NCBI RefSeq assembly: GCF_000250635.1
Contig: NC_016940.1
Span: forward strand, 248,001 to 312,000
Reading direction: 5' to 3'
Origin: Saprospira grandis str. Lewin
Lineage (GTDB): Bacteria; Bacteroidota; Bacteroidia; Chitinophagales; Saprospiraceae
Length of the DNA stretch: 64,000 bases
Position 1 is the first letter of the stretch, and each line of letters begins with the position of its first letter. Below the pieces are notes generated by a model. It was not told the DNA's origin. It did no database searches and saw nothing but the letters and a program-made list of their open reading frames with translations. A program made the translations under genes and the position numbers. Positions 1-64,000 of the stretch are shown one piece after another.

Positions 1-121
1 AGGGGGGCGGCGCAGCCGCAGACCCAAGTTTTTGAGCGCAGCGAAAAAACTGCAGGGCCGAGCAGACCTGCGAGCCCCGCACAGCCCGACCCCAGCCGAA
101 GGCTGGGGCAGCCCCAAAAAA
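1..121 (+). repeat. Class 1 hairpin element, copy 1 (cut by window edge)
   Basis: GC-rich dispersed element carrying the fixed core GCCGAGCAGACCTGCGAG and the fixed end GCCCCAAAAAA. Its three hairpin slots hold GCGGC/GCCGC, GTTTTT/AAAAAC and CCCCAGCC/GGCTGGGG. It lies 17 bp upstream of the phosphatase gene. The left end is missing because the window starts inside it. Plus orientation is defined here as the strand on which the core reads as above and the CCCCAAAA end is on the right. Confidence 0.85.
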
Positions 122-138
122 TCAATAAACTACTACTT

Positions 139-663
139 ATGAGTTTTCTAAACTACTTATCTGAAATTAAGACCTTCATTTTTGATGTGGATGGCGTTTT
201 TACGAATGGCGAACTGCTGGTGCAGGAAGATGGCCGTTTGCTACGCAGCATGAACGTTAAAGATGGCTTTGCCTTTAAGCTGGCCCTAGAAAAAGGCTAT
301 GAGATTTTTATCATTACGGGCGGCCGTTCTGAGGGCGTTTGGCGCCGTTTTGAGGGTTTGGGCCTGCCTGCTGGCAATTATTTTGCGGGACAGCACGACA
401 AACTTTCTTGTATGCGAGAGCTGATTGAAGCCGAGCGCATCAATTTGGACCACTGTTTATATATGGGCGATGATTTGCCAGATTATGCGCCTATGCGCTT
501 GGTGGCTTTGGCTTGCTGCCCAGCCGATGCCGTGCCTGAAATTCAGGCCGTTAGCCAATATGTTTCGCCTAAAAAAGGGGGCTTGGGTGCTGTGCGTGAT
601 GTCATTGAGCGAGTCTTAAAAGTGCAGGACCAATGGCCGCAGGAAAAAATTACGGAGCTCTAA
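139..663 (+). CDS. kdsC: KdsC-like HAD phosphatase (3-deoxy-D-manno-octulosonate 8-phosphate phosphatase type)
   Basis: This 174-residue protein has the compact C0-type HAD fold without a large cap. The first motif, FDVDGVFTNG, places the nucleophile and acid at Asp16 and Asp18. A Thr-Gly-Gly motif (IITGG) follows near residue 60, and YMGDDLPD near residue 110 supplies the Mg-binding acids. Known family members remove phosphate from KDO 8-phosphate in lipopolysaccharide core synthesis in the cytoplasm, usually as tetramers. Length and motifs fit that family; an N-acylneuraminate-9-phosphatase type activity is the main alternative. The last 31 bp overlap the next gene, so the two are probably translated together. 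Confidence 0.82.
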   Translation: MSFLNYLSEIKTFIFDVDGVFTNGELLVQEDGRLLRSMNVKDGFAFKLALEKGYEIFIITGGRSEGVWRRFEGLGLPAGNYFAGQHDKLSCMRELIEAERINLDHCLYMGDDLPDYAPMRLVALACCPADAVPEIQAVSQYVSPKKGGLGAVRDVIERVLKVQDQWPQEKITEL

Positions 664-1523
664 TAGGCGCTTTTTTTCGCCTGATTCGCTGGCCCAATCT
701 ACTTCTGTTGTGGATTGGGCAAGCTTTGTTTTACCTCCTACTTTTACGCCCCTTAGGCGAAGAAAATTGGTCCATTTATCTACTTTATGCTTTGGCAACA
801 GTTAGTTTGGCTGCTGCGGGCTACCTCATCAACGACTATTACGATTTGGAAATAGATCGTTTGAATGAGCGGAAAGGGCCATTGGGCCAAGAAATTTCTA
901 TTTTTTGGGGCTTTGTTCATTATGCTTGGCTACAGCTCTTGCCCTTAAGTTTGGCGGCTATTTATTCGCCAAGCTTTCTTTTGCCCATTTTGCTGGGCAT
1001 TAGTTTTTTGCTTTGGGCCTATTCTGCTCATCTTAAGGCTTGGCCTTTGGTTGGAAATTTATTGGTGGCGGCTTTAGTCTTGGCGAGTTTGGGCCTCTAT
1101 TATATAGAAGCCCTACCCTATTTGCGAGAAAACCGCTGGGCCAAAACCTTTTTTGAGGCCTATTTGGTTTTTGCCTTTGGCAGCAATTTGGTCCGAGAAA
1201 TAGCCAAAGACCGAGAAGATCTAGCAGGCGACCAAGCCAAAGGGACCTTTACCTTAGCCTATTATCTGCCTAGCTGGGCCCTCAAAAGTTTGCTCTTTTT
1301 TCTTCTTTTGGGCAGTTTGGGTACAGGAGTGGGTTTAGTTTGGCCTTATTTCAGGCTATTTTCAGGCTATTTTTGGGGTCATTTTTTGTTGCTAGCAGCA
1401 CTTTTGTTTTTGCTTATTTTTGTCTTAATCCGAGCAAAAACTAAAAAAGATTGGCGCCAACTCAGTCTGTTACTCAAAATATATATGGCCTTAGGCTTAG
1501 CGGCCTTGGCTTGGTTGCCATAA
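633..1523 (+). CDS. UbiA-family prenyltransferase, membrane protein
   Basis: A 296-residue polytopic membrane protein with about eight hydrophobic segments. The first Asp-rich motif, NDYYDLEIDR, is at residues 67-76 (Asn67, Asp68, Asp71, Asp75), and the second, KDREDLAGD, is at 192-200. These motifs bind Mg-pyrophosphate of a prenyl donor in UbiA enzymes. The acceptor cannot be read from the sequence; geranylgeranylglycerol-phosphate synthase-like, heme or quinone prenylation are all possible. The ATG at 633 lies inside the phosphatase gene, and no later Met precedes the first membrane segment, which supports this start. A strong terminator follows immediately. Confidence 0.85.
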   Translation: MAAGKNYGALIGAFFRLIRWPNLLLLWIGQALFYLLLLRPLGEENWSIYLLYALATVSLAAAGYLINDYYDLEIDRLNERKGPLGQEISIFWGFVHYAWLQLLPLSLAAIYSPSFLLPILLGISFLLWAYSAHLKAWPLVGNLLVAALVLASLGLYYIEALPYLRENRWAKTFFEAYLVFAFGSNLVREIAKDREDLAGDQAKGTFTLAYYLPSWALKSLLFFLLLGSLGTGVGLVWPYFRLFSGYFWGHFLLLAALLFLLIFVLIRAKTKKDWRQLSLLLKIYMALGLAALAWLP

Positions 1524-1524
1524 A

Positions 1525-1556
1525 AAAAGAGCCCCTGAAAATTCAGGGGCTCTTTT
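1525..1556. terminator. Bidirectional intrinsic terminator
   Basis: A perfect stem (AGAGCCCCTGAA with its complement, two-base loop) has A-runs on the left and T-runs on the right. It sits between the prenyltransferase gene and the convergent NUMOD4 gene and can serve both. Confidence 0.85.
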
Positions 1557-1576
1557 GTAAAAAAGCAGGCTAAAAC

Positions 1577-2296
1577 CTAATCCTCCTCGGCTAGGCGGCG
1601 CTGTTTTTCAGTATCTAGCTGAAGCACGCGCTCTTTCAACTCTTCTAAGCTAATATCCTTAGCGGCAGCCAAATCTTCTTCTGTTGGATGAACATGAGAC
1701 CAGTTTAGGCCACGCTCAATACGATAGATTTGCATAGGCGTAATGGCAAAAGCCTCGGCCAATTCTCTCTTTTTGAGTTTGCTGCGCTTAGAAGCACTTT
1801 TGAGCAAGCGCACCTTAGCGGGGCTCATGCGGTAGTGACGTTCTTTGCGGCTACGGGTATCCTTATAATTAGGACTATTTTGCATGTACTCTCTCCATTC
1901 ATCATGGTTGAGCCACTTAATATTGGTCCATTTATTATTTGAACGGTCATAATCTACATGCACCGCATGATTAAACTCATCAGAGGGCTTTTCGCAGAAA
2001 TGAGTAGCGATAAAAATATGTAGAGCTAGCTCGCCATAAGTTTTATCTGCCAAGCGAATATGCAAACGGCGGAAACCGCGGTGGTCTACAGAGCCTTTCA
2101 ACAAACGCTCACCAGTGGTGCGTTTATGATAGCTCTTAATGCGGCCCATATTAGAGATATAGTATTCGAAGTGTAGAGTTGGGCGACCAAAATCTACTTT
2201 TTGCCAAACTTCACCGGGAAGTGTGGTCACTTTTTGACTTGCATCCATTGGACAAGGAGATTTTAAGTAAAAAAATAAGTTGTCTGAGTTAGGCAC
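1577..2296 (-). CDS. NUMOD4/HNH-like protein with C-terminal helix-turn-helix
   Basis: 239 residues. Residues about 29-75 match the NUMOD4 pattern (EVW..V, YYISNMGRIKS, then a Leu-Lys-Gly segment). Residues 90-140 resemble an HNH_3 segment (LHIFIATHF, HAVHVDYD, NNKWTNIKWL), but the usual NHxDG core reads VHVDYD, so nuclease activity is doubtful. Residues about 150-200 form a basic helix-turn-helix (KRELAEAFAITPMQIYRIE). In known proteins these modules come from homing endonucleases and can be domesticated as regulators. An internal Met at codon 17 (2248) is an alternative start. AAAGAT motifs, including an inverted pair at 2342-2358, lie upstream. It may be a DNA-binding regulator rather than an active nuclease. 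Confidence 0.7.
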   Translation of the reverse strand: MPNSDNLFFYLKSPCPMDASQKVTTLPGEVWQKVDFGRPTLHFEYYISNMGRIKSYHKRTTGERLLKGSVDHRGFRRLHIRLADKTYGELALHIFIATHFCEKPSDEFNHAVHVDYDRSNNKWTNIKWLNHDEWREYMQNSPNYKDTRSRKERHYRMSPAKVRLLKSASKRSKLKKRELAEAFAITPMQIYRIERGLNWSHVHPTEEDLAAAKDISLEELKERVLQLDTEKQRRLAEED

Positions 2297-2439
2297 TCAT
2301 TAAAGATACAAAACTTTGCTGTTCTGTAATTATCTTGACTTAAAGATAAGGCATCTTTATTGCCTAAACAAGCATTTACTATTTTTTTTTAGTTTTTCGC
2401 CTACTTTATATCTCTGATAACAGCTATTTCCCCATTTTT

Positions 2440-3297
2440 CTAATAAGTTTTGGTCATTCGGCTAGGGACGACAAGGATATAGTCTGCTTTTTTGTAGTGT
2501 TCTCGGTCCAATTTCGAGATATCTTCTTGTTCTACGGTAGTAATTACGGCCAGTTTAATTTCGGGTTTTTCCTCTTTAATATAGTAGACGATTCCCTCAT
2601 GAAAATCGGAGTGGAAGCTTCCGTTGAAGTGTAAGAACAGCTCGCCTTCATTCCAGTTAGAGAGGGTAAAATGGGCCATAGTAGCATCTTTTAGCATTTG
2701 GGCATGCGGAAAACTTTCGTCTCCGCCGGCCATATCGAGCATTTTTTGGTAGCAGCCTAGTTCCATATTGGTGGCAATGGGCAGGGGGGCAAAAAAGACC
2801 TTAGAATACTCGGGCAGATTATCGAGTTGGTCTAGGCCTTGGCGGCTCACCATAGAGGCATATCGGCGGGGGACATTGGTGCAGGCGAAGCGCAGGCCAT
2901 TTTCTCTTGCAAACTCGACTAATGGTTTATAATCGGTGCGGTAATTGGGCCAAAGACGCATTTCTTTTTCAAAATTGGAGCTACTGATGTAGCCAAAAAA
3001 GTACTCATTCATAATCACCTGATTATCGGCCTCAAACATTTCGGCCCCCATCACCAGCTCCTCTCCTCTTTGGGCGTAAAGGTCGCGGCTGAGCTCAAGT
3101 TGCAACCAGTGGCTAATTGTATTATTATGCAGTTCGCCAAAAAAGACCATATCCTGCTTGCTCAATTGCTTAAGCATTTTTTTGTACTTCAGTTTTTTGC
3201 CTTTGCTATCATAAAGTTGGTAGGCTTCTTTTTCTTGGGCCATAGTTTGCCCAACAGTTAGGCTAAGTAGGAGTAGCAGACTCCAAAATGTTTTCAT
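2440..3297 (-). CDS. ChaN-like exported protein (DUF399 family)
   Basis: 285 residues beginning with a signal peptide (residues 1-20, cleavage after TMAQ likely). The segment DMVFFGELHNN is the family hallmark Gly-Glu-x-His motif, and RLWPNYRTDYKPLVEFA plus VPRRYAS follow as in ChaN-like proteins. ChaN of Campylobacter binds heme, and the family is related to the TIKI/TraB fold; whether this protein binds heme or cleaves peptides is not shown by the sequence. It lacks a lipobox Cys, so it is probably periplasmic. It is a single-gene unit with a class 1 element 34 bp upstream of its start. Confidence 0.75.
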   Translation of the reverse strand: MKTFWSLLLLLSLTVGQTMAQEKEAYQLYDSKGKKLKYKKMLKQLSKQDMVFFGELHNNTISHWLQLELSRDLYAQRGEELVMGAEMFEADNQVIMNEYFFGYISSSNFEKEMRLWPNYRTDYKPLVEFARENGLRFACTNVPRRYASMVSRQGLDQLDNLPEYSKVFFAPLPIATNMELGCYQKMLDMAGGDESFPHAQMLKDATMAHFTLSNWNEGELFLHFNGSFHSDFHEGIVYYIKEEKPEIKLAVITTVEQEDISKLDREHYKKADYILVVPSRMTKTY

Positions 3298-3330
3298 AAT
3301 TGATTCTTTTTTATGTATAAAAATTTAGCT

Positions 3331-3470
3331 GTTTTTTGGGGCCCGCGGCCGGCTAGCCTTCGGCTAGGTCGGCCGCCGCTATGCTGCGCCGCTCGCAGGT
3401 CTGCTCGGCCCTGCGTCGCTTTGCTCCTTGGTCTGGCGCTTTGCGCCACGGCTGCGCAGCGCTGGGCCAA
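3331..3470 (-). repeat. Class 1 hairpin element, copy 2
   Basis: Minus orientation. The T-run/GGGGCC end faces the ChaN-like gene start; the GCTGGGCCAA end lies 16 bp from the end of porP. Hairpin slots hold GGCGC/GCGCC, a weak middle stem, and a long CGGCCGGCTAGCC-type stem. Confidence 0.85.
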
Positions 3471-3486
3471 GATAACGCTTGGCGGC

Positions 3487-4482
3487 CTACAAGATAGGAC
3501 AATTCTTTTTGCTAGGAAATTTGGGTAGGGGCCGCCAAATATAGACAAATAAGAGTTCAAAGCCGCCTTGGCCCAAAGTTGCTGGCTGAAAATCGGAATA
3601 ATTGACATCATAGCTCAGGCCCAGCTCCCAGTTATTTTGATACTGCAGACCAATACGGGGCTGCCAGCTATCTTGGAAGCGCCAAGAGAGGCCGGTATAC
3701 AGACTGAGTTCTCGGCCGGGGCGTTGATCTAGGGCATAAAAAAAGAGCTGGCTGCTGCTCCACTCCTGATAAGGTCCTTGTTGTTGGAACTGAAGCGCCG
3801 TTTGGGCCTTCCATTTTTGGCCCCAGCCATAAGCTAATTGGATATAATGCAATTGTCGGATAGGCAGATAGCGGTCTTCTTCTCCTAAAAAGCTCTGCTT
3901 GGGTTCATGCAAATGAAAGAGGCCCAGTCCCCATTTCAGATGCCATTTTTTGCCTTGATAATTTAGGGCCAAGCCAGCGCCCAGATCGCTAAACAAAAAG
4001 CTTTGGGCCCTGGCTAAAGCGGGTTCTTGCAGCTGCCAGCTGGGATCAAACTGATCGCCCTGAAACTGTTCATCAAAGCTAGCGCCCTTATAATTGAGAA
4101 AGCGCTGGCCAGCCCCCAAATAGCCTCCTATATTCAGCGACCAATTTGCGGCTAAAGGCTGTGTTCGGGCCAAGCTCAGGCGCAAGAGCGATTGTCCTAG
4201 GCCCAAATCTCCAGCCTGATCGGCTTGGAGATAGAGGCCCCAATGAAAGCCGGCCAAGGCCTCTTTTTGCTCCAACCCTAGGCCCAAACTCTGGTAAGCC
4301 ACGGGCACTGCCGACCATTGTTCTCGGAGCTGTAGATTGGCTCGGTAGCGGCCATCAAAGGCGCCTGTTTCTGCGGGCGAGGCGGTCCAGAGGCTACGGT
4401 CAAATTGGCTAAAGTGCAAATCTTGGCCAGAGAGCCAAGGCCCAAGGCCCAAAAGAAATATAAGTAGGTAGAACTGTTTCAT
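3487..4482 (-). CDS. PorP/SprF-family type IX secretion membrane protein
   Basis: 331 residues from the chosen Met. The reading frame extends 87 codons further upstream but that stretch is repeat DNA, whereas Met at 4482 begins a clean signal peptide (MKQFYLLIFLLGLGPWLSGQ). The mature start DLHFSQFD is the classic beginning of PorP/SprF proteins. The rest is beta-strand-rich, with many aromatic-ended strands and a C-terminal strand ending in a hydrophobic pattern typical of outer-membrane barrels. The family supports secretion of surface adhesins by the type IX system, usually next to a partner secreted protein. No partner is adjacent here, so this copy is an orphan. Confidence 0.85.
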   Translation of the reverse strand: MKQFYLLIFLLGLGPWLSGQDLHFSQFDRSLWTASPAETGAFDGRYRANLQLREQWSAVPVAYQSLGLGLEQKEALAGFHWGLYLQADQAGDLGLGQSLLRLSLARTQPLAANWSLNIGGYLGAGQRFLNYKGASFDEQFQGDQFDPSWQLQEPALARAQSFLFSDLGAGLALNYQGKKWHLKWGLGLFHLHEPKQSFLGEEDRYLPIRQLHYIQLAYGWGQKWKAQTALQFQQQGPYQEWSSSQLFFYALDQRPGRELSLYTGLSWRFQDSWQPRIGLQYQNNWELGLSYDVNYSDFQPATLGQGGFELLFVYIWRPLPKFPSKKNCPIL

Positions 4483-4524
4483 GCAAAGCCATTTTAAGGA
4501 GAACAAGGGTGGAAAAGGGGGCCT

Positions 4525-4651
4525 TGGCCCAGCGCTGCGGAGGGGTGGCCGAAGGCCAGACCGAAGCCGCCGCAGGCGGCTGAAGGGCCGAACAGACCTG
4601 TGAGCCCCGCAGCATAGCGGCGGCCAGCAAAGCTGGCCGCGGGCCCCAAAA
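4525..4651 (+). repeat. Class 1 hairpin element, copy 3
   Basis: Plus orientation, variant core with GAACAGACCTGTGAG. Slots: GGCCGAAGGCC, GCCGCC/GGCGGC and CGGCCAGC/GCTGGCCG. It lies just upstream of porP. Confidence 0.85.
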
Positions 4652-4710
4652 CACCTACTAAATATAAGAAACTCCTTGAAAAAAGGCGGATTCTGTCTGG
4701 GTCTTGGGGG

Positions 4711-4741
4711 CAAAAAAAAAGCCCTTGGCGGGGCCAAGAGC
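4711..4741 (-). terminator. Probable intrinsic terminator of the small gene at 4772-4963
   Basis: On the minus strand a CTTGGC/GCCAAG stem with a short loop is followed by GGC and nine T. It lies 30 bp past the end of the small open frame, which supports that frame being transcribed. Confidence 0.55.
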
Positions 4742-4771
4742 AAATATACTTACTTAAGAAACAGAATAATT

Positions 4772-4963
4772 TTAACGTTGACGGCCTTTGACGGCTTGGC
4801 TGGCCCAATGAGCATTCATTTGCCCAAAAGGCTGCTGGCGCTGCTTGCCCTGATCGAGGACCAAAGTAAGGCTTACTGCATGAGGCTGTAGAGCAGGAGC
4901 GGCCTGTGCTAGGCTGTTCGTTTTGGTGGTAATTCCTGCTTGAAGAATGCGCTGCTTGTTCAT
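4772..4963 (-). CDS. Small hypothetical protein, 63 residues
   Basis: No family recognised. The product (MNKQRILQAG... KGRQR) is polar, rich in Gln and Ala, with no signal peptide or membrane segment and a basic C-terminus. The evidence that it is a gene is a minus-strand terminator 30 bp downstream and its position in an otherwise empty stretch outside repeat DNA. It could be chance. Confidence 0.35.
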   Translation of the reverse strand: MNKQRILQAGITTKTNSLAQAAPALQPHAVSLTLVLDQGKQRQQPFGQMNAHWASQAVKGRQR

Positions 4964-5154
4964 AATATTCAGCTTTTGGGTGAAATAATATTTTGTCTAA
5001 AACTTCTTTTACATAAAATGCTATGGAAGTATAAGGGCTTAAAAGAACTTTTGCTAGTTGACGCAAGTCAAAAGCTGGGCCAGTTGTTTTATTTTTTTAG
5101 TGCTGGCCGCCAAGCTCCTTATTATTAGGCATTTAGAAAAAGGTTAAAGAAAGC

Positions 5155-5215
5155 TCAAAAAAGAAAGCGCCAAATTGACACATAGCCGCTTGGTTTGGCT
5201 GTCAATTTGGCGCTT
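5155..5215 (-). terminator. Long perfect hairpin with T-tract, probable minus-strand terminator
   Basis: A 16-bp perfect stem (5165-5180 with 5200-5215, arm AAGCGCCAAATTGACA) encloses a 19-nt loop. On the minus strand it is followed by TCTTTTTT. It lies 72 bp past the small frame at 5287-5484. The stem is unusually long for a terminator. Confidence 0.55.
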
Positions 5216-5286
5216 GCGTAGACAAAAGCTAAATATATGGAGGATGGTATATTTTGGCGATTGCCTAAGCAAGCGCCGGGGCTTAC

Positions 5287-5484
5287 TTAATTAGCGTGCT
5301 TGCTATTTTTCCAACTGAGGTGAAATTGGCGCATAGCGGGATAGTGGGCAAAGCATGGGCTTTGTCCGGCTAGGGCTGTGGCGGCATCCTGAATAAGGTT
5401 AGAAAAATGAAGCATAGTTAATTTTTTGGGGTGATCCCGATAAATTACGATTGCCAAACTGCGGCGGATGGGATTCAGTTCCAA
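5287..5484 (-). CDS. Small hypothetical protein, 65 residues
   Basis: Unrecognised. MELNPIRRSL... is basic, with no membrane segment. A Met at codon 24 (MLHFSNLIQ) is an alternative start giving 42 residues. The strong downstream hairpin with T-tract on the same strand and the non-repeat location are the reasons for listing it. It is transcribed divergently from rlmN. Confidence 0.35.
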   Translation of the reverse strand: MELNPIRRSLAIVIYRDHPKKLTMLHFSNLIQDAATALAGQSPCFAHYPAMRQFHLSWKNSKHAN

Positions 5485-5654
5485 GCTGGGGAAAAGTTTT
5501 TTTAGCTAAGCGAAAACCTAAAACACAAAAATCTATTTATCAATAACTTCTGAAAAATATTTTTTTTTCAAATAGGCCAAATGAAAACTATGGCCTTCTT
5601 ATTTCTCCTCTAGAGTTAATCAGTAAAAAGCTAGTCTGCCCCAAGAATAATCCG

Positions 5655-5662
5655 TACCTTTG
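5655..5662 (+). promoter_or_regulatory. Candidate Bacteroidota -7 element for rlmN
   Basis: TACCTTTG is an exact match to TAnnTTTG, 19 bp upstream of the rlmN ATG. No clear -33 TTG is visible, so this is suggestive only. Confidence 0.45.
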
Positions 5663-5681
5663 GGCCTCAAATTTAACTACA

Positions 5682-6728
5682 ATGGGCTTACAACAAGATA
5701 TTCGACTATTAGAAATGGAGGACCTACTCGCCTATTTTAAGGCGAAAGGCGCTCCCAAATTTAGAGCTAAACAAGTTTTTGAATGGCTGTGGAAAAAAGG
5801 CGCTCACAGCTTTGCCGAAATGACGAACCTCTCTAAAAAATTGCGCGAACAATTAGAGGAGGATTTCTGTATCCGCCCCATTACGCTCGATATGGAGCAG
5901 CGCTCTAATGATGGCACCATCAAAAATCGCTTTCGCCTACATGATGGCCACCTCATCGAATCGGTGCTGATTCCCGTCCCTAGCCAAAACCGCTTTACGG
6001 TCTGCATTTCTTCTCAGGTGGGTTGTAGCCTGAGCTGTAGTTTCTGCGCTACGGGCAAAATGAAACGCCTGCGCAATCTAGATGCCCCCGAAATTTATGA
6101 TCAGGTCCTTTTGGTCAACCGCCAATGCGAAGAAACTTACGGCCACCCTATTACCAATGTGGTCTATATGGGCATGGGCGAACCCCTACTCGCCTATCGG
6201 CCCGTGCTCAAAAGTGTGGAGTTGCTGACAGCTCCCTGGGCCTTGGATATGGCCCCTCGCCGCCTCACGATTAGCACGGCGGGCATTGCCAAAATGATTA
6301 AGCGCCTAGCCGATGATGGCATCCGATCCAATCTGGCCCTCTCCCTGCATGCCGCCGATGATAGTAAGCGAAATGAGATTATGCCTATTAATGAGCAAAA
6401 TAATCTAGAAACGCTCATCGAGGCCCTGCAATATTTCTATGAGCAGACCAAAGACAGCAAACTGACCTTTGAGTACATCGCTTTCAAGGATTTTAATGAT
6501 AGCATAGAGGATGCCCAAAAATTACTGGCTCTCTGCCAACAATTGCCCAAGGTGAAGGTCAATATTATTGAGTACAATCCCGTAGAGGGCGTCACCCTAA
6601 CCAAAGCCGCTGCCGAAAAAATTGACCGCTTTTCAGAATACCTCAACCGCAGAGGGGTGCCCTGCACTGTCCGCCGTTCTAGAGGAAAAGATATTGATGC
6701 CGCCTGCGGCCAGCTAGCCAATAAGTAG
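5682..6728 (+). CDS. rlmN: 23S rRNA (adenine2503-C2)-methyltransferase / tRNA A37 C2-methyltransferase
   Basis: 348 residues. A radical SAM enzyme that methylates C2 of A2503 in 23S rRNA, and in known homologues A37 of some tRNAs, in the cytoplasm. The [4Fe-4S] cluster motif CSLSCSFC supplies Cys115, Cys119 and Cys122. Cys108 and Cys342 (DAACGQ) occupy the places of the two mechanistic cysteines. MGMGEPLL and LALSLHA are the expected SAM-binding segments. Family length is usual. Met at 5682 is the first Met and is preceded by a candidate promoter element. It is a single-gene unit ending before a class 1 element. Confidence 0.95.
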   Translation: MGLQQDIRLLEMEDLLAYFKAKGAPKFRAKQVFEWLWKKGAHSFAEMTNLSKKLREQLEEDFCIRPITLDMEQRSNDGTIKNRFRLHDGHLIESVLIPVPSQNRFTVCISSQVGCSLSCSFCATGKMKRLRNLDAPEIYDQVLLVNRQCEETYGHPITNVVYMGMGEPLLAYRPVLKSVELLTAPWALDMAPRRLTISTAGIAKMIKRLADDGIRSNLALSLHAADDSKRNEIMPINEQNNLETLIEALQYFYEQTKDSKLTFEYIAFKDFNDSIEDAQKLLALCQQLPKVKVNIIEYNPVEGVTLTKAAAEKIDRFSEYLNRRGVPCTVRRSRGKDIDAACGQLANK

Positions 6729-6743
6729 TTGTTTTTAAAGGAG

Positions 6744-6866
6744 GTTTGGGGCCTCCCGCAGCAAGCTGCGGGCGCTACGCTTTGGGGCTCGCAGGTCTGC
6801 TCGGCCCTGCGCAGGCTTCGCCTGCTTGGTCTGGCCTGACGGCCACCCCGCCGCATCGCTAGGCCA
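6744..6866 (-). repeat. Class 1 hairpin element, copy 4
   Basis: Minus orientation, 15 bp past the rlmN stop. Slots: GGCC/GGCC with a TGAC loop complement, GCAGGC/GCCTGC and CCGCAG/CTGCGG. Confidence 0.85.
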
Positions 6867-6995
6867 GTCGCTTCGCTCCTCTACTGCCGCATCGGTTACT
6901 CCCTTTGGTCGTCGAGCTGCGAACTAAAGTCCTTGCTGTGACCAGCTCCTTCTAAAGGCAGTTAGCTATAGGCCCATGGCAAAGCCCATGGACCC
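6867..6995. other. Intergenic stretch without recognised gene
   Basis: No convincing coding frame or tRNA-like cloverleaf. It contains a CCATGG-containing palindrome (GCCCATGGCAAAGCCCATGG) near 6972-6991. Confidence 0.5.
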
Positions 6996-7030
6996 AAAAG
7001 GATCAAAACTGAAGTTTTGATCCTTTTTTT
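6996..7030 (+). terminator. Intrinsic terminator
   Basis: Perfect 15-bp stem (AAAAGGATCAAAACT with its complement, loop GA) followed by T-run. It lies 267 bp past rlmN, so it ends a long rlmN 3' leader that includes the repeat, or an unrecognised transcript. Confidence 0.8.
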
Positions 7031-7228
7031 ATGCGCTGTTTAAAATTTTGTGTTTCGCCTTTTTACTGCCTAGGGGCTTGTCCCTAAGCGACTATTGGCC
7101 AAATCCTAGCCAGCTAAACGCCCAAATTTTATACAGGCAGACAACATCCTAAACCCTCCTTTTTTTAGCACCAATTGTTAAGGACAAGTTAATTAAGGGA
7201 TTTAACGAACTTATTATTTGATAGCAAT

Positions 7229-7505
7229 GAGCTAGCTTTTTGTTAGCTCGACCTAGCTTTCTACTTGCTCGACCTAGCTTTCTACTTGCTCGACCTAACT
7301 TTTTACTTGCTCGACCTAGCTTTTTACTTGCTCGACCTAGCTTTCTACTTGCTCGACCTAGCTTTCTACTTGCTCGACCTAGCTTTTTGCTTGCTCGACC
7401 TAACTTTTTACTTGCTCGACCTCCCTTTTTACTTGCTCGAGCTAGCTTTTTGCTTGCTCGACCTAACTTTTTACTTGCTCGAGCTAGCTTTTTACTTGCT
7501 TTTTA
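7229..7505. repeat. 21-bp tandem repeat, about 12 copies
   Basis: GCTCGA recurs 12 times at exact 21-bp spacing from 7246 to 7477. The unit is ACTTGCTCGACCTAGCTTT plus two bases, with small substitutions. The period is a multiple of three, so two plus-strand frames stay open (heptads such as LARPSFL and LDLAFYL), and one minus-strand frame is open without a start (KKLGRAS). No ribosome site, signal peptide or non-repeat coding part supports translation. Confidence 0.95.
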
Positions 7506-7734
7506 GGTCCAGCAGGCGGCGAAGCCGCCGCAGGCTGAGGGATGGGCAGCAGTGGCCGCAGGCCAGACCGAGACAGCGAAGCTGGCGAAGGGCCGAGCAG
7601 ACCTGCGAGCTGCGAGACAGCCCGACCCGCCCAATAATTCATGAGGGTTTTAACCCTCATTTTGTATAAGCTCGCAAAGCGATGCCGCTTTGCGCTGGGT
7701 TTCAACCCGGCGGAAGGGGCAGCCCCAAAAAAAA
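7506..7734 (+). repeat. Class 1 hairpin element, copy 5, with nested class 2 hairpins
   Basis: Plus orientation. Fixed core as in other copies. The third slot, which in copy 23 is GACCCGCC-CAAAG-GGCGGGG, here holds about 80 bp of extra DNA containing two class 2 palindromes (ATGAGGGTTTTAACCCTCAT and CTGGGTTTCAACCCGG). It begins where the 21-bp tandem repeat ends. Confidence 0.85.
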
Positions 7735-7856
7735 GAAAACTTAAAGACTTTAATTTTTCGGATATATCCTGTATAATGAGAGCAGAAAATTAAGGCCTAG
7801 AAATAAACATAGCTAGACCAAAGACATTATACATATAACCAAAACATCTCTATCTA

Positions 7857-8627
7857 ATGATGAATAAAAGAACATTTTTGAAACGTTCGGCCACCTTGGC
7901 ATTGGGGGCTAGTTTGAGTCCTTTATTCTTGCAATCTTGTCAGGAAGAAGGGCCAAAAAAAGAGGGGGAGCCCCAAAAAGAAGAGGCCACAGGCGGTTTA
8001 TCAGAATTTGTATTGCCCGCTTTGCCCTATGCAGCCGATGCCCTTTTGCCCCATATTGATACGGAGACCATGAACATCCATCATGGCAAGCATCATGCGG
8101 GTTATGTAAAGAAATTGAATGCGGCTTTGGCGGATAATCCCTTGCAGAAAGAGGCCAATAATTTGGAGGACCTTTTGGGTCGTTTGGAAGATAAAGAGGA
8201 GCATACGGCTTTGCGCAACAATGGCGGTGGGCACTACAACCACAGCTTATTTTGGACCAATATGAGCCCAGAGGGCGGAGGAACGCCAGAGGGGGAATTT
8301 GGGCAAGCGTTGGCTCAGGCTTTTGGCTCTTTTGAGAACTTTGCCAAAGAATTTAAGGCCGCAGCCGCTAGTCGATTTGGTTCGGGTTGGGCTTGGTTGG
8401 CTGTAAATGCAAAAAAAGAGCTCTATATTTGCAGCACGCCTAATCAAGACAACCCCTTGATGGCTAAAATTGTAGAGCAGGCGGGTCAGCCTATTTTGGG
8501 CCTAGATGTTTGGGAACACGCCTACTACCTTAACTATCAGAATCAACGAAAAGCCTACATTAACTCTTTTTTCAATATTATTAACTGGTCGGCAGTGAGC
8601 CAAAACTGGTCAAACATCGTTAAATAA
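7857..8627 (+). CDS. Mn/Fe superoxide dismutase, predicted lipoprotein
   Basis: 256 residues. The catalytic domain (about 48-253) has all four metal ligands: His75 (NIHHGKHH), His129 (HYNHSLFW), Asp217 and His221 (LDVWEHAYY). NMSPEGGG after the second ligand and Gln197 in PNQDNPLM favour the Mn or cambialistic type. It converts superoxide to peroxide and oxygen. Unusually, residues 1-28 form a signal peptide ending in LQSC, with Lys-Arg near the start, followed by a charged linker, so the enzyme is predicted to be lipid-anchored outside the inner membrane. A TATAAT box lies at 7772-7777. Met2 is an equally possible start. The M15 peptidase gene follows after 6 bp. Confidence 0.92.
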   Translation: MMNKRTFLKRSATLALGASLSPLFLQSCQEEGPKKEGEPQKEEATGGLSEFVLPALPYAADALLPHIDTETMNIHHGKHHAGYVKKLNAALADNPLQKEANNLEDLLGRLEDKEEHTALRNNGGGHYNHSLFWTNMSPEGGGTPEGEFGQALAQAFGSFENFAKEFKAAAASRFGSGWAWLAVNAKKELYICSTPNQDNPLMAKIVEQAGQPILGLDVWEHAYYLNYQNQRKAYINSFFNIINWSAVSQNWSNIVK

Positions 8628-8633
8628 AAGAGA

Positions 8634-9524
8634 TTGAAAAAGAGAATAGTTAGCGGACTGGGGGGCATAGGTTTATTGGTAGCCTGTACCCCTACGGTTG
8701 GCCCAGAAGAGGAGCAGCAGCCTCAGGAATTGATTCAGCCTGCCATAGACAGCAGTGCAGAAAAAGAAGAACAAGACAGCCTTAGCCTTTTGGAGCAATT
8801 GGACAGCAGTGGGCTGCGGATATCGCCCAAGGCTAGTGCAGCAGAACGCGCCAAGATTATGGAAATCATTAGCAAGGAATACCTGATGGGCCAGTTTAAT
8901 CCGGCCACAGACCAACGTTTTGAGCGGATCGAGCGTCAGTATTTGGTCTATCCAGAGCGAAAAATCTTTATTCGGAAGGAGGCCATGGCCAAATTCAAGG
9001 AGATGCAAGCTCGGGCCAAGGAAGATGGGATTGCGCTAAAAATCATGTCGGCTACCCGTCCATTTAATGTACAAAAAGCCATTTGGGAGCGAAAATGGCG
9101 AGGAGAGCAAAGAGTGAACGGAAAATTTGTTCCTCAGGATGCGCCTCAGAAAGCCAAGGCCGAACAAATTTTGGAGTGGAACTCTATGCCGAGTACATCT
9201 AGGCATCATTGGGGGACTGATATTGACATAAACAACATAAACCCAGCCTATTGGCTCAAGGGGCAGGGGGCTAAAGAGTACGCTTGGTTAGTGGCTCATG
9301 CTGCCGAATTTGGTTTTTGTCAGGTCTATTCTGCGGGCCGTCCTTACGGTTATCAGGAAGAAAAATGGCATTGGTCTTATATTCCTTTGGCTAAAGAGTT
9401 CACAAATCAGTACAAAAAGTACATTAAGGATCAAGACATCCACGGATTCTTAGGGGCCGAGGCCGCAGCAGAGATTGAAGTTGTTAAAAAGTATGTATTG
9501 GGGATCAACCCAGACTGTCTTTAA
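8634..9524 (+). CDS. M15-family D-Ala-D-Ala carboxypeptidase, lipoprotein
   Basis: 296 residues starting at TTG, the only codon that keeps the signal sequence KKRIVSGLGGIGLLVAC; Cys18 is the lipidation site. After a long acidic linker (about 19-60) comes a VanY-type zinc peptidase domain: SATRPFN near 140, SRHHWGTDID near 188-197 (zinc His and Asp), and EKWHWSY near 245 (third zinc ligand). Family enzymes trim the terminal D-Ala of peptidoglycan stem peptides in the periplasm. It sits 6 bp after the superoxide dismutase lipoprotein, so the two are likely co-expressed. Confidence 0.88.
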   Translation: MKKRIVSGLGGIGLLVACTPTVGPEEEQQPQELIQPAIDSSAEKEEQDSLSLLEQLDSSGLRISPKASAAERAKIMEIISKEYLMGQFNPATDQRFERIERQYLVYPERKIFIRKEAMAKFKEMQARAKEDGIALKIMSATRPFNVQKAIWERKWRGEQRVNGKFVPQDAPQKAKAEQILEWNSMPSTSRHHWGTDIDINNINPAYWLKGQGAKEYAWLVAHAAEFGFCQVYSAGRPYGYQEEKWHWSYIPLAKEFTNQYKKYIKDQDIHGFLGAEAAAEIEVVKKYVLGINPDCL

Positions 9525-9640
9525 AATAGCTTGATGAACTTGTTGTTGGCCAGCCCAACAATTAGAAAACAAAAAGCCCTTATTGCCAAAATCGAGAGGC
9601 TTTCATTTACAAACAAGTTCATTTAAAAGCTTAACCTAAG

Positions 9641-10369
9641 ATGCTTTCAGAAAACGACATCCAACAACTAGAAGACTATCAGTACAACCGTCTTTCTTCT
9701 AGCGAACGCAAGGCCATTGAAAAGCGCATGAAAGAAGATCACGCCTATAAAAAAGAAGCCAAGGCTTATCTTCGCCTTTATCAGGGCTTTCAGATTGACA
9801 AGCTCAGCGCTGATATGGAACGTTGGGATAAAGAGCAGCAGCACCCCCAATTTTTCCAGCTAAAACATTTGGCGGTAGCGGCTAGCGTTTCGCTCTTTAT
9901 TGCCTTAGGGGCCTATCTCTTTCAGCAACAGACGAGCAGCCCAGCCAACTATGCTCATTTTTATGAGGCCTACAAGCCCTTAAACCTACTATCTAGAGGG
10001 GGTGAAGGGGGCTTAGACAGCCAGCTCATATTGAAGGCCCAGACGCTTTATAAGGAAAAAAAATACGCTCAGGCGATTCCTCTTTTGGCCCAATGCCCAA
10101 AGACAGACTGCCAATTGATGCAAGGCGTAGCCCTACTAGAAACCCAAAAAGAAAATGAGGCAAAAGCCATTTTTCGGGAACTTAGTCGAGAACAATCTAT
10201 TTCTTTAGAAAAACAGCAGATTGCAAGTTGGTACTTGGCACTGACTTTGGTAAAAACAGAAGAGTGGACCGCAGCCGAAAAAGAATTGGAGCATTTGCTA
10301 CGTACTGCTAAAGAAGGTTACTATATTGAACAAGCTAAAGCATTGATGCAGCAGATAAAAGCCAGATAA
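9641..10369 (+). CDS. Membrane protein with cytoplasmic charged N-terminus and TPR-like tail
   Basis: 242 residues, unrecognised by name. Residues 1-70 are charged and helical, in the style of anti-sigma factor N-termini (LSENDIQQLEDYQYNRLSS). One membrane segment lies at about 74-94. The outer part (about 115-242) contains helical pairs resembling TPR units (AQTLYKEKKYAQAIPLLAQC; GYYIEQAKALMQQI). No sigma-factor gene is adjacent. This arrangement is common in Bacteroidota regulatory membrane proteins, but the role here is unknown. Confidence 0.7.
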   Translation: MLSENDIQQLEDYQYNRLSSSERKAIEKRMKEDHAYKKEAKAYLRLYQGFQIDKLSADMERWDKEQQHPQFFQLKHLAVAASVSLFIALGAYLFQQQTSSPANYAHFYEAYKPLNLLSRGGEGGLDSQLILKAQTLYKEKKYAQAIPLLAQCPKTDCQLMQGVALLETQKENEAKAIFRELSREQSISLEKQQIASWYLALTLVKTEEWTAAEKELEHLLRTAKEGYYIEQAKALMQQIKAR

Positions 10370-10563
10370 GTCGCTTAGGTCCTTAACTAAAATTGTTGAT
10401 CTCTAGATTTTTTTTTATCTTTACTATTAAAAGAACTAGTTTCAGGCAATGCTTTTGGCCCTAACTCATCCACTGAGTGCTAGCGACTATTTCGAAACAA
10501 AACTTATGCAGTTTGCGGGTCGCCAAAAAAATTCAATTGCAAAGTAAAACACCAATCTATTCT

Positions 10564-11439
10564 ATGAGAAATCTTCGCCTCCCTAAAGAGTTAAAGCTTT
10601 TTGCGCTGATCGCTCTGCTGCTCGTCATGATTGTCGATAGCGCAGATGCCCAAAGAAGACGCAGAAAAGGTAGAAATAGTGGCCGTTTGGAAATCATGGA
10701 AAACCTTCCTGAGTTTTTCGTGAACGATAACCGCCTACCCGATTACCTCAAAATGGTATATCGCCGCGATGCGACTCGCCTAGCTCTTCGTTTGATTGAC
10801 CGCGAGCAGCGGATGTCTAAGCAAACAATTATTGTCCCCGAAGAATTGGTCCAAGCTATTTATAATGCACTGGTGGCGGTTCGTCTAAGTGATTATGGGG
10901 CCGTTCAGGACATTACCTCTAAATATTATGTGCGTACTTTTCCGCAGCCCAATGTGGAGAATATCATTTTGCTTGCCGAGCATGATGCCGACTGGCTAGA
11001 GCCACTTAAGCGACGTGCCGATACTACGGCTAGCCCTAGTATCAATAACATTATTCGCAAGTATAATCTAGTCATGACCAATATGGTTTATCTGGATGAA
11101 GAGCGTGCAGGCCTTGTTTTGCAGTCTCGCGAGTTTATCAATATGGCGGCTTTGGCCATGAAATTCTATACGGAAGAAGGGATTGGTTCTATTGAAGAGA
11201 CGCTTCCCTATGGAGATGGCAATGACATTAGCATTGAGCGAACTAAAGAAGGCTGGGACTTGGTCTATAGCGTGAAGTTTGGTAACTGTGTCAATCAATG
11301 TCAGAAGGTGCATCGCTGGGAGTTTTCCATTGATGAAGGTGGTGAAGTTTCTTACAAGGGTGACAAAGGCCATACGATTCCGCCTTGGTTGAGCCCAACG
11401 GCAGAAGCCAAAAAATATCCTGATGTCTTAAAGAATTAA
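10564..11439 (+). CDS. Exported hypothetical protein
   Basis: 291 residues from the chosen Met; the frame continues 29 codons upstream (10477), but Met at 10564 starts a normal signal peptide (MRNLRLPKELKLFALIALLLVM... ADAQ). The mature part opens with a very basic patch (RRRRKGR) and is otherwise mixed alpha/beta without a motif I recognise. Two Cys in GNCVNQCQK may form a disulfide. It ends at a good terminator. Probably periplasmic. Confidence 0.7.
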   Translation: MRNLRLPKELKLFALIALLLVMIVDSADAQRRRRKGRNSGRLEIMENLPEFFVNDNRLPDYLKMVYRRDATRLALRLIDREQRMSKQTIIVPEELVQAIYNALVAVRLSDYGAVQDITSKYYVRTFPQPNVENIILLAEHDADWLEPLKRRADTTASPSINNIIRKYNLVMTNMVYLDEERAGLVLQSREFINMAALAMKFYTEEGIGSIEETLPYGDGNDISIERTKEGWDLVYSVKFGNCVNQCQKVHRWEFSIDEGGEVSYKGDKGHTIPPWLSPTAEAKKYPDVLKN

Positions 11440-11453
11440 GGCCTTTTAAAAAG

Positions 11454-11487
11454 AAAGCTATTGAGTACTGCTCAATAGCTTTTTTTA
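11454..11487 (+). terminator. Intrinsic terminator
   Basis: AAAGCTATTGAG stem with complement, 5-base loop, then seven T. It follows the exported protein gene by 15 bp. Confidence 0.85.
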
Positions 11488-11545
11488 TTTTGCTAGTTAT
11501 TGATCTGCTGATCGAAGAATAAATACTATTTGTTATTGTTGTTTG

Positions 11546-11674
11546 TTTTGGGGCCCGCGGCCAGCATAGCTGGCCGCCGCTATGCTGCGGGGCTCACAGG
11601 TCTGTTCGGCCCTGCAGCCGCCTGCGGCGGCTTTGGTCTGGCCTTCGGCCACCCCTGCGCAGCGCTGGGCCAAA
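11546..11674 (-). repeat. Class 1 hairpin element, copy 6
   Basis: Minus orientation. Slots: GGCCTTCGGCC, GCCGCC/GGCGGC and CGGCCAGC/GCTGGCCG. Ends in GCTGGGCCAAAA, directly followed by the AGCGAAACTTGC terminator. Confidence 0.85.
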
Positions 11675-11715
11675 AGAAAAAAGCGAAACTTGCCCTGGGG
11701 GCAAGTTTCGCTTTG
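11675..11715 (-). terminator. Minus-strand terminator, AGCGAAACTTGC type
   Basis: Stem AAAGCGAAACTTGCC with complement; on the minus strand it runs into TTTCTTTT. The same arm sequence is used at 53890-53925, again touching a class 1 element. Confidence 0.7.
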
Positions 11716-11800
11716 CGCAGAAGAGCCTGCGGGATTCCTTAGGGCATCTTCTGGGCGGGGATAAGGACTGCAGCGAGGAATACCGCTCTTATTCGTCCTA

Positions 11801-11937
11801 CAGGCCCGAAGGGCCGCAGGCTGAGGGATAGTAGGCAGTGGCCCGCAGGGCTAGACCAAGGAGCCGAAGGCGACGCAGGGCCGAGCGAGCAGCGAGCTGC
11901 CGCATAGCCCGACCCGAGCGAAGCGAGCGGGCAGCCC
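11801..11937 (+). repeat. Class 1 hairpin element, copy 7
   Basis: Plus orientation, divergent core (GCCGAGCGAGCAGCGAGC). Third slot CCCGAGCGAAGCGAGCGGG. It ends at GGGCAGCCCC, and the next base begins the stop codon of the gene at 11938. The 11720-11800 stretch to its left holds a GGGATTCCTTAGGG motif also found at 18484-18503. Confidence 0.8.
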
Positions 11938-12420
11938 CTAATAATAATTAATATAATAAAGGAAAAGCCCTGTTAGCTGGCCAAAAAGGCTTGTGAGGCT
12001 ACTATTGAGTTTTCCTCTGAGCAACTCCTCATAGCTTTGGCCCTTTTTTGGGGGTTGTTTGGCGGCAATTAAGGCCCTAATTTTTTTGCGGGCTTGCGCA
12101 TACTGCTGCCAGCTATACCAAGCCAGATAAATAGCCAAAACAAAAGGGAAACTTCTGGTTAAATCGACCTCCCAATAATCAAAAATCCAGATAGCGATAG
12201 GCAACATAATTGCGCCCTGTGCCAAGGCCGCCAAAAACTCTATGCCTTGGATCAGCAGCGTGTTTTCGCTAAACAACTTACGGTCTCCGGCCTTGACAAA
12301 AGGGATAGCCAAGAGCAAAAGCATAAAGCTAAAGACGATCTTAATCAGTAGCGCCAGTAAGTTACTAAAGACAGAAATGGCCAAAAGGCTAATAAAATAG
12401 GCAAATATAAGTTGAAGCAT
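11938..12420 (-). CDS. Hypothetical membrane protein, possibly truncated at the C-terminus
   Basis: 160 residues from Met at 12420. The frame can be extended to 12456, but that lies inside a terminator hairpin, so the shorter start is preferred. Three to four hydrophobic segments fall at about 5-45, 60-85 and 90-110, followed by a basic cytoplasmic-looking helix. No family recognised. The stop codon TAG is formed exactly at the border of class 1 copy 7 (the usual T-run before GGGGCTGCC is missing), so the original C-terminus may have been lost when the element arrived. Confidence 0.6.
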   Translation of the reverse strand: MLQLIFAYFISLLAISVFSNLLALLIKIVFSFMLLLLAIPFVKAGDRKLFSENTLLIQGIEFLAALAQGAIMLPIAIWIFDYWEVDLTRSFPFVLAIYLAWYSWQQYAQARKKIRALIAAKQPPKKGQSYEELLRGKLNSSLTSLFGQLTGLFLYYINYY

Positions 12421-12438
12421 TTGAGGCTGTGTTTGGGC

Positions 12439-12464
12439 CAAAAAAAAGGGGGCCAAAGCCCCCT
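12439..12464 (-). terminator. Minus-strand intrinsic terminator
   Basis: AGGGGGC/GCCCCCT hairpin followed on the minus strand by eight T. It lies 6 bp past the stop of the 12470-12934 frame and decides the downstream gene start at 12420. Confidence 0.85.
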
Positions 12465-12469
12465 ATACA

Positions 12470-12934
12470 TTAGAATGCCGAATTGGCACGTAGACGGAAC
12501 TGAGAATACATTCCAGAGTTTCCAGCCTCAACCGAATAAGTTTTGCCATTGATTTTCACCTTGGCAAACTTTCGTTTCAGACCAGCCACCGCATTGTTGT
12601 ACTCTGGCTTAGAAGAGGCCGTAGTGAGCACGCCATTGGTGTATTGGAAATAATACCACTCTCCGTTGGGAGAAACAAAATAAATATTCAGTACATCTCC
12701 TCTAGCGGGATCCATTTGTACTTCTACCGCTCCTTTAACAATTTGGCCAATATGGGTGCCCATCATAGAAGCCAGCTGCAATCGGCCATTAGAGACAAAA
12801 GACTGCGTTTTGGGGCTCCACTTCATAATCATCTGAGAGAAGAAAAGCGTATGTTTTAAATCTTTGGGCAAGACGAGGCGGTTATCATTGGCCACTTTTT
12901 TCCACAGCTTATCAAAGGCTTGGTTTTCGGGCAC
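12470..12934 (-). pseudogene. C-terminal part of the large exported protein, in a shifted frame
   Basis: 154 codons opening with GTG, with no signal peptide. The upstream end overlaps the 1272-codon frame by 23 bp. The content (LPKDLKHTLFFSQM, a repeated Phe-Val-Ser-Asn-Gly-style strand pattern, GDVLNIYFVSPNGEWYYFQY) reads like the C-terminal beta domain I remember from large Bacteroidota proteins of this type, not like an independent gene. Skipping one base near 12935-12940 would join the two frames (GSGAL then IVPENQAFDKLW). A single-base frameshift or a larger deletion are both possible; translation from the GTG by coupling is the alternative. Confidence 0.55.
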
Positions 12935-15900
12935 AATCTAAGGCGCCACTACCAAAGGTAATAAACTGGGCCTCATTTTGTTTTACACGGATATTATCAA
13001 ACTTAATTTTTTGGTCCTTAAAATTGTCTACATTAAATTCCAAAAAGCCATCTGCCGTATACTCTCGCTTACTAATAATGTTAATGGTAGCATCTAGAAT
13101 TTGGTGATTTTGGTTAAAGGTATCGGCCACAATTCTAGAGCTATCGAGGGTACGCATATGGGCATGTCCTTCAATTTCGATATGCTCATTGATGGGGTAA
13201 ATAAAGGCATCCGCTACTCGGATATACTCTACGCCATCTACCTGTAAGAGCCCCGTATTGAGGTCATAATCTGCAGACACTCCCATAAAGTAAAGTGAGT
13301 CTTGGCTTTCTTCGGTGGCCAAGAAAAAGCCGGCTTTCCCCTCGGTGGCATCAATATGAATATTGCGTTTATCCATATCCCAGTGGAAGCGGTCCAAAGA
13401 GGTTTTATAAGAGTTATAGGGCAGGTCGGTACTGAGGTCCTTTTCTCGAGCAATAAAGTCACCTGTTCGTTTATCAAAATCGACTACTGCCTCTACATTG
13501 TTGTTATCAAAGGCAAAGGCCACCTCTCCTTGTTGTTTAATGGAGACGGCCGTAGAGGGGGAAGTCACGCTATTTCGCCCAAATTGAAAGTCTCCGCCAG
13601 GGTTTGATTTCAGGGTCGCTTCATCCCATTCAAAGATTCCTCTACCCAACAAGCCGTTGGGGGTTAAGTTTAGCGAGCCATCTAGGACATATTCTCCGCT
13701 TTCGAAGAACTGAAAAGGGACCCCTTCTTCCATATCCGACTCAATATACATAGAGTCGCTATAGGGGGCCCAATCAATAAATACAGATTGTCCATCTACT
13801 TTAGGAAACTCTACGCCATCAATTACTTCTTCCTCTAGGGCAAAGTCTTTTACGCTATCGGCTACAAAGCGCTCGGGCAAGAGCTCGATATACTCCGAGG
13901 AGATGGTGGCCCCCAAATAATCAAGGGTACCATTGGCCAAAAACCCTTGGTTACTGATCCCAAAGGCGCCTTTAAATTGGCCTTTTCCTTTTCCAGGATC
14001 TTCTCTTAGGTAAATGGGGTAACCTTCCTCTCCGGGGGTTTCCGACTCAAAGCCCAGAGAAAGGTCCAGATACATAATCTTTAGTGGCTCATAAATCTTC
14101 GGAAAGATATCGGCGGGAGTCAAACAGCCCCGCAAGCGCAAATTATCCGAGTCATAATCTTTTAAGGTGTGTATTTCAAAGTTTGGATAAACCTGATAAT
14201 AGAAATCTTCTTGCGGATAAACCTGCTCGCCATAAATCTCATTCAGGCGGCTTTCCCGTTCAAAATAAACATAGGCCGTATCGCTCACAAAGACAGAAGG
14301 CATATCGGGCGGGCTCTCCTGCTTACCCGACTTATTACTAGGGGCATCAATAGATAATACGCCCTTGGTATTTCGCAACTGATTATTGATGAGTAGGGTT
14401 TTCTTAGAGGGTTGTCCCTCGTCGGTAGTTGCTCTAGCATCGCTATTAAAACCAGCATAAGGACCAGAAGAGTATTTCTCCCGCTCATATACATAAAAGT
14501 CAATGAAGTCAATACTGTCCATGGCCACTTCATAACTTTCATAGAAGAAGCGGAAGTTTTGCCCTGTAAACTTGAGCAAGCCTGCTTCCATCACCCCATT
14601 AAAGAGCATATCTTTATTGGCCAACATCTCTACTTTTTGCTCCAAGGGAGATACATAGACCTGCTGACTATCAGAAAGGGTGAAGGCAATAACGCCCATG
14701 GTCTCCATGCTCTGATCTTTCAAATTAAAGGTGGCATTAGAAGAACGTTTCTTGGCCTTTGAAGGGACCGATTTGATTTTAATTTGGTCGTAGTTGTGTA
14801 CATTAAAGTCACTTCTACGGGCCGATTCCTTATAGTGAAATAGCTTTTTACGCAAAACGATCAAATCCTCTTCGGGATCATAGGTAATAAAACCATCGGC
14901 AATCATTTCCTGAATCAAGGTAGAGCCATTGTCTCGATTATGAGAAGGCGAACGCACATCATTGATAAAGTCCCAGTAGTAATAGGCATCGATCATTCCC
15001 TGAGAAAAGACAGAGGGAAAGCCCTTCTCAAACTGGTTCCAATCGTCATAATTTCTAATGATCTTAAATTTGGGGTTCATTTTCGCTTTCTGGATGGTTT
15101 TGCAGTCCATAATATGCAGTTTTTCCATCCGCTTATCCAACATCCCTAACAAAAACTCTGGGGGTAATCGCTTGCTGTCATCTACCTGTAGGCTCAATTC
15201 CATATCCCAATTGGCCAATTCGTCATCTGGGCATTCGCCATTGGCGCGCTGCTCCAAACTGCTGCCTAGGGCCTCCGAAATCAGGGCAAATTTAATAATG
15301 GGGTTGATGGTCCCAATCAATTGGTATTTGTGCATAACATCATCATCAAAGTACTCATCAGAGGTAACTTCCATGTTCTCTTTGTTATCGCCCAATTCCA
15401 TTTCATCACTATCAATCTGCCAACGAATCGAGTTGGTCCGCATTTCTCCATCTTGCAAGGAGTTGTAAAAAGGTACCTTAGAGGTCTTGTCTTTTCCTCG
15501 CTCCAAACTGAGGTACTTTTTCTTAATGTCATAACGCATCGAAATGTTCGGATGATAAATAGAGTCAATCCCGTTTTCGGTCTCAAAGTAAATACTCACC
15601 TCCGCAGAATAAGACTCTACTTTCTGCCCCTTGGCAATATCAAAAGTCTCGGCAAAGGCCCGGACCACTAAGTCGCCTTTGCTATTCGTAATCTCAATAA
15701 CCGAACGGTTGTTCTTATCGCCATACCCCCGCACGTAGTTCCCCTCTAGCTTAAATCCTCCCCGATAATCTACTCCCTCTCCAATGTCATCAATGGCTAC
15801 CCGCTTAGAACTAGAGTAAAAACGAGGGTAAGATAGATTGGCCGGCTGCCGAATCCCCTCCTTTTTCTTGCCCGTTTCTTCATCCTTATAGGTATATACT

Positions 15901-16730
15901 TCGGAGCGTCTCGAAATCCGATCCTCAAAAATCCCCACCATCGGCTCCTTAAATACCGAGGGGTAAATTAAGGTAGAACTATCTACTTTATAAGAGGTTT
16001 GCTTGGCCAAAATATCATAGTCCGAAATCTCACAACGGGCATCTTCAGCCCCCTCCTGCCGCCAATGAACAACTCCTGACTCGCCTTCCCATACCGCATC
16101 TTTTCGCAAAGGATAATAAACTCCAGAAGCCTCCTCAATGGTCAAAGAGTCATCCTTATTAAAACAATATAAGGTGGTGTTTTTATACTGTATCCCCAAC
16201 TCATTGTTCTCAAACTTAATCACAAAGTTCCGGCTGTCGGCCTTCCAAGTATGGCTGCCTCGACTCACTTTATAGAGGTTGTTTTCAATCCAAAACCCTA
16301 AGGACCACTTAAGGTAGTTCTCAAATAGGTAGTTGTCCCGAATCTCTTTTCCCTCCAATACTTTCAAGGAAATCTCAATCCAACGATCAAAGTATTTTTG
16401 GGTCAAACCATCATCTTCCGCAAAGGACACAATGGTCTCTAATAAGGGCCGAATGTAGTTGTATCGCTTCATTTTTAAGCCCACCATTTGGTTAGTTAGC
16501 TTCAAAAAACCCTCATAGTGCTGCTCGGTTACCCGCCGCTCTTTGATCGCTTTCTTAAAGCGCTTGAGCGTCTGCTCACAGTCATCTCGCTTAAATTGAG
16601 TCAATACATCCTCAATTTCCTTATATAATTTATCCCGATCTGTCGGCTCAAAAGGGTCGGTATTTACCCCCTGCGCCCAAAGACTGCCCACTAAAAATAG
16701 CAGGCCCATCAATACTGTTAATTGCTTCAT
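12912..16730 (-). CDS. Very large exported hypothetical protein
   Basis: 1272 residues with a signal peptide (MKQLTVLMGLLFLVGSLWAQ). The N-terminal 200 residues are helical and charged; the rest is beta-rich with many DSLTIEE-, YFDDDVMH- and SIDFIDFYVYE-type strands. No enzymatic motif recognised. Repeated phrases of the form fixed-acid then phi-D-phi suggest stacked beta sandwiches or a beta-helix. The reading frame ends in a short unnatural tail (LDCARKPSL), and the adjacent frame continues with what looks like the true C-terminus. It has no lipobox. Probably periplasmic or surface located. The class 1 copy 8 lies just upstream. Confidence 0.75.
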   Translation of the reverse strand: MKQLTVLMGLLFLVGSLWAQGVNTDPFEPTDRDKLYKEIEDVLTQFKRDDCEQTLKRFKKAIKERRVTEQHYEGFLKLTNQMVGLKMKRYNYIRPLLETIVSFAEDDGLTQKYFDRWIEISLKVLEGKEIRDNYLFENYLKWSLGFWIENNLYKVSRGSHTWKADSRNFVIKFENNELGIQYKNTTLYCFNKDDSLTIEEASGVYYPLRKDAVWEGESGVVHWRQEGAEDARCEISDYDILAKQTSYKVDSSTLIYPSVFKEPMVGIFEDRISRRSEVYTYKDEETGKKKEGIRQPANLSYPRFYSSSKRVAIDDIGEGVDYRGGFKLEGNYVRGYGDKNNRSVIEITNSKGDLVVRAFAETFDIAKGQKVESYSAEVSIYFETENGIDSIYHPNISMRYDIKKKYLSLERGKDKTSKVPFYNSLQDGEMRTNSIRWQIDSDEMELGDNKENMEVTSDEYFDDDVMHKYQLIGTINPIIKFALISEALGSSLEQRANGECPDDELANWDMELSLQVDDSKRLPPEFLLGMLDKRMEKLHIMDCKTIQKAKMNPKFKIIRNYDDWNQFEKGFPSVFSQGMIDAYYYWDFINDVRSPSHNRDNGSTLIQEMIADGFITYDPEEDLIVLRKKLFHYKESARRSDFNVHNYDQIKIKSVPSKAKKRSSNATFNLKDQSMETMGVIAFTLSDSQQVYVSPLEQKVEMLANKDMLFNGVMEAGLLKFTGQNFRFFYESYEVAMDSIDFIDFYVYEREKYSSGPYAGFNSDARATTDEGQPSKKTLLINNQLRNTKGVLSIDAPSNKSGKQESPPDMPSVFVSDTAYVYFERESRLNEIYGEQVYPQEDFYYQVYPNFEIHTLKDYDSDNLRLRGCLTPADIFPKIYEPLKIMYLDLSLGFESETPGEEGYPIYLREDPGKGKGQFKGAFGISNQGFLANGTLDYLGATISSEYIELLPERFVADSVKDFALEEEVIDGVEFPKVDGQSVFIDWAPYSDSMYIESDMEEGVPFQFFESGEYVLDGSLNLTPNGLLGRGIFEWDEATLKSNPGGDFQFGRNSVTSPSTAVSIKQQGEVAFAFDNNNVEAVVDFDKRTGDFIAREKDLSTDLPYNSYKTSLDRFHWDMDKRNIHIDATEGKAGFFLATEESQDSLYFMGVSADYDLNTGLLQVDGVEYIRVADAFIYPINEHIEIEGHAHMRTLDSSRIVADTFNQNHQILDATINIISKREYTADGFLEFNVDNFKDQKIKFDNIRVKQNEAQFITFGSGALDCARKPSL

Positions 16731-16751
16731 CTCTTTTTTATTTTTTATTTT

Positions 16752-16876
16752 TTTTGGGGCCTCCGCTTCGGCTTCGCCTTGCGGCGCTACGCTGCAGGGC
16801 TCGCAGGTCTGCTCGGCCCTGCGGCCTGACGGCCTTGGTCTGCGGCTTCGCCGCCCCCTTTCGCATCGCTAGGCCA
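16752..16876 (-). repeat. Class 1 hairpin element, copy 8
   Basis: Minus orientation. Slots: GCGGC/GCCGC, GGCC/GGCC and CCGCTTCGG with trailing GCGG. It separates the large exported protein from the membrane protein gene. Confidence 0.85.
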
Positions 16877-16912
16877 TTGGCCCCTTCCCTGCCCAAAATT
16901 ACAATTTTGCGC

Positions 16913-17614
16913 TTAGTGGATGAGCTCCTTCAAGGGAATCAAATCCAAATAATTGACAATCGCTTTTTCTTCGCTCAAATAACAATAATATGTCAAGGCC
17001 CATAAAGGCCCCAAATAATAGAGCAGATACCCAAAATCTTTTTTATTAAAGTAATATAATCCAAAAAATAATGCCCCCGCTGCCGCAGATAAGATAAACC
17101 CCAAATCAATAAATACGCCTCCTTTTGCCCAACCCAAAAGGGTATAACTCAGGCCAATTAACCCAAAGCAATGGGCCAAAAAATAGAGCCATAAAGGAGA
17201 CATCAAAAGGGCAGGCCTCGGTTGCCGAATCAAATTGCTTAGGGGCAGAAATAAAGCCGAAAATAACAAACTAGCTGTGGCCCACAAAATGGCCCGGTCC
17301 AAAGCTGGCCAAGCCCAATACCAAAATAGGGCCGCTAGCAACAAAATAAAATGCCCCAGCAGTTGCGGGCCCGTCCAGATCCAATAAGCATCAAATTTGG
17401 GCCGCTTAACAAAGACCGATAAGCCCCGCCAACTGTTCCAGAGCAAAAAGGCCAGCAAGTATAAATAGACTAGCTCAGGATGAGCTAGGCCCCAAGAACT
17501 ATATAGCTGGCGACTAGCTTCCATCAAAAAGAAAAAGAGCAGGTCCAACAACAAGAAACTCATCAAGTTGCTGCGCTCTTCCTCTTCTTCCCAATAATCT
17601 AAAAGACGAGTCAT
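16913..17614 (-). CDS. Hypothetical polytopic membrane protein
   Basis: 233 residues with six or seven hydrophobic segments after a charged N-terminus (TRLLDYWEEEEERS). No motif or family recognised; YWIWTGPQLLGH and IRQPRPA lie in loops. Its start is 4 bp after the stop of the SPOR-like gene, so the two form an operon. A role in envelope function is only inferred from that neighbour. Confidence 0.65.
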   Translation of the reverse strand: MTRLLDYWEEEEERSNLMSFLLLDLLFFFLMEASRQLYSSWGLAHPELVYLYLLAFLLWNSWRGLSVFVKRPKFDAYWIWTGPQLLGHFILLLAALFWYWAWPALDRAILWATASLLFSALFLPLSNLIRQPRPALLMSPLWLYFLAHCFGLIGLSYTLLGWAKGGVFIDLGFILSAAAGALFFGLYYFNKKDFGYLLYYLGPLWALTYYCYLSEEKAIVNYLDLIPLKELIH

Positions 17615-17618
17615 CTAA

Positions 17619-18239
17619 TTATTTGTTGGCGGTCTTTTTATTAGAAAAGCGACGCAGAAAACTCTCTTTATAGCCCAAACTCAATAAGGCATTCCGAAAT
17701 TTCTCTACCTCTACGGCCTGAAAACTAGGGTTTAATAGACCAAAGGATAAGCGATAATGCCCATTCGCATAGCTGATGTGCAATTGCTTGGCCAAGGCTT
17801 CGTTCCAAGCCGCCTTCGCTTGCAATTTTGACAGATCTAGTAAGCGATCTGCCGAAAACTGCAAGCTATGCGTGAGTGCATCTCCATCTACCGACTCAAA
17901 TAAGACGTCTTCTTGCACAATATAGGCTTGCTTAAACCCAGATTTTTTGACCAAGGCCAGCACCTTGGCCGCTGTGGCCTTGCCCATGTACTTGCCTAGG
18001 TATACCCGAGTTAGGCCTTTATCTGTTGGCTCAAAACTAAGCACTCCATATTTGGCTAAGGGCGCAAATACACTACTATCTATGGCCTGACTCATAGCCG
18101 CAATGCGCAATTTATAGGTTCCTTTAACAATTTGCGCTTTTACTGCCGTTTGCCCAAAGCATAAAAGGGCCAAAACAGTCATGAATAATCTAATGCTTCG
18201 CATAAATCTATTTAAGTAACTGAAAAAATGGTTGGTCAT
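17619..18239 (-). CDS. Exported SPOR-like protein
   Basis: 206 residues; Met13 (MRSIRLFM, 18203) is the likely real start because it opens the signal peptide, cleaved after VKAQ. Residues about 40-110 follow the SPOR pattern: YKLRIAAMS, a Gly-x-Leu strand, GLTRVYLGKYMGKATAAKVLALVKKSGFKQAYIV. SPOR domains bind denuded peptidoglycan glycan strands, usually at division sites. The C-terminal half (about 120-200) is a second alpha/beta unit with basic tail. First gene of a two-gene operon with the membrane protein. Confidence 0.7.
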   Translation of the reverse strand: MTNHFFSYLNRFMRSIRLFMTVLALLCFGQTAVKAQIVKGTYKLRIAAMSQAIDSSVFAPLAKYGVLSFEPTDKGLTRVYLGKYMGKATAAKVLALVKKSGFKQAYIVQEDVLFESVDGDALTHSLQFSADRLLDLSKLQAKAAWNEALAKQLHISYANGHYRLSFGLLNPSFQAVEVEKFRNALLSLGYKESFLRRFSNKKTANK

Positions 18240-18362
18240 TTTAAGGTACAGCTTTTTTATTGGACCGACAATAGTTTTTAGTTTCCTTTAAGGGGCATGC
18301 CCCTGCTCTTCCCCAGATTCAATTAGGCTTTTTCTAAGCTAATTTGCTTCTATTTACTAAGT

Positions 18363-18396
18363 AAAAAAGAGCCAAGGCGGTGCGGCCTTGGCTCTA
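18363..18396 (-). terminator. Terminator of the cas operon
   Basis: An 11-bp stem AGAGCCAAGGC with its complement, 6-base loop, followed on the minus strand by six T. It lies 360 bp past cas2, beyond class 1 copy 9. Confidence 0.75.
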
Positions 18397-18460
18397 GTGG
18401 AAAGAAATGCTTATCTATTCTACTGACTTTTTTGATCTTTAGCTTTTGGTCCATAAAACG

Positions 18461-18619
18461 CCCCGCCAAAGGTCCCCCGAAGGGATTCCTTAGGGAATCC
18501 CGAGGAGGGGCGGCTGGGCGGGGTCGTCATCAGGGATGAGGAGCGAAGCGACGAATGCCATTTTAAGGGAGCAACTAGCGGCCAAAGAAGAGCGCCCCAA
18601 GAAGAAATGAAGGTGGAGC
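18461..18619. other. Non-coding stretch with GGGATTCC palindrome
   Basis: Holds a GGGATTCC-TTAG-GGAATCCC hairpin and GGGCGGGG blocks that recur in part at 11720-11800, in both cases next to a class 1 element. No coding frame supported. Confidence 0.5.
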
Positions 18620-18757
18620 GGCCCAGCGCTGCGGAGGGGTGGCCGAAGGCCAGACCAAAGCCGCCGCAGGCGGCTGCAGGGCCGAACAGACCTGTGAGCC
18701 CCGCAGCATAGCGGCGGCCGAGCTAGCCGAAGGCTAGCCGGCCGCGGGCCCCAAAAA
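18620..18757 (+). repeat. Class 1 hairpin element, copy 9
   Basis: Plus orientation. Slots: GGCCGAAGGCC, GCCGCC/GGCGGC and a long CGGCC-GAGCTAGCC stem. Its T-run/GGGGCC end touches the cas2 stop codon with no gap. Confidence 0.88.
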
Positions 18758-19075
18758 TCACAATAAAATAAATAGTAGTTCATCTAATAAACGGCGGAGG
18801 TCTTCTGATTCTCCGGCCCAGACCATTTCCTCTATGCTTTGCTTGCGGATAGGAAAACAAATGAGGCTATCTTGAGGCAGGGCCTCGGGGTGGTGCAACA
18901 TCAGTTGTTGGAGGTCGGCCCTTAGTTCACGGATTTCCTCTAGCAGCATATTGGGGGCAAAAAAGACCGACTTTTGTAGGCGCTCGGCCCCTTGGCGCTG
19001 CAACAATTTGCAAACGGCCAGCCGCAGCCGATTAGAAGAAATATCGTAGGACATAATGTAGTGACTCTTCTTCAT
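18758..19075 (-). CDS. cas2: CRISPR-associated Cas2
   Basis: 105 residues, the usual Cas2 length. It begins MKKSHYIMSYDIS, with Asp11 as the conserved acid of the ferredoxin-like fold. KLLQRQGAERLQKSVFFA is the classic Gly-x-x-Arg-hydrophobic-Gln-x-Ser-Val-Phe segment. Cas2 dimers join two Cas1 dimers in the spacer-integration complex. The start overlaps the stop of the upstream membrane-protein gene by 4 bp (ATGA), so translation is coupled. Its stop abuts a class 1 element directly. Confidence 0.9.
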   Translation of the reverse strand: MKKSHYIMSYDISSNRLRLAVCKLLQRQGAERLQKSVFFAPNMLLEEIRELRADLQQLMLHHPEALPQDSLICFPIRKQSIEEMVWAGESEDLRRLLDELLFILL

Positions 19076-19860
19076 CGGGCTCTAAACATGGTGTAGGTAA
19101 CAAAAGCAATGGTCACGCAAACCATAAAAATGATGACCAATTGATAAAAATTCCAGCGTTCTTGGTCCATCCGCTGCTGTTGTTGTTGCTGCGGTTCTAT
19201 CTGCAACCTTTCTAATCTTGGAGTTGCGGCGGCGGCCTGTCCTTCTTGCTGCTTTCTCTTCTTTTGCCAATAATCCTGTGCATCTTTAGGACTAATTTTT
19301 TCGGGAGAAGCCTTGGGCTGCCTCAAATCTTCCTGATGAGCGGCCAACTGGCTTAGCTCATCGGTGGAGAGGGCCTGAGGGTGCAGTTCGTGCCTTTCGG
19401 TAGGATAGCGCAAAAGGACATCGGAATTGGCTTGGGCATAGACCCAATAGCGCACCCCGCCATGGCCGCTACAGGCGCCCCTTCCTTTGAGGTCCTGTTG
19501 TTCTTCATCCATACAAATACAGCCTAGGCGTTTTGTTCTATCGGGTTCGGGGCGATTGGACTGCACATATTTGGGTGTAGCTGGGGCTGTTTTGGGTTGA
19601 TCAGCAGGCGGAGCGACGGGTCGTTCTTTTTCCAAATCGGAAGAGCGCAGCTCCTCCTCCCATTCATCGGCCTCTATAGAATCGATTAGGGGGTAGGTTT
19701 TTTTTTCGGGGCCTTGATTGAGGGCCAATGGAGCGGCAGAAGTCTGGGGTTCCTCCATCCATTCGCCAACCTCCCAGAGGAGCAGAGGCGTTCCGCCCAA
19801 AGTACTTAGGCCCAAAAAATAGCTCAGCAGCTTCCACCAGTCTAGTTTAAATGTTGACAT
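19072..19860 (-). CDS. Membrane protein encoded between cas1 and cas2, with a Cys/His DUF3761-like motif
   Basis: 262 residues, no known Cas family recognised. Hydrophobic segments at about 11-30 and 239-258 would place the middle on one side of the membrane. The middle holds LGCICMDE (Cys114, Cys116), then GACSGHGGVRYWVY (128-141, Cys130, His133), which matches the Gly-Ala-Cys-Ser-x-His-Gly-Gly-Val signature I remember from DUF3761. The flanks are Pro/Glu-rich, with a Gln run at about 224-229 before the second membrane segment. It is 15 bp after cas1 and overlaps cas2 by 4 bp, so it is an integral part of the operon. Function unknown; anchoring the adaptation complex at the membrane is a guess. 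Confidence 0.8.
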   Translation of the reverse strand: MSTFKLDWWKLLSYFLGLSTLGGTPLLLWEVGEWMEEPQTSAAPLALNQGPEKKTYPLIDSIEADEWEEELRSSDLEKERPVAPPADQPKTAPATPKYVQSNRPEPDRTKRLGCICMDEEQQDLKGRGACSGHGGVRYWVYAQANSDVLLRYPTERHELHPQALSTDELSQLAAHQEDLRQPKASPEKISPKDAQDYWQKKRKQQEGQAAAATPRLERLQIEPQQQQQQRMDQERWNFYQLVIIFMVCVTIAFVTYTMFRAR

Positions 19861-19875
19861 TTGTATGTAGTTTGG

Positions 19876-20892
19876 TTAAAAATCGAGGGTTTTCAGATAG
19901 CTAGCTAAGCTTTGGAGGCCTAAGTCTATCTGGGTTTTTCTTTTTCTTTTTTGGCCCTGATAAATAGTGCGTTCCTCCAGATGGCCCAACATGGCGGCAA
20001 TCACCTTTTTCTTGCCAGAGGGGGCTAGGCGGATGCCCTCTCGGATAGAGCGTTCTTCAAAATGCTGTTGGGGATCTAAGCCTTTTTCGAAGACCAATTG
20101 CAGGGCGGTCCATTCGGCCCAATGCCGATAAATTTCGATACAATCAAAGACCAGGGTAGGCCGATTATATCGGTCGGTATGCAAGACGCCCATATAGGGA
20201 TCTAGGCCTGCTTTGATGAGGCTGAGTTCGACCAAGGGATAGAGCATTCCATATAAATAATTGAGTAGGGCATTAAAGGGATCGTAGGCGGGGCGGCGCA
20301 TACGGCCAGCAAAGCCCCATTTTTCGGGCAAGACTCTGGCAAAGGCCTGAAAATAAGTTCGGCTAGCGCCGCCCTCCCAGCCTCTGAAAGAGGCGGCTAA
20401 TTCTTTCAAATTGGCTCGGGGAGAAATGGGGAGTTTCTCCCATCTTTGGATCAGTTTGCTCAGGGATTTTTGGTCCTTGACAAAATCGCTTTGGCCTTGT
20501 TTATCTTTGCGGGCATAGGGTTGCTCTTGCAAAAGCTCTAGGGTCGTGAGTTGATTTTTGGCCCTTTGGAGCAATTGGTCTCGCACCCAATCCATACCCA
20601 GCGGATGGTCGGCAAAGCGGGCTTGTTTTTTTCTGACCGTAGAGATAGAGCCATATTGGCCCGACCAGAGATAGCCCTGCGAGCGGCCCATTTGATCGGT
20701 AAAGACCATAGGAATATTATGAGAGAGGGCCAGAAGAATGGCATCGCTACTGATGCGCACCCCTTTGGTTAAAAAGATACAATTGATTCGCTGACAAGCG
20801 ATTGCACGGCCTTCTGAATGCTTGGGTTTGAACCAAAACATGCCATTTTCTACGCCTAAAAAGGCTCCGTATGAGTCTAAATATAATTGCAT
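19876..20892 (-). CDS. cas1: CRISPR-associated Cas1 integrase
   Basis: 338 residues from Met at 20892; the frame extends 23 codons upstream, but that is a hydrophobic stretch foreign to Cas1, while MQLYLDSYGAFLGV is a normal Cas1 beginning. The N-terminal beta domain includes KGVRISSDAILLALSHNIPMVF. The catalytic domain has Glu173 (RGWEGGASRTYF), His238 (GVLHTDRYNRP) and Asp250/Glu253 (LVFDCIEIYR), the metal-binding set for spacer integration; NALLNYLYGMLY is the conserved helix. All active-site residues are present, so it should be functional. First gene of cas1 / membrane protein / cas2. No effector gene or repeat-spacer array is present in the window. Confidence 0.93.
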   Translation of the reverse strand: MQLYLDSYGAFLGVENGMFWFKPKHSEGRAIACQRINCIFLTKGVRISSDAILLALSHNIPMVFTDQMGRSQGYLWSGQYGSISTVRKKQARFADHPLGMDWVRDQLLQRAKNQLTTLELLQEQPYARKDKQGQSDFVKDQKSLSKLIQRWEKLPISPRANLKELAASFRGWEGGASRTYFQAFARVLPEKWGFAGRMRRPAYDPFNALLNYLYGMLYPLVELSLIKAGLDPYMGVLHTDRYNRPTLVFDCIEIYRHWAEWTALQLVFEKGLDPQQHFEERSIREGIRLAPSGKKKVIAAMLGHLEERTIYQGQKRKRKTQIDLGLQSLASYLKTLDF

Positions 20893-21034
20893 GAGTTGGA
20901 GGCTTCCGAAAAGCGTGCAAAAACATAAAAGACTGAATATCAGGATAAAAGTCAAAAGCAACTCATCAAAAAATGATAGTTATTATATATAATTGATAGA
21001 CTAACAGCTAGTTGCAAAAAGCGGGCGTTTTATT
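20893..21034. other. Upstream region of cas1, no array
   Basis: AT-rich, with TATATATAATTG-type sequence; on the minus strand TATGTTTT near 20922 is a one-mismatch TAnnTTTG match. No direct repeats separated by spacers are present. Confidence 0.5.
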
Positions 21035-21170
21035 TGGCCCAGCGCTGCGGAGGGGTGGCCGCAGGCCAGACCGAGCTGGCGAAGCCAGCGAAGGGCCGAA
21101 CAGACCTGTGAGCCCCGCAGCATAGCGGCGGCCGACCTAGGCGAAGCCTAGCCGGCCGCGGGCCCCAAAA
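21035..21170 (+). repeat. Class 1 hairpin element, copy 10
   Basis: Plus orientation, variant core GAACAGACCTGTGAG as in copies 3, 6 and 9. Slots: GGCCGCAGGCC, GCTGGC/GCCAGC and a CTAGGC/GCCTAG-containing stem. Confidence 0.85.
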
Positions 21171-21298
21171 CAGCAGAAAAGAAAAATTAAAGGGGAAGAG
21201 AAGCTCGACAAAAACATAAAAACTTGTAGTTTCGTGCCGCAAGAACAAACAACCTATACCGCAGGCAGCTTTAGGGCTGCACAACAAAACTATAGATC

Positions 21299-22405
21299 AT
21301 GAAAAAAACAGCCTTACACCATATCCATGAAGAACTTGGGGCCAAGATGGTTCCTTTTGCGGGTTATGATATGCCCGTTTCTTATGCCGGAATCAAAGCC
21401 GAGCATTTGGCCGTACGTTCCTCTGTTGGTGTTTTTGACGTTTCGCATATGGGCGAATTTATTGTGCGTGGAAAAGAAGCGCTGGATTTGGTGCAGTGGG
21501 TAAGCTCTAATGATGCCAGTCGTTTGGAGATGGGCGATGTGCAATATAGCTGTCTGCCCAATGAAGAAGGGGGAATTATTGACGACTTTTTGGTTTATCG
21601 TTTGGGCGAGGACCAATGCGCGGCAGGAGAGCAAGCCTTTATGTTGGTGGTCAATGCCTCGAATATGAAAAAGGATTGGGATTGGTTGCAATCTCAGAAT
21701 CGCTTTGACTGTGAGCTCATTGATATTTCGGATAAAACGACTTTATTGGCCGTGCAAGGTCCAAAAGCGGCCGAGGCCTTACAGTCATTGACCGAAATTG
21801 CTTTGGGCGAGATGAAATACTATAGCTTTCAGAAAGGAAAATTTGCTGGCTTGGAAAACGTATTGGTTTCGGCAACGGGTTATACGGGAGCTGGTGGATT
21901 TGAGATTTACATTCGCAATGAAGATGCGGAAGCTCTTTGGACCGCTATTTTTGAAGCTGGAGCTGCTTATGATATTCAGCCCGTGGGTTTAGGTGCTCGC
22001 GACAGCCTCCGTTTGGAGATGGGCTATTGCCTTTATGGCAATGACATTGATGATACCACCTCTCCTATTGCAGCGGGTTTAGGTTGGATCACCAAATTGC
22101 AAAAAGGCGATTTTGTGGGCAAGGAAAAAATTGCTGCGGTTAAGGAAAACAAGCCTACCGAAAAGCTTTATGGATTGGTTATGGAGGGGAAACGTCCGGC
22201 CAGACAAGGCTATTTGGTGTATTCTGTAGAGGGAGAAGAGATTGGACGGATCACCTCTGGTGGCCCCTCTCCTAGTTTAGGAAAATCTATTGCCTTAGCT
22301 TATATTCAGTCGAATTGGGCCAAAAAAGATACTGAAGTTTTGGTAGAGATTAGAGGCAAGCGCTTTGCGGCCAAGCTGCAGCGTCCTCCATTTTGGAAGG
22401 GCTAA
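21299..22405 (+). CDS. gcvT: Glycine cleavage system T protein, aminomethyltransferase
   Basis: 368 residues. In the glycine cleavage system GcvT moves the methylene group from lipoyl-H-protein to tetrahydrofolate, releasing ammonia. MVPFAGYDMPVSY, SVGVFDVSHMGE and GGIIDDFLVYR (Asp95/Asp96, the catalytic acid region) are the family signatures, and the C-terminal barrel has RLEMGYCLYG and SPSLGKSIALAY. Length is standard. No gcvH or gcvP gene is adjacent, as is common in this phylum. Start chosen at the first Met; TAGTTTCG 66 bp upstream is a one-mismatch promoter match. Confidence 0.95.
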   Translation: MKKTALHHIHEELGAKMVPFAGYDMPVSYAGIKAEHLAVRSSVGVFDVSHMGEFIVRGKEALDLVQWVSSNDASRLEMGDVQYSCLPNEEGGIIDDFLVYRLGEDQCAAGEQAFMLVVNASNMKKDWDWLQSQNRFDCELIDISDKTTLLAVQGPKAAEALQSLTEIALGEMKYYSFQKGKFAGLENVLVSATGYTGAGGFEIYIRNEDAEALWTAIFEAGAAYDIQPVGLGARDSLRLEMGYCLYGNDIDDTTSPIAAGLGWITKLQKGDFVGKEKIAAVKENKPTEKLYGLVMEGKRPARQGYLVYSVEGEEIGRITSGGPSPSLGKSIALAYIQSNWAKKDTEVLVEIRGKRFAAKLQRPPFWKG

Positions 22406-22410
22406 AGAAG

Positions 22411-22448
22411 AAAAGCGGATCAAGGAGTTAACTCCCTGATCCGCTTTT
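22411..22448. terminator. Bidirectional terminator between gcvT and SPFH gene
   Basis: AAAAGCGGATCA plus GGAGT stem with complement, T-run on the plus side and on the minus side. Serves two convergent genes. Confidence 0.85.
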
Positions 22449-22466
22449 TCATTTCCTAGTATTAGG

Positions 22467-23411
22467 CTAGTGTTTTTTCTCTGCTTTCTTGATGGCCTCT
22501 TCTTCTAGAGAAGAGATTTTCAGCTTATTGAGGTTATCGCTCAATTGGGTACCCTCCATAATTTGTTGTTGGAGGCCAGAGAGCGTACCTGGGCTATAAG
22601 GCACTAAAATAGAGGCATTTTTCTCTCCAATTTCCTTAACCGTGTCATAATGCTGGGTGAGCAGCACAAACTGCATAATTTCGGAGGGAGAGACATCGCT
22701 AAGGGTATTGCTAAAGTCTTCTACCGAATCGGCAAAACCTTTAATAATGGCCAGACGTTGTTCGGCCACCCCTTCCCCTTGCAGACGTTTAGATTCTTTT
22801 TCAGCTTCGGCATCTTTAATCTTAGAAATTTTGCGCCCTTCGGCATCTTCCGCAATGGCTTCTTTATTTCGGCGGGCGGCATTGATGCGGTTCATGGAAT
22901 CCTTGACCAATTGGTCGGGGTCAATATCTGTAATTAGGGTTTTGACAATGCGGTAGCCGTATTTCTCCATATGTTCGGCTAGTTCCATACGAACTGCCGT
23001 GGCGATATCATCTTTGCGGGCAAAAACATCATCTAGCTCCATTTTGGGCACCTCGGCCCGGACCACATCAAAGATATAGGAAGAAATTTGGTTATAGGGA
23101 TTATCTAGTTCATAATAGGCCTCCTTTACTTTGGTATCCATGACTTGGACGTGCACCGAAGCCTGTAGCTTGACAAATACATTATCCTTGGTTTTGGTCT
23201 CAATTTGCACCTCCATCTGCTGGATCTTGAGGTTAATCTGCTTACTGACCTTATCTAAGAAAGGGACCACAAAGTTGAGCCCAGGATGCAAAATGCGATT
23301 ATAACTCCCCAAACGCTCTACAATATGGGCGGAACGTTCTCGGACCATTTTGAAGGAGGAGAAGAGCACATATAAAATAGCGCCTAAGGCGATTAAGGGG
23401 ATAAATTCCAT
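22467..23411 (-). CDS. SPFH/stomatin-like membrane protein
   Basis: 314 residues from Met at 23411 (MEFIPLIALGAILYVLFSSF), which opens the membrane anchor; the frame extends 39 codons upstream but without family similarity. The SPFH domain includes VPQR-like VRERSAHIVERLGSY, HPGLNFVVPFLD and KTKDNVFVKLQASVHV. A coiled-coil with EAIAEDAEGRKISKIKDAEAEKES follows, then a C-terminal helix. This is the paraslipin/QmcA type. Such proteins form oligomeric rings at membranes and often partner with NfeD-like or protease proteins; none is adjacent. Quality-control or microdomain function is inferred from the family. Confidence 0.9.
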   Translation of the reverse strand: MEFIPLIALGAILYVLFSSFKMVRERSAHIVERLGSYNRILHPGLNFVVPFLDKVSKQINLKIQQMEVQIETKTKDNVFVKLQASVHVQVMDTKVKEAYYELDNPYNQISSYIFDVVRAEVPKMELDDVFARKDDIATAVRMELAEHMEKYGYRIVKTLITDIDPDQLVKDSMNRINAARRNKEAIAEDAEGRKISKIKDAEAEKESKRLQGEGVAEQRLAIIKGFADSVEDFSNTLSDVSPSEIMQFVLLTQHYDTVKEIGEKNASILVPYSPGTLSGLQQQIMEGTQLSDNLNKLKISSLEEEAIKKAEKKH

Positions 23412-23555
23412 ACTTCTAGTTTGTATTGGTTCTAAAAAAGAAATCGGGGTTGCTTTTTGTGCTATCTTGCACATACAATATAAGGCAAAAAGTCTTATTA
23501 AGGGTTCAGCTTTAGAGCGAAAAAACATATTTTCCAGCTATCAAAAATGTAGATT

Positions 23556-23921
23556 ATGAGCAAAAGACTAATTATCAGCAGTTTGTTCCTCGCCACTATT
23601 TTTGTGGCCTGTGGGGGCCCCAACAACAACAGCAATAACGGCAGCAGTAGCAGCAGCAGTAGTAGCAGCAGCACAAAAACGCCCGCCAAACCCAAAGCCG
23701 TTAATGGAGCGATGGTATATAAGAAAAACTGTGTAGTTTGTCATGGGGCCAATGGCCGCATGGCCCTAAATGGCGCTAAAATTCTTCCCGAATCAACCAT
23801 GACGCTAGAAGAGCGCATTATGCAGATCAAAAAAGGAAAAGGCGCCATGCAAGCCTATGAGGGGGTACTTTCTGAGGCGGCCATCAAGGCGGTAGCCGAA
23901 TATACCATGCAATTTAAATAA
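23556..23921 (+). CDS. Small cytochrome c lipoprotein
   Basis: 121 residues. Signal peptide with lipobox FVAC (Cys19), then an Asn/Ser-rich linker (about 21-41, nine or more consecutive Ser), then a single cytochrome c domain: CVVCH heme motif at Cys59-Cys62-His63 and Met98 (GKGAMQAYEG) as the likely sixth ligand. Predicted as a membrane-tethered electron carrier on the outer face of the inner membrane. The heme exporter gene ccmB lies 600 bp downstream on the same strand, with one gene between. A palindrome TGTGC-TATCTT-GCACA sits at 23458-23473, between this gene and the divergent SPFH gene. Confidence 0.9.
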   Translation: MSKRLIISSLFLATIFVACGGPNNNSNNGSSSSSSSSSSTKTPAKPKAVNGAMVYKKNCVVCHGANGRMALNGAKILPESTMTLEERIMQIKKGKGAMQAYEGVLSEAAIKAVAEYTMQFK

Positions 23922-23929
23922 GTCATTAT

Positions 23930-24502
23930 ATGCTTTTTGAGCTTGAAAGCCAGCGTTTGGGCCTCACCCAACTGAGCAGTGAATATGCCGAGCAGGTACA
24001 GGAGTATTTGGTTCGAAATCGTTACTTTTTTCAGCGCTATATGCCGCGCTGGCCTCAAGCTTTTTGTCAAATCGAAGAGATTCAGAAGCGTCTGAATGAA
24101 GAAAAATGGCTGTATCAGCAGCGGCGTTTTATTCGCTATTATATCTTTCATCGCAGCGACAGCCAAAAACATCGCATCATTGGCGATATTTCTTATAGCC
24201 ACTTTATTTATGGGGCCATGCGCTCTTGTTTTTTGGGCTATAAGGTAGATCAGCAGTTTAATAATTTGGGCGTGGCCACAGAGGCCCTAAAACTGAGCAA
24301 TCCCCATATCATGCAGCGCTTTGATTTGCAGCGCATAGAGGCCCATATTATGCCCCAAAATAAGGGCTCCAGACGCCTAATCGAAAAACTGGGCTTTGAT
24401 CTAGAAGGCACCGCCAAGCAATTTATTTGCATCAATGGAAAATGGGAGGACCACTGCCGCTACGCCTTTGTCAAAGGCCTAAATGAGGAAGAATTTTGCT
24501 GA
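23930..24502 (+). CDS. RimJ/RimL-type GNAT N-acetyltransferase
   Basis: 190 residues with a full GNAT fold: an N-terminal ESQRLGLTQL strand, RIIGDISYS, YKVDQQFNNLGVATEAL (acetyl-CoA loop in a slightly altered Gln-x-x-Gly-x-Ala form), RIEAHIMPQNKGSRRLIEKLGF and a final Gly-Lys-Trp-x-Asp-His strand. Family members acetylate N-termini of ribosomal proteins or small molecules; the substrate cannot be told. It starts 8 bp after the cytochrome gene, so the two are likely in one transcript. Confidence 0.85.
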   Translation: MLFELESQRLGLTQLSSEYAEQVQEYLVRNRYFFQRYMPRWPQAFCQIEEIQKRLNEEKWLYQQRRFIRYYIFHRSDSQKHRIIGDISYSHFIYGAMRSCFLGYKVDQQFNNLGVATEALKLSNPHIMQRFDLQRIEAHIMPQNKGSRRLIEKLGFDLEGTAKQFICINGKWEDHCRYAFVKGLNEEEFC

Positions 24503-24544
24503 TTTTTTGGCGGCTTGCGCTCCCTTTTTACTAATTTCGCCCCC

Positions 24545-25207
24545 ATGAATATCTTGCAACAAACTTGGGCCCTGATTAAGAAAGATGCCCGCATCGAATG
24601 GAGAAAGCGACAAGCTATTGGCGGCATTTTGCTCTATGTTTTATCTACCACTTTTGTGGTCTATAGCATTGTCGGCGAAAAAACCTCTGGGGTGGTTTGG
24701 GCAGCCCTCTACTGGATTATCGTGCTTTTTGCCTCGGTCAATGCCGTGGCCAAAAGCTTTGTGCAAGAGAACCAAGAGCGACAGCTTTATTATTATTCTT
24801 TGTTACAGCCCGCGGCCCTCATTCTCTCCAAAATTTTCTACAATACGCTCCTACTTTTTGTAGTTTGTCTTTTGTCCTATGGCAGTTTTTCGCTCATTAT
24901 GGACAATCCCATCCGTTTTCAGGGCCTCTTTTTTCTCCTGATGTTTTTAGGCAGCCTTGGCTTTTCTATTGCCTTTAGTTTTGTGGCTGCCATTGCCGCC
25001 AAGGCCCAGCAGGCCGCCACCCTGATGGCCATTCTCAGCTTTCCGATCGTCATTCCGATCCTGATGACCCTCTTGCGCCTCAGCAAAATTGCCCTGGGCC
25101 TAATGACCGACACGATGTATTATAAAGACATTTTCATCCTTTTGGCCATTGATCTCATTTTGGGCAGTATTGTCTTGCTGCTCTTCCCCTTTCTTTGGAG
25201 AGATTAG
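24545..25207 (+). CDS. ccmB: Heme exporter / cytochrome c maturation protein CcmB
   Basis: 220 residues from Met at 24545 (MNILQQTWALIKKDARIEWRKRQ), preferred over the frame start at 24515 because it matches the family N-terminus. It has six membrane segments; KSFVQENQERQLYYYSLLQP is a strongly CcmB-like loop, followed by ILSKIFYNTLL. CcmB is the membrane subunit of the CcmABCD heme-handling complex for cytochrome c maturation. ccmA and ccmC are not in the window. The nearby cytochrome c lipoprotein fits this role. Confidence 0.9.
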   Translation: MNILQQTWALIKKDARIEWRKRQAIGGILLYVLSTTFVVYSIVGEKTSGVVWAALYWIIVLFASVNAVAKSFVQENQERQLYYYSLLQPAALILSKIFYNTLLLFVVCLLSYGSFSLIMDNPIRFQGLFFLLMFLGSLGFSIAFSFVAAIAAKAQQAATLMAILSFPIVIPILMTLLRLSKIALGLMTDTMYYKDIFILLAIDLILGSIVLLLFPFLWRD

Positions 25208-25208
25208 T

Positions 25209-25350
25209 TCTTTTTTTGGGGCCTGCCGCCTGCGGCGGCCGGGCTGTTTCGCAGCTCGCTGTTCGCTCGGCCCTTCGGCGCTTTCAGCGCCTTGGTCTGG
25301 CCTAACGGCCACTGCTGTCCATCCCTAGGCCTGCGGCCCTTCGGGCCTGC
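25209..25350 (-). repeat. Class 1 hairpin element, copy 11
   Basis: Minus orientation; the T-run/GGGGCC end begins at once after the ccmB stop. Slots: GGCC/GGCC, GGCGCT/AGCGCC and CCGCC/GGCGG. It marks the left edge of the accessory region. Confidence 0.85.
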
Positions 25351-25575
25351 TAGCCGTGGCTGCAGGTTGAAACCAGCAGCCAATTTAGGTACAGCACAGC
25401 TAGCTCCTGACCAACAATTGGCCTGCAGCTTAAAAGCCGCAGGACCTGAAAACCAAATATATCCTTCCCCCAAACAAAGCAGGGGCTTTTAAGCCGCTGC
25501 GGCGAGAAAGACCAAAGCCCAACAAGAATGGCTGCGGCCTTTAGGCTGCAGATAGCGGCAAAGCCGCCATGGCCG
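25351..25575. repeat. Degenerate class 2 palindromes
   Basis: Several short imperfect palindromes with TTnAA-like centres (CTGCAGGTTGAAACCAGCAG, CTGCAGCTTAAAAGCCGCAG, GGGGCTTTTAAGCCGCTGC). The same kind of units recurs at 59500-59850. No coding frame supported. Confidence 0.6.
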
Positions 25576-25728
25576 AAGGCCAAACGGCCTAGCGATGCGA
25601 CGGGGTGGCCGTAGGCCAGACCCAGTTTTTTGAGCGCAGCGAAAAAAACGCAGGGCCGAGCAGACCTGCGAGCCCCAAAGCGTAGCGGCGCAAGGCGAAG
25701 CCGCAGCGCAGGCCCCAAAAAAAATCAA
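25576..25728 (+). repeat. Class 1 hairpin element, copy 12
   Basis: Plus orientation. Slots: GGCCGTAGGCC, GTTTTTT/AAAAAAC and GCAAGGCGAAGCCGC. It lies 65 bp upstream of the first kinase gene. Confidence 0.85.
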
Positions 25729-25793
25729 AAGCAGTTTATCAGCAAAAAATTATTTTTTCCTAAAGTTCATTATCTTGTCCCAACTGCAAGATT

Positions 25794-28229
25794 ATGGAAG
25801 AAAAGAACAGCCCCGAGCAAAAAACCACTCTTTTTTTGAGCGAGACCAAAGAAACTCTCTCTTTGGCCCCTAAAGCTTTTGCCTCGGGTGGCGAAGGCAG
25901 CTTGTTCCGCATTTTATCGCCAGGAAAGTATAGTGATCGGGTAGCAAAAATTTATCATCCGCATAAAAGGACAGCCGAAAAATTGGCCAAATTGGAGCTC
26001 TTGATAAAAGATCCTTTGGGCCAAGGAGCAGAGGGATTTGCGCCCAGTTTTATTTGGCCCCAAGCCATTTTGCAAAATGAAAAAGAGGAGCAAATTGGCG
26101 TCATGATGCCGCTGGCCCAAGGAAAAAAACTAGAATTACTTTGCTTGCCCAAATTGCCCAAAAAAATTGATGGGGCCTGGAAACGCTTGGCTTTTGATCA
26201 GGAAGGCAACCAAAAACTTCGTTTAAAAATTGCCTTTAATTTGGCCAATGCCCTTCGACAACTGCAGGCGAAAAAAAAATATGTACTGGTCGATCTAAAA
26301 GCCGAAAATATTTTGGTCCAACCCAATGGACAAATCGCTATTGTGGATGTTGATTCTCTACAGGTTTCAGATGGCGAACAGTTTTTTAAGGCCGCCGTAG
26401 CTACTCCCGAATATTCTGCCCCCGAATATTATCAATCGCCAAAAATAAAACGCTTTGAAGCCAGTTGGGATAATTTTGCCCTGGCCGTTATCCTCTATAA
26501 ATTATTTTTAGGAATTCATCCCTTTGCCGCCTCGGCCAAAGGAGAATATGCCAAGCGCGTCAGTTTGCATGAAAAAATTGAAGCCAAATTATATGTGCAT
26601 CATCCAAAAGCTAAAGAATGGTTGCAATTTTTGCCGCCACCCCACAAAAAATACCATGAACTTCCGCAGGGGCTGCAAAATTTATTCGCCAAAACTTTTG
26701 TAGAAGGGCTAGATCAGCCAGAAAAAAGAGCGAGTCCGGAAGATTTTTGCTACCAATTACTTCAAGCAATTGGTGGCTGGACACTCATTATCTCTTTTGA
26801 AGAGCAAAAAATATTAGAACGAAGCAAGGCTTTGCAGTTAGCTGATAAAACACAAATTTTTACCGCTTTTCAACCTCAAGAGGTAGAAATCAAAGAAGTA
26901 TTGCCCAATGCGGCAAGAGAGCTAATGGCGCTCAAAAATAATTTTTTGGCCGAAAAACAAATCGAGGAAAATCAAGGCTGTTTGGCTGCTCTAGGCTTTT
27001 TTATCTATATAGCCGCTTACATTCTACTTTTTGTTAGTGCTATTGCTTTCTTTATGGCCACAGATGGCTGGCTTTCTTTCTTTTGGTATTTTGCCGGCGC
27101 CCTAACTTTATGGATGCTCGGAGCGCATTGGAAAAAATCAAAACAAATTGCCCCTCCTTTTAATAACTTCTTGCAAATTGCTGGTCGACTGGGAGCAGTC
27201 GCTCTACTTATTTGGGGCGGAGTAAAAACCCTTTACATTCACTCCATACTATATATGTATGCTCCCTTTTATTGGAGTATCTGGACGCTGAGTACTTTTG
27301 GCGTAGCTAAACTATTTTCTAAACAAGAAGAAGGTCATTTTTTTTCTTTAGATAGTTTAGCTGTCTTTTTGAAAATGATTACGCTAACAGTTTGGACCAT
27401 AAATGCTTTTGATATCTTGGACCTGAGTATGGCGAATTATATGGAGGGGGAATACACTATTTTTTGGTCCATTTTTAAAGATTATTTGCCTGCAAACGCT
27501 CTAATTGCAATTTTTTACTTTGTAGGCTACCTCTTAGAGCTCATTAGCAGACAAAAACGAAGTTCCCATTCTTCCACTCATGTAAATAGCCTGATAGAAG
27601 ATTATAATCTCCAAATGAGCCGCCTACAACAAGCTTATACCGGATTAGAAGCAAATTTGCAACAACTACTGCAAAATCAGAAAGGAAAAGAAGAGCGCTT
27701 TTTTGCCCACTGGAAAAATAAAGCGCTAGAAAGCAATGAAAATCTCGAAAAACGCTATGATGCACTTCAAGAAGATGCTGCGCAGGCCCAAAATAGAAGC
27801 TCAAATCATTTGCTTGAACAAATTAGTGCCGATTTTCCAAAGCTAAAACAGATAAGCAGCCTCTCGGACCTCAGCAAAAAAATTACAGCTCTTGAAAAAA
27901 ACGCAATGCTCTCCCCCGCTCAAAGAGAAACACTAAAAACTAGGCTACAAGAATTATTGCAAGAAAAAGAAAGAAGCGATTTGGCCTATTTTCATAAAAT
28001 GCAAGAAAAATACGCTCAACTACTTCAAGATGTAGCCAATTGGAAAAAAGAAAAGCAGCAACAATACCAAAAAGATAGAGCCGTTTACCTGCGCTCTGCT
28101 CAAAAAGAAATTGAAACGCAAGCTAAATTTAAAGATTTAGCTTTAAATGACTTTTTAGAAGAACTAGATGAGCTCCAAGATCAGAAAAAACAAATTTTGA
28201 TTCAAAAACAGGCCCTAGAAGAAAAATAA
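25794..28229 (+). CDS. Membrane-anchored YegI-like protein kinase with coiled-coil tail (paralogue 1)
   Basis: 811 residues. The kinase domain (about 20-330) has a glycine loop ASGGEGSLF (Gly32-Gly35), Lys52 in VAKIYHP, a catalytic loop VLVDLKAENILV (Asp167, Lys169, Asn172) and DVD (Asp185-Asp187) in place of DFG, then a TPEYSAPEYY activation segment and SWDNFALAVILYKLF. It should be active. About four membrane segments follow (about 395-580), then a long Gln/Lys/Glu-rich coiled coil (about 600-811). The kinase resembles the YegI/TerY-associated group, but no VWA or PP2C partner gene is nearby. A 691-residue paralogue lies at 41121-43196. Role in the island unknown; sensing and signalling is a guess. 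Confidence 0.85.
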   Translation: MEEKNSPEQKTTLFLSETKETLSLAPKAFASGGEGSLFRILSPGKYSDRVAKIYHPHKRTAEKLAKLELLIKDPLGQGAEGFAPSFIWPQAILQNEKEEQIGVMMPLAQGKKLELLCLPKLPKKIDGAWKRLAFDQEGNQKLRLKIAFNLANALRQLQAKKKYVLVDLKAENILVQPNGQIAIVDVDSLQVSDGEQFFKAAVATPEYSAPEYYQSPKIKRFEASWDNFALAVILYKLFLGIHPFAASAKGEYAKRVSLHEKIEAKLYVHHPKAKEWLQFLPPPHKKYHELPQGLQNLFAKTFVEGLDQPEKRASPEDFCYQLLQAIGGWTLIISFEEQKILERSKALQLADKTQIFTAFQPQEVEIKEVLPNAARELMALKNNFLAEKQIEENQGCLAALGFFIYIAAYILLFVSAIAFFMATDGWLSFFWYFAGALTLWMLGAHWKKSKQIAPPFNNFLQIAGRLGAVALLIWGGVKTLYIHSILYMYAPFYWSIWTLSTFGVAKLFSKQEEGHFFSLDSLAVFLKMITLTVWTINAFDILDLSMANYMEGEYTIFWSIFKDYLPANALIAIFYFVGYLLELISRQKRSSHSSTHVNSLIEDYNLQMSRLQQAYTGLEANLQQLLQNQKGKEERFFAHWKNKALESNENLEKRYDALQEDAAQAQNRSSNHLLEQISADFPKLKQISSLSDLSKKITALEKNAMLSPAQRETLKTRLQELLQEKERSDLAYFHKMQEKYAQLLQDVANWKKEKQQQYQKDRAVYLRSAQKEIETQAKFKDLALNDFLEELDELQDQKKQILIQKQALEEK

Positions 28230-28255
28230 TTACAACGGTTTTTTCGCCGAGGGAA

Positions 28256-28975
28256 AATCCGTTCATCGCCTAGGGACAAGCCCCCAGGCTAAGTTTTTTT
28301 ATCAGCCCGCTAAAGAGGGCCTCTTTTTATTTTGTTGTTTTTTCCCCCCATTGCTAATTGAAAGCCGCTATTTGAAAGGGGGTGTTTTTCATCCCAGATA
28401 AATTTCATAGGAACCCTAGGGCCAAGGCCCTAGGCTAAGGAAAAAATTGTCATCCCCTCATTCGAGGGGATTTTTTTTGGGTTGTGGTTTGGGCGGTTGT
28501 TTTTTTTCTTGGTGTTTTTGGATCAGTGGGTTAAAACCCAGAGCCATACAACAATTCCATTCTACATCTATAGTGCGGAGAGGATTAAAATCCTCTGCCG
28601 CTTTGAACATGATGGTTTTTGGTCCATTGTTTTTTTGCCGAGAGAAATTTTCATCCCTGTTTTTTTATGGAGGTTTTTAAACCTCCATTTAAAATGAAAT
28701 GCCTTTTTGTTGCCTGGCTGTAGGTTTCAACCTACAGACCACCGCAGTTTTTGGGCCGAAGAAAAATTTTGTTGTTTTTTAGGCTTGAGCCTAATTGAAA
28801 GTGTTTTTGGATCAGTGGGTTAAAACCCACAGCAACAAAGAGGGCCGTTCTACATCCAAAAAAATGAGCCGATGGTGGAAACCATCGGCCCATAAAATGT
28901 GGTGGAAAAAATTGTGGTGGAAAAATCCGTTCATCGCCTAATAGCCTATCCTTTTTTCACCACTTCTAAGTGGTA
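28256..28975. repeat. Class 2 palindrome array A
   Basis: About 700 bp of non-coding DNA made of short palindromes in fixed order: CCTAGGGCC-AA-GGCCCTAGG, ATCCCCTC-ATTC-GAGGGGAT, GTGGGTTAAAACCCA, GAGGATTAAAATCCTC, GGAGGTTTTTAAACCTCC, CTGTAGGTTTCAACCTACAG, a second GTGGGTT unit and GCCGATGGT/ACCATCGGC. GCTAATTGAAAGCCGC precedes them. Spacer sequences between hairpins are also conserved among arrays. It separates kinase 1 from the STAND gene. Confidence 0.85.
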
Positions 28976-28981
28976 GAAAAT

Positions 28982-31900
28982 CTAACGACGTAAATTTCGC
29001 TCTTCATCACGGATTTGCTCTTCTTTTATCCTTTTTTCATAATATTCCACCCGTCCTTTAGCCCATTCTTGCACCTCAGGAATTCGGTGATCAAGTAATT
29101 TTGCTGATATTTTTTTTCGATCCTCCATTAAAGGCACCATTGAACCTGAACTAGAAAATGTTTCCATTCTTGCCGCAAGTGCCTCTAAAACGCCTTCTTG
29201 AGTTCCAAATTCATCAATTATAGACATTGTAAACTCATGCCAAGTTACTGAATTATCTTTTTGAAAGATTGGCAGAATACCTACTATTATAAGTGGAGCT
29301 TTGGGTTGATTTTTAGTGCACCAATTTAGTATTTCAGCGTAATTCGAGCGGTCGTCAAACAAAAAACTATCACAGTAAAAAATACTTGTTTTATGTAATA
29401 AGTTTTTAATATTAAATTTTTGTCGAAAATCTTTTCCCAAAAGGCTATCAGCTAATAAAGGCCAAACATCATTAAAATACTCCTTCAACAATACCTTTAA
29501 TAACATTCTTAAATCATCCTCTTGCCCTATCGATTGGCCACTACACACTACTAATATGTCCTTGGTTAGCTTTAACGCAAAAGCTAACTGAGAGGATTCT
29601 TCTAAGAGTTTAATAGAGTTATCAATAAAATTCATGCGACTGAGGTCTTGAGGTCCATCAACTGTTAATAGATAGTCGCTCTTCATCAATAATTTTAGTA
29701 AGTCTTCTTTGTAGTACCCCCAATTTTCTGAATTGTTGTAGCAAAGCGTTCCTAAAAACTGAATCGCTAATTTATTTCCTTTATCTCCCAGTGAGTCTAT
29801 TTCATAGATGAGCCATTTGACATCATCTTTATTAAGCTTAGATAAAAATCTTGCGTAGGTTAATGCCTCCAAACTATCAACTAACGAAGGATTTTTACGC
29901 ACAACTTCTAATAAAGCGCTTACATCCTCCTTACAAGGAGGCAGCAGCCAGGGTAAAAGGTTAGATGCATAGATATTTATTTTGTCATTTTTTAGTACTG
30001 AATAATAGGCTGACCTTTTAAAATCTATATCATTTTGATTTCTAATAAAATTTAACCAAAAAATAGGGTTCTTACTCTCATCCTCTATTTCAATAAACTT
30101 ATCTATAATTTTTTTTAGAAAATTATTATCCCCCGCATAAATTTTAGTCTTAGCCAACTTACTAGCAAAGTAGTAGGTATATCGCTGTTCCCCAACGAAT
30201 AGTAAATCTATGTATGGACTTAGGTCGATATTTTTTTTCTCTATTTCATCAATTAACTCATCAATCAAAATTTCATTTTCACTTACTTTATTATTTTTTT
30301 CATCTAAAACTCTGCCTCGCCAGGTTGGCCTAACCACAGTATTTACTAGCATTAACTCAAATGTTTGGGGTGCTAGTTCTACAAGTAAGTCATCTATTAC
30401 TATCCTTGATTCGCTTGGTATATCCTTAAATGTACTAACCCTCTGAATTTCCTCATACATTGACAGCCAATTTCCATTATTAAAAGAATAAAGATCTAAA
30501 ATATATTTTTTTATCCTTTCTGGTGGATAAGGCATGGGTAAAAAATATGGGACTAATAGATATAAAACTCTATGCTCAACAATATCTAGAGCAATAGCTG
30601 AGTAGGGCTCTTCTTTCTTGTCTATTTCTATTTTTAGTATCTCTAAAATAGAAGCCCAGTAATCATTTATTTCTTCTATTGATGGTTTATGGTCTACTAA
30701 AATCTTGCTTCCCTGTTTCTCTGCTCCTAGCATTCTAGTAAAACGGATAGTCTCTAAAGCAGAACTACAAGCTTCTAAACATATTTTTCTAAAATCTTGG
30801 CTTTTCTCAATCCCCCAATTTATAATAGCTAATCGATTGGCTAAAGGAGTTTCGGTTCCTGCTAAAAAAACTTTAAATAATGACTTAAACTGTCCCGTAG
30901 CATTATTACCTATGCGCTCATTTTCTGCCACAGCAAACATCAACATTAACTTTGCAGCTTTAGGAAAGCTAGTCTTTCTGTAACAGAGTTTTTCCAAAGC
31001 CCAAACTAAGTTTCTTCTTCCTTCTTGAATTTCTAATAGTTGATCAATGGTATAATTTCTATAATTGTCCCATAAGGCTTCCACTGCTACTTCTGGGTTC
31101 ACAACACAAATAGAGCGGAATAGACGTGAGCCCATGTAAGTATTTAAAAATTCCGCTTTAGAAAAAGGACAACCCGGTCCCCATAATTCTTTAACAAGTA
31201 ATTTTGAGTTCTTTAGATTACTTAAATCCTCTAATCTCTGTGCAGCTTGTAAGCCTAAATCTTTTATTTTTTGAAATTCCAGAAACCTTGACTTTACTTT
31301 AGCATTTCTAGCATCCCTCCACCATCTAACTGCTAATTTCAAAGCTAAAGGCAAGGGTTTTAGATAGATATATCTACCCTTTGCTTCTAATAGCCCTTTC
31401 TTTAAGTATTTGTCACAAGTTTTTTGAAAAGAGTCATATGTTACTCCACATAGTTCTTCTGCAATATAAACACCTACTTTTTCTAGTTCTTCTATTTCGT
31501 TTACAGGCAAAAATTCTTCTATAGATCTTGATACGTATAGAACTTTATCAAAAAGCGCTATTGCCTGTAGAACTTTTAATTCTTCTTTGTTTTCTTTATC
31601 GTTTCCAAAAATTATTTTTCTCTGAACTTCATTATCAATTAACACCTCTCTATTAACTTCCCCTTCATCTCTGTTACAGGATTCTATTATTTTCAATCCC
31701 ATTAAAGGGAAATTATCGGCACAATCTATATACTTTCTAATGATATCTTCAGGAAGATTGTGCTTTTGTAGATTACTTCTTAATATCTCTTTCAAAATTC
31801 CCTCATTAATCTCTGGTTTCATTTCAATAGGAGTACAGACTTCAGGATCAATATCAGATTTTACTGCCTCGTTGTTAATAGTCAGCAATTTAATGCTCCC

Positions 31901-32998
31901 CCCCCTTATTGTTTCAGCAATTTTCTTGTGAAGATCGGGCTCACAGTTGTCTAAAACAAGGGTGATGTCTAAGTTGTTCTTAGTTGCCTCAGCCACTAGC
32001 ACCATTAAGTTTTGAGCTTTTGGAGCATTATAGCTATCGCCTTCCACATCAAAATAAACAATATTGTCTTTTGGGGTATCTATTCTAGCTTTCAAAGATT
32101 CAAAAACAAGACGCGTTTTACCTAGTCCTGACAAACCTACAACTCTAGGATATCTATTCTCTGCTAATGTCTGTAAAATTTTATCCCTGAGTTCTTTCAA
32201 CAAAGAATTATCCTCATATGCAATAATATTAAAGTTTGACCAAGCACTTAAAGACCTAAATATTAAATTTTTTTTCATCCCCTCTTCAATGAAAAAAAGA
32301 TGGTCTAAACTCCAAATAGGTTCTGCGTTTAATCCATTATCAATTAAAAGTTGATTGACTAAAGTAATAGGAACAATTCCAACTCGTTCAAAATCCTCGA
32401 AAATAGAAAAGCATCCGACTAAAGCATTTTCTTCTTTTATTGCTATAAAACAAGGGCTTCCTGAAAACCCTTGAGAAAGCCGACCTGATTGGTCAACGTG
32501 ACCACTATCACTAGGGCTTGAAGATGTCAGCCTTCTACATAAGATATTTTCTGCACCGACATCTATATACTTTAATTCTACATAATCAATAGAACTATTT
32601 TTGCTATCCTTAAATGCTGCAGGGTATCCTTTTGTTTCTATGGTCTCGAATAGGCTAGCCACTTTACTACTACACCACTTTATTAAGTCAAGCAATCCAA
32701 AATCAAAGTTAATATTCTTTTTTTCCAATAAACATATTGCTATATCTTTCTCTCCCCCCCCTTTTTCTGACGAATATAGCAATATATTTTTGGGAGATAA
32801 TTTCGTTTTTTTACCATCGTAACTTTCTAATATTATCTCAGAAGGAAGATCCTCACTAAAATCTTTCCCTACTAAACAGTGCTTACAGGTAACGACATAA
32901 ATATATCCCTCATTTGCTATCGACTCATGAACGAATGCTGTTCCACTTATTTCATTACAGAAAATCTTAAATATTTGCTCTTGTTTAATCATACTCAA
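28982..32998 (-). CDS. Trypsin-like protease fused to STAND NTPase (Avs/AVAST-like)
   Basis: 1338 residues. Residues 1-220 form a trypsin-like protease with a full triad: His40 (VTCKHCL), Asp85 (EKDIAICL) and Ser169 (GFSGSP). Residues about 250-560 are a STAND NTPase: Walker A GLSGLGKTR (Lys284, Thr285), Walker B ITLVLDNC (Asp340), then winged-helix-like segments. Residues about 600-1338 are helical repeats, the usual sensor of STAND proteins. Known AVAST proteins recognise phage proteins and then activate an effector domain; here the effector would be the protease. The gene overlaps the upstream MBL-hydrolase gene by 14 bp. Base composition is clearly more AT-rich than the flanks, suggesting transfer. 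Confidence 0.85.
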   Translation of the reverse strand: MSMIKQEQIFKIFCNEISGTAFVHESIANEGYIYVVTCKHCLVGKDFSEDLPSEIILESYDGKKTKLSPKNILLYSSEKGGGEKDIAICLLEKKNINFDFGLLDLIKWCSSKVASLFETIETKGYPAAFKDSKNSSIDYVELKYIDVGAENILCRRLTSSSPSDSGHVDQSGRLSQGFSGSPCFIAIKEENALVGCFSIFEDFERVGIVPITLVNQLLIDNGLNAEPIWSLDHLFFIEEGMKKNLIFRSLSAWSNFNIIAYEDNSLLKELRDKILQTLAENRYPRVVGLSGLGKTRLVFESLKARIDTPKDNIVYFDVEGDSYNAPKAQNLMVLVAEATKNNLDITLVLDNCEPDLHKKIAETIRGGSIKLLTINNEAVKSDIDPEVCTPIEMKPEINEGILKEILRSNLQKHNLPEDIIRKYIDCADNFPLMGLKIIESCNRDEGEVNREVLIDNEVQRKIIFGNDKENKEELKVLQAIALFDKVLYVSRSIEEFLPVNEIEELEKVGVYIAEELCGVTYDSFQKTCDKYLKKGLLEAKGRYIYLKPLPLALKLAVRWWRDARNAKVKSRFLEFQKIKDLGLQAAQRLEDLSNLKNSKLLVKELWGPGCPFSKAEFLNTYMGSRLFRSICVVNPEVAVEALWDNYRNYTIDQLLEIQEGRRNLVWALEKLCYRKTSFPKAAKLMLMFAVAENERIGNNATGQFKSLFKVFLAGTETPLANRLAIINWGIEKSQDFRKICLEACSSALETIRFTRMLGAEKQGSKILVDHKPSIEEINDYWASILEILKIEIDKKEEPYSAIALDIVEHRVLYLLVPYFLPMPYPPERIKKYILDLYSFNNGNWLSMYEEIQRVSTFKDIPSESRIVIDDLLVELAPQTFELMLVNTVVRPTWRGRVLDEKNNKVSENEILIDELIDEIEKKNIDLSPYIDLLFVGEQRYTYYFASKLAKTKIYAGDNNFLKKIIDKFIEIEDESKNPIFWLNFIRNQNDIDFKRSAYYSVLKNDKINIYASNLLPWLLPPCKEDVSALLEVVRKNPSLVDSLEALTYARFLSKLNKDDVKWLIYEIDSLGDKGNKLAIQFLGTLCYNNSENWGYYKEDLLKLLMKSDYLLTVDGPQDLSRMNFIDNSIKLLEESSQLAFALKLTKDILVVCSGQSIGQEDDLRMLLKVLLKEYFNDVWPLLADSLLGKDFRQKFNIKNLLHKTSIFYCDSFLFDDRSNYAEILNWCTKNQPKAPLIIVGILPIFQKDNSVTWHEFTMSIIDEFGTQEGVLEALAARMETFSSSGSMVPLMEDRKKISAKLLDHRIPEVQEWAKGRVEYYEKRIKEEQIRDEERNLRR

Positions 32999-34040
32999 AA
33001 CATATTACTTCCCCATTTTCAGGGAAATGAAGCTTAAAATTGTGATCATCCTGAACGCTTTCCGGATCAACGTCTAATATTTTTCTTAAATACTTTGTAT
33101 CCTCTGTAAAGAAAATATCAATTTTCTTTTTTTCAATACCTTCTCGATAAGGTGATTTTACAATTCCTGCTATAGTTTTCTTATCTGGTAATTCTTGTAA
33201 AATACCATTAGTACAAATAATAAACTTATTTGTATTTATCATTTTTAGGAATTCATTTGAGGTGTTATGCTGAGAAGCATGATGAGAAACTTTTAATAAT
33301 TCTAAATCGATTTTGGCATCAGCTCTTTCTAAAAGTGTTTGCAACCCAGATATAAGTTGTGATGGCACTGCATCAGCAGTAAATAAAAACTTTATTTCTT
33401 TATAAGATAATAGAAAAGCTATACTGCTTTTGTTCCAAATTGAATTGTCTTCTTTAAAGTTTGCAGGTTCAAAAGCACTCAAATCAAAGTCGTCTATTTT
33501 TTTATTATGATCCCTACTTTTTTTATTAGATGAGTATCCAGCGCCTCTTTCCCATTTATAAATCTCATCAGCGACAATATCTTGCTGCTCTTGGGATGGC
33601 GAGATTACATCAATAGTTAAATCTCCAATTGTATAGTGGTGACCTGCTATAATTGTTTTTGGTTTTATATTATGCTTTCCAAGCTTATCTTGAATATTTA
33701 AATATTGTTTACGCCCCATGTAGTCTTTATTTTCATTTGGACTAAGCAAAATTTTATCTGAATTGTTCATCCAGAATTCTTTTATCAAAGAAATATCAAA
33801 ATTTTCATCCTCTAACATGCCTTTAATTCCTCCAGTATGATCATTATGAAGATGAGTGACAATAACCAAATCTAACTTATCAGTTTCTGAAAATCCTTTC
33901 AAAATTGGCTTTATACCCCCTCTATAAGTTTTTAAGCTCCCTCCATCTAACAAAATATGGATTTTTGCTCCATTAAATTTGTGCTCAATAAAAATACTAT
34001 CACCTCCACCTGCAGGTAAAAATTTAATCTTTAAACTCAT
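32985..34040 (-). CDS. Metallo-beta-lactamase-fold hydrolase paired with the STAND gene
   Basis: 351 residues. The domain opens with FLPAGGGDSIFIEH and DGGS, then THLHNDHTGG (HxHxDH zinc motif, about residues 62-71), a late Asp in FTADAVPSQ and His in LKVSHHASQHNTS, as in ComEC/Rec2-type MBL proteins. No membrane segments. In AVAST type I loci, as I recall them, an MBL protein is encoded with protease and STAND components; this pair fits. It is the first gene of the two-gene operon and is equally AT-rich. Substrate unknown (nucleic acid or nucleotide in related proteins). Confidence 0.85.
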   Translation of the reverse strand: MSLKIKFLPAGGGDSIFIEHKFNGAKIHILLDGGSLKTYRGGIKPILKGFSETDKLDLVIVTHLHNDHTGGIKGMLEDENFDISLIKEFWMNNSDKILLSPNENKDYMGRKQYLNIQDKLGKHNIKPKTIIAGHHYTIGDLTIDVISPSQEQQDIVADEIYKWERGAGYSSNKKSRDHNKKIDDFDLSAFEPANFKEDNSIWNKSSIAFLLSYKEIKFLFTADAVPSQLISGLQTLLERADAKIDLELLKVSHHASQHNTSNEFLKMINTNKFIICTNGILQELPDKKTIAGIVKSPYREGIEKKKIDIFFTEDTKYLRKILDVDPESVQDDHNFKLHFPENGEVICFEYD

Positions 34041-34199
34041 TTTTTATTTCTAATATAAATAAAAAAATAACTACATGCACATCTCTTTACTAAAAAGTAT
34101 CTAGATTTAGCCCCCCAACAAAAAAAACAGCAGAAAAACCCCCTAAAATTCTCCCCCACTTCTTATTTGAAAGCCACTAATTGAAAAATATTTTTTGGC

Positions 34200-34231
34200 C
34201 AAAAAAAAAGCAGCCCTTTCGGGCTGCTTTT
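34200..34231 (-). terminator. Minus-strand intrinsic terminator
   Basis: GCAGCCC-TTTC-GGGCTGC hairpin; on the minus strand followed by at least nine T. Ends the gene at 34270. Confidence 0.85.
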
Positions 34232-34269
34232 AAAATTACTACCTCAGCAGTAAATCAGTAAGAAATGGA

Positions 34270-34683
34270 CTAGAGCGTAAGGCGATGCGCTTGCACTTGA
34301 GCAATCATATCTTGCAAAGAAGTTTGACTGCGGCTGAGCTGATCAATATTGCTATCCAACATAAGTTGGGCAACAGGACCAAAGCGCTCCATCTGGTCGC
34401 GCACTTTAAAGAGGCGATAATCTACAGTGGTTTTGCGGTCGCTCATTTCTTCATGCTGGGGAGTACCCGCCTGAAGCGTAGGCAGAAAGTTATCCAACAT
34501 TTGCTGCTCGTTCAACAAGCTTTGCTCATCTACTTTGAGGTTGACGGCCTTGTCGCTGTTTTTTTCGCGGCGCAAAATGCGGCCCTGCAAACGATAGTTT
34601 ACAGCATCCAATTCGGTTTGAAGCTGGGCTTCCAATTCATCACACTCATCAGTAGTCGTGATGACAGAAAAGTCATAAACCAT
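34270..34683 (-). CDS. Small helical hypothetical protein
   Basis: 137 residues, unrecognised. Mostly alpha-helical, acidic and Gln-rich (LEAQLQTELDAVNYRLQGRI; MIAQVQAHRLTL), with no Cys, signal peptide or membrane segment; probably a soluble coiled-coil protein. A good terminator follows. Its upstream region contains a duplicated 150-bp block (34770-35100). Composition is like the core genome, not like the STAND operon. Confidence 0.65.
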   Translation of the reverse strand: MVYDFSVITTTDECDELEAQLQTELDAVNYRLQGRILRREKNSDKAVNLKVDEQSLLNEQQMLDNFLPTLQAGTPQHEEMSDRKTTVDYRLFKVRDQMERFGPVAQLMLDSNIDQLSRSQTSLQDMIAQVQAHRLTL

Positions 34684-34769
34684 AATTTTATAGGTTTAAA
34701 GGTAAAATAATTGTAGCTCTCGCTATGGGGATTACTACATAATTCAATAAGAACTTTTTCTAAATGTAT

Positions 34770-35100
34770 TATACGTTATATAGTGGGGCCAAAATAATGC
34801 TGTGCGATAAACACAGCTCTGGGCCATCTACAAACTAAAAATCGTTTTTCGTTGCGATTCAAGTATATAACTGAGGCCTCAACAAAATAATTGCATCAAA
34901 AGCCAAAAAAATTTATTTTTTATGTTAATGGCCAATATTTTCTGCTTTAAAATAGTGGTATATGTTATATAGTAGAGCAAAAATAATAGTCTGTAGTATG
35001 GGTCAGCTACAAACTGAAAATCATTTTTCGTTGCGACTTAAGTATATAACTGATGTCTAAACAAAATAATTGCATCAAAGCCCAAAAAAAATAATTTTTT
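34770..35100. repeat. Duplicated non-coding block, 189-bp period
   Basis: Copy 1 (34770 to about 34918) and copy 2 (34959 to about 35100) share long stretches: TTATATAGT, CTACAAACT-AAAATC, TTTTTCGTTGCGA, AAGTATATAACTGA, ACAAAATAATTGCATCAAA, then an A-run. The pair lies directly upstream of the 34270-34683 gene. No coding frame supported. Possible regulatory or small-RNA repeats. Confidence 0.8.
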
Positions 35101-35116
35101 TTTGCCTGCCAGTTAT

Positions 35117-35575
35117 TTAGGCGGCCATGGCCAATGTTTTTTGGCCCTCTTCCTCTGCATTAGGATATAAAGCAGCTAGGCCAACTAAATATAGACGGTA
35201 ATAAAGGCCAATAAATTTATTGAGCAGGGCTAGCGGTCCCTCATAAGCCGATAAACTAAAGTTATTCATCGCCTCCTCTTTTATATTTGCTTTTTGGGGC
35301 AACTCTTTTTGAGATTGTCCCTGCAATAGGCCCAGCGCCAAAAGTTGCTCATATAAATAGGCCAATTCTTGCAGCTCCTGCATAATTTCTTGAGGTTGGC
35401 CCAAAGCCTTAAAAATGAGGAGAAACTCTGCAAACAAAAATTTTCTGCGGCCAATAAACTCCTCCAAACCCGCCGCCCGCAAACGCTTGCGCAAAGTAGG
35501 ATAAGAAATGCCGTAAAACGCCTTGAGCATCTTTTTGCTTAGCTTATAGTCCTGAAGTTTTTGGTCGAGCTGCAT
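35117..35575 (-). CDS. Hypothetical protein with N-terminal helix-turn-helix
   Basis: 152 residues. Residues about 10-40 (LSKKMLKAFYGISYPTLRKRLRAAG) look like a helix-turn-helix recognising a Ser-Tyr-Pro-Thr-Leu helix; the rest is helical with Leu/Gln repeats. It resembles small DNA-binding proteins common in Bacteroidota, but no family name can be given. No terminator is clear between it and the duplicated block downstream. Confidence 0.6.
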   Translation of the reverse strand: MQLDQKLQDYKLSKKMLKAFYGISYPTLRKRLRAAGLEEFIGRRKFLFAEFLLIFKALGQPQEIMQELQELAYLYEQLLALGLLQGQSQKELPQKANIKEEAMNNFSLSAYEGPLALLNKFIGLYYRLYLVGLAALYPNAEEEGQKTLAMAA

Positions 35576-35787
35576 AGTCTTTCGTTTTTGTTGTTAGATA
35601 AAGTTATAGATAAACTTTTGTATATGCAAGTTATCAACCTAATAATATTTAGTTTTTATAGCTTGAGCACTAAATTATTAGCTTTTTGAGTCAAAAAACT
35701 TTAGTTTATAGAGCACTAATGCATTTTTTAGCTCCAACTATTTTTGGGGCTGCTCCTCCCCTTTCAATTAGCAGCTTTCAATTAGTG
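35576..35787 (+). other. Non-coding stretch leading into a plus-strand terminator
   Basis: No plus-strand gene is visible upstream of the terminator at 35788-35828, so an unrecognised transcript may start here. Contains reverse copies of the AATTGAAAGC motif seen in class 2 arrays. Confidence 0.3.
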
Positions 35788-35828
35788 AGGGCGGCAAAAA
35801 ACGACTTGTTTTTTGCCGCCCTTTTTTT
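35788..35828 (+). terminator. Orphan plus-strand terminator
   Basis: AGGGCGGCAAAAAAC stem with complement, 4-5 base loop, then seven T. Confidence 0.75.
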
Positions 35829-35984
35829 GGTCCAAAAAAATAATTAGCTTTCATTTTTAGGGCTTAAGGACTATAGCATAGAAAACAAATCTCTTTTTTT
35901 TATACCTTCCTTTTTTTCTTTACTTTTAAACAAGCAAAAGATAAGCCCCAAGCCAAAAAGCAATCTATTTTGCTTAGCGGTCCT

Positions 35985-36120
35985 TGGCCTAGCGATGGGG
36001 AGCAGTGCGGCGAAGCCGCAGACCAAGCAAAAAACTTGTTTTTTTGCGCAGGGCCGAGCGAACAGCGAGCTGCGGACCGTAGCGCCGCAAGGCGAAGCCG
36101 CAGCGGAGGCCCCAAAAAAA
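35985..36120 (+). repeat. Class 1 hairpin element, copy 13
   Basis: Plus orientation, variant with GAGCGAACAGCGAGC. Slots: GCGGC/GCCGC and GCAAAAAAC/GTTTTTTTGC. The CCCCAAAAAAA end is 16 bp before the hsdR start. Confidence 0.85.
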
Positions 36121-36136
36121 TCTAATAAAAAAACAA

Positions 36137-38947
36137 ATGACGACGCAAACAGAACAAATACTAGAGAATGAATTGGTAGAGCAACTAATTGGCTTGGGCT
36201 ATGAATATCTGCCCATTAAGGAAGAAAGTGATTTAGTAGCCAATTTTAAGCGGCAATTGGAGCGCCTCAATGGAATTTCTTTGTCGGAAACAGAAATGCA
36301 ACGTTTGCTCCTGCAATTGAATCAGGGAAGTATTTTTGAGCGCTCAAAACGCTTGCGGGCCAAAAAACTGGAATTACAAAAAGATGATCAAGAAACGATC
36401 TATTTGAGTTTGTGGGATCAAAAAAATTGGGCGGAAAATAAATTCCAATTGATTCGACAAATGCGGATGGATGGACGCTATAAAAATATTTATGACCTGA
36501 ATATTTTGATCAATGGGCTGCCCTTGCTGCATATTGAATTAAAACGGCGAGGCATCGAGATGAAAGAAGCCTTTAATCAGATTCATCGTTATAGCCATCA
36601 ATCTTTTTTGATGGGCCAAGCTTTGTTCTCTTACACACAACTTTTTGTGATTTCGAATGGCGTAAACACTAAATATTTTGCGAACAACAAAACAGGCGAG
36701 CTCAATTTTAAGCAGACCTTTTATTGGGCCAATAAAGAAAACCAGAAAATTAGTCGCTTAGAAGAATTTGCGCAGCATTTTTTGGCTCCGCCTCAGCTTT
36801 TTAAAATGATTAGCCGCTATATGGTGCTCTCCGAAGCAAATAAGCGCATTTTAGTGATGCGACCTTATCAGTGCCATGCTACAGAAGCTATTGTAAATCG
36901 AGTGAAAAATAATGGGGGCAATGGATATATTTGGCATACAACAGGCTCGGGAAAAACATTGACTTCTTTTAAAAGCAGCCAACTTTTGCAAGAGCTGCCC
37001 AAAGTGAAAAAAGTTGTTTTTGTTGTGGATCGCAAAGATTTAGATTATCAGACGATCAAAGAGTTTGATAGTTTTTCTAAAGATTGTGTGTCGGCTACAG
37101 AAAATAGCAAGCAACTGATTCAACGTTTTTTGGGCCGAGACAAATTGATTGTTACGACCATTCAGAAGCTAAATTCCGTCATTCATAAAAAAAATAAGCG
37201 AGAACAACTCCTGCCCTTACAAGAGGAAGAAATGGTTTTCATTTTTGATGAGTGCCATCGTTCGCAATTTGGAGAAAGTCATCGCCGAATCAAGGACTTT
37301 TTTAAAAAGGTGCAGCTTTTTGGCTTTACCGGCACGCCCATTCAGGCAAAAAACGCTATGGATACCAAATGGGGCAAACAAAGCACAAAAAATCTTTTTG
37401 ATGAATGTTTGCATAGATACATCATCACGGATGCTATTCGAGATGAAAATGTGCTTCGTTTTTTGGTGGAATATGTGGGGCGCTATAAAAAAACGGCCAC
37501 GGCCAATGAAATCGACATTGAAGTAGAGGATATTGATCGCCAAGAATTGCTAGAGCATGAATATCGCTTGGAAAAAATTGTCGACTATATTATTAAGTAC
37601 CACCCCATTAAAACCAAAAATAAAAAGTACAATGCCATTTTTTGTCTGCCCAGCATTCCCGTTTTAAATAAGTACTATGAAATTTTCAAGCGAAAAAAAG
37701 CCGAGGGCGCGCATGACTTAAATATTGCTTGCATTTTTAGTTATGGGAGCAATGAATCGCCTGAAGGACAGGATGAAACTCAGGATGGCTATACTTATCG
37801 GGGGCATAGTCGAGATCGTTTAGAAGAAGCGATGATGGATTATAATGCGAGTTTTAATGCGAACTACAACAGCCAGAGCAGTCAATCTTTTGACAATTAT
37901 TATAAAGACATTGCAAAACGGCTGCGCGATGGGCAAATCGATATTTTATTGGTGGTCAATATGTTTTTGACTGGATTTGACAGTCCGCGGCTCAATACCT
38001 TATATGTAGATAAAAATTTGCGCTATCATGGTTTGATTCAGGCTTTTTCTCGGACCAATCGTTTGATGGGCAGTGAAAAATCGCAAGGAAATATTGTTTG
38101 TTTTCGCAACTTAAAGCAGGCCACCGATGATGCGCTTCTTTTATATTCGGACAAAGACGCTCCGGAGCTGGCTTATAGTCCCAGTTATGAAGAACAGCGA
38201 GAAAAATTTGACGAGAAGGTCATGGCCTTAAAAAAATTGGTTCCGACTGTAGATTCGGTAGATTTTTTACCTTCGGAAGAGGAAGAGCTGGCTTTTGTGC
38301 AGGGTTTTCGGGAGTTAATTCGTTTGCAGAACATGCTTTCGGCCTTTGTCGATTTTGATTTGGAGCAAACGGCCATGCAAGAGCAGGAGTTTGCGGATTA
38401 TAAATCGAAATATTTGGACCTCTATGAAAAAGTTCGGCAAAATCGGAAGCTCAATAAAACTTCTGTTTTAGAAGAGGTTGATTTTGAGTTGGAATTGATT
38501 CAGCGCGATGAAATCAATGTCGTTTATATTTTGCAGCTTTTGCAAAAGGCTGCTTCAGCTTCGGCAGAAAAAAGAAGCTTGGCCATTGAGCGGCTGCTTC
38601 AGCAGTTGCAGGCAGAAGTCAGTTTGCGCAGCAAAAAAGATTTAATTGAGAAATTTATTCGGGACAACCTGCCAAAGATCGAAGAGGCCGATGATATTCC
38701 CGATGCCTTTGAAGAATTTATGCGCAAGGAGCAAGCCGCTAGTTTTCAGGCGATTTGTCAGCAATATGATTTGGACCAAGAAAAATTTGAGCAGCTGGTC
38801 AAAAACTATTTGTATAGCCAGAAAATGCCCTCTAGCGATCAATTACTCGCCAGCCGAAAAGAAAAACCTAAATTATTAGAGCGAAATAAAATTGCCCAGG
38901 GCATAAGAGAAGAGTTGGAGGGATTTGTTGGGCGGTTTATGGAGTAG
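36137..38947 (+). CDS. hsdR: Type I restriction endonuclease subunit R (EcoR124-like), without M or S partner
   Basis: 936 residues. The N-terminal nuclease has Asp120, Glu134 and Lys136 (YDLNILI... HIELKRRG). The SF2 translocase has Walker A TTGSGKT (268-274), DECH box (371-374), FGFTGTP motif III and NMFLTGFDSP, AFSRTNR motifs V-VI. The C-terminal helical part ends in RNKIAQGIREELEGF. All motifs are intact, so it should be an active ATP-driven nuclease. Known type I systems need HsdM and HsdS, encoded next to HsdR; none is found on either side here. The gene at 38976 follows after 28 bp and may be a partner. Confidence 0.92.
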   Translation: MTTQTEQILENELVEQLIGLGYEYLPIKEESDLVANFKRQLERLNGISLSETEMQRLLLQLNQGSIFERSKRLRAKKLELQKDDQETIYLSLWDQKNWAENKFQLIRQMRMDGRYKNIYDLNILINGLPLLHIELKRRGIEMKEAFNQIHRYSHQSFLMGQALFSYTQLFVISNGVNTKYFANNKTGELNFKQTFYWANKENQKISRLEEFAQHFLAPPQLFKMISRYMVLSEANKRILVMRPYQCHATEAIVNRVKNNGGNGYIWHTTGSGKTLTSFKSSQLLQELPKVKKVVFVVDRKDLDYQTIKEFDSFSKDCVSATENSKQLIQRFLGRDKLIVTTIQKLNSVIHKKNKREQLLPLQEEEMVFIFDECHRSQFGESHRRIKDFFKKVQLFGFTGTPIQAKNAMDTKWGKQSTKNLFDECLHRYIITDAIRDENVLRFLVEYVGRYKKTATANEIDIEVEDIDRQELLEHEYRLEKIVDYIIKYHPIKTKNKKYNAIFCLPSIPVLNKYYEIFKRKKAEGAHDLNIACIFSYGSNESPEGQDETQDGYTYRGHSRDRLEEAMMDYNASFNANYNSQSSQSFDNYYKDIAKRLRDGQIDILLVVNMFLTGFDSPRLNTLYVDKNLRYHGLIQAFSRTNRLMGSEKSQGNIVCFRNLKQATDDALLLYSDKDAPELAYSPSYEEQREKFDEKVMALKKLVPTVDSVDFLPSEEEELAFVQGFRELIRLQNMLSAFVDFDLEQTAMQEQEFADYKSKYLDLYEKVRQNRKLNKTSVLEEVDFELELIQRDEINVVYILQLLQKAASASAEKRSLAIERLLQQLQAEVSLRSKKDLIEKFIRDNLPKIEEADDIPDAFEEFMRKEQAASFQAICQQYDLDQEKFEQLVKNYLYSQKMPSSDQLLASRKEKPKLLERNKIAQGIREELEGFVGRFME

Positions 38948-38975
38948 GGGAATTTGTTACCTTTAAAAAAATTAT

Positions 38976-39905
38976 ATGAGTTTCACGAATCAGAAAGAAT
39001 TACAGTACATTATGCATAGATATACTATAATGTATTATTGGTTAAAGACTGATGGGAAAAAGCGTTTTATTGATTATTACTCAGATGATGAAGATGAGTT
39101 TGAATTTAATGAAGCTCTTAACAAACTAGAAAACCCTGATTTTATAACCACTGGAAAATTAGATGCTTTTCTAGAGCACTTTAGTCGATATGGTATTTTT
39201 AGTTGGTCTAACGAAGCCTATATTGGTGAAATGAAAGTACGAACTCTTATCAGAGAGCTAAAAAATGCTAAGCGTAAGTTTACTCCGCCAACATTCACAG
39301 TTGATGCAACACAACAGGTACCTATCGATTTAGAAATACAAAAAGATTATTTAGCACAAATAGATGATGATTTAAAAAAGATTAACACAGATAATCTAGA
39401 AGCAAAACGAATAGGTGGATTTAATGTAATCATTCAATCTAGTTTACAGTACGTTGAAGACACTGCTAACAGCTCAGCCCAACTTTTATCCCCCGAGTTA
39501 CTTAACTATAGAAAAATTACAGCGCCTAATTCCCTTTTAAAGCTAGTAGAAACAAATAAAGTAAGAATTGACTCTTTAGATTTCAATTCTGATGGTAGTT
39601 CTCACAGTGTCGCATTAAAAATATCCAACCTCACAGGTAAACAACTAAGTATTTCTATACCAGAAGGTCAAATATTCGAAAATAGAGTCATATTTCCAAA
39701 ACCTTCACAAAACTTAGCTTCTATAAATGAACATGAATTCATATTGGAAGATTTCAAAGAACTAAACATTCCTGCCTATTGTATTAACCAGTCTTTTTCA
39801 GCCCCTTCAGGAGAGGGGAACCTTACTATTTTTGAGCTAGTAAAAAAAGGATTTAAGGATCAAAATGATATTTGGAATTGGATTGAAAACATTATATGTT
39901 CTTAA
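38976..39905 (+). CDS. Hypothetical protein downstream of hsdR
   Basis: 309 residues, unrecognised. The first 100 residues are helical and acidic (YYSDDEDEFEFNEALNKL), and the middle (about 120-180) is helical. The last 110 residues look like a beta sandwich: SVALKISNLTGKQLSISIPEGQIF, then a late Pro-Ala-Tyr-Cys-Ile-Asn segment before SFSAPSGEGN. No membrane segment or signal. It is markedly AT-rich compared with hsdR, so it may have arrived separately, although the 28-bp spacing suggests co-transcription. Confidence 0.65.
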   Translation: MSFTNQKELQYIMHRYTIMYYWLKTDGKKRFIDYYSDDEDEFEFNEALNKLENPDFITTGKLDAFLEHFSRYGIFSWSNEAYIGEMKVRTLIRELKNAKRKFTPPTFTVDATQQVPIDLEIQKDYLAQIDDDLKKINTDNLEAKRIGGFNVIIQSSLQYVEDTANSSAQLLSPELLNYRKITAPNSLLKLVETNKVRIDSLDFNSDGSSHSVALKISNLTGKQLSISIPEGQIFENRVIFPKPSQNLASINEHEFILEDFKELNIPAYCINQSFSAPSGEGNLTIFELVKKGFKDQNDIWNWIENIICS

Positions 39906-40125
39906 AATATATAGGAACCCCAGGGCCAAGGCCCTAGGCTAGCTAAAAAATTATCATCCCCTCATTCGAGGGGATTTTTTTTGCGGTTGTGGTTTAGGGG
40001 TTGTTTTTTGAAGTTTTTTTGGACCTGTGGGTTAAAACCCACAGCAAAAAGGGAAGACATTCTACATCCAAAAAAATGAGCCGATGGTTAAAACCATCGG
40101 CCCATGAAAATTAAACTAAAAACCT
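39906..40125. repeat. Class 2 palindrome array B (short)
   Basis: Contains the CCAGGGCC/GGCCCTAGG, ATCCCCTC/GAGGGGAT, GTGGGTTAAAACCCAC and GCCGATGGTTAAAACCATCGGC units in the same order as array A but without the middle three. A CCATGGGCTTTAGCCCATGG unit follows at 40182-40201. Confidence 0.85.
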
Positions 40126-40262
40126 TTCCCATTTTCCAGCAAACAAGGGCTTTAGCCCGCCAATTTGCATAGACAATCAACCATGGGCTTTAGCCCATGG
40201 CCGTAAAATAATTCCATACTAAAAATTCAGGGGTAAAAACAATTGCTATTATTTCTGCCCCA

Positions 40263-40904
40263 TAAATTTCATAGGAACCCCAGGGCCAAGGCCCTAGGCT
40301 AAGGAAAAAATTGTCATCCCCTCATTCGAGGGGATTTTTTTTGCGGTTGTGGTTTGGGGGTTGTTTTTTTTGAATCTGTGGGTTGAAACCCACAGCCATA
40401 CAACAATTCCATTCTACATCTATAGTGCGGAGAGGATTAAAATCCTCTGCCGCTTTGAACATGATGATTTTTGGTCCATTGATTTTCCCCAAGAGAAATT
40501 TTCATCCCTGTTTTTTTATGGAGGTTTTTAAACCTCCATTTAAAATGAAATGCCTTTTTGTTGCCTGGCTGTAGGTTTCAACCTACAGACCACCGCAGTT
40601 TTTTCCAAAAAAAATTTTTGTCCTTGTTTTTTAACCCAATCGCTAATTGAAAGCCGCTATTTGAAAGGGGTGTTTTCTTGACGGTTTTCTAGACCTCTGG
40701 GTTAAAACCCACAGCAAAAAGGAGGGCCGTTCTACATCCAAAAAAATGAGCCGATGGTAAAAACCATCGGCCCATGAAATGTCGCAGAAAAAATTGTGGT
40801 AGAAAATTATTCATCGCCATTAGGCCAGTTTTTTCCCAAAAAAAATTTTTGTCCTTGTTTTTTAACCCAATCGCTAATTGAAAGCCGCTATTTGAAAGGG
40901 GTAT
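40263..40904. repeat. Class 2 palindrome array C
   Basis: Full order of units as array A, including GAGGATTAAAATCCTC, GGAGGTTTTTAAACCTCC and CTGTAGGTTTCAACCTACAG, then two GCTAATTGAAAGCCGC blocks. Long stretches, including spacers, are nearly identical to arrays D and E. Confidence 0.88.
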
Positions 40905-41110
40905 TTAAGGGCCGAAGAAAAAAGCCCAGAGAAAAAACTAAGGTTGTGCAAAAAAGGAGAGCGAAGCGAGCCTTTTGGCCTAGCGATGGGGAGCAGTGCG
41001 GCGAAGCCGCAGACCAAGCAAAAAACTTGTTTTTTTGCGCAGGGCCGAGCAGACCTGCGAGCTGCGGACCGCAGCGGCGCAAGGCGAAGCCGCAGCGCAG
41101 GCCCCAAAAA
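40905..41110 (+). repeat. Class 1 hairpin element, copy 14, with 70-bp leader
   Basis: Plus orientation. A leader (GAAGAAAAAAGCCCAGAG, then GAGAGCGAAGCGAGCC) precedes the element proper at 40976. Nearly identical over 200 bp to copies 16 and 18. The CCCCAAAAAA end is about 10 bp from the stop of kinase 2. Confidence 0.9.
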
Positions 41111-41120
41111 ACAGAGATCA

Positions 41121-43196
41121 CTACCATCTTGTCAATTTATCCTTTAGTTTTTTGGCCTTAACAATATCCGAATCAATTTCTTCTAAGGCTGCTGGCGACC
41201 ATAAGGCTAAACTTTTTCGATGAAAACGCTCCTCTTCTTTCCAAATGTTGGCATAAGTCTCTCTATAAAGGGCTTTCATTTTTTGCTCTTCTTTCTCATA
41301 TTCAAGCTGCATCCGATCGCGAAATTCCTGATAACGCTCTTCTTGCGATAATTTATAGGCCTTCATTTTTTCTTGCAGCTTGAGATTAACCTTTTTTAAA
41401 GCCGCTCGATAAGCAGCAAACTGTTTTTTAATGCGTCCTTTTTCCTCTGGATTATTTTTTTGGGCCAAAACAGCCTGCTGTTCTATTTTATCCAAAATTT
41501 CTTCCGCCCGCCAAAGAGTCCGAACATTTTGCAAGGCCGGATGCACCGCCTGAATTAAATGGACCACTTCTTTTTTAGCCGCAGTTTCAAACTCCTTTTC
41601 TGCGGTCAGTAGTTCTTGATAAGTTGCAGCTAAGGCCTCTTCCTTTGCTTCCCAATCCAATAGAGCCACTCCAAACTTCTTTTGCCAACTTAGCCGATGC
41701 TTTTGCATGCTTTTTTTAATATTTTCTTGCAAAACCTCCTGCTCTCTAAGCATTTGTTTTTCTCGATGCTCCAAACTTTGAATAAGATCGTGTATGCTAT
41801 TTTGTAATTTTTGACGCGGATAAGCCCCCCCAAATAGCAGCCCAATAAACAGAGAAATAATGGACCAGGCCACAAAAAATAAGAAGATCAAAAAAGCAAG
41901 CCGATTTTGCCCCATCTCTTCTAACCAACTGGCAAAAGAAGAACTGACGAAAATCAACAACATGCGGAGAGAAAAGGTAATAAATAGACCAATCAAAATA
42001 TTCAACAGCCAAACTTCACTAACAGCAGAGTACTTCTTTGCTGGATCGGCCTCCAAAAACTGCTTAAAATGAATGGGCGTTTTCCAATCTATAGCCATGC
42101 GCAAAGTCGGCGATAAAGACAACTCTCCGCTTGCATACTGATTTAAATTGGGCAAAATACTTTCTAAAGCGGGCAAGCGATAGGCGGCAAAAGTCTGCGC
42201 GCTCATTTTTTTCTCAAAAGCAGTCCGCAATTTTCCATCTTGCATTTCTTGCAAGATCATCCAACACCATTTCTCTGCATTAGGGCGAAGTTCGGGCGAT
42301 TTATGTCCCTCTACAAAAGCTAACTGAAACAAATTTCGAAACTCTGCCGAAAAGCTATGATAATTTTGATGCGGTGGCGGAACAGATGAAAAAAGTTGAT
42401 CCGCCTTGGGATGATGAACAAATAAGCCGGCCTCAATTTTTTGATGCAAACTCGCTAGGTTTTCCCATTTCCCCTTGGCCGAGGCCGCAAAAGGATGAAT
42501 GCCCAATAATAATTTGTAAATAATAACGGCCAAGGCAAAATTATCCCAGCTGGGAGAAAAATAATTACTTCTTGGTCGCCGATAATATTCTGCTGCGGCA
42601 TATTCTGGCGTAGTTACCGCCGCTTTAAAGCGCAATTTTCCATTTTCCAAAATTTGCAGCGAGTCTACATCCACAATAGAAATTTGCCCATCGGTTTGCA
42701 ACAAGACATTTTCGGGCTTAAAATCGACCAAAACATATTTTTCCGATTGCTGCAAACGATAAAGCGCATTGGCTAGGTTAAAGGCAATGCGCAAGCGAAA
42801 TTCTCGGCCCATTTTAGCCGATAAAGCAAAACGGCCCCATTCTTCACGCATTTTTTTGGGCAAAGTGGGCAAACAAAAGAGCTCTAGCTTTTTTCCACTG
42901 ACCATTCGCATAATAAAACCAATGGCCTCGCCCCGCTCATTTTCTATAATATCTTCGGGCCAAACAAAACTCGGCTGCTCCTCTGGCCGATAATGCGCCA
43001 AGGGATCTTTTAATAAAAGCCTGATCTTGGCTATTTTTTCTTCCGTCAATTTATGCGGATGATAAATTTTTGCTACCCGATCTTGATAGTTTTTTGGCGT
43101 TCTAATTTTAAACAACTGCCCTTCTCCCCCAGCCGCAAAAGGTTTGCTGGCCAAAATAATTTTGTCTTTGCGTTTACTTAAATAAAGGCTGTGCAT
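41121..43196 (-). CDS. Membrane-anchored YegI-like protein kinase with coiled-coil tail (paralogue 2)
   Basis: 691 residues, same layout as the protein at 25794-28229: glycine loop AAGGEGQLF (Gly23-Gly26), Lys43 (VAKIYHPHK), catalytic VLVDFKPENVLL (Asp158, Lys160, Asn163), DVD (Asp175-Asp177), TPEYAAAEYY and SWDNFALAVIIYK. Two or three membrane segments lie at about 385-460, and a Lys/Glu/Gln-rich coiled coil at about 465-690. Kinase domains of the two paralogues are clearly similar, while membrane and tail regions have diverged. Predicted active kinase; substrate unknown. An ABM-domain gene lies just upstream on the same strand. Confidence 0.85.
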   Translation of the reverse strand: MHSLYLSKRKDKIILASKPFAAGGEGQLFKIRTPKNYQDRVAKIYHPHKLTEEKIAKIRLLLKDPLAHYRPEEQPSFVWPEDIIENERGEAIGFIMRMVSGKKLELFCLPTLPKKMREEWGRFALSAKMGREFRLRIAFNLANALYRLQQSEKYVLVDFKPENVLLQTDGQISIVDVDSLQILENGKLRFKAAVTTPEYAAAEYYRRPRSNYFSPSWDNFALAVIIYKLLLGIHPFAASAKGKWENLASLHQKIEAGLFVHHPKADQLFSSVPPPHQNYHSFSAEFRNLFQLAFVEGHKSPELRPNAEKWCWMILQEMQDGKLRTAFEKKMSAQTFAAYRLPALESILPNLNQYASGELSLSPTLRMAIDWKTPIHFKQFLEADPAKKYSAVSEVWLLNILIGLFITFSLRMLLIFVSSSFASWLEEMGQNRLAFLIFLFFVAWSIISLFIGLLFGGAYPRQKLQNSIHDLIQSLEHREKQMLREQEVLQENIKKSMQKHRLSWQKKFGVALLDWEAKEEALAATYQELLTAEKEFETAAKKEVVHLIQAVHPALQNVRTLWRAEEILDKIEQQAVLAQKNNPEEKGRIKKQFAAYRAALKKVNLKLQEKMKAYKLSQEERYQEFRDRMQLEYEKEEQKMKALYRETYANIWKEEERFHRKSLALWSPAALEEIDSDIVKAKKLKDKLTRW

Positions 43197-43206
43197 TTAC
43201 TGTTGT

Positions 43207-43506
43207 TTATGGTTCTAAGCCCTGCATTTCTTGCACAGAAAACTGAACAAGCGCATCCGCAGCAGCTTCTCGATAGGCCAACAAATGTTCGCTTTGCATA
43301 TGCTGCTCCCAAAGCGCGCGACTTTCCCAAAGCTCATAAATTAAAAATGAATTCGGATCTTTAAGGTCCTGATTTAAGTCATAGGTGATACAACCTTCCT
43401 CCAATCGAGTGGCATTTACCAATTTAAATAATTCTTCCTTAATAAATTCAACTTTTTCAGCTTTCACTTCTAGTTGAGCGACAATTGTTAATTTTTGTTC
43501 TTTCAT
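43207..43506 (-). CDS. ABM-domain (YgiN-like) quinol monooxygenase family protein
   Basis: 99 residues from Met at 43506 (MKEQKLTIVAQLEVKAEKV); the frame continues 18 codons upstream without similarity. The pattern of a VAQLEVKA strand, NATRLEEGCITYDL and FLIYELWESRALWEQHMQSEHL (with the conserved His) is the antibiotic biosynthesis monooxygenase fold. Such small dimeric enzymes oxidise quinols or reactive small molecules without cofactor. It is 10 bp upstream of kinase 2, so the two probably share a transcript. Confidence 0.85.
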   Translation of the reverse strand: MKEQKLTIVAQLEVKAEKVEFIKEELFKLVNATRLEEGCITYDLNQDLKDPNSFLIYELWESRALWEQHMQSEHLLAYREAAADALVQFSVQEMQGLEP

Positions 43507-43583
43507 GAGTTCTTTTTTTAAACGTTTCCCCAAACTAAGCGAGAATAAACAATTTGGCAAATCACGGCCCTTTTTTAGGATTT

Positions 43584-43722
43584 CTTTTTTTGGGGCTGCC
43601 CCTGCGCTTCGCTTGGGTCGGGCTATGGCGCAGCTCGCTGTTCGCTCGGCCCTGCGTTTTTTTTCGCTGCGCTCAAAAAAACTGGGTCTGGCCTTCGGCC
43701 ACTGCTATCTATCCCTCAGCCG
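43584..43722 (-). repeat. Class 1 hairpin element, copy 15
   Basis: Minus orientation. Slots: GGCCTTCGGCC, a GTTTTTTTT/AAAAAAAC stem and CCCCTGCGCTTCGCTTGGG. It forms the left inverted arm of the composite 43584-44483. Confidence 0.85.
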
Positions 43723-43817
43723 CTCGTCTAATTTTTTTCTTTGGGCTTTTTTCTTCGGCGGTTTTGCGGCTGTTGTTGTTTTTCTTGCAACAAAAATGTT
43801 TTCCATTTTCCAGCCCA

Positions 43818-44280
43818 TGGCCATAAAATAACTCCACAAAAAAATTCAGGGGTAAAAACAATTGCTATTATTTCTACCCCATAAATTTCATAGGAACCCT
43901 AGGGCCAAGGCCCTAGGCTATTGAAAAAATTGTCATCCCCTCATTCGAGGGGATTTTTTGGGGGATGTTTTTTTTGAATCTGTGGGTTGAAACCCACAGC
44001 CATACAACAATTCCATTCTACATCTATAGTGCGGAGAGGATTAAAATCCTCTGCCGCTTTGAACATGATGATTTTTGGTCCATTGATTTTTTGCCGAGAG
44101 AAATTTTCCTCCTTGTTTTTTTATGGAGGTTTTTAAACCTCCATTTAAAATGAAATGCCTTTTTGTTGCCTGGCTGTAGGTTTCAACCTACAGACCTCAG
44201 CAGTTTTTCCGCCGAAGAAAAATTTTGTTGTTTTTAGGCTTGAGCTTATTTGAAAGCCGCTATTTGAAAGGGGAATTTAA
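43818..44280. repeat. Class 2 palindrome array D
   Basis: Units in the standard order from CCTAGGGCC/GGCCCTAGG through CTGTAGGTTTCAACCTACAG. Lacks the second GTGGGTT and GCCGATGG units. Confidence 0.88.
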
Positions 44281-44483
44281 CCGCCGAAGAAAAAAGCCCA
44301 GAGAAAAAACTAAAGTTGTGCAAAAAAGGAGAGCGAAGCGAGCCTTTTGGCCTAGCGATGGGGAGCAGTGCGGCGAAGCCGCAGACCAAGCAAAAAACTT
44401 GTTTTTTTGCGCAGGGCCGAGCAGACCTGCGAGCTGCGGACCGCAGCGGCGCAAGGCGTAGCCGCAGCGCAGGCCCCAAAAAA
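44281..44483 (+). repeat. Class 1 hairpin element, copy 16, with leader
   Basis: Plus orientation, nearly identical to copies 14 and 18. The right end is 9 bp from the mcrC stop. Confidence 0.9.
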
Positions 44484-44491
44484 TCAAAGAA

Positions 44492-45718
44492 TTATTCCTC
44501 CGCCCAGTTTTTCACCTGCCTAAATATTTCTTGCTGCCAAGCCCTTATATTTTTATCGTGGGGAATAGAAACGCCTAAAATACTACAGTCTTTTGCAGCC
44601 GATTTTTTCTGTGACTGAAAAAAACCTGCTTTAGAAACTCCATTGGGGTGAATTAAAGCCGCTTTTTGGCCCTCATAATAATCTAGATAGACATAAAGTT
44701 GCCGCAAATCATGCGGAGAAGGTTTGGATTGCTCCAATCGCTTCCATTTGCAGTCTAACACATACTTTTTGTTGTTGAGCTGCAAAATAATGTCGGGCTT
44801 CATGTAAACGGATGAATTTTGATCCGAAAATTGCCAAAACTTTTTTCGCGGCTCGGCCCAAATGCGATCAGTAGGACCCAACTGTTTTTTTAAACTCTTA
44901 AAAATAAAGCGCTCCCAAAGAGCATTCATATCAAACATCAGGGCCAAAACTTCTTGCTGTCCCCGCTGCAAATCTGGATGATAGTGCAATAATAATAGCC
45001 GCGCAATGGCCAGCGCCCGCCGATAATGCTCATTGTTGCGATGAAAAGAAATTTTTTGAAAACTGGCCTCCGAAATAAAAAGATCGGGCATGGGCGGAAA
45101 ATCAAGCAATAGCGAGCCAATTTTACTCTTCAAATTTGCCTCTCGATTAACTTTACTCAATAAAATCAAGGCTTTGTACAAAATCTGATGAATAAAATGC
45201 TCCTTATTATATTGACTGTGGCGAACGTAAAAACGCTGCTGCTGACAAATATTTTTTTGAAGCTGCTTGGCAAAAATTAACTTCCCTTTTAATGCCGTTT
45301 GATTTCGCTCCACTTTTTTGTAGCGCTTAATCAATCCTCTATGCAATAAATACTGCAACTCTTTGATATATAAATCAAAGTAAAGCGATAAAATTGCATT
45401 GGGTTTGAGTTTCAACTGGCTGCTGCTGGGCGTTTGAATGGGCAAACTATCCACAGCACGCAAAATATCAATCAACATTTTTCGCCAGTGATTTTTATCC
45501 GCTGATTTATCGGCCTTGGGCAAAATTTCGATGCTAAAATCAGCCAGTTGCAAAACACCTACCTGCTCGCAAAACTTGACATATTTATGGCCCAAAGAAA
45601 AATAAGGATGACCGCCCCGCTCATGAAAAACTTGTAGTTGCTCCAACTGCTTTTTCGTCAAGCCATTTTCACCCAAATACAATTTTTCATGCTCATAAAC
45701 AGTAAATTGCTTGTTCAT
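44492..45718 (-). CDS. mcrC: McrC, nuclease subunit of McrBC-type restriction
   Basis: 408 residues. N-terminal FTVYEHEKLYLGE and the SIEILPK strand (conserved in McrC), a helical middle, and a C-terminal PD-(D/E)xK core: MKPDIILQL, then KYVLDCKWK, with Gln-Leu-Tyr-x-Tyr in the following helix. McrC provides the nuclease that cuts modified DNA when driven by the McrB ring. The start is 11 bp after mcrB. Key residues are present. Confidence 0.9.
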   Translation of the reverse strand: MNKQFTVYEHEKLYLGENGLTKKQLEQLQVFHERGGHPYFSLGHKYVKFCEQVGVLQLADFSIEILPKADKSADKNHWRKMLIDILRAVDSLPIQTPSSSQLKLKPNAILSLYFDLYIKELQYLLHRGLIKRYKKVERNQTALKGKLIFAKQLQKNICQQQRFYVRHSQYNKEHFIHQILYKALILLSKVNREANLKSKIGSLLLDFPPMPDLFISEASFQKISFHRNNEHYRRALAIARLLLLHYHPDLQRGQQEVLALMFDMNALWERFIFKSLKKQLGPTDRIWAEPRKKFWQFSDQNSSVYMKPDIILQLNNKKYVLDCKWKRLEQSKPSPHDLRQLYVYLDYYEGQKAALIHPNGVSKAGFFQSQKKSAAKDCSILGVSIPHDKNIRAWQQEIFRQVKNWAEE

Positions 45719-45729
45719 AAGGCCTTATT

Positions 45730-48207
45730 TTATGCTTCTTTTTCTAGCCCAAGCTGCGCCAAAGCCATTTCCAAATCTACTTCGGCCCAAGGGATCAACT
45801 GAAAACGCTCCTCTTCCATCAAGGGCTCATAATCCATAGCGGCAAAAATTTGGGTTTCTTCTTCTTTGCGGACAAATCCCTGGCCCAAAACCAACCCAAT
45901 TTTTCCAAAGTCGCCATAAAAATACTCCTGCAAAAGTGGAAGAATTTTATGCTGCACGACCAGTGCCAACTCTTTTTCTGGCGCTTCCGCATTTTTTATG
46001 GGCAAAAAATAACTGTGGCCAATCAAATGATCTTTAGACAGTAGCCGCTCTATCCGTTGGTTGATGGTCCATAGCAATTTTTCCATCGCATAGCCATAAA
46101 CCAAAGTATTTTCAAGCAATTCTGGACGAGGCGGCATTTCTACAAAACTAAATCTTCTGCGCAAAGCGGCATCCAAAGCTTCTACGGAGCGGTCCGCCCT
46201 GTTCATCGTTCCAATAATATATAAATTGGGTGGCACCGAAAATTCGTCTTTGCTATAGGGCAAGACAATTTCTAGGCTTTCTTTTTGGCCCAAACGTTTA
46301 TCTTCTTCCAATAAAGTGATGAGTTCGCCCAGAATTTCTGAAATATTTCCGCGGTTAATCTCATCAATGATGAGGACGTAGTTTTTGGGCGCCTCTATTT
46401 TTGAATCCGTAGCATATTGCTCTAAGGCATTCAAAATGGATTGATAATAAATCCCCAATCCTTCTTTTAAATTAAAGTCTCGCTGGCTGGTAAATATTTC
46501 TTTTAGCGTGGCTATCCTCAAATAGTGTGTTCGGCTACCACTAGCTTTTTCAAAATGAATCCGCCCCCTTTCTTGATCTATTGCATAAATTTGAAATTCT
46601 GAATTTGCTCGACGTAAAGAAAAGGCCATATTTGGATCGGCCTCCCAAGCCGCCAAAAATTTTGCAAAGGCAGCATCAAAACTACTTTCGGCATGCAGAC
46701 GATTTTCGCCCAAGTAATTTTGTGCTGCAAGTTGGGCCAACTGCTTAAAAATACCCGCCTTAATTTCATAGGATAAATTTCCCTCACTTTCTTCTTCCAA
46801 TACAGGCTTGATCCCCTCTACAAAATCTTCATAGCTCATACTTTGATGAAAAGTAGTGAACTGAATTTGTCCCAACTTTTTGTACTGCGCATAAGCAGCC
46901 CGCAAAATTTCTCGACCAGTAGTAAAAGGGCCTTCTAAATCAAGCTCAGAAAAAATCTGCTGGGCTTTTTCTAAGTTATTTTCCTTTTCTATTGCATTTA
47001 GCTCCTCCAAATCTACTCCCGCCAAAATGGCCAGCGCATAATTGATGCTGTTGTAGGTTTTTCCGGTGCCGGGAGGGCCAAAAAGAATTTGGTTGTTGGG
47101 GAAGTGCGATCTTTGTTCAGGCAATTTTTCAAGCTGTTTAGAATTTTCTTCCTCTGTAGCATAAGCCAAATCAAATATATATTCTTTATAGGCCGCATTA
47201 TATACTGCTTCCTCTAACTCCGCTACATTATATTTTGCAAAACTTGTTTTCTTTGTTCGCTCTAACTCCTTAGCTGAAGAAGCGATAATTACGGGCAGTT
47301 GTGCTTGAAGTTCTTCTATATTTGCTACAGGATGTAGCCAGTTTTCCATAAAGTTTCTCGTATCAATATGTTGATAGATTTTAGCCCCTTTTTCATACTT
47401 ATATATAAGTACTTGTCTTTGCCCAATAATCAATGCTAATACAGGCTCACTTTTAGGCAAAGAGTACATCACTCTAGGGTCGTTCCGATCTATATTTAAT
47501 TTTTCAATTACTTGCTCCATCAAATTAAAAAGCAAACTGGCCTCTGCCCTACTAATTTTTCGAAGCATTTTAATCAATCGATTTTCGGCTTCTATGTTTG
47601 CCTTAGGATAAGGATTTGGATTTTTAGTTTTCCAATCCCAGAGCGTTTCGCCAAAAGCAAAAAAATCTTGCTCCCCTTTCTGAGCCAACAAATAATTATT
47701 TAAACTACTATAACTTAAATCTTCGCCATCATAACCAAAAGCTTGGGCTGCTAAAACAAGATCTTCTTGTTTGAAGGTGTTTACCACTTTATAATCACTG
47801 TATAAGAAAGCAATTTTTCTACGCAAAGCTTCTCCATAATCTAAATCTGCCAAATCGGCTAAGCGATGTTCTTTTCCAGCCAAGGCTGCTGCATAAATAA
47901 TTTGACGAACATTTTTAAAGGCCTCTGCTGCTGTTTCTCCATATTTTGCCTGCCAAGCATATTCTCCATCATTTTTTTGGCTCTCTTTGCTCGACTTTGT
48001 GGGCCTTTTCATTTTATAAATACCGTGATTAAAAGAAGAGCCTCCTCCAGCACTGCCCAAAGGTCTAGTCTTATATTCTAACCAATAACAAAAAGAGGTT
48101 TGCTCCGTATTACTATATTCCTCCAAACTCATTTTTTCGAGCCGCTCTAAGGGCCATTCTTTTAGAAAGGCTGCTTTTAATTCTGCTAGTTTCAAGGCTG
48201 TTTCCAT
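45730..48207 (-). CDS. mcrB: McrB, AAA+ GTPase subunit of McrBC-type restriction
   Basis: 825 residues. The N-terminal 200 residues form a recognition-like domain (FCYWLEYKT, GSAGGGSSFNHGIYKM, AWQAKYG) seen in many McrB-like proteins instead of the E. coli DNA-binding domain. A linker of about 170 residues precedes the AAA+ domain: Walker A GPPGTGKT (377-384), TTFHQSMSYEDFVEG, Walker B VLIIDEINRGN (Asp615, Glu616), the McrB signature GTMNRADRS, and an Arg-finger region ALRRRFSF. McrB hydrolyses GTP and drives DNA translocation. It forms a two-gene operon with mcrC. What modification is recognised is unknown. Confidence 0.92.
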   Translation of the reverse strand: METALKLAELKAAFLKEWPLERLEKMSLEEYSNTEQTSFCYWLEYKTRPLGSAGGGSSFNHGIYKMKRPTKSSKESQKNDGEYAWQAKYGETAAEAFKNVRQIIYAAALAGKEHRLADLADLDYGEALRRKIAFLYSDYKVVNTFKQEDLVLAAQAFGYDGEDLSYSSLNNYLLAQKGEQDFFAFGETLWDWKTKNPNPYPKANIEAENRLIKMLRKISRAEASLLFNLMEQVIEKLNIDRNDPRVMYSLPKSEPVLALIIGQRQVLIYKYEKGAKIYQHIDTRNFMENWLHPVANIEELQAQLPVIIASSAKELERTKKTSFAKYNVAELEEAVYNAAYKEYIFDLAYATEEENSKQLEKLPEQRSHFPNNQILFGPPGTGKTYNSINYALAILAGVDLEELNAIEKENNLEKAQQIFSELDLEGPFTTGREILRAAYAQYKKLGQIQFTTFHQSMSYEDFVEGIKPVLEEESEGNLSYEIKAGIFKQLAQLAAQNYLGENRLHAESSFDAAFAKFLAAWEADPNMAFSLRRANSEFQIYAIDQERGRIHFEKASGSRTHYLRIATLKEIFTSQRDFNLKEGLGIYYQSILNALEQYATDSKIEAPKNYVLIIDEINRGNISEILGELITLLEEDKRLGQKESLEIVLPYSKDEFSVPPNLYIIGTMNRADRSVEALDAALRRRFSFVEMPPRPELLENTLVYGYAMEKLLWTINQRIERLLSKDHLIGHSYFLPIKNAEAPEKELALVVQHKILPLLQEYFYGDFGKIGLVLGQGFVRKEEETQIFAAMDYEPLMEEERFQLIPWAEVDLEMALAQLGLEKEA

Positions 48208-48324
48208 CTTTATTTTTTATTTATTCCAAAGCAAAATGATAACTAAAAAATGGCTTAATCTGTCTCCACATCATTATGCTTTATCTATTTCATTTTAGGC
48301 CCCTTAAAATAGGATTTTTTCTGT

Positions 48325-48497
48325 TGTTTTTTTTTGGGGCCTCCGCTGCGGCTTCGCCTTGCGGCGCTACGTTTCGCAGCTCGCTATTACTTGCTTCGCT
48401 GCGTCGGCTCCCGTTGGTCGGGTCGCTCGGCCCTGCGCAAAAAAACAAGTTTTTTGCTGGGTCTGGCCTAACGGCCACTGCTGCACATCGCTAGGCC
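48325..48497 (-). repeat. Class 1 hairpin element, copy 17
   Basis: Minus orientation, left inverted arm of the composite 48325-49297. Slots: GGCC/GGCC, GCAAAAAAAC/GTTTTTTGC, CCGCTGCGG-type. It carries about 35 extra bases (CGTCGGCTCCCGTTGGTCGG area) in the core. Confidence 0.85.
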
Positions 48498-48544
48498 GCT
48501 CATCTAATTTTTTTTCTTTGGGCTTTTTCTTCGGCGGTTTTGCG

Positions 48545-49090
48545 GTTGTTGTTTTGAACCTGTGGGTTGAAACCCACAGCCATACAACAATTCCATTCTA
48601 CATCTATAGTGCGGAGAGGATTAAAATCCTCTGCCGCTTTGAACATGATGGTTTTTGGTCCATTGATTTTTCCCAAGAGAAATTTTCATCCCTGTTTTTT
48701 TATGGAGGTTTTTAAACCTCCATTTAAAATGAAATGCCTTTTTGTTGCCTGGCTGTAGGTTTCAACCTACAGACCACCGCAGTTTTTTCCAAAAAAAAAT
48801 TTTTGTCCTTGTTTTTTAACCCCATTGCTAATTGAAAGCCGCTAATTGAAAGGGGTGTTTTCTTGACGGTTTTCTAGACCTCTGGGTTAAAACCCACAGC
48901 AAAAAGGAGGGCCGTTCTACATCCAAAAAAATGAGCCGATGGTAAAAACCATCGGCCCATGAAATGTCACAGAAAAAATTGTGGTAGAAAATTATTCATC
49001 GCCATTAGGCCAGTTTTTTTCCAAGAGAAATTTTTATCCTTGTTTTTTTACCCCATTGCTAATTGAAAACCGCTATTTGAAAGGGGAATT
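48545..49090. repeat. Class 2 palindrome array E
   Basis: Same order and spacers as array C, except that the first two units (CCTAGGGCC and ATCCCCTC) are missing. GCTAATTGAAAGCCGC blocks occur at 48828 and 49057. Confidence 0.88.
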
Positions 49091-49297
49091 TAAGTGCCGA
49101 AGAAAAAAGCCCAGAGAAAAAACTAAGGTTGTGCAAAAAAGGAGAGCGAAGCGAGCCTTTTGGCCTAGCGATGGGGAGCAGTGCGGCGAAGCCGCAGACC
49201 AAGCAAAAAACTTGTTTTTTTGCGCAGGGCCGAGCAGACCTGCGAGCTGCGGACCGTAGCGCCGCAAGGCGAAGCCGCAGCGGAGGCCCCAAAAAAA
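49091..49297 (+). repeat. Class 1 hairpin element, copy 18, with leader
   Basis: Plus orientation, nearly identical to copies 14 and 16. Its T-run/GGGGCC end touches the hxlR stop codon with no gap. Confidence 0.9.
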
Positions 49298-49639
49298 CTA
49301 TTCATCTGAATAATTATCAATTACCATTTCCCCCCAATCAATGATAGCATTGATGAGCGGGACAAGAGTTTCTCCGAACTCAGTTAAGGAGTATTCTACC
49401 TTTAATGGTGGTTTAGAAGTATATACTTTACGGTTTATCACTCCGGCTTCTTGCAAAGCTTTTAATTGAAGACTAAGGGTACGCTCCGTTACTCCTTTCA
49501 TTTTTTTTCGTAATTCGCTATACCGCAATGTCCCATCAATAGTTAAATGTGCAAGAATAACCGTTTTCCATTTTCCGCCAATAATTCCCATCGTAACACT
49601 TGTACAGCAGGGGTATTCCACGCCTTTCACTTTATACAT
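49298..49639 (-). CDS. HxlR-family transcriptional regulator
   Basis: 113 residues. A winged helix with the family pattern: YPCCTSVTMGIIGGKWKTVIL, RYSELRKKMKGVTERTLSLQL, a wing with KVYTSKPPLKVEYSLTEFG, then a C-terminal dimer helix. Cys11/Cys12 in the N-terminal arm correspond to the position where HxlR relatives sense reactive electrophiles or oxidants. Divergent from the nitroreductase gene, which it very likely regulates. Confidence 0.9.
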   Translation of the reverse strand: MYKVKGVEYPCCTSVTMGIIGGKWKTVILAHLTIDGTLRYSELRKKMKGVTERTLSLQLKALQEAGVINRKVYTSKPPLKVEYSLTEFGETLVPLINAIIDWGEMVIDNYSDE

Positions 49640-49691
49640 ATTGCCTCTTTTTTTTAAAAAAACTTGATACTATCCTTTTTGACCGTTATTG

Positions 49692-49699
49692 CAAAGATA
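49692..49699 (-). promoter_or_regulatory. Candidate promoter -7 element for hxlR
   Basis: On the minus strand TATCTTTG matches TAnnTTTG exactly, 53 bp before the hxlR start. The 233-bp gap between the divergent genes also holds an ACTATAAAAATTATAG-like palindrome (49722-49737) that could be an operator. For the nitroreductase side, TATATTTTG near 49785 is a near match with one extra base. Confidence 0.45.
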
Positions 49700-49872
49700 G
49701 CAAACTATACTTACATTTGTTACTATAAAAATTATAGCTGCTATTAGCCAATAAAAAATTGAGCTAGTGAGCTGTATATATTTTGTATAAAAAAGCTTGT
49801 TAAGCCCTGATAGAAAGTAATTATCTAATTGAAGTCAATCAAAAATTGGCGTAACAAAATAAAAGTAGACTA

Positions 49873-50526
49873 ATGGATATTATTAAGACATTAAATTGGA
49901 GATATTCAACCAAAGAGTTTGATCCTGAGAAAAAAATCTCTGCAGAAGATGTTGAAAAGATTAAAGCGCTTCTGAGAATGAGTCCTTCAAGCACAAATAT
50001 TCAGCCTTGGCATTTTATTATTGCGGATAATGAAGAGGGGAAAAAACGTATTGCTAAAGGAACGCAAGGCTTTTTTCAATTTAATGAGAAGAAGGTCCTG
50101 GATGCCTCACATGTAATTCTTTTTTGCTCAAGAACGGATGCAGATGATCAGTTCATGACTAAAGTGCTAGAACAAGAAGATAAAGATGGGCGCTTCCCGA
50201 ATGAAGAGATTAAAAATATGGTAGATGGCGGGCGAAGATACTTTGCAGATTTGCACCGCTATGATTTCAAAGATTTTCAGCATTGGATGGAAAAGCAAGT
50301 CTATTTGAATATGGGAAATCTTTTATTGGGAGCGGCTGCTATGGAAATTGACAGCCTTCCTATGGAAGGAATTGACTTAAAAGCTCTTGATGAAGAGTTT
50401 TCTTTACGCGAAAAAGGATATACTTCTGTTGCTGTTATTGCTCTAGGGTACAGATCTTCAAGCGATTTCAATGCAACAACACCTAAATCAAGACTGGAGT
50501 TAGAAGATATTATAACGATGGTCTAA
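49873..50526 (+). CDS. NfsB-like oxygen-insensitive NAD(P)H nitroreductase
   Basis: 217 residues. An FMN enzyme with the N-terminal RYSTKEFDP motif (Arg10, Ser12 bind FMN phosphate), SPSSTNIQPWHFI and the C-terminal VAVIALGYRS with a late Arg. Length and order match E. coli NfsB. It reduces nitroaromatics, quinones or similar electrophiles with NAD(P)H. The divergent HxlR-type regulator is a familiar partner for such genes. A class 2-type hairpin serves as terminator. Confidence 0.92.
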   Translation: MDIIKTLNWRYSTKEFDPEKKISAEDVEKIKALLRMSPSSTNIQPWHFIIADNEEGKKRIAKGTQGFFQFNEKKVLDASHVILFCSRTDADDQFMTKVLEQEDKDGRFPNEEIKNMVDGGRRYFADLHRYDFKDFQHWMEKQVYLNMGNLLLGAAAMEIDSLPMEGIDLKALDEEFSLREKGYTSVAVIALGYRSSSDFNATTPKSRLELEDIITMV

Positions 50527-50557
50527 TAAAATGCCGACAACAAAAAATATCTTGATC

Positions 50558-50593
50558 GTAGCTGAGGATTTTAATCCTTGGCTACTTTTTTTT
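50558..50593 (+). terminator. Terminator of the nitroreductase gene
   Basis: GTAGC/GCTAC plus AGGAT/ATCCT stem with TTTA loop, then eight T. The centre AGGATTTTAATCCT has the same TTnAA form as the class 2 palindromes. Confidence 0.85.
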
Positions 50594-50659
50594 GTGCTAG
50601 TCTCAAGCTGTTATTCTGGCGGCATTAGTTTTTACTCACAGATAAAATCAAATTGATTT

Positions 50660-50852
50660 TTCTGCTCTTTGCTAATTGAAAGTCACTATTTGAAAGGGGA
50701 ATTTAACCGCCAAAGAAAAAAGCCTTGAGAAAAAACTAAGGTTGTGCGGCCTAGCGATGCGGCGGGGTGGCCGCAGGCCAGACCAAGTTTTTGAGCGCAG
50801 CGAAAAAAACGCAGGGCCGAGCGAACAGCGAGCCCCAAAGCGCAGCGGCGCG
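50660..50852 (+). repeat. Class 1 hairpin element, copy 19, truncated and fused to a gene
   Basis: Plus orientation, with the AATTGAAAG block and the same leader as copies 14, 16 and 18; the element proper begins at 50748. Slots: GGCCGCAGGCC and GTTTTT/AAAAAAAC. The usual right end (third hairpin and GGCCCCAAAA) is missing: after GCGCAGCGGCGC the sequence passes directly into the carboxyltransferase coding region. Confidence 0.85.
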
Positions 50853-52256
50853 ATAAGGATTGGCAAATTTTTCTGCATATTCAGCTTCTTTTTCGGCCAA
50901 TTTGGCGGCGCTATCATCGGCCTCCATAATTTCTCGGCGGAAAATAATTTCTGAAGCGCCTTTAGCGCCCATCACCGCAATTTCTGCAGAAGGCCAAGCA
51001 AAATTCAAGTCGGCGCCAATATGTTTAGAGTTCATCACATCATAGGCTCCGCCATAGGCTTTGCGCGTGATGACCGTGATGCGAGGAACGGTAGCCTCAC
51101 AAAATGCATAAAGTAATTTGGCCCCATTGCTAATGATGCCATTCCATTCCTGATCGGTGCCGGGCAAAAAGCCAGGAACATCTTCCAAAACTAAAAGAGG
51201 AATATTAAAGGCATCACAAGTGCGCACAAAACGAGCGCCTTTTTTCGAGCAATCGACATCCAAACAACCCGCCAAGACCATGGGATTATTGGCAACAACG
51301 CCAATACTTCTGCCGCCAAGGCGAGCAAAACCAACTACGATATTTTCTGCATACTCTTTATTGACCTCATAAAAAGAATCAGCATCTACCAATTCTTCGA
51401 TCAAAGCACGCATATCGTAAGGATGATTGGGATTTTCGGGCACGATTGTATTTAGTGCGGGACGTTCCTCTTGGCCAGCTTCATAAGGCAGCATGGCTGC
51501 TTCTTCTTCGCAGTTTTGGGGCAAATAAGAAAGCAACTTTTTAATCTGAAGCAGACAATCCATATCATTTTGAGCGGTAAAATGCGTCACGCCAGATTTT
51601 ACGGCATGCGTCATCGCTCCACCCAATTCTTCAGCACTTACTTCTTCATTGGTCACGGTTTTTACCACATTGGGCCCCGTGATGAACATATAAGAGCTTT
51701 GCTCCACCATATAAATAAAATCGGTCAAAGCGGGAGAATAAACCGCACCGCCCGCGCAGGGGCCCATAATGGCCGAAATTTGTGGAATTACACCAGAGGC
51801 CAAAGTATTGCGATAAAAAATATCGGCATAACCGCCCAAAGACTGTACGCCTTCCTGAATGCGCGCTCCACCAGAATCATTGAGGCCCACCAAAGGCGCC
51901 CCGTTTTTTATGGCCATATCCATCAACTTGCAGATTTTTTCTGCATGAGTTTCAGAAAGAGAACCACCAAAAACGGTAAAATCTTGAGCAAAAACATAGA
52001 CCAAGCGTCCTTCTACGGTTCCATAACCCGTCACGACGCCATCGCCATAAATTTTTTGCTTTTCCATTCCAAAGTCATTGCAACGGTGGGTCACCAAAGC
52101 GCCCATTTCTTCAAAAGAACCTGGATCCAAGAAAAAATGAATACGTTCACGGGCCGTAAGTTTGCCCTTGGCATGTTGTTTCTCAATTCGTTTTTCTCCG
52201 CCACCTTGAGCCGCTTGGGCCAATTTATCTTGCAGCGTTTGTAGTTTATCTTGCAT
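50751..52256 (-). CDS. Acyl-CoA carboxylase carboxyltransferase (propionyl-CoA carboxylase beta type), C-terminus replaced by repeat DNA
   Basis: 501 codons. About 467 residues are typical of biotin-dependent acyl-CoA carboxyltransferases: [53 protein letters not shown], and the second crotonase half [22 protein letters not shown]. The enzyme transfers carboxyl from biotin to propionyl-CoA or a similar substrate. Homologues continue after FANPYRAA with roughly 40 more residues ending in a Lys-Lys-His-Gly-Asn-Ile-Pro-like tail. Here the last 32-34 codons ([13 protein letters not shown]...) come from class 1 copy 19, and the stop is within it. The gene may still work, or be a fresh pseudogene. 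No biotin-carboxylase gene is adjacent. Confidence 0.85.
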
Positions 52257-52321
52257 AGCTTCTCGATATTTTTTTCGCCGCCTAAAATGCTACTTTTTTA
52301 AGGGACGGCCAAACTTTACTC

Positions 52322-53011
52322 CTAAAAAACTTGCCCTAAATGGCTTTGGCCCTTGGCAAATGCTCGGGCCGCATGATCTGCTCTTCGGATGGGCTCCGGA
52401 ATCCGATAGCCCTGATCAGCCAACTGCAAAACCATTTCTCGAGCCGTTTCCAAATCTATTTTATGGCCTATACTTATATATATAGGCTTGACGCCCGCCT
52501 GCGTCCGCAAGGCATAGCCCAAAAGCTCTTCATTTTGCATAATGGGCGAAACACTTCCTCTTTCCATTCCTGCCGGATCATCAACAGCCAATAATGGGCG
52601 CTTGGCCATACCAATGCTAGGCCGATCTAACTGAACGCCCAACCAACTAGCCACCCCCAATCGCCGAGGATGCGCAATGCCATGCCCATCGACCAATAAA
52701 CAACTGGCTTTTTCGCCCAATTTTTCTTCTAAGGCCAAAATAGCCGCTAATAAGGGCGGTCCTTCCCGAAAAGAAAAATAACGAGGCCGATATTCCATGC
52801 CCGCCTTTTGTAGCGATAAATATACTTTTTCGGCTCCTTCTTGCCAACGCAAAACATCTATGGCCACAAAAGCATCCTCTTCTACATACTGTATGTCTAA
52901 ACTAAAAATCAAATCTCCCTTTTGGGGAGAATAAGCAGTACGCGCTACTTTTTGGGCCATTTTTTTCTGCGCCTCGGCCAATTCAGGGATTTCTTCAAAG
53001 GGATTTGCCAT
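52322..53011 (-). CDS. nfi: Endonuclease V
   Basis: 229 residues. Cuts DNA one base 3' of deoxyinosine, and also acts on inosine-containing RNA in some homologues. Catalytic acids: Asp39 (LIFSLDIQYV), Glu83 (YFSFREGPP) and Asp108 (LLVDGHGIAHPRR), with His213 near the end. The wedge motif, usually Pro-Gly-Phe/Tyr, reads Pro-Arg-Tyr (RPRYFSF), a small change. GVASWLGV and IGMAKRPL are normal. It lies 10 bp after the LolD-like gene, in one operon. Confidence 0.92.
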   Translation of the reverse strand: MANPFEEIPELAEAQKKMAQKVARTAYSPQKGDLIFSLDIQYVEEDAFVAIDVLRWQEGAEKVYLSLQKAGMEYRPRYFSFREGPPLLAAILALEEKLGEKASCLLVDGHGIAHPRRLGVASWLGVQLDRPSIGMAKRPLLAVDDPAGMERGSVSPIMQNEELLGYALRTQAGVKPIYISIGHKIDLETAREMVLQLADQGYRIPEPIRRADHAARAFAKGQSHLGQVF

Positions 53012-53021
53012 AGGATTAGGG

Positions 53022-53684
53022 TTAAGAGAGTTCTTCTACAATCAATCCGTCTTGCATCCGCAAGCAGCGGTCACTCATTTTGGCCAGCTCCATATTATGC
53101 GTCACAATGACAAAAGTTTGTTCAAAATCTTTACGCAGGTTAAAAAAGAGCTGATGCAATTCTTCCGAGTTTTGACTGTCCAAATTCCCCGAAGGTTCAT
53201 CGGCAAAGACTACCGCCGGCGAGTTAATCAAGGCTCTGGCCACCGCCACTCGTTGTTGCTCTCCGCCCGACAACTGTTGGGGTTTATGGTCCATACGATC
53301 TGCCAAGCCCAAATAATCTAGCAGTTCTTTGGCCTTTTTATGCGCCTGTTTTTCTGGCGTTTTCTTAATAAAAGCCGGCATGCAAACATTTTCTAGAGCC
53401 GTAAATTCTGGCAAAAGATGATGAAACTGAAAAACAAAACCAATTTGCTCATTCCGAAAGCGAGAAAGCGCCTTTTTCTTCATCTCCCCACAATTCTGCC
53501 CATCAATCCAGAGCTCCCCCTCATCGGCTTGGTCCAAAGTGCCCATAATATGCAGCAGCGTACTTTTACCCGCCCCCGATTTTCCAACAATACTCACCAG
53601 CTCGCCCTTGGCAATCTCTAAACTTACGCCCTTGAGCACCTGCAATTGCTGATAAGATTTACGAATATTTACTGCTTTGATCAT
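53022..53684 (-). CDS. lolD: LolD-like ABC transporter ATP-binding protein
   Basis: 220 residues with Walker [10 protein letters not shown] (34-42), Q-loop [18 protein letters not shown], signature LSGGEQQ, Walker [13 protein letters not shown] and switch His (VTHN). The FHHLLPEF segment is typical of the LolD/FtsE/MacB group. LolD powers release of lipoproteins from the inner membrane through LolCE. No permease gene is adjacent, so a MacB-type or other partner cannot be excluded. Confidence 0.87.
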
Positions 53685-53742
53685 TTTCTTCGATTTGCCG
53701 AAAAGATAAACATTTTTCCAGAAGATTTTTATCTAGAGGAGC

Positions 53743-53888
53743 TTTTGGGGCCCGCGGCCAACTCAGCCTTCGGCTTCGGTCGGCCGCCGCTATGCTTCGC
53801 GGCTCGCTATTCGCTCGGCCCTGCGTTTTTTCGCTGCGCTCAAAAACTGGGTCTGGCCTACGGCCACCACTGCGCAGCGCTGGGCCAA
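53743..53888 (-). repeat. Class 1 hairpin element, copy 20
   Basis: Minus orientation. Slots: GGCCTACGGCC, GTTTTTT/AAAAAC and a long CGGCC...GGTCGGCCG stem. Ends in GCTGGGCCAAAA against the next terminator. Confidence 0.85.
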
Positions 53889-53889
53889 A

Positions 53890-53925
53890 AAAAAAGCGAA
53901 ACTTGCTATTCAGCAAGTTTCGCTT
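53890..53925 (-). terminator. Minus-strand terminator, AGCGAAACTTGC type
   Basis: Stem AAGCGAAACTTGCT with complement, then nine T on the minus strand. Same arm as 11675-11715. Confidence 0.8.
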
Positions 53926-53946
53926 GGCGCCATTCAGCTCATCCGC

Positions 53947-54489
53947 CTAAATACCAAAGATCTCGGCATCTACAAAAAACTTAGTGTAGATATTTAGCTC
54001 ATGGTCTTGGCTAATCGCCTCATCGGTTACGGCATTGATTCTTAGGCTAAATTCATCGGCCTTGATGTACTCTTGAAGATCTACGCCGGTGGTGGTCAAA
54101 CTCAATGACTCTCCAGCCGCTACATCTACAGAATCTTGGTAGGCAATCCGTACTTCATCCAAGCTATCGGCAGAAATAAAGACCTCAATAGACTCTAGAA
54201 AAGAGAAATCGGCCCCAGAAGGACTGTTAATCGTCAAGGTCATTTCTGTCAATTGAATTTCTTCAATCAGGTCCTTACGGGTGTCATTCGACTCAAAGGT
54301 AGAAGTCGAGCTAGTGTTAATAGCAGGAGTAGACACATCAAAAGGAACTTGCACCCCAAAGGTAGAAGGAATAGTAACAGTAGTATTGTAGTCAATATTA
54401 AACTGTGTCAATTTTTCGGCTTCTTCACAAGAAGACAAAAGGCCCAAGCTTAGAAAAAGGCCAAGGAAATAAAATGCAAATCTTTTCAT
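53947..54489 (-). CDS. Lipoprotein of unknown function
   Basis: 180 residues. Signal peptide with lipobox LLSSC (Cys21), followed by an acidic, Thr/Ser-rich beta protein (FNIDYNTTVTIPS; SSTSTFESNDTRKDLI; LTEMTLTINSPSGADFSFLES). The pattern resembles secreted cell-surface lipoproteins of Bacteroidota, without a catalytic motif. It is just downstream of the GDSL-LysM gene on the same strand. Confidence 0.75.
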   Translation of the reverse strand: MKRFAFYFLGLFLSLGLLSSCEEAEKLTQFNIDYNTTVTIPSTFGVQVPFDVSTPAINTSSTSTFESNDTRKDLIEEIQLTEMTLTINSPSGADFSFLESIEVFISADSLDEVRIAYQDSVDVAAGESLSLTTTGVDLQEYIKADEFSLRINAVTDEAISQDHELNIYTKFFVDAEIFGI

Positions 54490-54518
54490 CTTGTTAGTTT
54501 TTGGGCCTAAAGGCCAAG

Positions 54519-56048
54519 TTATTTATAAATTTTAAGACGATCGCCCTTATAGATGGTGTTCTTGCTTTTGTTGTTCCATCTTTTCAATTCCTGAATGCTC
54601 ACATTGTATTTTAAGCTAATGGAATACAAGGACTCTCCACTCTTAACGATATGTGTGCGGTAATTGCCAGTAGCTGCCGCAGGCTTTTGATTACTTTTTG
54701 TCGTTTTCTGGCTCATAGACTCCGACTTGGGCTTTCCTCCATTTCTTAAGACGGCCTGTTCTTCCTTAAGTTTATCGATGCGGAAGAAGAACTCATTTTC
54801 CTTGGGGTTTTCATCCAACCAAGCCAAACTATTTTGTAGGGCCTCAAAGAAGAGGTCTCCTTTTAGGCGGTAGCCTTTTACGGTTAGGTGGACCATATCT
54901 GGCTGGGCCAAGCGGCTTTTGGTCCAATCTAACATTTTGCGTTGGCCACCAGAAATCCAGTACCAATCAAAGAGCGCACATTTTTTATCATAGGCAATTT
55001 TGTGCATCATATCCGAGAAAGGCTCTCCAGACATACAGTTCTTTTTCTTCCAGAAAAGGTCTTGCGTACTGGTCAGAATAATACAGATATCGGGCACCGC
55101 CTTGCGCATCTTATCAATGATGGTTTTGATTTCGCTTTCTAGCTCGGGCTCAATCTTATCATAATATAGATAATCATTGGTCCCAAAATCAATAATCGCT
55201 ACATCGGGCTGTAGATGGGGCAATTGCTCCCAGAGCAATATCTGATTGAGCAAAGAATTGTACTTGGCCGCTCCTACTCCAGCATTATGGACCACGGCGC
55301 CCTTATCGGCTTCATCCTCTAGGCTCATGCCATAAAACTCAAACTCCGACTCATATTTATTGCGGCGAACAATATGTAGGGTTAACTTTTGGTCCGTAAT
55401 AGCAGGCAGTTCTACCTCAATGTAAGGCTTACGGCTAGACGCATCCACAATGACGGGAATTCTCTTACCGCTGGTTTCTACCACAATATCAAAGCTGCGA
55501 ATATCTCGCTTGCAAAAGATTTTTAGCTGGCGGTAGTTTTTGGGTACTGGCTTTTTAAACTCAAAGACTAGGCTGCTGTTGGCCTGTTCGGTTCGGCAAC
55601 TCATGCCCCGAATCCCCAAAGGCAATTTGAGGCGCATGCGAAAGCTACGCTCCGCAATCCATTTTCCCGTATGCTTGGTTTTATACTCTATAGAGGAGTA
55701 AGTTCTGGCGGTAGAAGTGGGAAACATCAACCCACGGCCCGTTGCTCCATGTACTTCCTGCATCCGCTTTCGGATTTGGCCAGGCAAGGCATCATTCTGA
55801 CAATGAGAGTCGCCAAAATGAATGACAGTCAATTTCTCCTTATCGGTCCGTTTCCACTTCTGGCGCAAGGTCTCTAAGGCTTCGCGGTTATAAAACTGCA
55901 GCATATTGAGCTCGGGATGCATCCAAGGGTATTCAGACAGATCCACCTTTGTGGTCGGCGTAAATTTTACAGCTTCGGGCTGTGCCTGACAGGCCTGCTG
56001 GGCAAAAATGAGGAGGAGTACGGCAAAAAAACTAATTCGTCCAAACAT
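54519..56048 (-). CDS. SGNH/GDSL-type esterase with C-terminal LysM domain
   Basis: 509 residues. Signal peptide at 1-22. The SGNH hydrolase core has VIHFGDSHCQND (nucleophile Ser81), the block-III-like IDFGTNDYLYY and the catalytic Asp-x-x-His in PDMVHLT near residue 388. A beta insert lies at about 150-250. A linker rich in Lys/Ser/Gln leads to a LysM domain at about 463-508 (HIVKSGESLYSISLKYNVSI), which binds peptidoglycan or chitin-like glycans. Likely an O-acetyl esterase or transferase acting on wall or exopolysaccharide. It belongs with the AlgJ-like and MBOAT genes just upstream. Confidence 0.85.
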   Translation of the reverse strand: MFGRISFFAVLLLIFAQQACQAQPEAVKFTPTTKVDLSEYPWMHPELNMLQFYNREALETLRQKWKRTDKEKLTVIHFGDSHCQNDALPGQIRKRMQEVHGATGRGLMFPTSTARTYSSIEYKTKHTGKWIAERSFRMRLKLPLGIRGMSCRTEQANSSLVFEFKKPVPKNYRQLKIFCKRDIRSFDIVVETSGKRIPVIVDASSRKPYIEVELPAITDQKLTLHIVRRNKYESEFEFYGMSLEDEADKGAVVHNAGVGAAKYNSLLNQILLWEQLPHLQPDVAIIDFGTNDYLYYDKIEPELESEIKTIIDKMRKAVPDICIILTSTQDLFWKKKNCMSGEPFSDMMHKIAYDKKCALFDWYWISGGQRKMLDWTKSRLAQPDMVHLTVKGYRLKGDLFFEALQNSLAWLDENPKENEFFFRIDKLKEEQAVLRNGGKPKSESMSQKTTKSNQKPAAATGNYRTHIVKSGESLYSISLKYNVSIQELKRWNNKSKNTIYKGDRLKIYK

Positions 56049-56123
56049 GAATTCTTCTATTTTAGGCGGTTGAGCAGTTATTTTTTAAGCTCGAAAAGCA
56101 AGCGCAAAGCATGCGCTTCGGCT

Positions 56124-56252
56124 TAGCGCTGTGAAGGGGTGGCCGAAGGCCAGACGGAGCTTTTTTGAGCAAAGCGAAAAAAAGCGAACGGCCGAGCAGA
56201 CCTGCGAGCCCCGCAACATAGCGACCCGAGCGGAGCGAGGGGAAGCCCCAAA
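56124..56252 (+). repeat. Class 1 hairpin element, copy 21
   Basis: Plus orientation, divergent left end (GCTTAGCGCTGTG). Slots: GGCCGAAGGCC, GCTTTTTT/AAAAAAAGC and GACCCGAGCGGAGCGAGG. Its end is 29 bp from the stop of the DHHW gene. Confidence 0.85.
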
Positions 56253-56281
56253 TCAAAACAATTAAACAGTGCGCTGAGTTT

Positions 56282-57802
56282 CTAATTCTGGGGCAAACTG
56301 TCCCATTCTTCCTTGGCGGCTTTGGCGGCTTGCTCTGCCAATTCTTTTTGCTTTTTCAGGTAGAGCTCATTGTATTTTTCTGCCTTACCCAAATGACGCG
56401 AAAGGAAATCGCCCATCGGAAACATTTTTTTGCGGGCGGGCACTGCATGAGGCGCACAAACGCCCCCCTGCGTCAATAAACGCTTAATCATTTTGACATG
56501 TGAAGGCGTATTGGCCGAAAAACTATTGTGAAAAAGGATCAGGTCGGTTACCTTGTTCTTTTCCATAAAGTCCATCAAATTTCCCTTAAAATAGCGGTAA
56601 TCGATCACATAGGTCCGCTCAAAATGTGAGGGAATATAAGTGGCAAATGGATTCCCATAAGAGTTTTTAACCACCAAAGCACGGCGATGATTGGAGGTAT
56701 CCTGCTCGCTAAATACGCAGATAGCGGGATAATCTCCCCCCAAGAACACCCCATAAGCAGCCCCACCTTTGGCATTTTCAATATACAGACGGCTGCCCGC
56801 CAAACGGCTATAATCGGCCCCCACCAAACGATAAGTTTTGTGGCGGAAAGGGATTTTAAAGTACTCTACCGAATCGCCTTTTTCCTTGAGGCGTTTATCT
56901 CTAGTTTTGAGGTAGAGCGAACCCAAAAAGTTGGGGATGGTCCCCTGTTCCATTTCCTCAATCGGAATCGCTTTCAGGCCAGCTTCATCACAAAAGGCTT
57001 TGTAGGCATAATAGGCCCCTCTGCCCGTCCAGTGATGGTCCGTATTAAAAAACAAATATTCGTCTTTATGCTTAAAGAGCTCGGTGGTCACATCAAAGGC
57101 ATGCACGGCAGAGTCCAAATAATGATAGATGGTATCAATGTTTTTGCGCTCTGAAACCGCCTCCTCTATGTATTCTGAAGGCAGGTAAAATTCGCCATGC
57201 GTGGGCGTAACCCCACAATGCAATTGGATCCCTTTGGGTGCCAACTTCTTTTGGTATTCGTTCACGACTCTGGCCCAAAGCTTAGCGGTGTTTCGGCTAC
57301 CGCCAAACATCTGTATCGCCATGCCTTCATAGATAAGTAGACCTCGGCTAAGGCGCTGTACATCAGAGGCGAAGCCCTCATTTTCAAATAGATTATTGGC
57401 ACTGCTGTCTTGGGCCAAAGAATCGCCCCCAACTAGCTGTAAACTATCGCCTTGTAGGCTATCGTTGGCCGCAGCAATGGCATCTATACCCGCATCCATA
57501 TCTACTCCCTCGGCATAAAACTTTACATCTTCATTCGCAAAGCCTCGGTGGTTTTCAATAAACTTTGCAACAGCCACCCAACGCTCCCGAAAAGGAAAAT
57601 TATCAGAGAAATGAAGGTCCAAACTGTCGGTGTAGCCCCCCGCAAATAATTTTTCGGCAGAAAAAGACGGCATAGGCGCCAGCTCCCGCTTCTCAATTTC
57701 AGAAACTTGCTGCTTGGGCAAAACAAAAAACAAAATGCCTAAAACCCCCAAGGGGATCATAAATAAAATAGCATTCAAACGATATGGATAAGGGGTGTTC
57801 AT
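56282..57802 (-). CDS. AlgJ/AlgX-like DHHW-family protein
   Basis: 506 residues with one N-terminal membrane anchor (about 10-28, LFMIPLGVLGILFFVLP). Typical opening EIEKRELAPMPSF, then YTDSLDLHFSDNFPFRERW, and the family motif FFNTDHHWT with a later Ser-Tyr-Gly-Asn-Pro block (VVKNSYGNPFATY). A repeated Asp/Ser insert lies at about 100-140. AlgJ-like proteins help transfer acetyl groups to exported polysaccharide together with an MBOAT protein. Its start is 3 bp after the stop of the MBOAT gene, so the two act together. Confidence 0.87.
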   Translation of the reverse strand: MNTPYPYRLNAILFMIPLGVLGILFFVLPKQQVSEIEKRELAPMPSFSAEKLFAGGYTDSLDLHFSDNFPFRERWVAVAKFIENHRGFANEDVKFYAEGVDMDAGIDAIAAANDSLQGDSLQLVGGDSLAQDSSANNLFENEGFASDVQRLSRGLLIYEGMAIQMFGGSRNTAKLWARVVNEYQKKLAPKGIQLHCGVTPTHGEFYLPSEYIEEAVSERKNIDTIYHYLDSAVHAFDVTTELFKHKDEYLFFNTDHHWTGRGAYYAYKAFCDEAGLKAIPIEEMEQGTIPNFLGSLYLKTRDKRLKEKGDSVEYFKIPFRHKTYRLVGADYSRLAGSRLYIENAKGGAAYGVFLGGDYPAICVFSEQDTSNHRRALVVKNSYGNPFATYIPSHFERTYVIDYRYFKGNLMDFMEKNKVTDLILFHNSFSANTPSHVKMIKRLLTQGGVCAPHAVPARKKMFPMGDFLSRHLGKAEKYNELYLKKQKELAEQAAKAAKEEWDSLPQN

Positions 57803-57805
57803 AAG

Positions 57806-59239
57806 CTAGAAACGATAATAAATGAAGGGATTGAAGGAATCGCCAACCAAAAGGGCCATAGATACAAGAAGCAAAATTAACTGGATAATTCCCAAGGACC
57901 ACCAATAAAGCAAACCCGACTGAAAACGCAGCTTGTTCTCAAACCATCTCCCAAATGGCGGATAAATGGGCAAGCAAAGCAGTACCGCCAAAGCCAACCA
58001 ATAGGCATGCTCTTTCAAGACAAGGCCCAGCTTAAAGTTCCAAAGCGAATTTTCACTGGCGCCTACCATAATTTCAAAGAATTGGAATAACTGATTGCTG
58101 TCCTCAAAGTAAAAGAGCACCCAGCTAAACATGACCGCTATCAATAAATAAGCATGACTGAAAATAGCCGGCAAACGCTTAAAGATTTTATTCAAAATCA
58201 AACGCTCCAATAAGATCAACACACCAAAATATAAGCCCCAAAAGACAAAGTTCCAACTTGCGCCATGCCAAAGGCCCGTCAAAAACCAAACGATGAAAAG
58301 GTTGAGGTAGCCCCTTAGCTTCCCCTTGCGGTTTCCCCCCAAGGGTATATATATATAGTCCTTGAAAAAACTCCCCAATGACATATGCCAACGCCGCCAG
58401 AAGTCTGCGGTGCTCTTCGCTATATATGGATAGTTGAAGTTCTCGTAATAGTGAAAGCCAAACATTCTCCCCAAACCAATCGCCATATCGGAATAACCCG
58501 AGAAGTCATAGTAGATCTGCAAAGCAAACATGAAAATCCCAAACCAGGCCTCGGCAACGGTAATGGTACTCAAATCTAATGGATTGCCCGGCTCGCCCAA
58601 ATACAAAACAGCCAAACCACCCGCCACATTGGCAATGAAGACTTTCTTAAACAACCCAATGCAAAATCGCAAGATGCCCTGACTAATATCATAGGCCGTT
58701 TCTTTTCGGTTGTTAATGTTGTCCTCAATATCCGAATAACGAACAATCGGACCAGCCACCAACTGATGAAACAAACTGACAAACATCAGAAAACGCAGAA
58801 AACTTTTTTGCGCCTTGACCTGCCCTCTATACACATCTACGGTATAAGAAATGGTCTGAAAACTATAAAAGGAAATTCCAATGGGCAAGGCATATTTGGT
58901 CGGCTCAAAGGCGGTCCCAAACAAGGCATTGAAGTTTTCATAAAGGAAAACATTGTACTTAAAGGTGGCTAGCAAACCCAAATTGACCAACAAAGAAGAA
59001 ATCAACCCCCATTTGGCATGGGCCGTCCCCCTAAAATGCTCAATCCAACGCCCATTGCCATAGTCCACCAAGGCTGAAATAATCAGCAAGATGATCCAGA
59101 CAGGCTCCCCCCAAGCATAAAAAGCCAAAGAGAATAAAGTCAGCAGAATATTACGATAGGTCTTGTTGTCTACCGCATAGTAGAGCACTAAATGCAGGGG
59201 CAGAAAGACCGTTAAGAAGATGAGGCTAGCAAATACCAT
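57806..59239 (-). CDS. MBOAT-family O-acyltransferase (AlgI-like)
   Basis: 477 residues from Met at 59239 (MVFASLIFLTVFLPLHL), which matches the standard AlgI N-terminus; the frame reaches 59290. About 11 membrane segments. Conserved blocks: ALPIGISFYSFQTISYTVDVYRG split over 130-150, QIYYDFSGYSDMAIG, FWRRWHMSLGSFF and the catalytic His in FLTGLWHGASWNF. The family moves acyl (usually acetyl) groups across the membrane to extracellular polysaccharide or peptidoglycan. Operon order is MBOAT, DHHW and, after a class 1 element, GDSL-LysM. Confidence 0.92.
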   Translation of the reverse strand: MVFASLIFLTVFLPLHLVLYYAVDNKTYRNILLTLFSLAFYAWGEPVWIILLIISALVDYGNGRWIEHFRGTAHAKWGLISSLLVNLGLLATFKYNVFLYENFNALFGTAFEPTKYALPIGISFYSFQTISYTVDVYRGQVKAQKSFLRFLMFVSLFHQLVAGPIVRYSDIEDNINNRKETAYDISQGILRFCIGLFKKVFIANVAGGLAVLYLGEPGNPLDLSTITVAEAWFGIFMFALQIYYDFSGYSDMAIGLGRMFGFHYYENFNYPYIAKSTADFWRRWHMSLGSFFKDYIYIPLGGNRKGKLRGYLNLFIVWFLTGLWHGASWNFVFWGLYFGVLILLERLILNKIFKRLPAIFSHAYLLIAVMFSWVLFYFEDSNQLFQFFEIMVGASENSLWNFKLGLVLKEHAYWLALAVLLCLPIYPPFGRWFENKLRFQSGLLYWWSLGIIQLILLLVSMALLVGDSFNPFIYYRF

Positions 59240-59347
59240 TAAATACGCTTTGAGAAAGTCCAGCTTGGTCGTTAAATCATTGACCCGCAAAAGTACAAAT
59301 ATCTATAGTATTTATCCACCTATTTCTGCCGCTGTTTTTTATTGCTG

Positions 59348-59474
59348 TTTTTTGGGCCTCCGCTGCGGCTTCGCCTTGCGGCGCTACGTTGCGCAGCTCG
59401 CTGTTCGCTCGGCCCTTCGCAGGCAAAGCCTGCTCGGTCTGCCCCTGCGGGCCACTGCTGCACATCGCTAGGCC
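59348..59474 (-). repeat. Class 1 hairpin element, copy 22
   Basis: Minus orientation. Slots: GCCC/GGGC, GCAGGC/GCCTGC and CCGCTGCGG-type. Confidence 0.85.
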
Positions 59475-59479
59475 GTTTG

Positions 59480-59850
59480 GCCTTCGGCCATAGCTGCAGC
59501 TTGAAAGCCGCAGCCATATACATACCCAATACGCTAGCGCTTTAGCTTCCCATGGCCTGCAGCTTAAAAGCCACAGGACCTGAAAACCGAATAACTTCGC
59601 CCATCTCCAATGAAGCCTGTAGGTTGAAACCTACAGCCATACAACAATTATATGCTACATCTATAGTGCGGAGAGGATTAAAATCCTCTACCGCTTTGAA
59701 CGGCCCTCAGAACTGCTTCATTTATGATTTAGTCAGCCTAGAAGATGTTTGTTTATGCAGGGTTTTAACCCTGCATACTATATTAAATTGCATTCGTTAA
59801 TTGGCTGTAGGTTGAAACCTACAGCTCGGCCCAGCAGGCCTTTAGGCTGC
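59480..59850. repeat. Class 2 palindrome array F (divergent)
   Basis: Units with different arms but the same centre: CTGTAGGTTGAAACCTACAG twice, GAGGATTAAAATCCTC, ATGCAGGGTTTTAACCCTGC, and weaker CAGCTTGAAAGCCGCAG and CAGCTTAAAAGCCACAG. The spacer CATACAACAATTATATGC resembles the spacer in arrays A and C-E. Confidence 0.8.
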
Positions 59851-59983
59851 AGGATATTTGGCCCAAAAATACAACTGCCTTCCATATTTCGATTCTAATC
59901 GCCTATTGTTAAACTGTAGTAGGGTCGGTCCAGAAAAAAAAGATAGCGCATTTTAGATACGCCCGGAGGAGTTTGTAAACTGC

Positions 59984-60311
59984 AGATTAGCTCCGGGCAT
60001 CGTTCAGAGCTGTTTTGCAAATGCAAATTAGCTCCGGGCATCGTTCAGAGCTGTTTTGCAAATGCAGATTAGCTCCGGGCATCGTTCAGAGCTGTTTTGC
60101 AAATGCAAATTAGCTCCGGGCATCGTTCAGAGCTGTTTTGCAAATGCAAATTAGCTCCGGGCATCGTTCAGAGCTGTTTTGCAAATGCAAATTAGCTCCG
60201 GGCATCGTTCAGAGCTGTTTTGCAAATGCAAATTAGCTCCGGGCATCGTTTAGAGCCGTTTTGCAAATGCAAATTAGCTCCGGGCATCGTTCAGAGCTGT
60301 TTTGCAAATGC
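59984..60311. repeat. 41-bp tandem repeat, 8 copies
   Basis: The unit contains TTAGCTCCGGGCATCGTT and CAGAGCTGTTTTGCAAATGC. Eight copies follow without any variable spacer; copy 7 has two or more substitutions (TTTAGAGCCG). A first partial unit begins near 59960 (GCCCGGAGGAGTTTG). Not a CRISPR array, since the whole 41-bp period is conserved. Confidence 0.95.
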
Positions 60312-60445
60312 AAATAAACAAGATGCGGCCGTTTTGGCTGTATTTGCATCATCCGAAACTTGCTAGACTAGCGTTTAGCTGCCGCCTTGGACCAAGAAGG
60401 ACCTAAAACGATTCTCTAGCCGCATCAAGCAAGAGTTTGCCCCAA

Positions 60446-60593
60446 AAGGGCCGAAGGCCCGCGGCTGAGGGATGGTAGCGGGTGGCGCAAAGCGCCAGAC
60501 CCAGCTTTTGAGCGCAGCGAAAAAGCGCAGGGCCGAGCAGACCTGCGAGCCCGCGCACAGCCCGACCCGCCCAAAGGGCGGGGCAGCCTCAAA
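60446..60593 (+). repeat. Class 1 hairpin element, copy 23
   Basis: Plus orientation. Slots: GGCGCAAAGCGCC, GCTTTT/AAAAGC and GACCCGCC/GGCGGGG, with a leading GGGCCGAAGGCCC. Confidence 0.85.
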
Positions 60594-60687
60594 TCAAAAA
60601 AAATAAAAGGACAATAAATAATATGCTGGCGGCCCCAGACAAGCGGCCCAAAGAAAAAGGCGAAAAAATATTATGCGCAAAAAATTG

Positions 60688-60695
60688 TAGCTTTG
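60688..60695 (+). promoter_or_regulatory. Candidate Bacteroidota -7 element
   Basis: TAGCTTTG matches TAnnTTTG, 47 bp before the lipoprotein gene at 60743. No clear -33 element. Confidence 0.45.
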
Positions 60696-60742
60696 CCAAA
60701 AAGCGATGAGCTGCGTTTAGTATAAAAAGAATAGCTAGCGAT

Positions 60743-62209
60743 ATGAGATTAAAAAAGTATTCCTGGGCCTGTTTGGGCCTTTGTTTATTGTTCCTTCTGC
60801 CCTTTAGCGCCTGCCGAAAAGAGCAATTCTTAACGCAAGCGGGAGCAGATCTTCGCTTTGAACTGGATACCCTCAGTTTTGATACCGTCTTTACCGATAT
60901 GGGCTCGGCCAGTAGGCGATTTAAGGTCTATAACCCACACAGCCAAACCCTAAAAATTAGTCGGATTGAGCTAGCTGGAGGCGGAAGCTCTGATTTCAGT
61001 TTAAACATTGACGGCCAAAATGCCTTGGCGGTGGAAGACATCGAATTGGCGGGAGGCGACAGCCTGTATATCCTCGCTTCTGCCCGAATTGACCCCAATA
61101 ATGGGGACGCTATACGGCTAGACTCTATTTTATTTGAGACCAACGGCAGCCAACAAAAGGTCTACTTAGAGGCCTATGGCTGGAACGCTATTTATCTTGG
61201 CCGAAGAGGCTACCAAACCCGCTTTGTCAATGAGCAAATCCAGCTAAACCCCGATACCCCCTATATCTTTTTGGGCCAACTCTACTTTGACAGCAGTTCG
61301 GTACTGACCGTGCCTGCCGGAACAGAGGTATTCATGTTTGGGGGACCAACAAGTCGCCCCGGCGACCGAGCAACCATTGTCATCGGGCATAATTCCTCGA
61401 TCAAAGTGAATGTAGGCGGCGATCTCAACCAGCCCGCCGAGTTCAAAACCCATCGATTGGAGGAGGATTATCAGGATTTACCCTTTCAGCATGGGGGAAT
61501 TTACCTCACTGCCCAAAGCGTGAACAACCAAATACATGGTTGCATTATTCGCAATGCGGTAGATGGAATCGTCATTGATTCTTTGGCCCCGAACCACCCT
61601 ACGGTCAAGTTAGAGCTTAAGAAAAGCATGATCTATAATGTAGACCGCAGCTGCATTTTGGCCCGTTTTAGTAGCCTTTGGGCCGAAAACTGTATCCTGG
61701 CCAACTCGAACCAATATAATTTCATCAATATTTTAGGCGGCGATTATACCTTTAGGCATTGTAATCTGATTAACTTTGGGACCAACCCCTTTGTGGGCCG
61801 CAATGAAGCCGTTTTGAGTATGCGTGACTTTGAAATCCGTTATGATGCCGATGGAAATGAAATTCCAGTTACGGCGGATCTTCGCGCTCGCTTCCAAAAC
61901 TCTATCGTTTATGGCAATCAGGCCGAAGAGATTGAGCTGGGCTCTTTAGAAGACTTTAGTGGCGGCGCCCAATGGGACTACGCCTTTGAACACTGCCTAC
62001 TCAAGGTAGATACCTTTGCAACGGGGCAATTCAATTGCCTCATCAATCAAGAACCTTATTTTAGAGATTTAGAACTGTATGAGTACCAAATTGACAGCAG
62101 CGCCTCTCCCCTTATCAATGCCGGCATGCCGCTCAATCCGAGCCTAGCCGATGATGCAGAGAGCAAAGGGCGAGACGCCCAGCCCGATATTGGTGCCTAT
62201 GAATTTTAA
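60743..62209 (+). CDS. Right-handed beta-helix lipoprotein
   Basis: 488 residues. Signal peptide with lipobox FSAC (Cys24). Residues about 35-150 form an Ig-like strand-rich domain (LSFDTVFTDMGSASRRFKVYN, a pattern common in Bacteroidota surface proteins). Residues about 170-470 carry parallel beta-helix turns (GGIYLTAQSVNNQIHGCIIRNA; SLWAENCILANSNQ; FRHCNLINFG; NSIVYGNQAEEI). The C-terminus DAQPDIGAYEF is the usual cap of such helices. Likely a cell-surface lipoprotein, possibly carbohydrate-binding; no catalytic residues identified. Confidence 0.87.
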   Translation: MRLKKYSWACLGLCLLFLLPFSACRKEQFLTQAGADLRFELDTLSFDTVFTDMGSASRRFKVYNPHSQTLKISRIELAGGGSSDFSLNIDGQNALAVEDIELAGGDSLYILASARIDPNNGDAIRLDSILFETNGSQQKVYLEAYGWNAIYLGRRGYQTRFVNEQIQLNPDTPYIFLGQLYFDSSSVLTVPAGTEVFMFGGPTSRPGDRATIVIGHNSSIKVNVGGDLNQPAEFKTHRLEEDYQDLPFQHGGIYLTAQSVNNQIHGCIIRNAVDGIVIDSLAPNHPTVKLELKKSMIYNVDRSCILARFSSLWAENCILANSNQYNFINILGGDYTFRHCNLINFGTNPFVGRNEAVLSMRDFEIRYDADGNEIPVTADLRARFQNSIVYGNQAEEIELGSLEDFSGGAQWDYAFEHCLLKVDTFATGQFNCLINQEPYFRDLELYEYQIDSSASPLINAGMPLNPSLADDAESKGRDAQPDIGAYEF

Positions 62210-62213
62210 AAGC

Positions 62214-62762
62214 ATGAAAACACTATTGCTCTTAGAGCCCCCTTATGCCGTCTACAGCCTAGAAGTAGAAGAATTGGCCTTGCAAGAAGACTATTACTAC
62301 CTCTCGCTTAGCGATTTGTTTATGCAAGAAGCGGGAAGTAAGTCGGCTTTGGGCCAAAGCTTGGGCGAACTAGATGCCAAGGACCGTTATAAGCAGCTGA
62401 TGCAAAGCAAATTGCGCAAACTCCCCCGCAATATTAAGGCGGGCTGGTTGCTAGACCCCGATTGCATTTCTTCTTTGGAGGAAGCACAGGCCCTTAAGGA
62501 GTTGTTGGAAGAACTCAACCACCCTTTAGATGCCATTATCATTGGGCAAGCCACTGCCGAAAACCTCTTGGCGGAGGTCCCCGATTATGAGGACAAAGAA
62601 ACTGCTGCCGAAGAAATCAAAGACTATTTTGTAAAGCTTTTACCTGGCATCCTTCAAATTTTTCCCGAGGTTCCTCAGCTAGAGCTAAGTGAGCAAGACG
62701 ACTGGAAGGCCCTACACAAGCAAATTCGCAAACTGCTCCGCGGAACGACCCAAGAAAACTAG
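62214..62762 (+). CDS. Hypothetical protein in the surface operon
   Basis: 182 residues from Met at 62214, which is 4 bp after the beta-helix gene stop; the longer frame would overlap that gene by 59 bp. Alpha/beta, acidic (LEPPYAVYSLEVEELALQED), with an Asp-Pro-Asp segment (LLDPDCISSLEEAQALKE) and a hydrophobic strand DAIIIGQATAENLL. This could be a nucleotide-binding-like fold, but no P-loop or other motif is present. Unrecognised. Confidence 0.65.
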   Translation: MKTLLLLEPPYAVYSLEVEELALQEDYYYLSLSDLFMQEAGSKSALGQSLGELDAKDRYKQLMQSKLRKLPRNIKAGWLLDPDCISSLEEAQALKELLEELNHPLDAIIIGQATAENLLAEVPDYEDKETAAEEIKDYFVKLLPGILQIFPEVPQLELSEQDDWKALHKQIRKLLRGTTQEN

Positions 62763-62767
62763 ACTTC

Positions 62768-64000
62768 ATGTATTCCCCCTCTTCCACTAGGGCCAAAGGC
62801 TTTGTATATAGCTGTTTGGCCCTATGTTTTTTAGCCTTGGCGGCTTATAAAGCCTATTTTTTGGCCTTCACCCATGATGAAAGCCTTAGCTATTTAGACT
62901 ATGTGATTGGCCGCAATAGCTGGGAGGTCATTAGTTTTGCCCATAATGCTTCGGCCAATAATCATCCGCTCAACAGTTTGTTGATGAAGGGCTGCAATAC
63001 CCTTTTTGGAGCTGCAGAATGGGCTTTGCGGCTGCCCAATCTCTTAGCGGGAGCCCTATTTGCCTATGCGCTTTGGCGGCTTCTACAGGCTTTGCCTCGC
63101 CTTTCGCTTCCGCTCTTTTTCTTGGGCGGCAGTTGGCTTTTGGGCCAGGCTTATTTCAATGATTTTTTCTCTTTGGCCAGAGGCTACGGCCTTTCTTATG
63201 GCTTTTTCTTGCTGGCTTTTGCCCAATTATTCCTCCTGAAGTCTAGCCTAAAAGGCTTGGCGGCTGCCCTGCTCTTGGCCTGCCTTTCGGTTTATGCCAA
63301 TTTTTCTCAACTGGTGCCCCTTTTGGCCCTTTTGGCCAGTTATACCCTCTATCAGTTATTATTTGGTCCAAACCGCAAAGCCCATCTTTTTGCCCAATTG
63401 GGCCTGATGGTTTTGGCACTGCTTGGGCTTGGCGCCGCTATTGCTGGCCCTATTTCGGGCCTAATTGAACGCAAAGAACTCTATTTTGGGGGAGAAAAAG
63501 GGCTGCTACAAGACACGATCGGCTCTTTGGCCAAGCATCAATTGCAGGGCCTTGGGCTAGAACAATATAGTTTCTTGCTCTGCTATGCCTATCCCCTTTT
63601 GCTGCTTTTGGGCCTGCTCTTTTTAGTCCTAAAACGAAAGGAAAATAGCCCCATTTACCGCCTCATCTTTATGAGTAGCCTCTTGCTCAGCCTCATGAGC
63701 ATCGGCCATATTTTGGCCCACAAACTCTTTGGGGTCCGCTTCCTCATCGATCGTACGGCCCTCATTTACCTGCCCTTTATCCAACTGCTCAGCTTTGCGC
63801 TATTTGCGGCCTTGGTCCAAAAATGGCGGCTACAAAGCTGGCTAGCGGGCGGTTTTGCCTTGCTGCAGCTCTACATCTTTGCGCAAAGCTGGCAGCCCCA
63901 TGCTTTTCGAGAATGGACCTATGACCAAGACAATAAAGCCATCCTTGCTGCGGTCTCTGAATTGGCCCAAAAGGAGCAAAAAACCTATAGCTTAGGGACC
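62768..64000 (+). CDS. GT-C glycosyltransferase, polytopic membrane protein (3' end outside window)
   Basis: 411 codons are visible from ATG at 62768, 5 bp after the previous stop, and the frame is still open at the window end. The first membrane segment is followed by THDESLSYLDYV, with the Asp-Glu pair that is the usual catalytic/metal site of GT-C enzymes in the first outer loop, then NNHPLNSLLMKG and the ALRLPNLLAGALF pattern of PMT/ArnT-like proteins. About ten membrane segments are visible. Such enzymes transfer sugars from polyprenyl-phosphate donors outside the membrane. Acceptor unknown; position in the operon suggests a surface glycan or lipoprotein. Confidence 0.8.
   Translation, partial: MYSPSSTRAKGFVYSCLALCFLALAAYKAYFLAFTHDESLSYLDYVIGRNSWEVISFAHNASANNHPLNSLLMKGCNTLFGAAEWALRLPNLLAGALFAYALWRLLQALPRLSLPLFFLGGSWLLGQAYFNDFFSLARGYGLSYGFFLLAFAQLFLLKSSLKGLAAALLLACLSVYANFSQLVPLLALLASYTLYQLLFGPNRKAHLFAQLGLMVLALLGLGAAIAGPISGLIERKELYFGGEKGLLQDTIGSLAKHQLQGLGLEQYSFLLCYAYPLLLLLGLLFLVLKRKENSPIYRLIFMSSLLLSLMSIGHILAHKLFGVRFLIDRTALIYLPFIQLLSFALFAALVQKWRLQSWLAGGFALLQLYIFAQSWQPHAFREWTYDQDNKAILAAVSELAQKEQKTYSLGT

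What the first reader, a model, noticed from the sequence alone, without database searches (positions are those of the whole stretch)
1..60593. Twenty-three copies of a modular element whose hairpin arms change but whose fixed blocks do not
All class 1 copies share blocks such as AGACC, GCCGAGCAGACCTGCGAG and GGCCCCAAAA. Between the blocks three slots always hold a palindrome, but the arm sequence differs: slot 1 GGCCGAAGGCC, GCGGCGAAGCCGC or GGCGCAAAGCGCC; slot 2 GCCGCC/GGCGGC, GCTGGC/GCCAGC, GTTTTT/AAAAAC, GCAAAAAAC/GTTTTTTTGC, GCAGGC/GCCTGC. Arms change together on both sides, so a fold is preserved while sequence is not. This is more than simple copying can explain and suggests hairpin exchange, templated switching, or selection on an RNA or DNA fold.
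Basis: seen in the sequence. Interest (0 to 1): 0.78.

Follow-up and report, generated by a model that had tools for sequence, protein, structure and literature searches.

The report
Folded intergenic repeats with exchangeable hairpins
A marine bacterium carries a very large number of copies of a folded, unnamed DNA element between its genes; related strains keep copies in the same places but often swap their hairpin parts while the fold stays intact.

Summary
The window (Saprospira) has 23 copies; about 1,350 per genome by extrapolation. One strand folds into a branched structure: long-range helices P1-P3 and hairpin slots 1-3. No Rfam family reaches its cut-off. A covariance model finds relatives in 40 of 199 sampled genomes of the family (28 of 112 genera) and a few outside it; there the helices covary, and the fold and core blocks persist while arms differ.

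Between two strains of one species (flanks 97.4% identical), 70 copies were paired by both flanks; of 66 parsed, 23 had at least one hairpin replaced in place, sometimes one slot only, with 40-nt flanks unaffected. P3, whose strands lie 53-73 nt apart, changed on both strands in 79 of 252 same-place pairs (five comparisons); 71 stayed fully paired.

Best explanation: short-tract exchange (gene conversion) among copies plus selection on a folded strand. The exchange step is inferred: swapped hairpins are no commoner in other copies than unswapped ones. Template switching alone fails, though exact loop inversions appear on the plasmid. Function and transcription are unknown; the element ignores gene direction but points its 3' end at genes. 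Closest kind: BOX/REP-like repeats. New variant.

The parts
1..118 (+). copy 1, class 1 core, 5' part outside the window
   Evidence: model match 1-81; end read
3335..3468 (-). copy 2, class 1
   Evidence: 3' end faces the start of ORF 2440-3297
4526..4650 (+). copy 3, class 1 with A-T core pair
   Evidence: the core pair is G-C in strain G460
6745..6865 (-). copy 4, class 1
   Evidence: 3' end faces the end of ORF 5682-6728
7533..7729 (+). copy 5, class 1, extra hairpins inserted in slot 3
11547..11671 (-). copy 6, class 1 with A-T core pair
11819..11942 (+). copy 7, class 2
16753..16875 (-). copy 8, class 1; P3 and all three slot hairpins differ at the same place in strain G460
18620..18755 (+). 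copy 9, class 1; slot 2, core, one slot-3 pair and the slot-1 loop differ in G460
21036..21169 (+). copy 10, class 1; slot 2 and core differ in G460, slot 3 kept
25215..25331 (-). copy 11, class 2
25586..25719 (+). copy 12, class 1
35986..36116 (+). copy 13, class 2
   Evidence: 3' end faces the start of ORF 36137-38947
40977..41108 (+). copy 14, class 1
43589..43721 (-). copy 15, class 2
44349..44480 (+). copy 16, class 1
48333..48497 (-). copy 17, class 2, insertion in the core loop
49162..49293 (+). copy 18, class 1
50748..50851 (+). copy 19, class 2, truncated at the 3' side (model match 50748-50928 runs past the recognisable part)
53744..53886 (-). copy 20, class 2
56120..56252 (+). copy 21, class 1
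59350..59474 (-). copy 22, class 2
60463..60593 (+). copy 23, class 1

Best explanation
It is an unnamed small interspersed repeat, about 95-145 nt in most copies. One strand folds into a branched structure: P1 encloses P2 and hairpin slot 3; P2 leads through an internal loop to P3; P3 encloses hairpin slots 1 and 2 and a short core hairpin. Shown: copies stay at the same intergenic places in related strains, while one hairpin or the whole P3 domain is often replaced by another of the same design; the replaced stretch does not spread into the flanks; the helices covary across genera. Inferred: the exchange is short-tract gene conversion between dispersed copies, with the fixed blocks as homology. 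Inferred: selection on the folded strand removes mispaired products. Least certain: what the fold does. I think it most likely that the written strand acts as a folded, strand-specific molecule (RNA somewhat more likely than single-stranded DNA) in a BOX/REP-like role at gene borders, independent of gene direction.
For: In-place change in one species: 70 both-flank pairs, flanks 97.4%; of 66 parsed, 23 have at least one slot with different arms, including pairs where one slot alone differs (slot 2: 4, slot 3: 2, slot 1: 1); 13 of 70 exceed flank divergence at p<1e-4, gaps counted. The same between genomes that exclude the window's own: 19 of 29, 17 of 21 and 30 of 35 parsed pairs; slot differences fall on both branches (own 4, G460 6, unresolved 6). 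Long-range stem P3, five comparisons, one- and two-flank pairs: 252 pairs, 79 changed on both strands, 71 of these fully paired in both genomes, 25 changed on one strand. 40-nt flanks beside swapped copies (mean 0.968 and 0.941) are like those beside unswapped ones (0.949 and 0.948). Covariation: 24 of 31 pairs with double changes in 21 other-genus copies, 26 of 29 in 34 distinct copies, above all 500 shuffles. Strand: loops of type GNA 575 against 7 TNC; in the mostly other-genus alignment A7 G-T 18 against A-C 5, p 0.011, leaving out the P2 column that is U-G in 20 of 34.
Against: No transcript or enzyme is shown. In the 103 own copies G-T against A-C is only 7 to 4 without the P2 column, and the numbers of double-changing pairs and of pair types do not exceed shuffles. 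Alignments A5, A7 and A8 were fitted to the model and lean towards it; no tree-aware covariation test was run. Orientation is random to genes (63 against 65), which argues against a simple mRNA role. GNA triloops are known to me (recalled) as a DNA mini-hairpin motif, which would favour DNA.
Confidence: 0.62

Rival explanations
1. Template switching at quasi-palindromes alone: each hairpin copies one arm from the other or flips its loop, so arms match without selection or donors.
For: The mechanism is published (PMC8794818 and PMC8604942, abstracts seen). On the plasmid 6 of 13 loop changes with unchanged arms are exact inversions against 3.4% expected. Swapped hairpins are not enriched among other copies.
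Against: 0 of 25 such inversions on the chromosome against G460, 0 of 18 against G057, 0 of 16 against G152. P3 strands lie 53-73 nt apart with two hairpins between, yet change together. Whole hairpins of other length and base composition appear. P1 covaries between genera.
Confidence: 0.13
2. A mobile element (MITE- or SINE-like): the different copy at a place arrived by loss and re-insertion rather than exchange.
For: Multi-copy in many genera, with genome-specific varieties in the two looked at; ten near-identical copies in G249. The ends are constant within the genome and pair with each other, like terminal inverted repeats.
Against: Single-slot differences with the rest unchanged and same orientation. 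None of the 8 empty-site candidates in ten directed comparisons was clean: elements, other repeats or remnants were there. No association with Y1 transposases: 29 of 40 carriers against 118 of 159 others.
Confidence: 0.13
3. A cis-acting mRNA element (riboswitch, terminator or 5' leader) of the neighbouring gene.
For: The 3' end lies within 100 bp of an ORF in 93 of 128 copies, against 38 of 128 for the 5' end.
Against: It faces gene starts (63) and gene ends (65) equally often; base counts show no T-run after the structure on either strand.
Confidence: 0.06
4. Assembly artefact: near-identical repeats were joined wrongly in one genome.
For: The elements are short, numerous repeats; how the own genome was assembled could not be checked.
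Against: Differences occur between other genomes and on both branches, also between the WH and QB6 plasmids. The comparison strain, identified by its contig length, is a hybrid Nanopore and Illumina assembly (PMC10508125 passages). Wrong joins would not keep P3 paired unless whole domains moved.
Confidence: 0.05

Closest known systems
BOX elements of Streptococcus pneumoniae (PMC3049150, passages read)
   Same: Small interspersed modular repeat whose ends pair with each other; module boxB folds largely on its own and can be absent or repeated.
   Different: Different phylum. There the number of boxB modules varies; here hairpins in fixed slots are replaced in place with paired arms kept, and a related fold is found in 28 of 112 sampled genera of a family.
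REP / REPIN sequences with TnpA-REP (PMC3733652 abstract start in listing and one passage; PMC3116915 and PMC8266576 search listing)
   Same: Many extragenic palindromic copies.
   Different: REPs are 20-40 bp (abstract). This element is about 95-145 nt and branched, and its carriers are no richer in Y1 transposase genes.
Template-switch creation and maintenance of RNA hairpins (PMC8794818, abstract)
   Same: Explains multi-base paired changes in stems in one step.
   Different: Described for stems in RNA genes; here whole hairpins and a long-range stem differ between same-place copies of a dispersed repeat.
Repetitive hairpin-forming elements of sponge mitochondria (PMC2800124, search listing only)
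   Same: Hairpin repeats in intergenic DNA.
   Different: Mitochondrial and taxonomically remote; not compared further.

Membership tests
Any Rfam 15 family | score above the curated gathering cut-off | tested here: not met
   0 matches on the whole window; relaxed searches on window 3200-7800 and five other-genus loci gave no match at a gathering score
REP / REPIN with RAYT | Y1 transposase of the RAYT kind accompanies the repeats | tested here: not met
   Y1_Tnp (whole family, RAYTs not told apart) in 29 of 40 carriers against 118 of 159 non-carriers, p 0.84; carrier G013 (97% complete) has none. Of 6 Y1 loci in four carriers 3 have one copy within the 3.3 kb fetched, about what the density gives; the only own Y1 gene has none
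REP / REPIN with RAYT | 20-40 bp palindrome with a GTAG or CGTC tag | tested here: not met
   element is about 95-145 nt and branched; the tag itself was not searched for
MITE | terminal inverted repeats | tested here: met
   ends pair as P1: 99.6% of cells in 103 copies
MITE | clean insertion with target duplication at an empty site | tested here: inconclusive
   8 candidates in ten directed comparisons, none clean
BOX elements | boxA, boxB and boxC sequence modules | not tested
   only the architecture was compared, from paper passages
Riboswitch or cis-regulatory leader | fixed position upstream of genes in the sense direction | tested here: not met
   63 face starts, 65 face ends
Structured RNA | covariation of helices across diverged sequences | tested here: met
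   model-fitted alignments in three of four, no tree-aware test
Structured RNA | transcription | not testable with these tools
   no expression data

The most novel reading that the evidence does not exclude
A previously undescribed structured RNA class of the Saprospiraceae and some related families, amplified to over a thousand copies in Saprospira. There a dedicated or repeat-driven exchange process continually swaps hairpin cassettes between copies, so that a genome keeps a recombining library of interchangeable hairpins on a fixed scaffold. The exchanged arms may serve as variable recognition parts.
Probability: 0.25. Interest if true: 0.88.

Novelty: new variant of a known kind. Interest (0 to 1): 0.66.

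Why it matters
Paired changes in both arms of a stem are taken as the best proof of a functional fold. Here they appear in place, within one species, as replacement of whole hairpins. This natural system, with an estimated 1,350 copies per genome, would let one measure how fast such changes arise, by which repair route, and how much is mutation rather than selection. It also adds a structured element, found in 28 of 112 sampled genera of its family, that matched no Rfam family.

Tried and rejected
Strand or replication bias: the place lists jump to about 3.0 Mb, but the same jump appears in G152, so I take it as a listing artefact; sampled copies are 66 on + and 62 on -. REP/RAYT: not supported. 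Intrinsic terminator: no T-run by base counts on either strand. Riboswitch: orientation random. Viral origin: 0 exact core matches in the viral contigs. Known Rfam family: no match at a gathering score. Loop inversion as the general mechanism: seen on plasmids only. Tandem arrays as a regular partner: only 4 of 128 own copies and 4 of 40 other-genus loci have one within 150 nt on the 5' side, 0 on the 3' side. Donor enrichment as proof of conversion: swapped hairpins are no commoner elsewhere than unswapped ones. Integron attC sites: considered, not tested. Limits of the counts: my pattern detector finds 20 of 23 window copies, so 464 kb gave 128 copies against 143 by model; surveys scored at most 17 (family), 10 (order) or 8 (phylum) candidates per genome with strict filters. 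Dropped before counting: 4 of 70 pairs unparsed, and 7 (slot 2) and 9 (slot 3) single slots. The Lewin genome paper (PMC3368406) is not held, so I cannot say whether it mentions the repeats; nine literature searches listed no paper recognisable as describing them, and two surveys of palindromes (PMC12306157, PMC13155455) do not name Saprospira in the main text.
Full report
WHAT IS THERE. The window lies at 248001-312000 of a 4,345,237-base contig in a 4,400,185-base genome. Named plasmids with close copies are Saprospira grandis WH and Saprospira sp. CCB-QB6. The tool places genome G460 in the same species; its main contig of 4,250,550 bases has exactly the length reported for S. grandis WHT (abstract), so I take it as that strain. 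A core-pattern scan gives 23 copies, and the covariance model gives the same number. A 22-nt core with up to 2 mismatches occurs 894 times in the own genome, 928 in G057 and 469 in G152, and 0 times in the reversed control. The model finds 23 copies in the window and 120 in the next 400 kb, which extrapolates to about 1,356 per genome. G057 has a similar density, 133 in 400 kb.

ANATOMY. Reading 5' to 3' on the written strand: P1 5' strand (GGCCT in many copies); P2 5' strand, often AGCG(A/C)TG; an internal loop; P3 5' strand; slot 1 hairpin; AGACC; slot 2 hairpin; a core GCCGAGC...GCGAGC that closes a short hairpin; P3 3' strand; P2 3' strand (CGTAGCG, CATAGCG or AGCCCG); slot 3 hairpin; P1 3' strand; usually CCCAAA. 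Single-sequence folds give this shape in many but not all copies. On a MAFFT alignment of 15 copies with this structure written by hand, 18 of 31 pairs change on both sides and the covariation score is 0.354, against 0.155 (sd 0.014) in shuffles and at most 0.090 for slid structures. On 103 own copies the score is 0.525 against 0.150, with 650 double-change cells; but the number of pairs with double changes (20 against 18.3, reached by 45 of 500 shuffles) and the number of pair types (42 against 48.8) do not exceed shuffles, which I put down to a few recurring alleles.

RELATIVES. Pattern search found four genomes outside the genus among 199, with other arms but the same blocks. Model R1 finds 30 of 199 family genomes. 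Model R2, built from 21 copies outside the genus, finds 40 of 199 genomes and 28 of 112 genera; 31 of 348 genomes of the order, of which 5 belong to a second family (one weak) and 1, weak, to a third; and 6 of 395 in the phylum, of which 4 belong to the same family, one further is strong (G747, E 8e-10) and one weak. In these copies P1 reads for example GCGTG/CACGC, GCGTA/TACGC, GCATC/GATGC, GTGCT/AGCAT. For the 21 copies 24 of 31 pairs show double changes; for 34 distinct copies 26 of 29 do. These two alignments were fitted to the model. No Rfam family reaches its gathering score. In the two other genera looked at more closely, copies are rather uniform: ten copies each in G098 and G013 share P1 within the genome, while slot 3 varies.

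SAME PLACE, OTHER HAIRPINS. The plasmids of three strains are syntenic and carry the element at the same places and orientation in most cases, with slots exchanged in many. On chromosomes, copies were paired by 500-nt flanks. With the same-species strain G460, 70 of 128 copies pair by both flanks (97.4% identical), 35 by one flank, 9 were anchored without a detected copy and 14 were not fully anchored. Of the 70, 10 are identical, the median identity is 0.979, and 13 exceed the flank divergence at p<1e-4, gaps counted. Of 66 parsed, 15 show no change in slots, core or the first 13 bases; 23 have at least one slot with different arms. The change may involve one slot (at own C1:517409-517539 slot 2 and one loop base in slot 3), the P3 domain with slots 1 and 2, or nearly everything (window 16753-16875). 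With more distant genomes such pairs are 28 of 34 (G057) and 24 of 28 (G152); between genomes excluding the own one they are 19 of 29, 17 of 21 and 30 of 35. Placed with G057, slot differences between own and G460 are 4 on the own side, 6 on the G460 side and 6 unresolved. This speaks against an error in one assembly.

LONG-RANGE PAIRING IS KEPT. P3 strands lie 53-73 nt apart in parsed copies. Compared at the same place in five genome pairs, with one- and two-flank pairs: 252 pairs, 148 unchanged, 79 changed on both strands (71 fully paired in both genomes), 25 changed on one strand. One example is CTGG/CCAG in the own genome and GTGG/CCAC in G460.

HOW IT PROBABLY WORKS. Flanks of 40 nt beside swapped copies are as similar as beside unswapped ones. 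Linkage between slots is present but partial, and 136 of 147 own copies are distinct combinations of slots and core. Short-tract gene conversion among many copies would give this; that step is inferred. The donor test is neutral: swapped hairpins are found in another sampled copy in 19 of 33 (own) and 22 of 33 (G460) cases, unswapped ones in 100 of 131 and 92 of 131; it shows a shared pool, not a donor. Template switching predicts loop inversion: it is 6 of 13 (WH) and 1 of 7 (QB6) on plasmids and 0 of 25, 0 of 18 and 0 of 16 on chromosomes; plasmid against chromosome in the WH/G460 comparison gives p 0.0006. So it is at most a side process on the chromosome. Selection on the written strand is suggested by loops (575 GNA against 7 TNC), by G-T against A-C pairs in alignment A7 (18 to 5, p 0.011; only 7 to 4 in the own copies) and by a P2 pair that is U-G or U-A in 32 of 34. 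The GNA loops would suit single-stranded DNA as well as RNA.

PLACE IN THE GENOME. In 464 kb, 8 of 128 detected copies overlap an ORF of 110 or more codons. The 3' end is within 100 bp of an ORF in 93 of 128 and the 5' end in 38 of 128 (p 7e-12), yet it faces gene starts (63) and ends (65) equally. In several low-copy genomes the 3' end lies within about 20 nt of a stop codon of the opposite gene. The Y1 transposase family is no more frequent in carriers (29 of 40) than in others (118 of 159). No clean empty site was found among 8 candidates.

WHAT IS KNOWN. BOX elements are the nearest analogue: modular, ends paired, one module folding largely alone (PMC3049150 passages). Template switching as a maker and keeper of RNA hairpins is published (PMC8794818 abstract). 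I found no paper on this element in nine searches of the held library. Verdict: a real folded repeat that matches no Rfam family, found across part of a bacterial family, with in-place hairpin exchange; a new variant of small interspersed repeats; function open.

Noticed in passing
own plasmid G000:C2 (L045-L047) against NZ_CP110855.1 (L039): Hairpin loops with unchanged arms are exactly inverted (AAA/TTT, AGA/TCT, CAAA/TTTG) in 6 of 13 changed cases on the plasmid but 0 of 25 on the chromosome against G460.
   Followed up: partly
own C1 sample (L048-L067); 0 full pattern matches in the window: A second repeat module, ACAACAAG-hairpin-GCAGTTCGACGACC..GGGAGTAA, occurs also inserted in the element or in place of its interior (10 copies in 464 kb by pattern).
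   Followed up: partly
window 7187-7543 and 59925-60375: Tandem arrays of 21 nt and 41 nt lie on the 5' side of copies at 7533 and 60463; in 40 other-genus loci arrays within 150 nt lie on the 5' side in 4 and on the 3' side in 0.
   Followed up: partly
5' flank of the element in the own genome, -15 to -5: A further GGCC-type palindrome often precedes P1 in Saprospira, like an outer slot; I did not see it in the few other-genus flanks I looked at.
   Followed up: no
window 28335-28924, 39861-40949, 43840-44321, 48549-49134: Other dispersed intergenic repeats (families D3 and D5-D9), some with GGGTTnAAACCC palindromes, sit near several copies.
   Followed up: no
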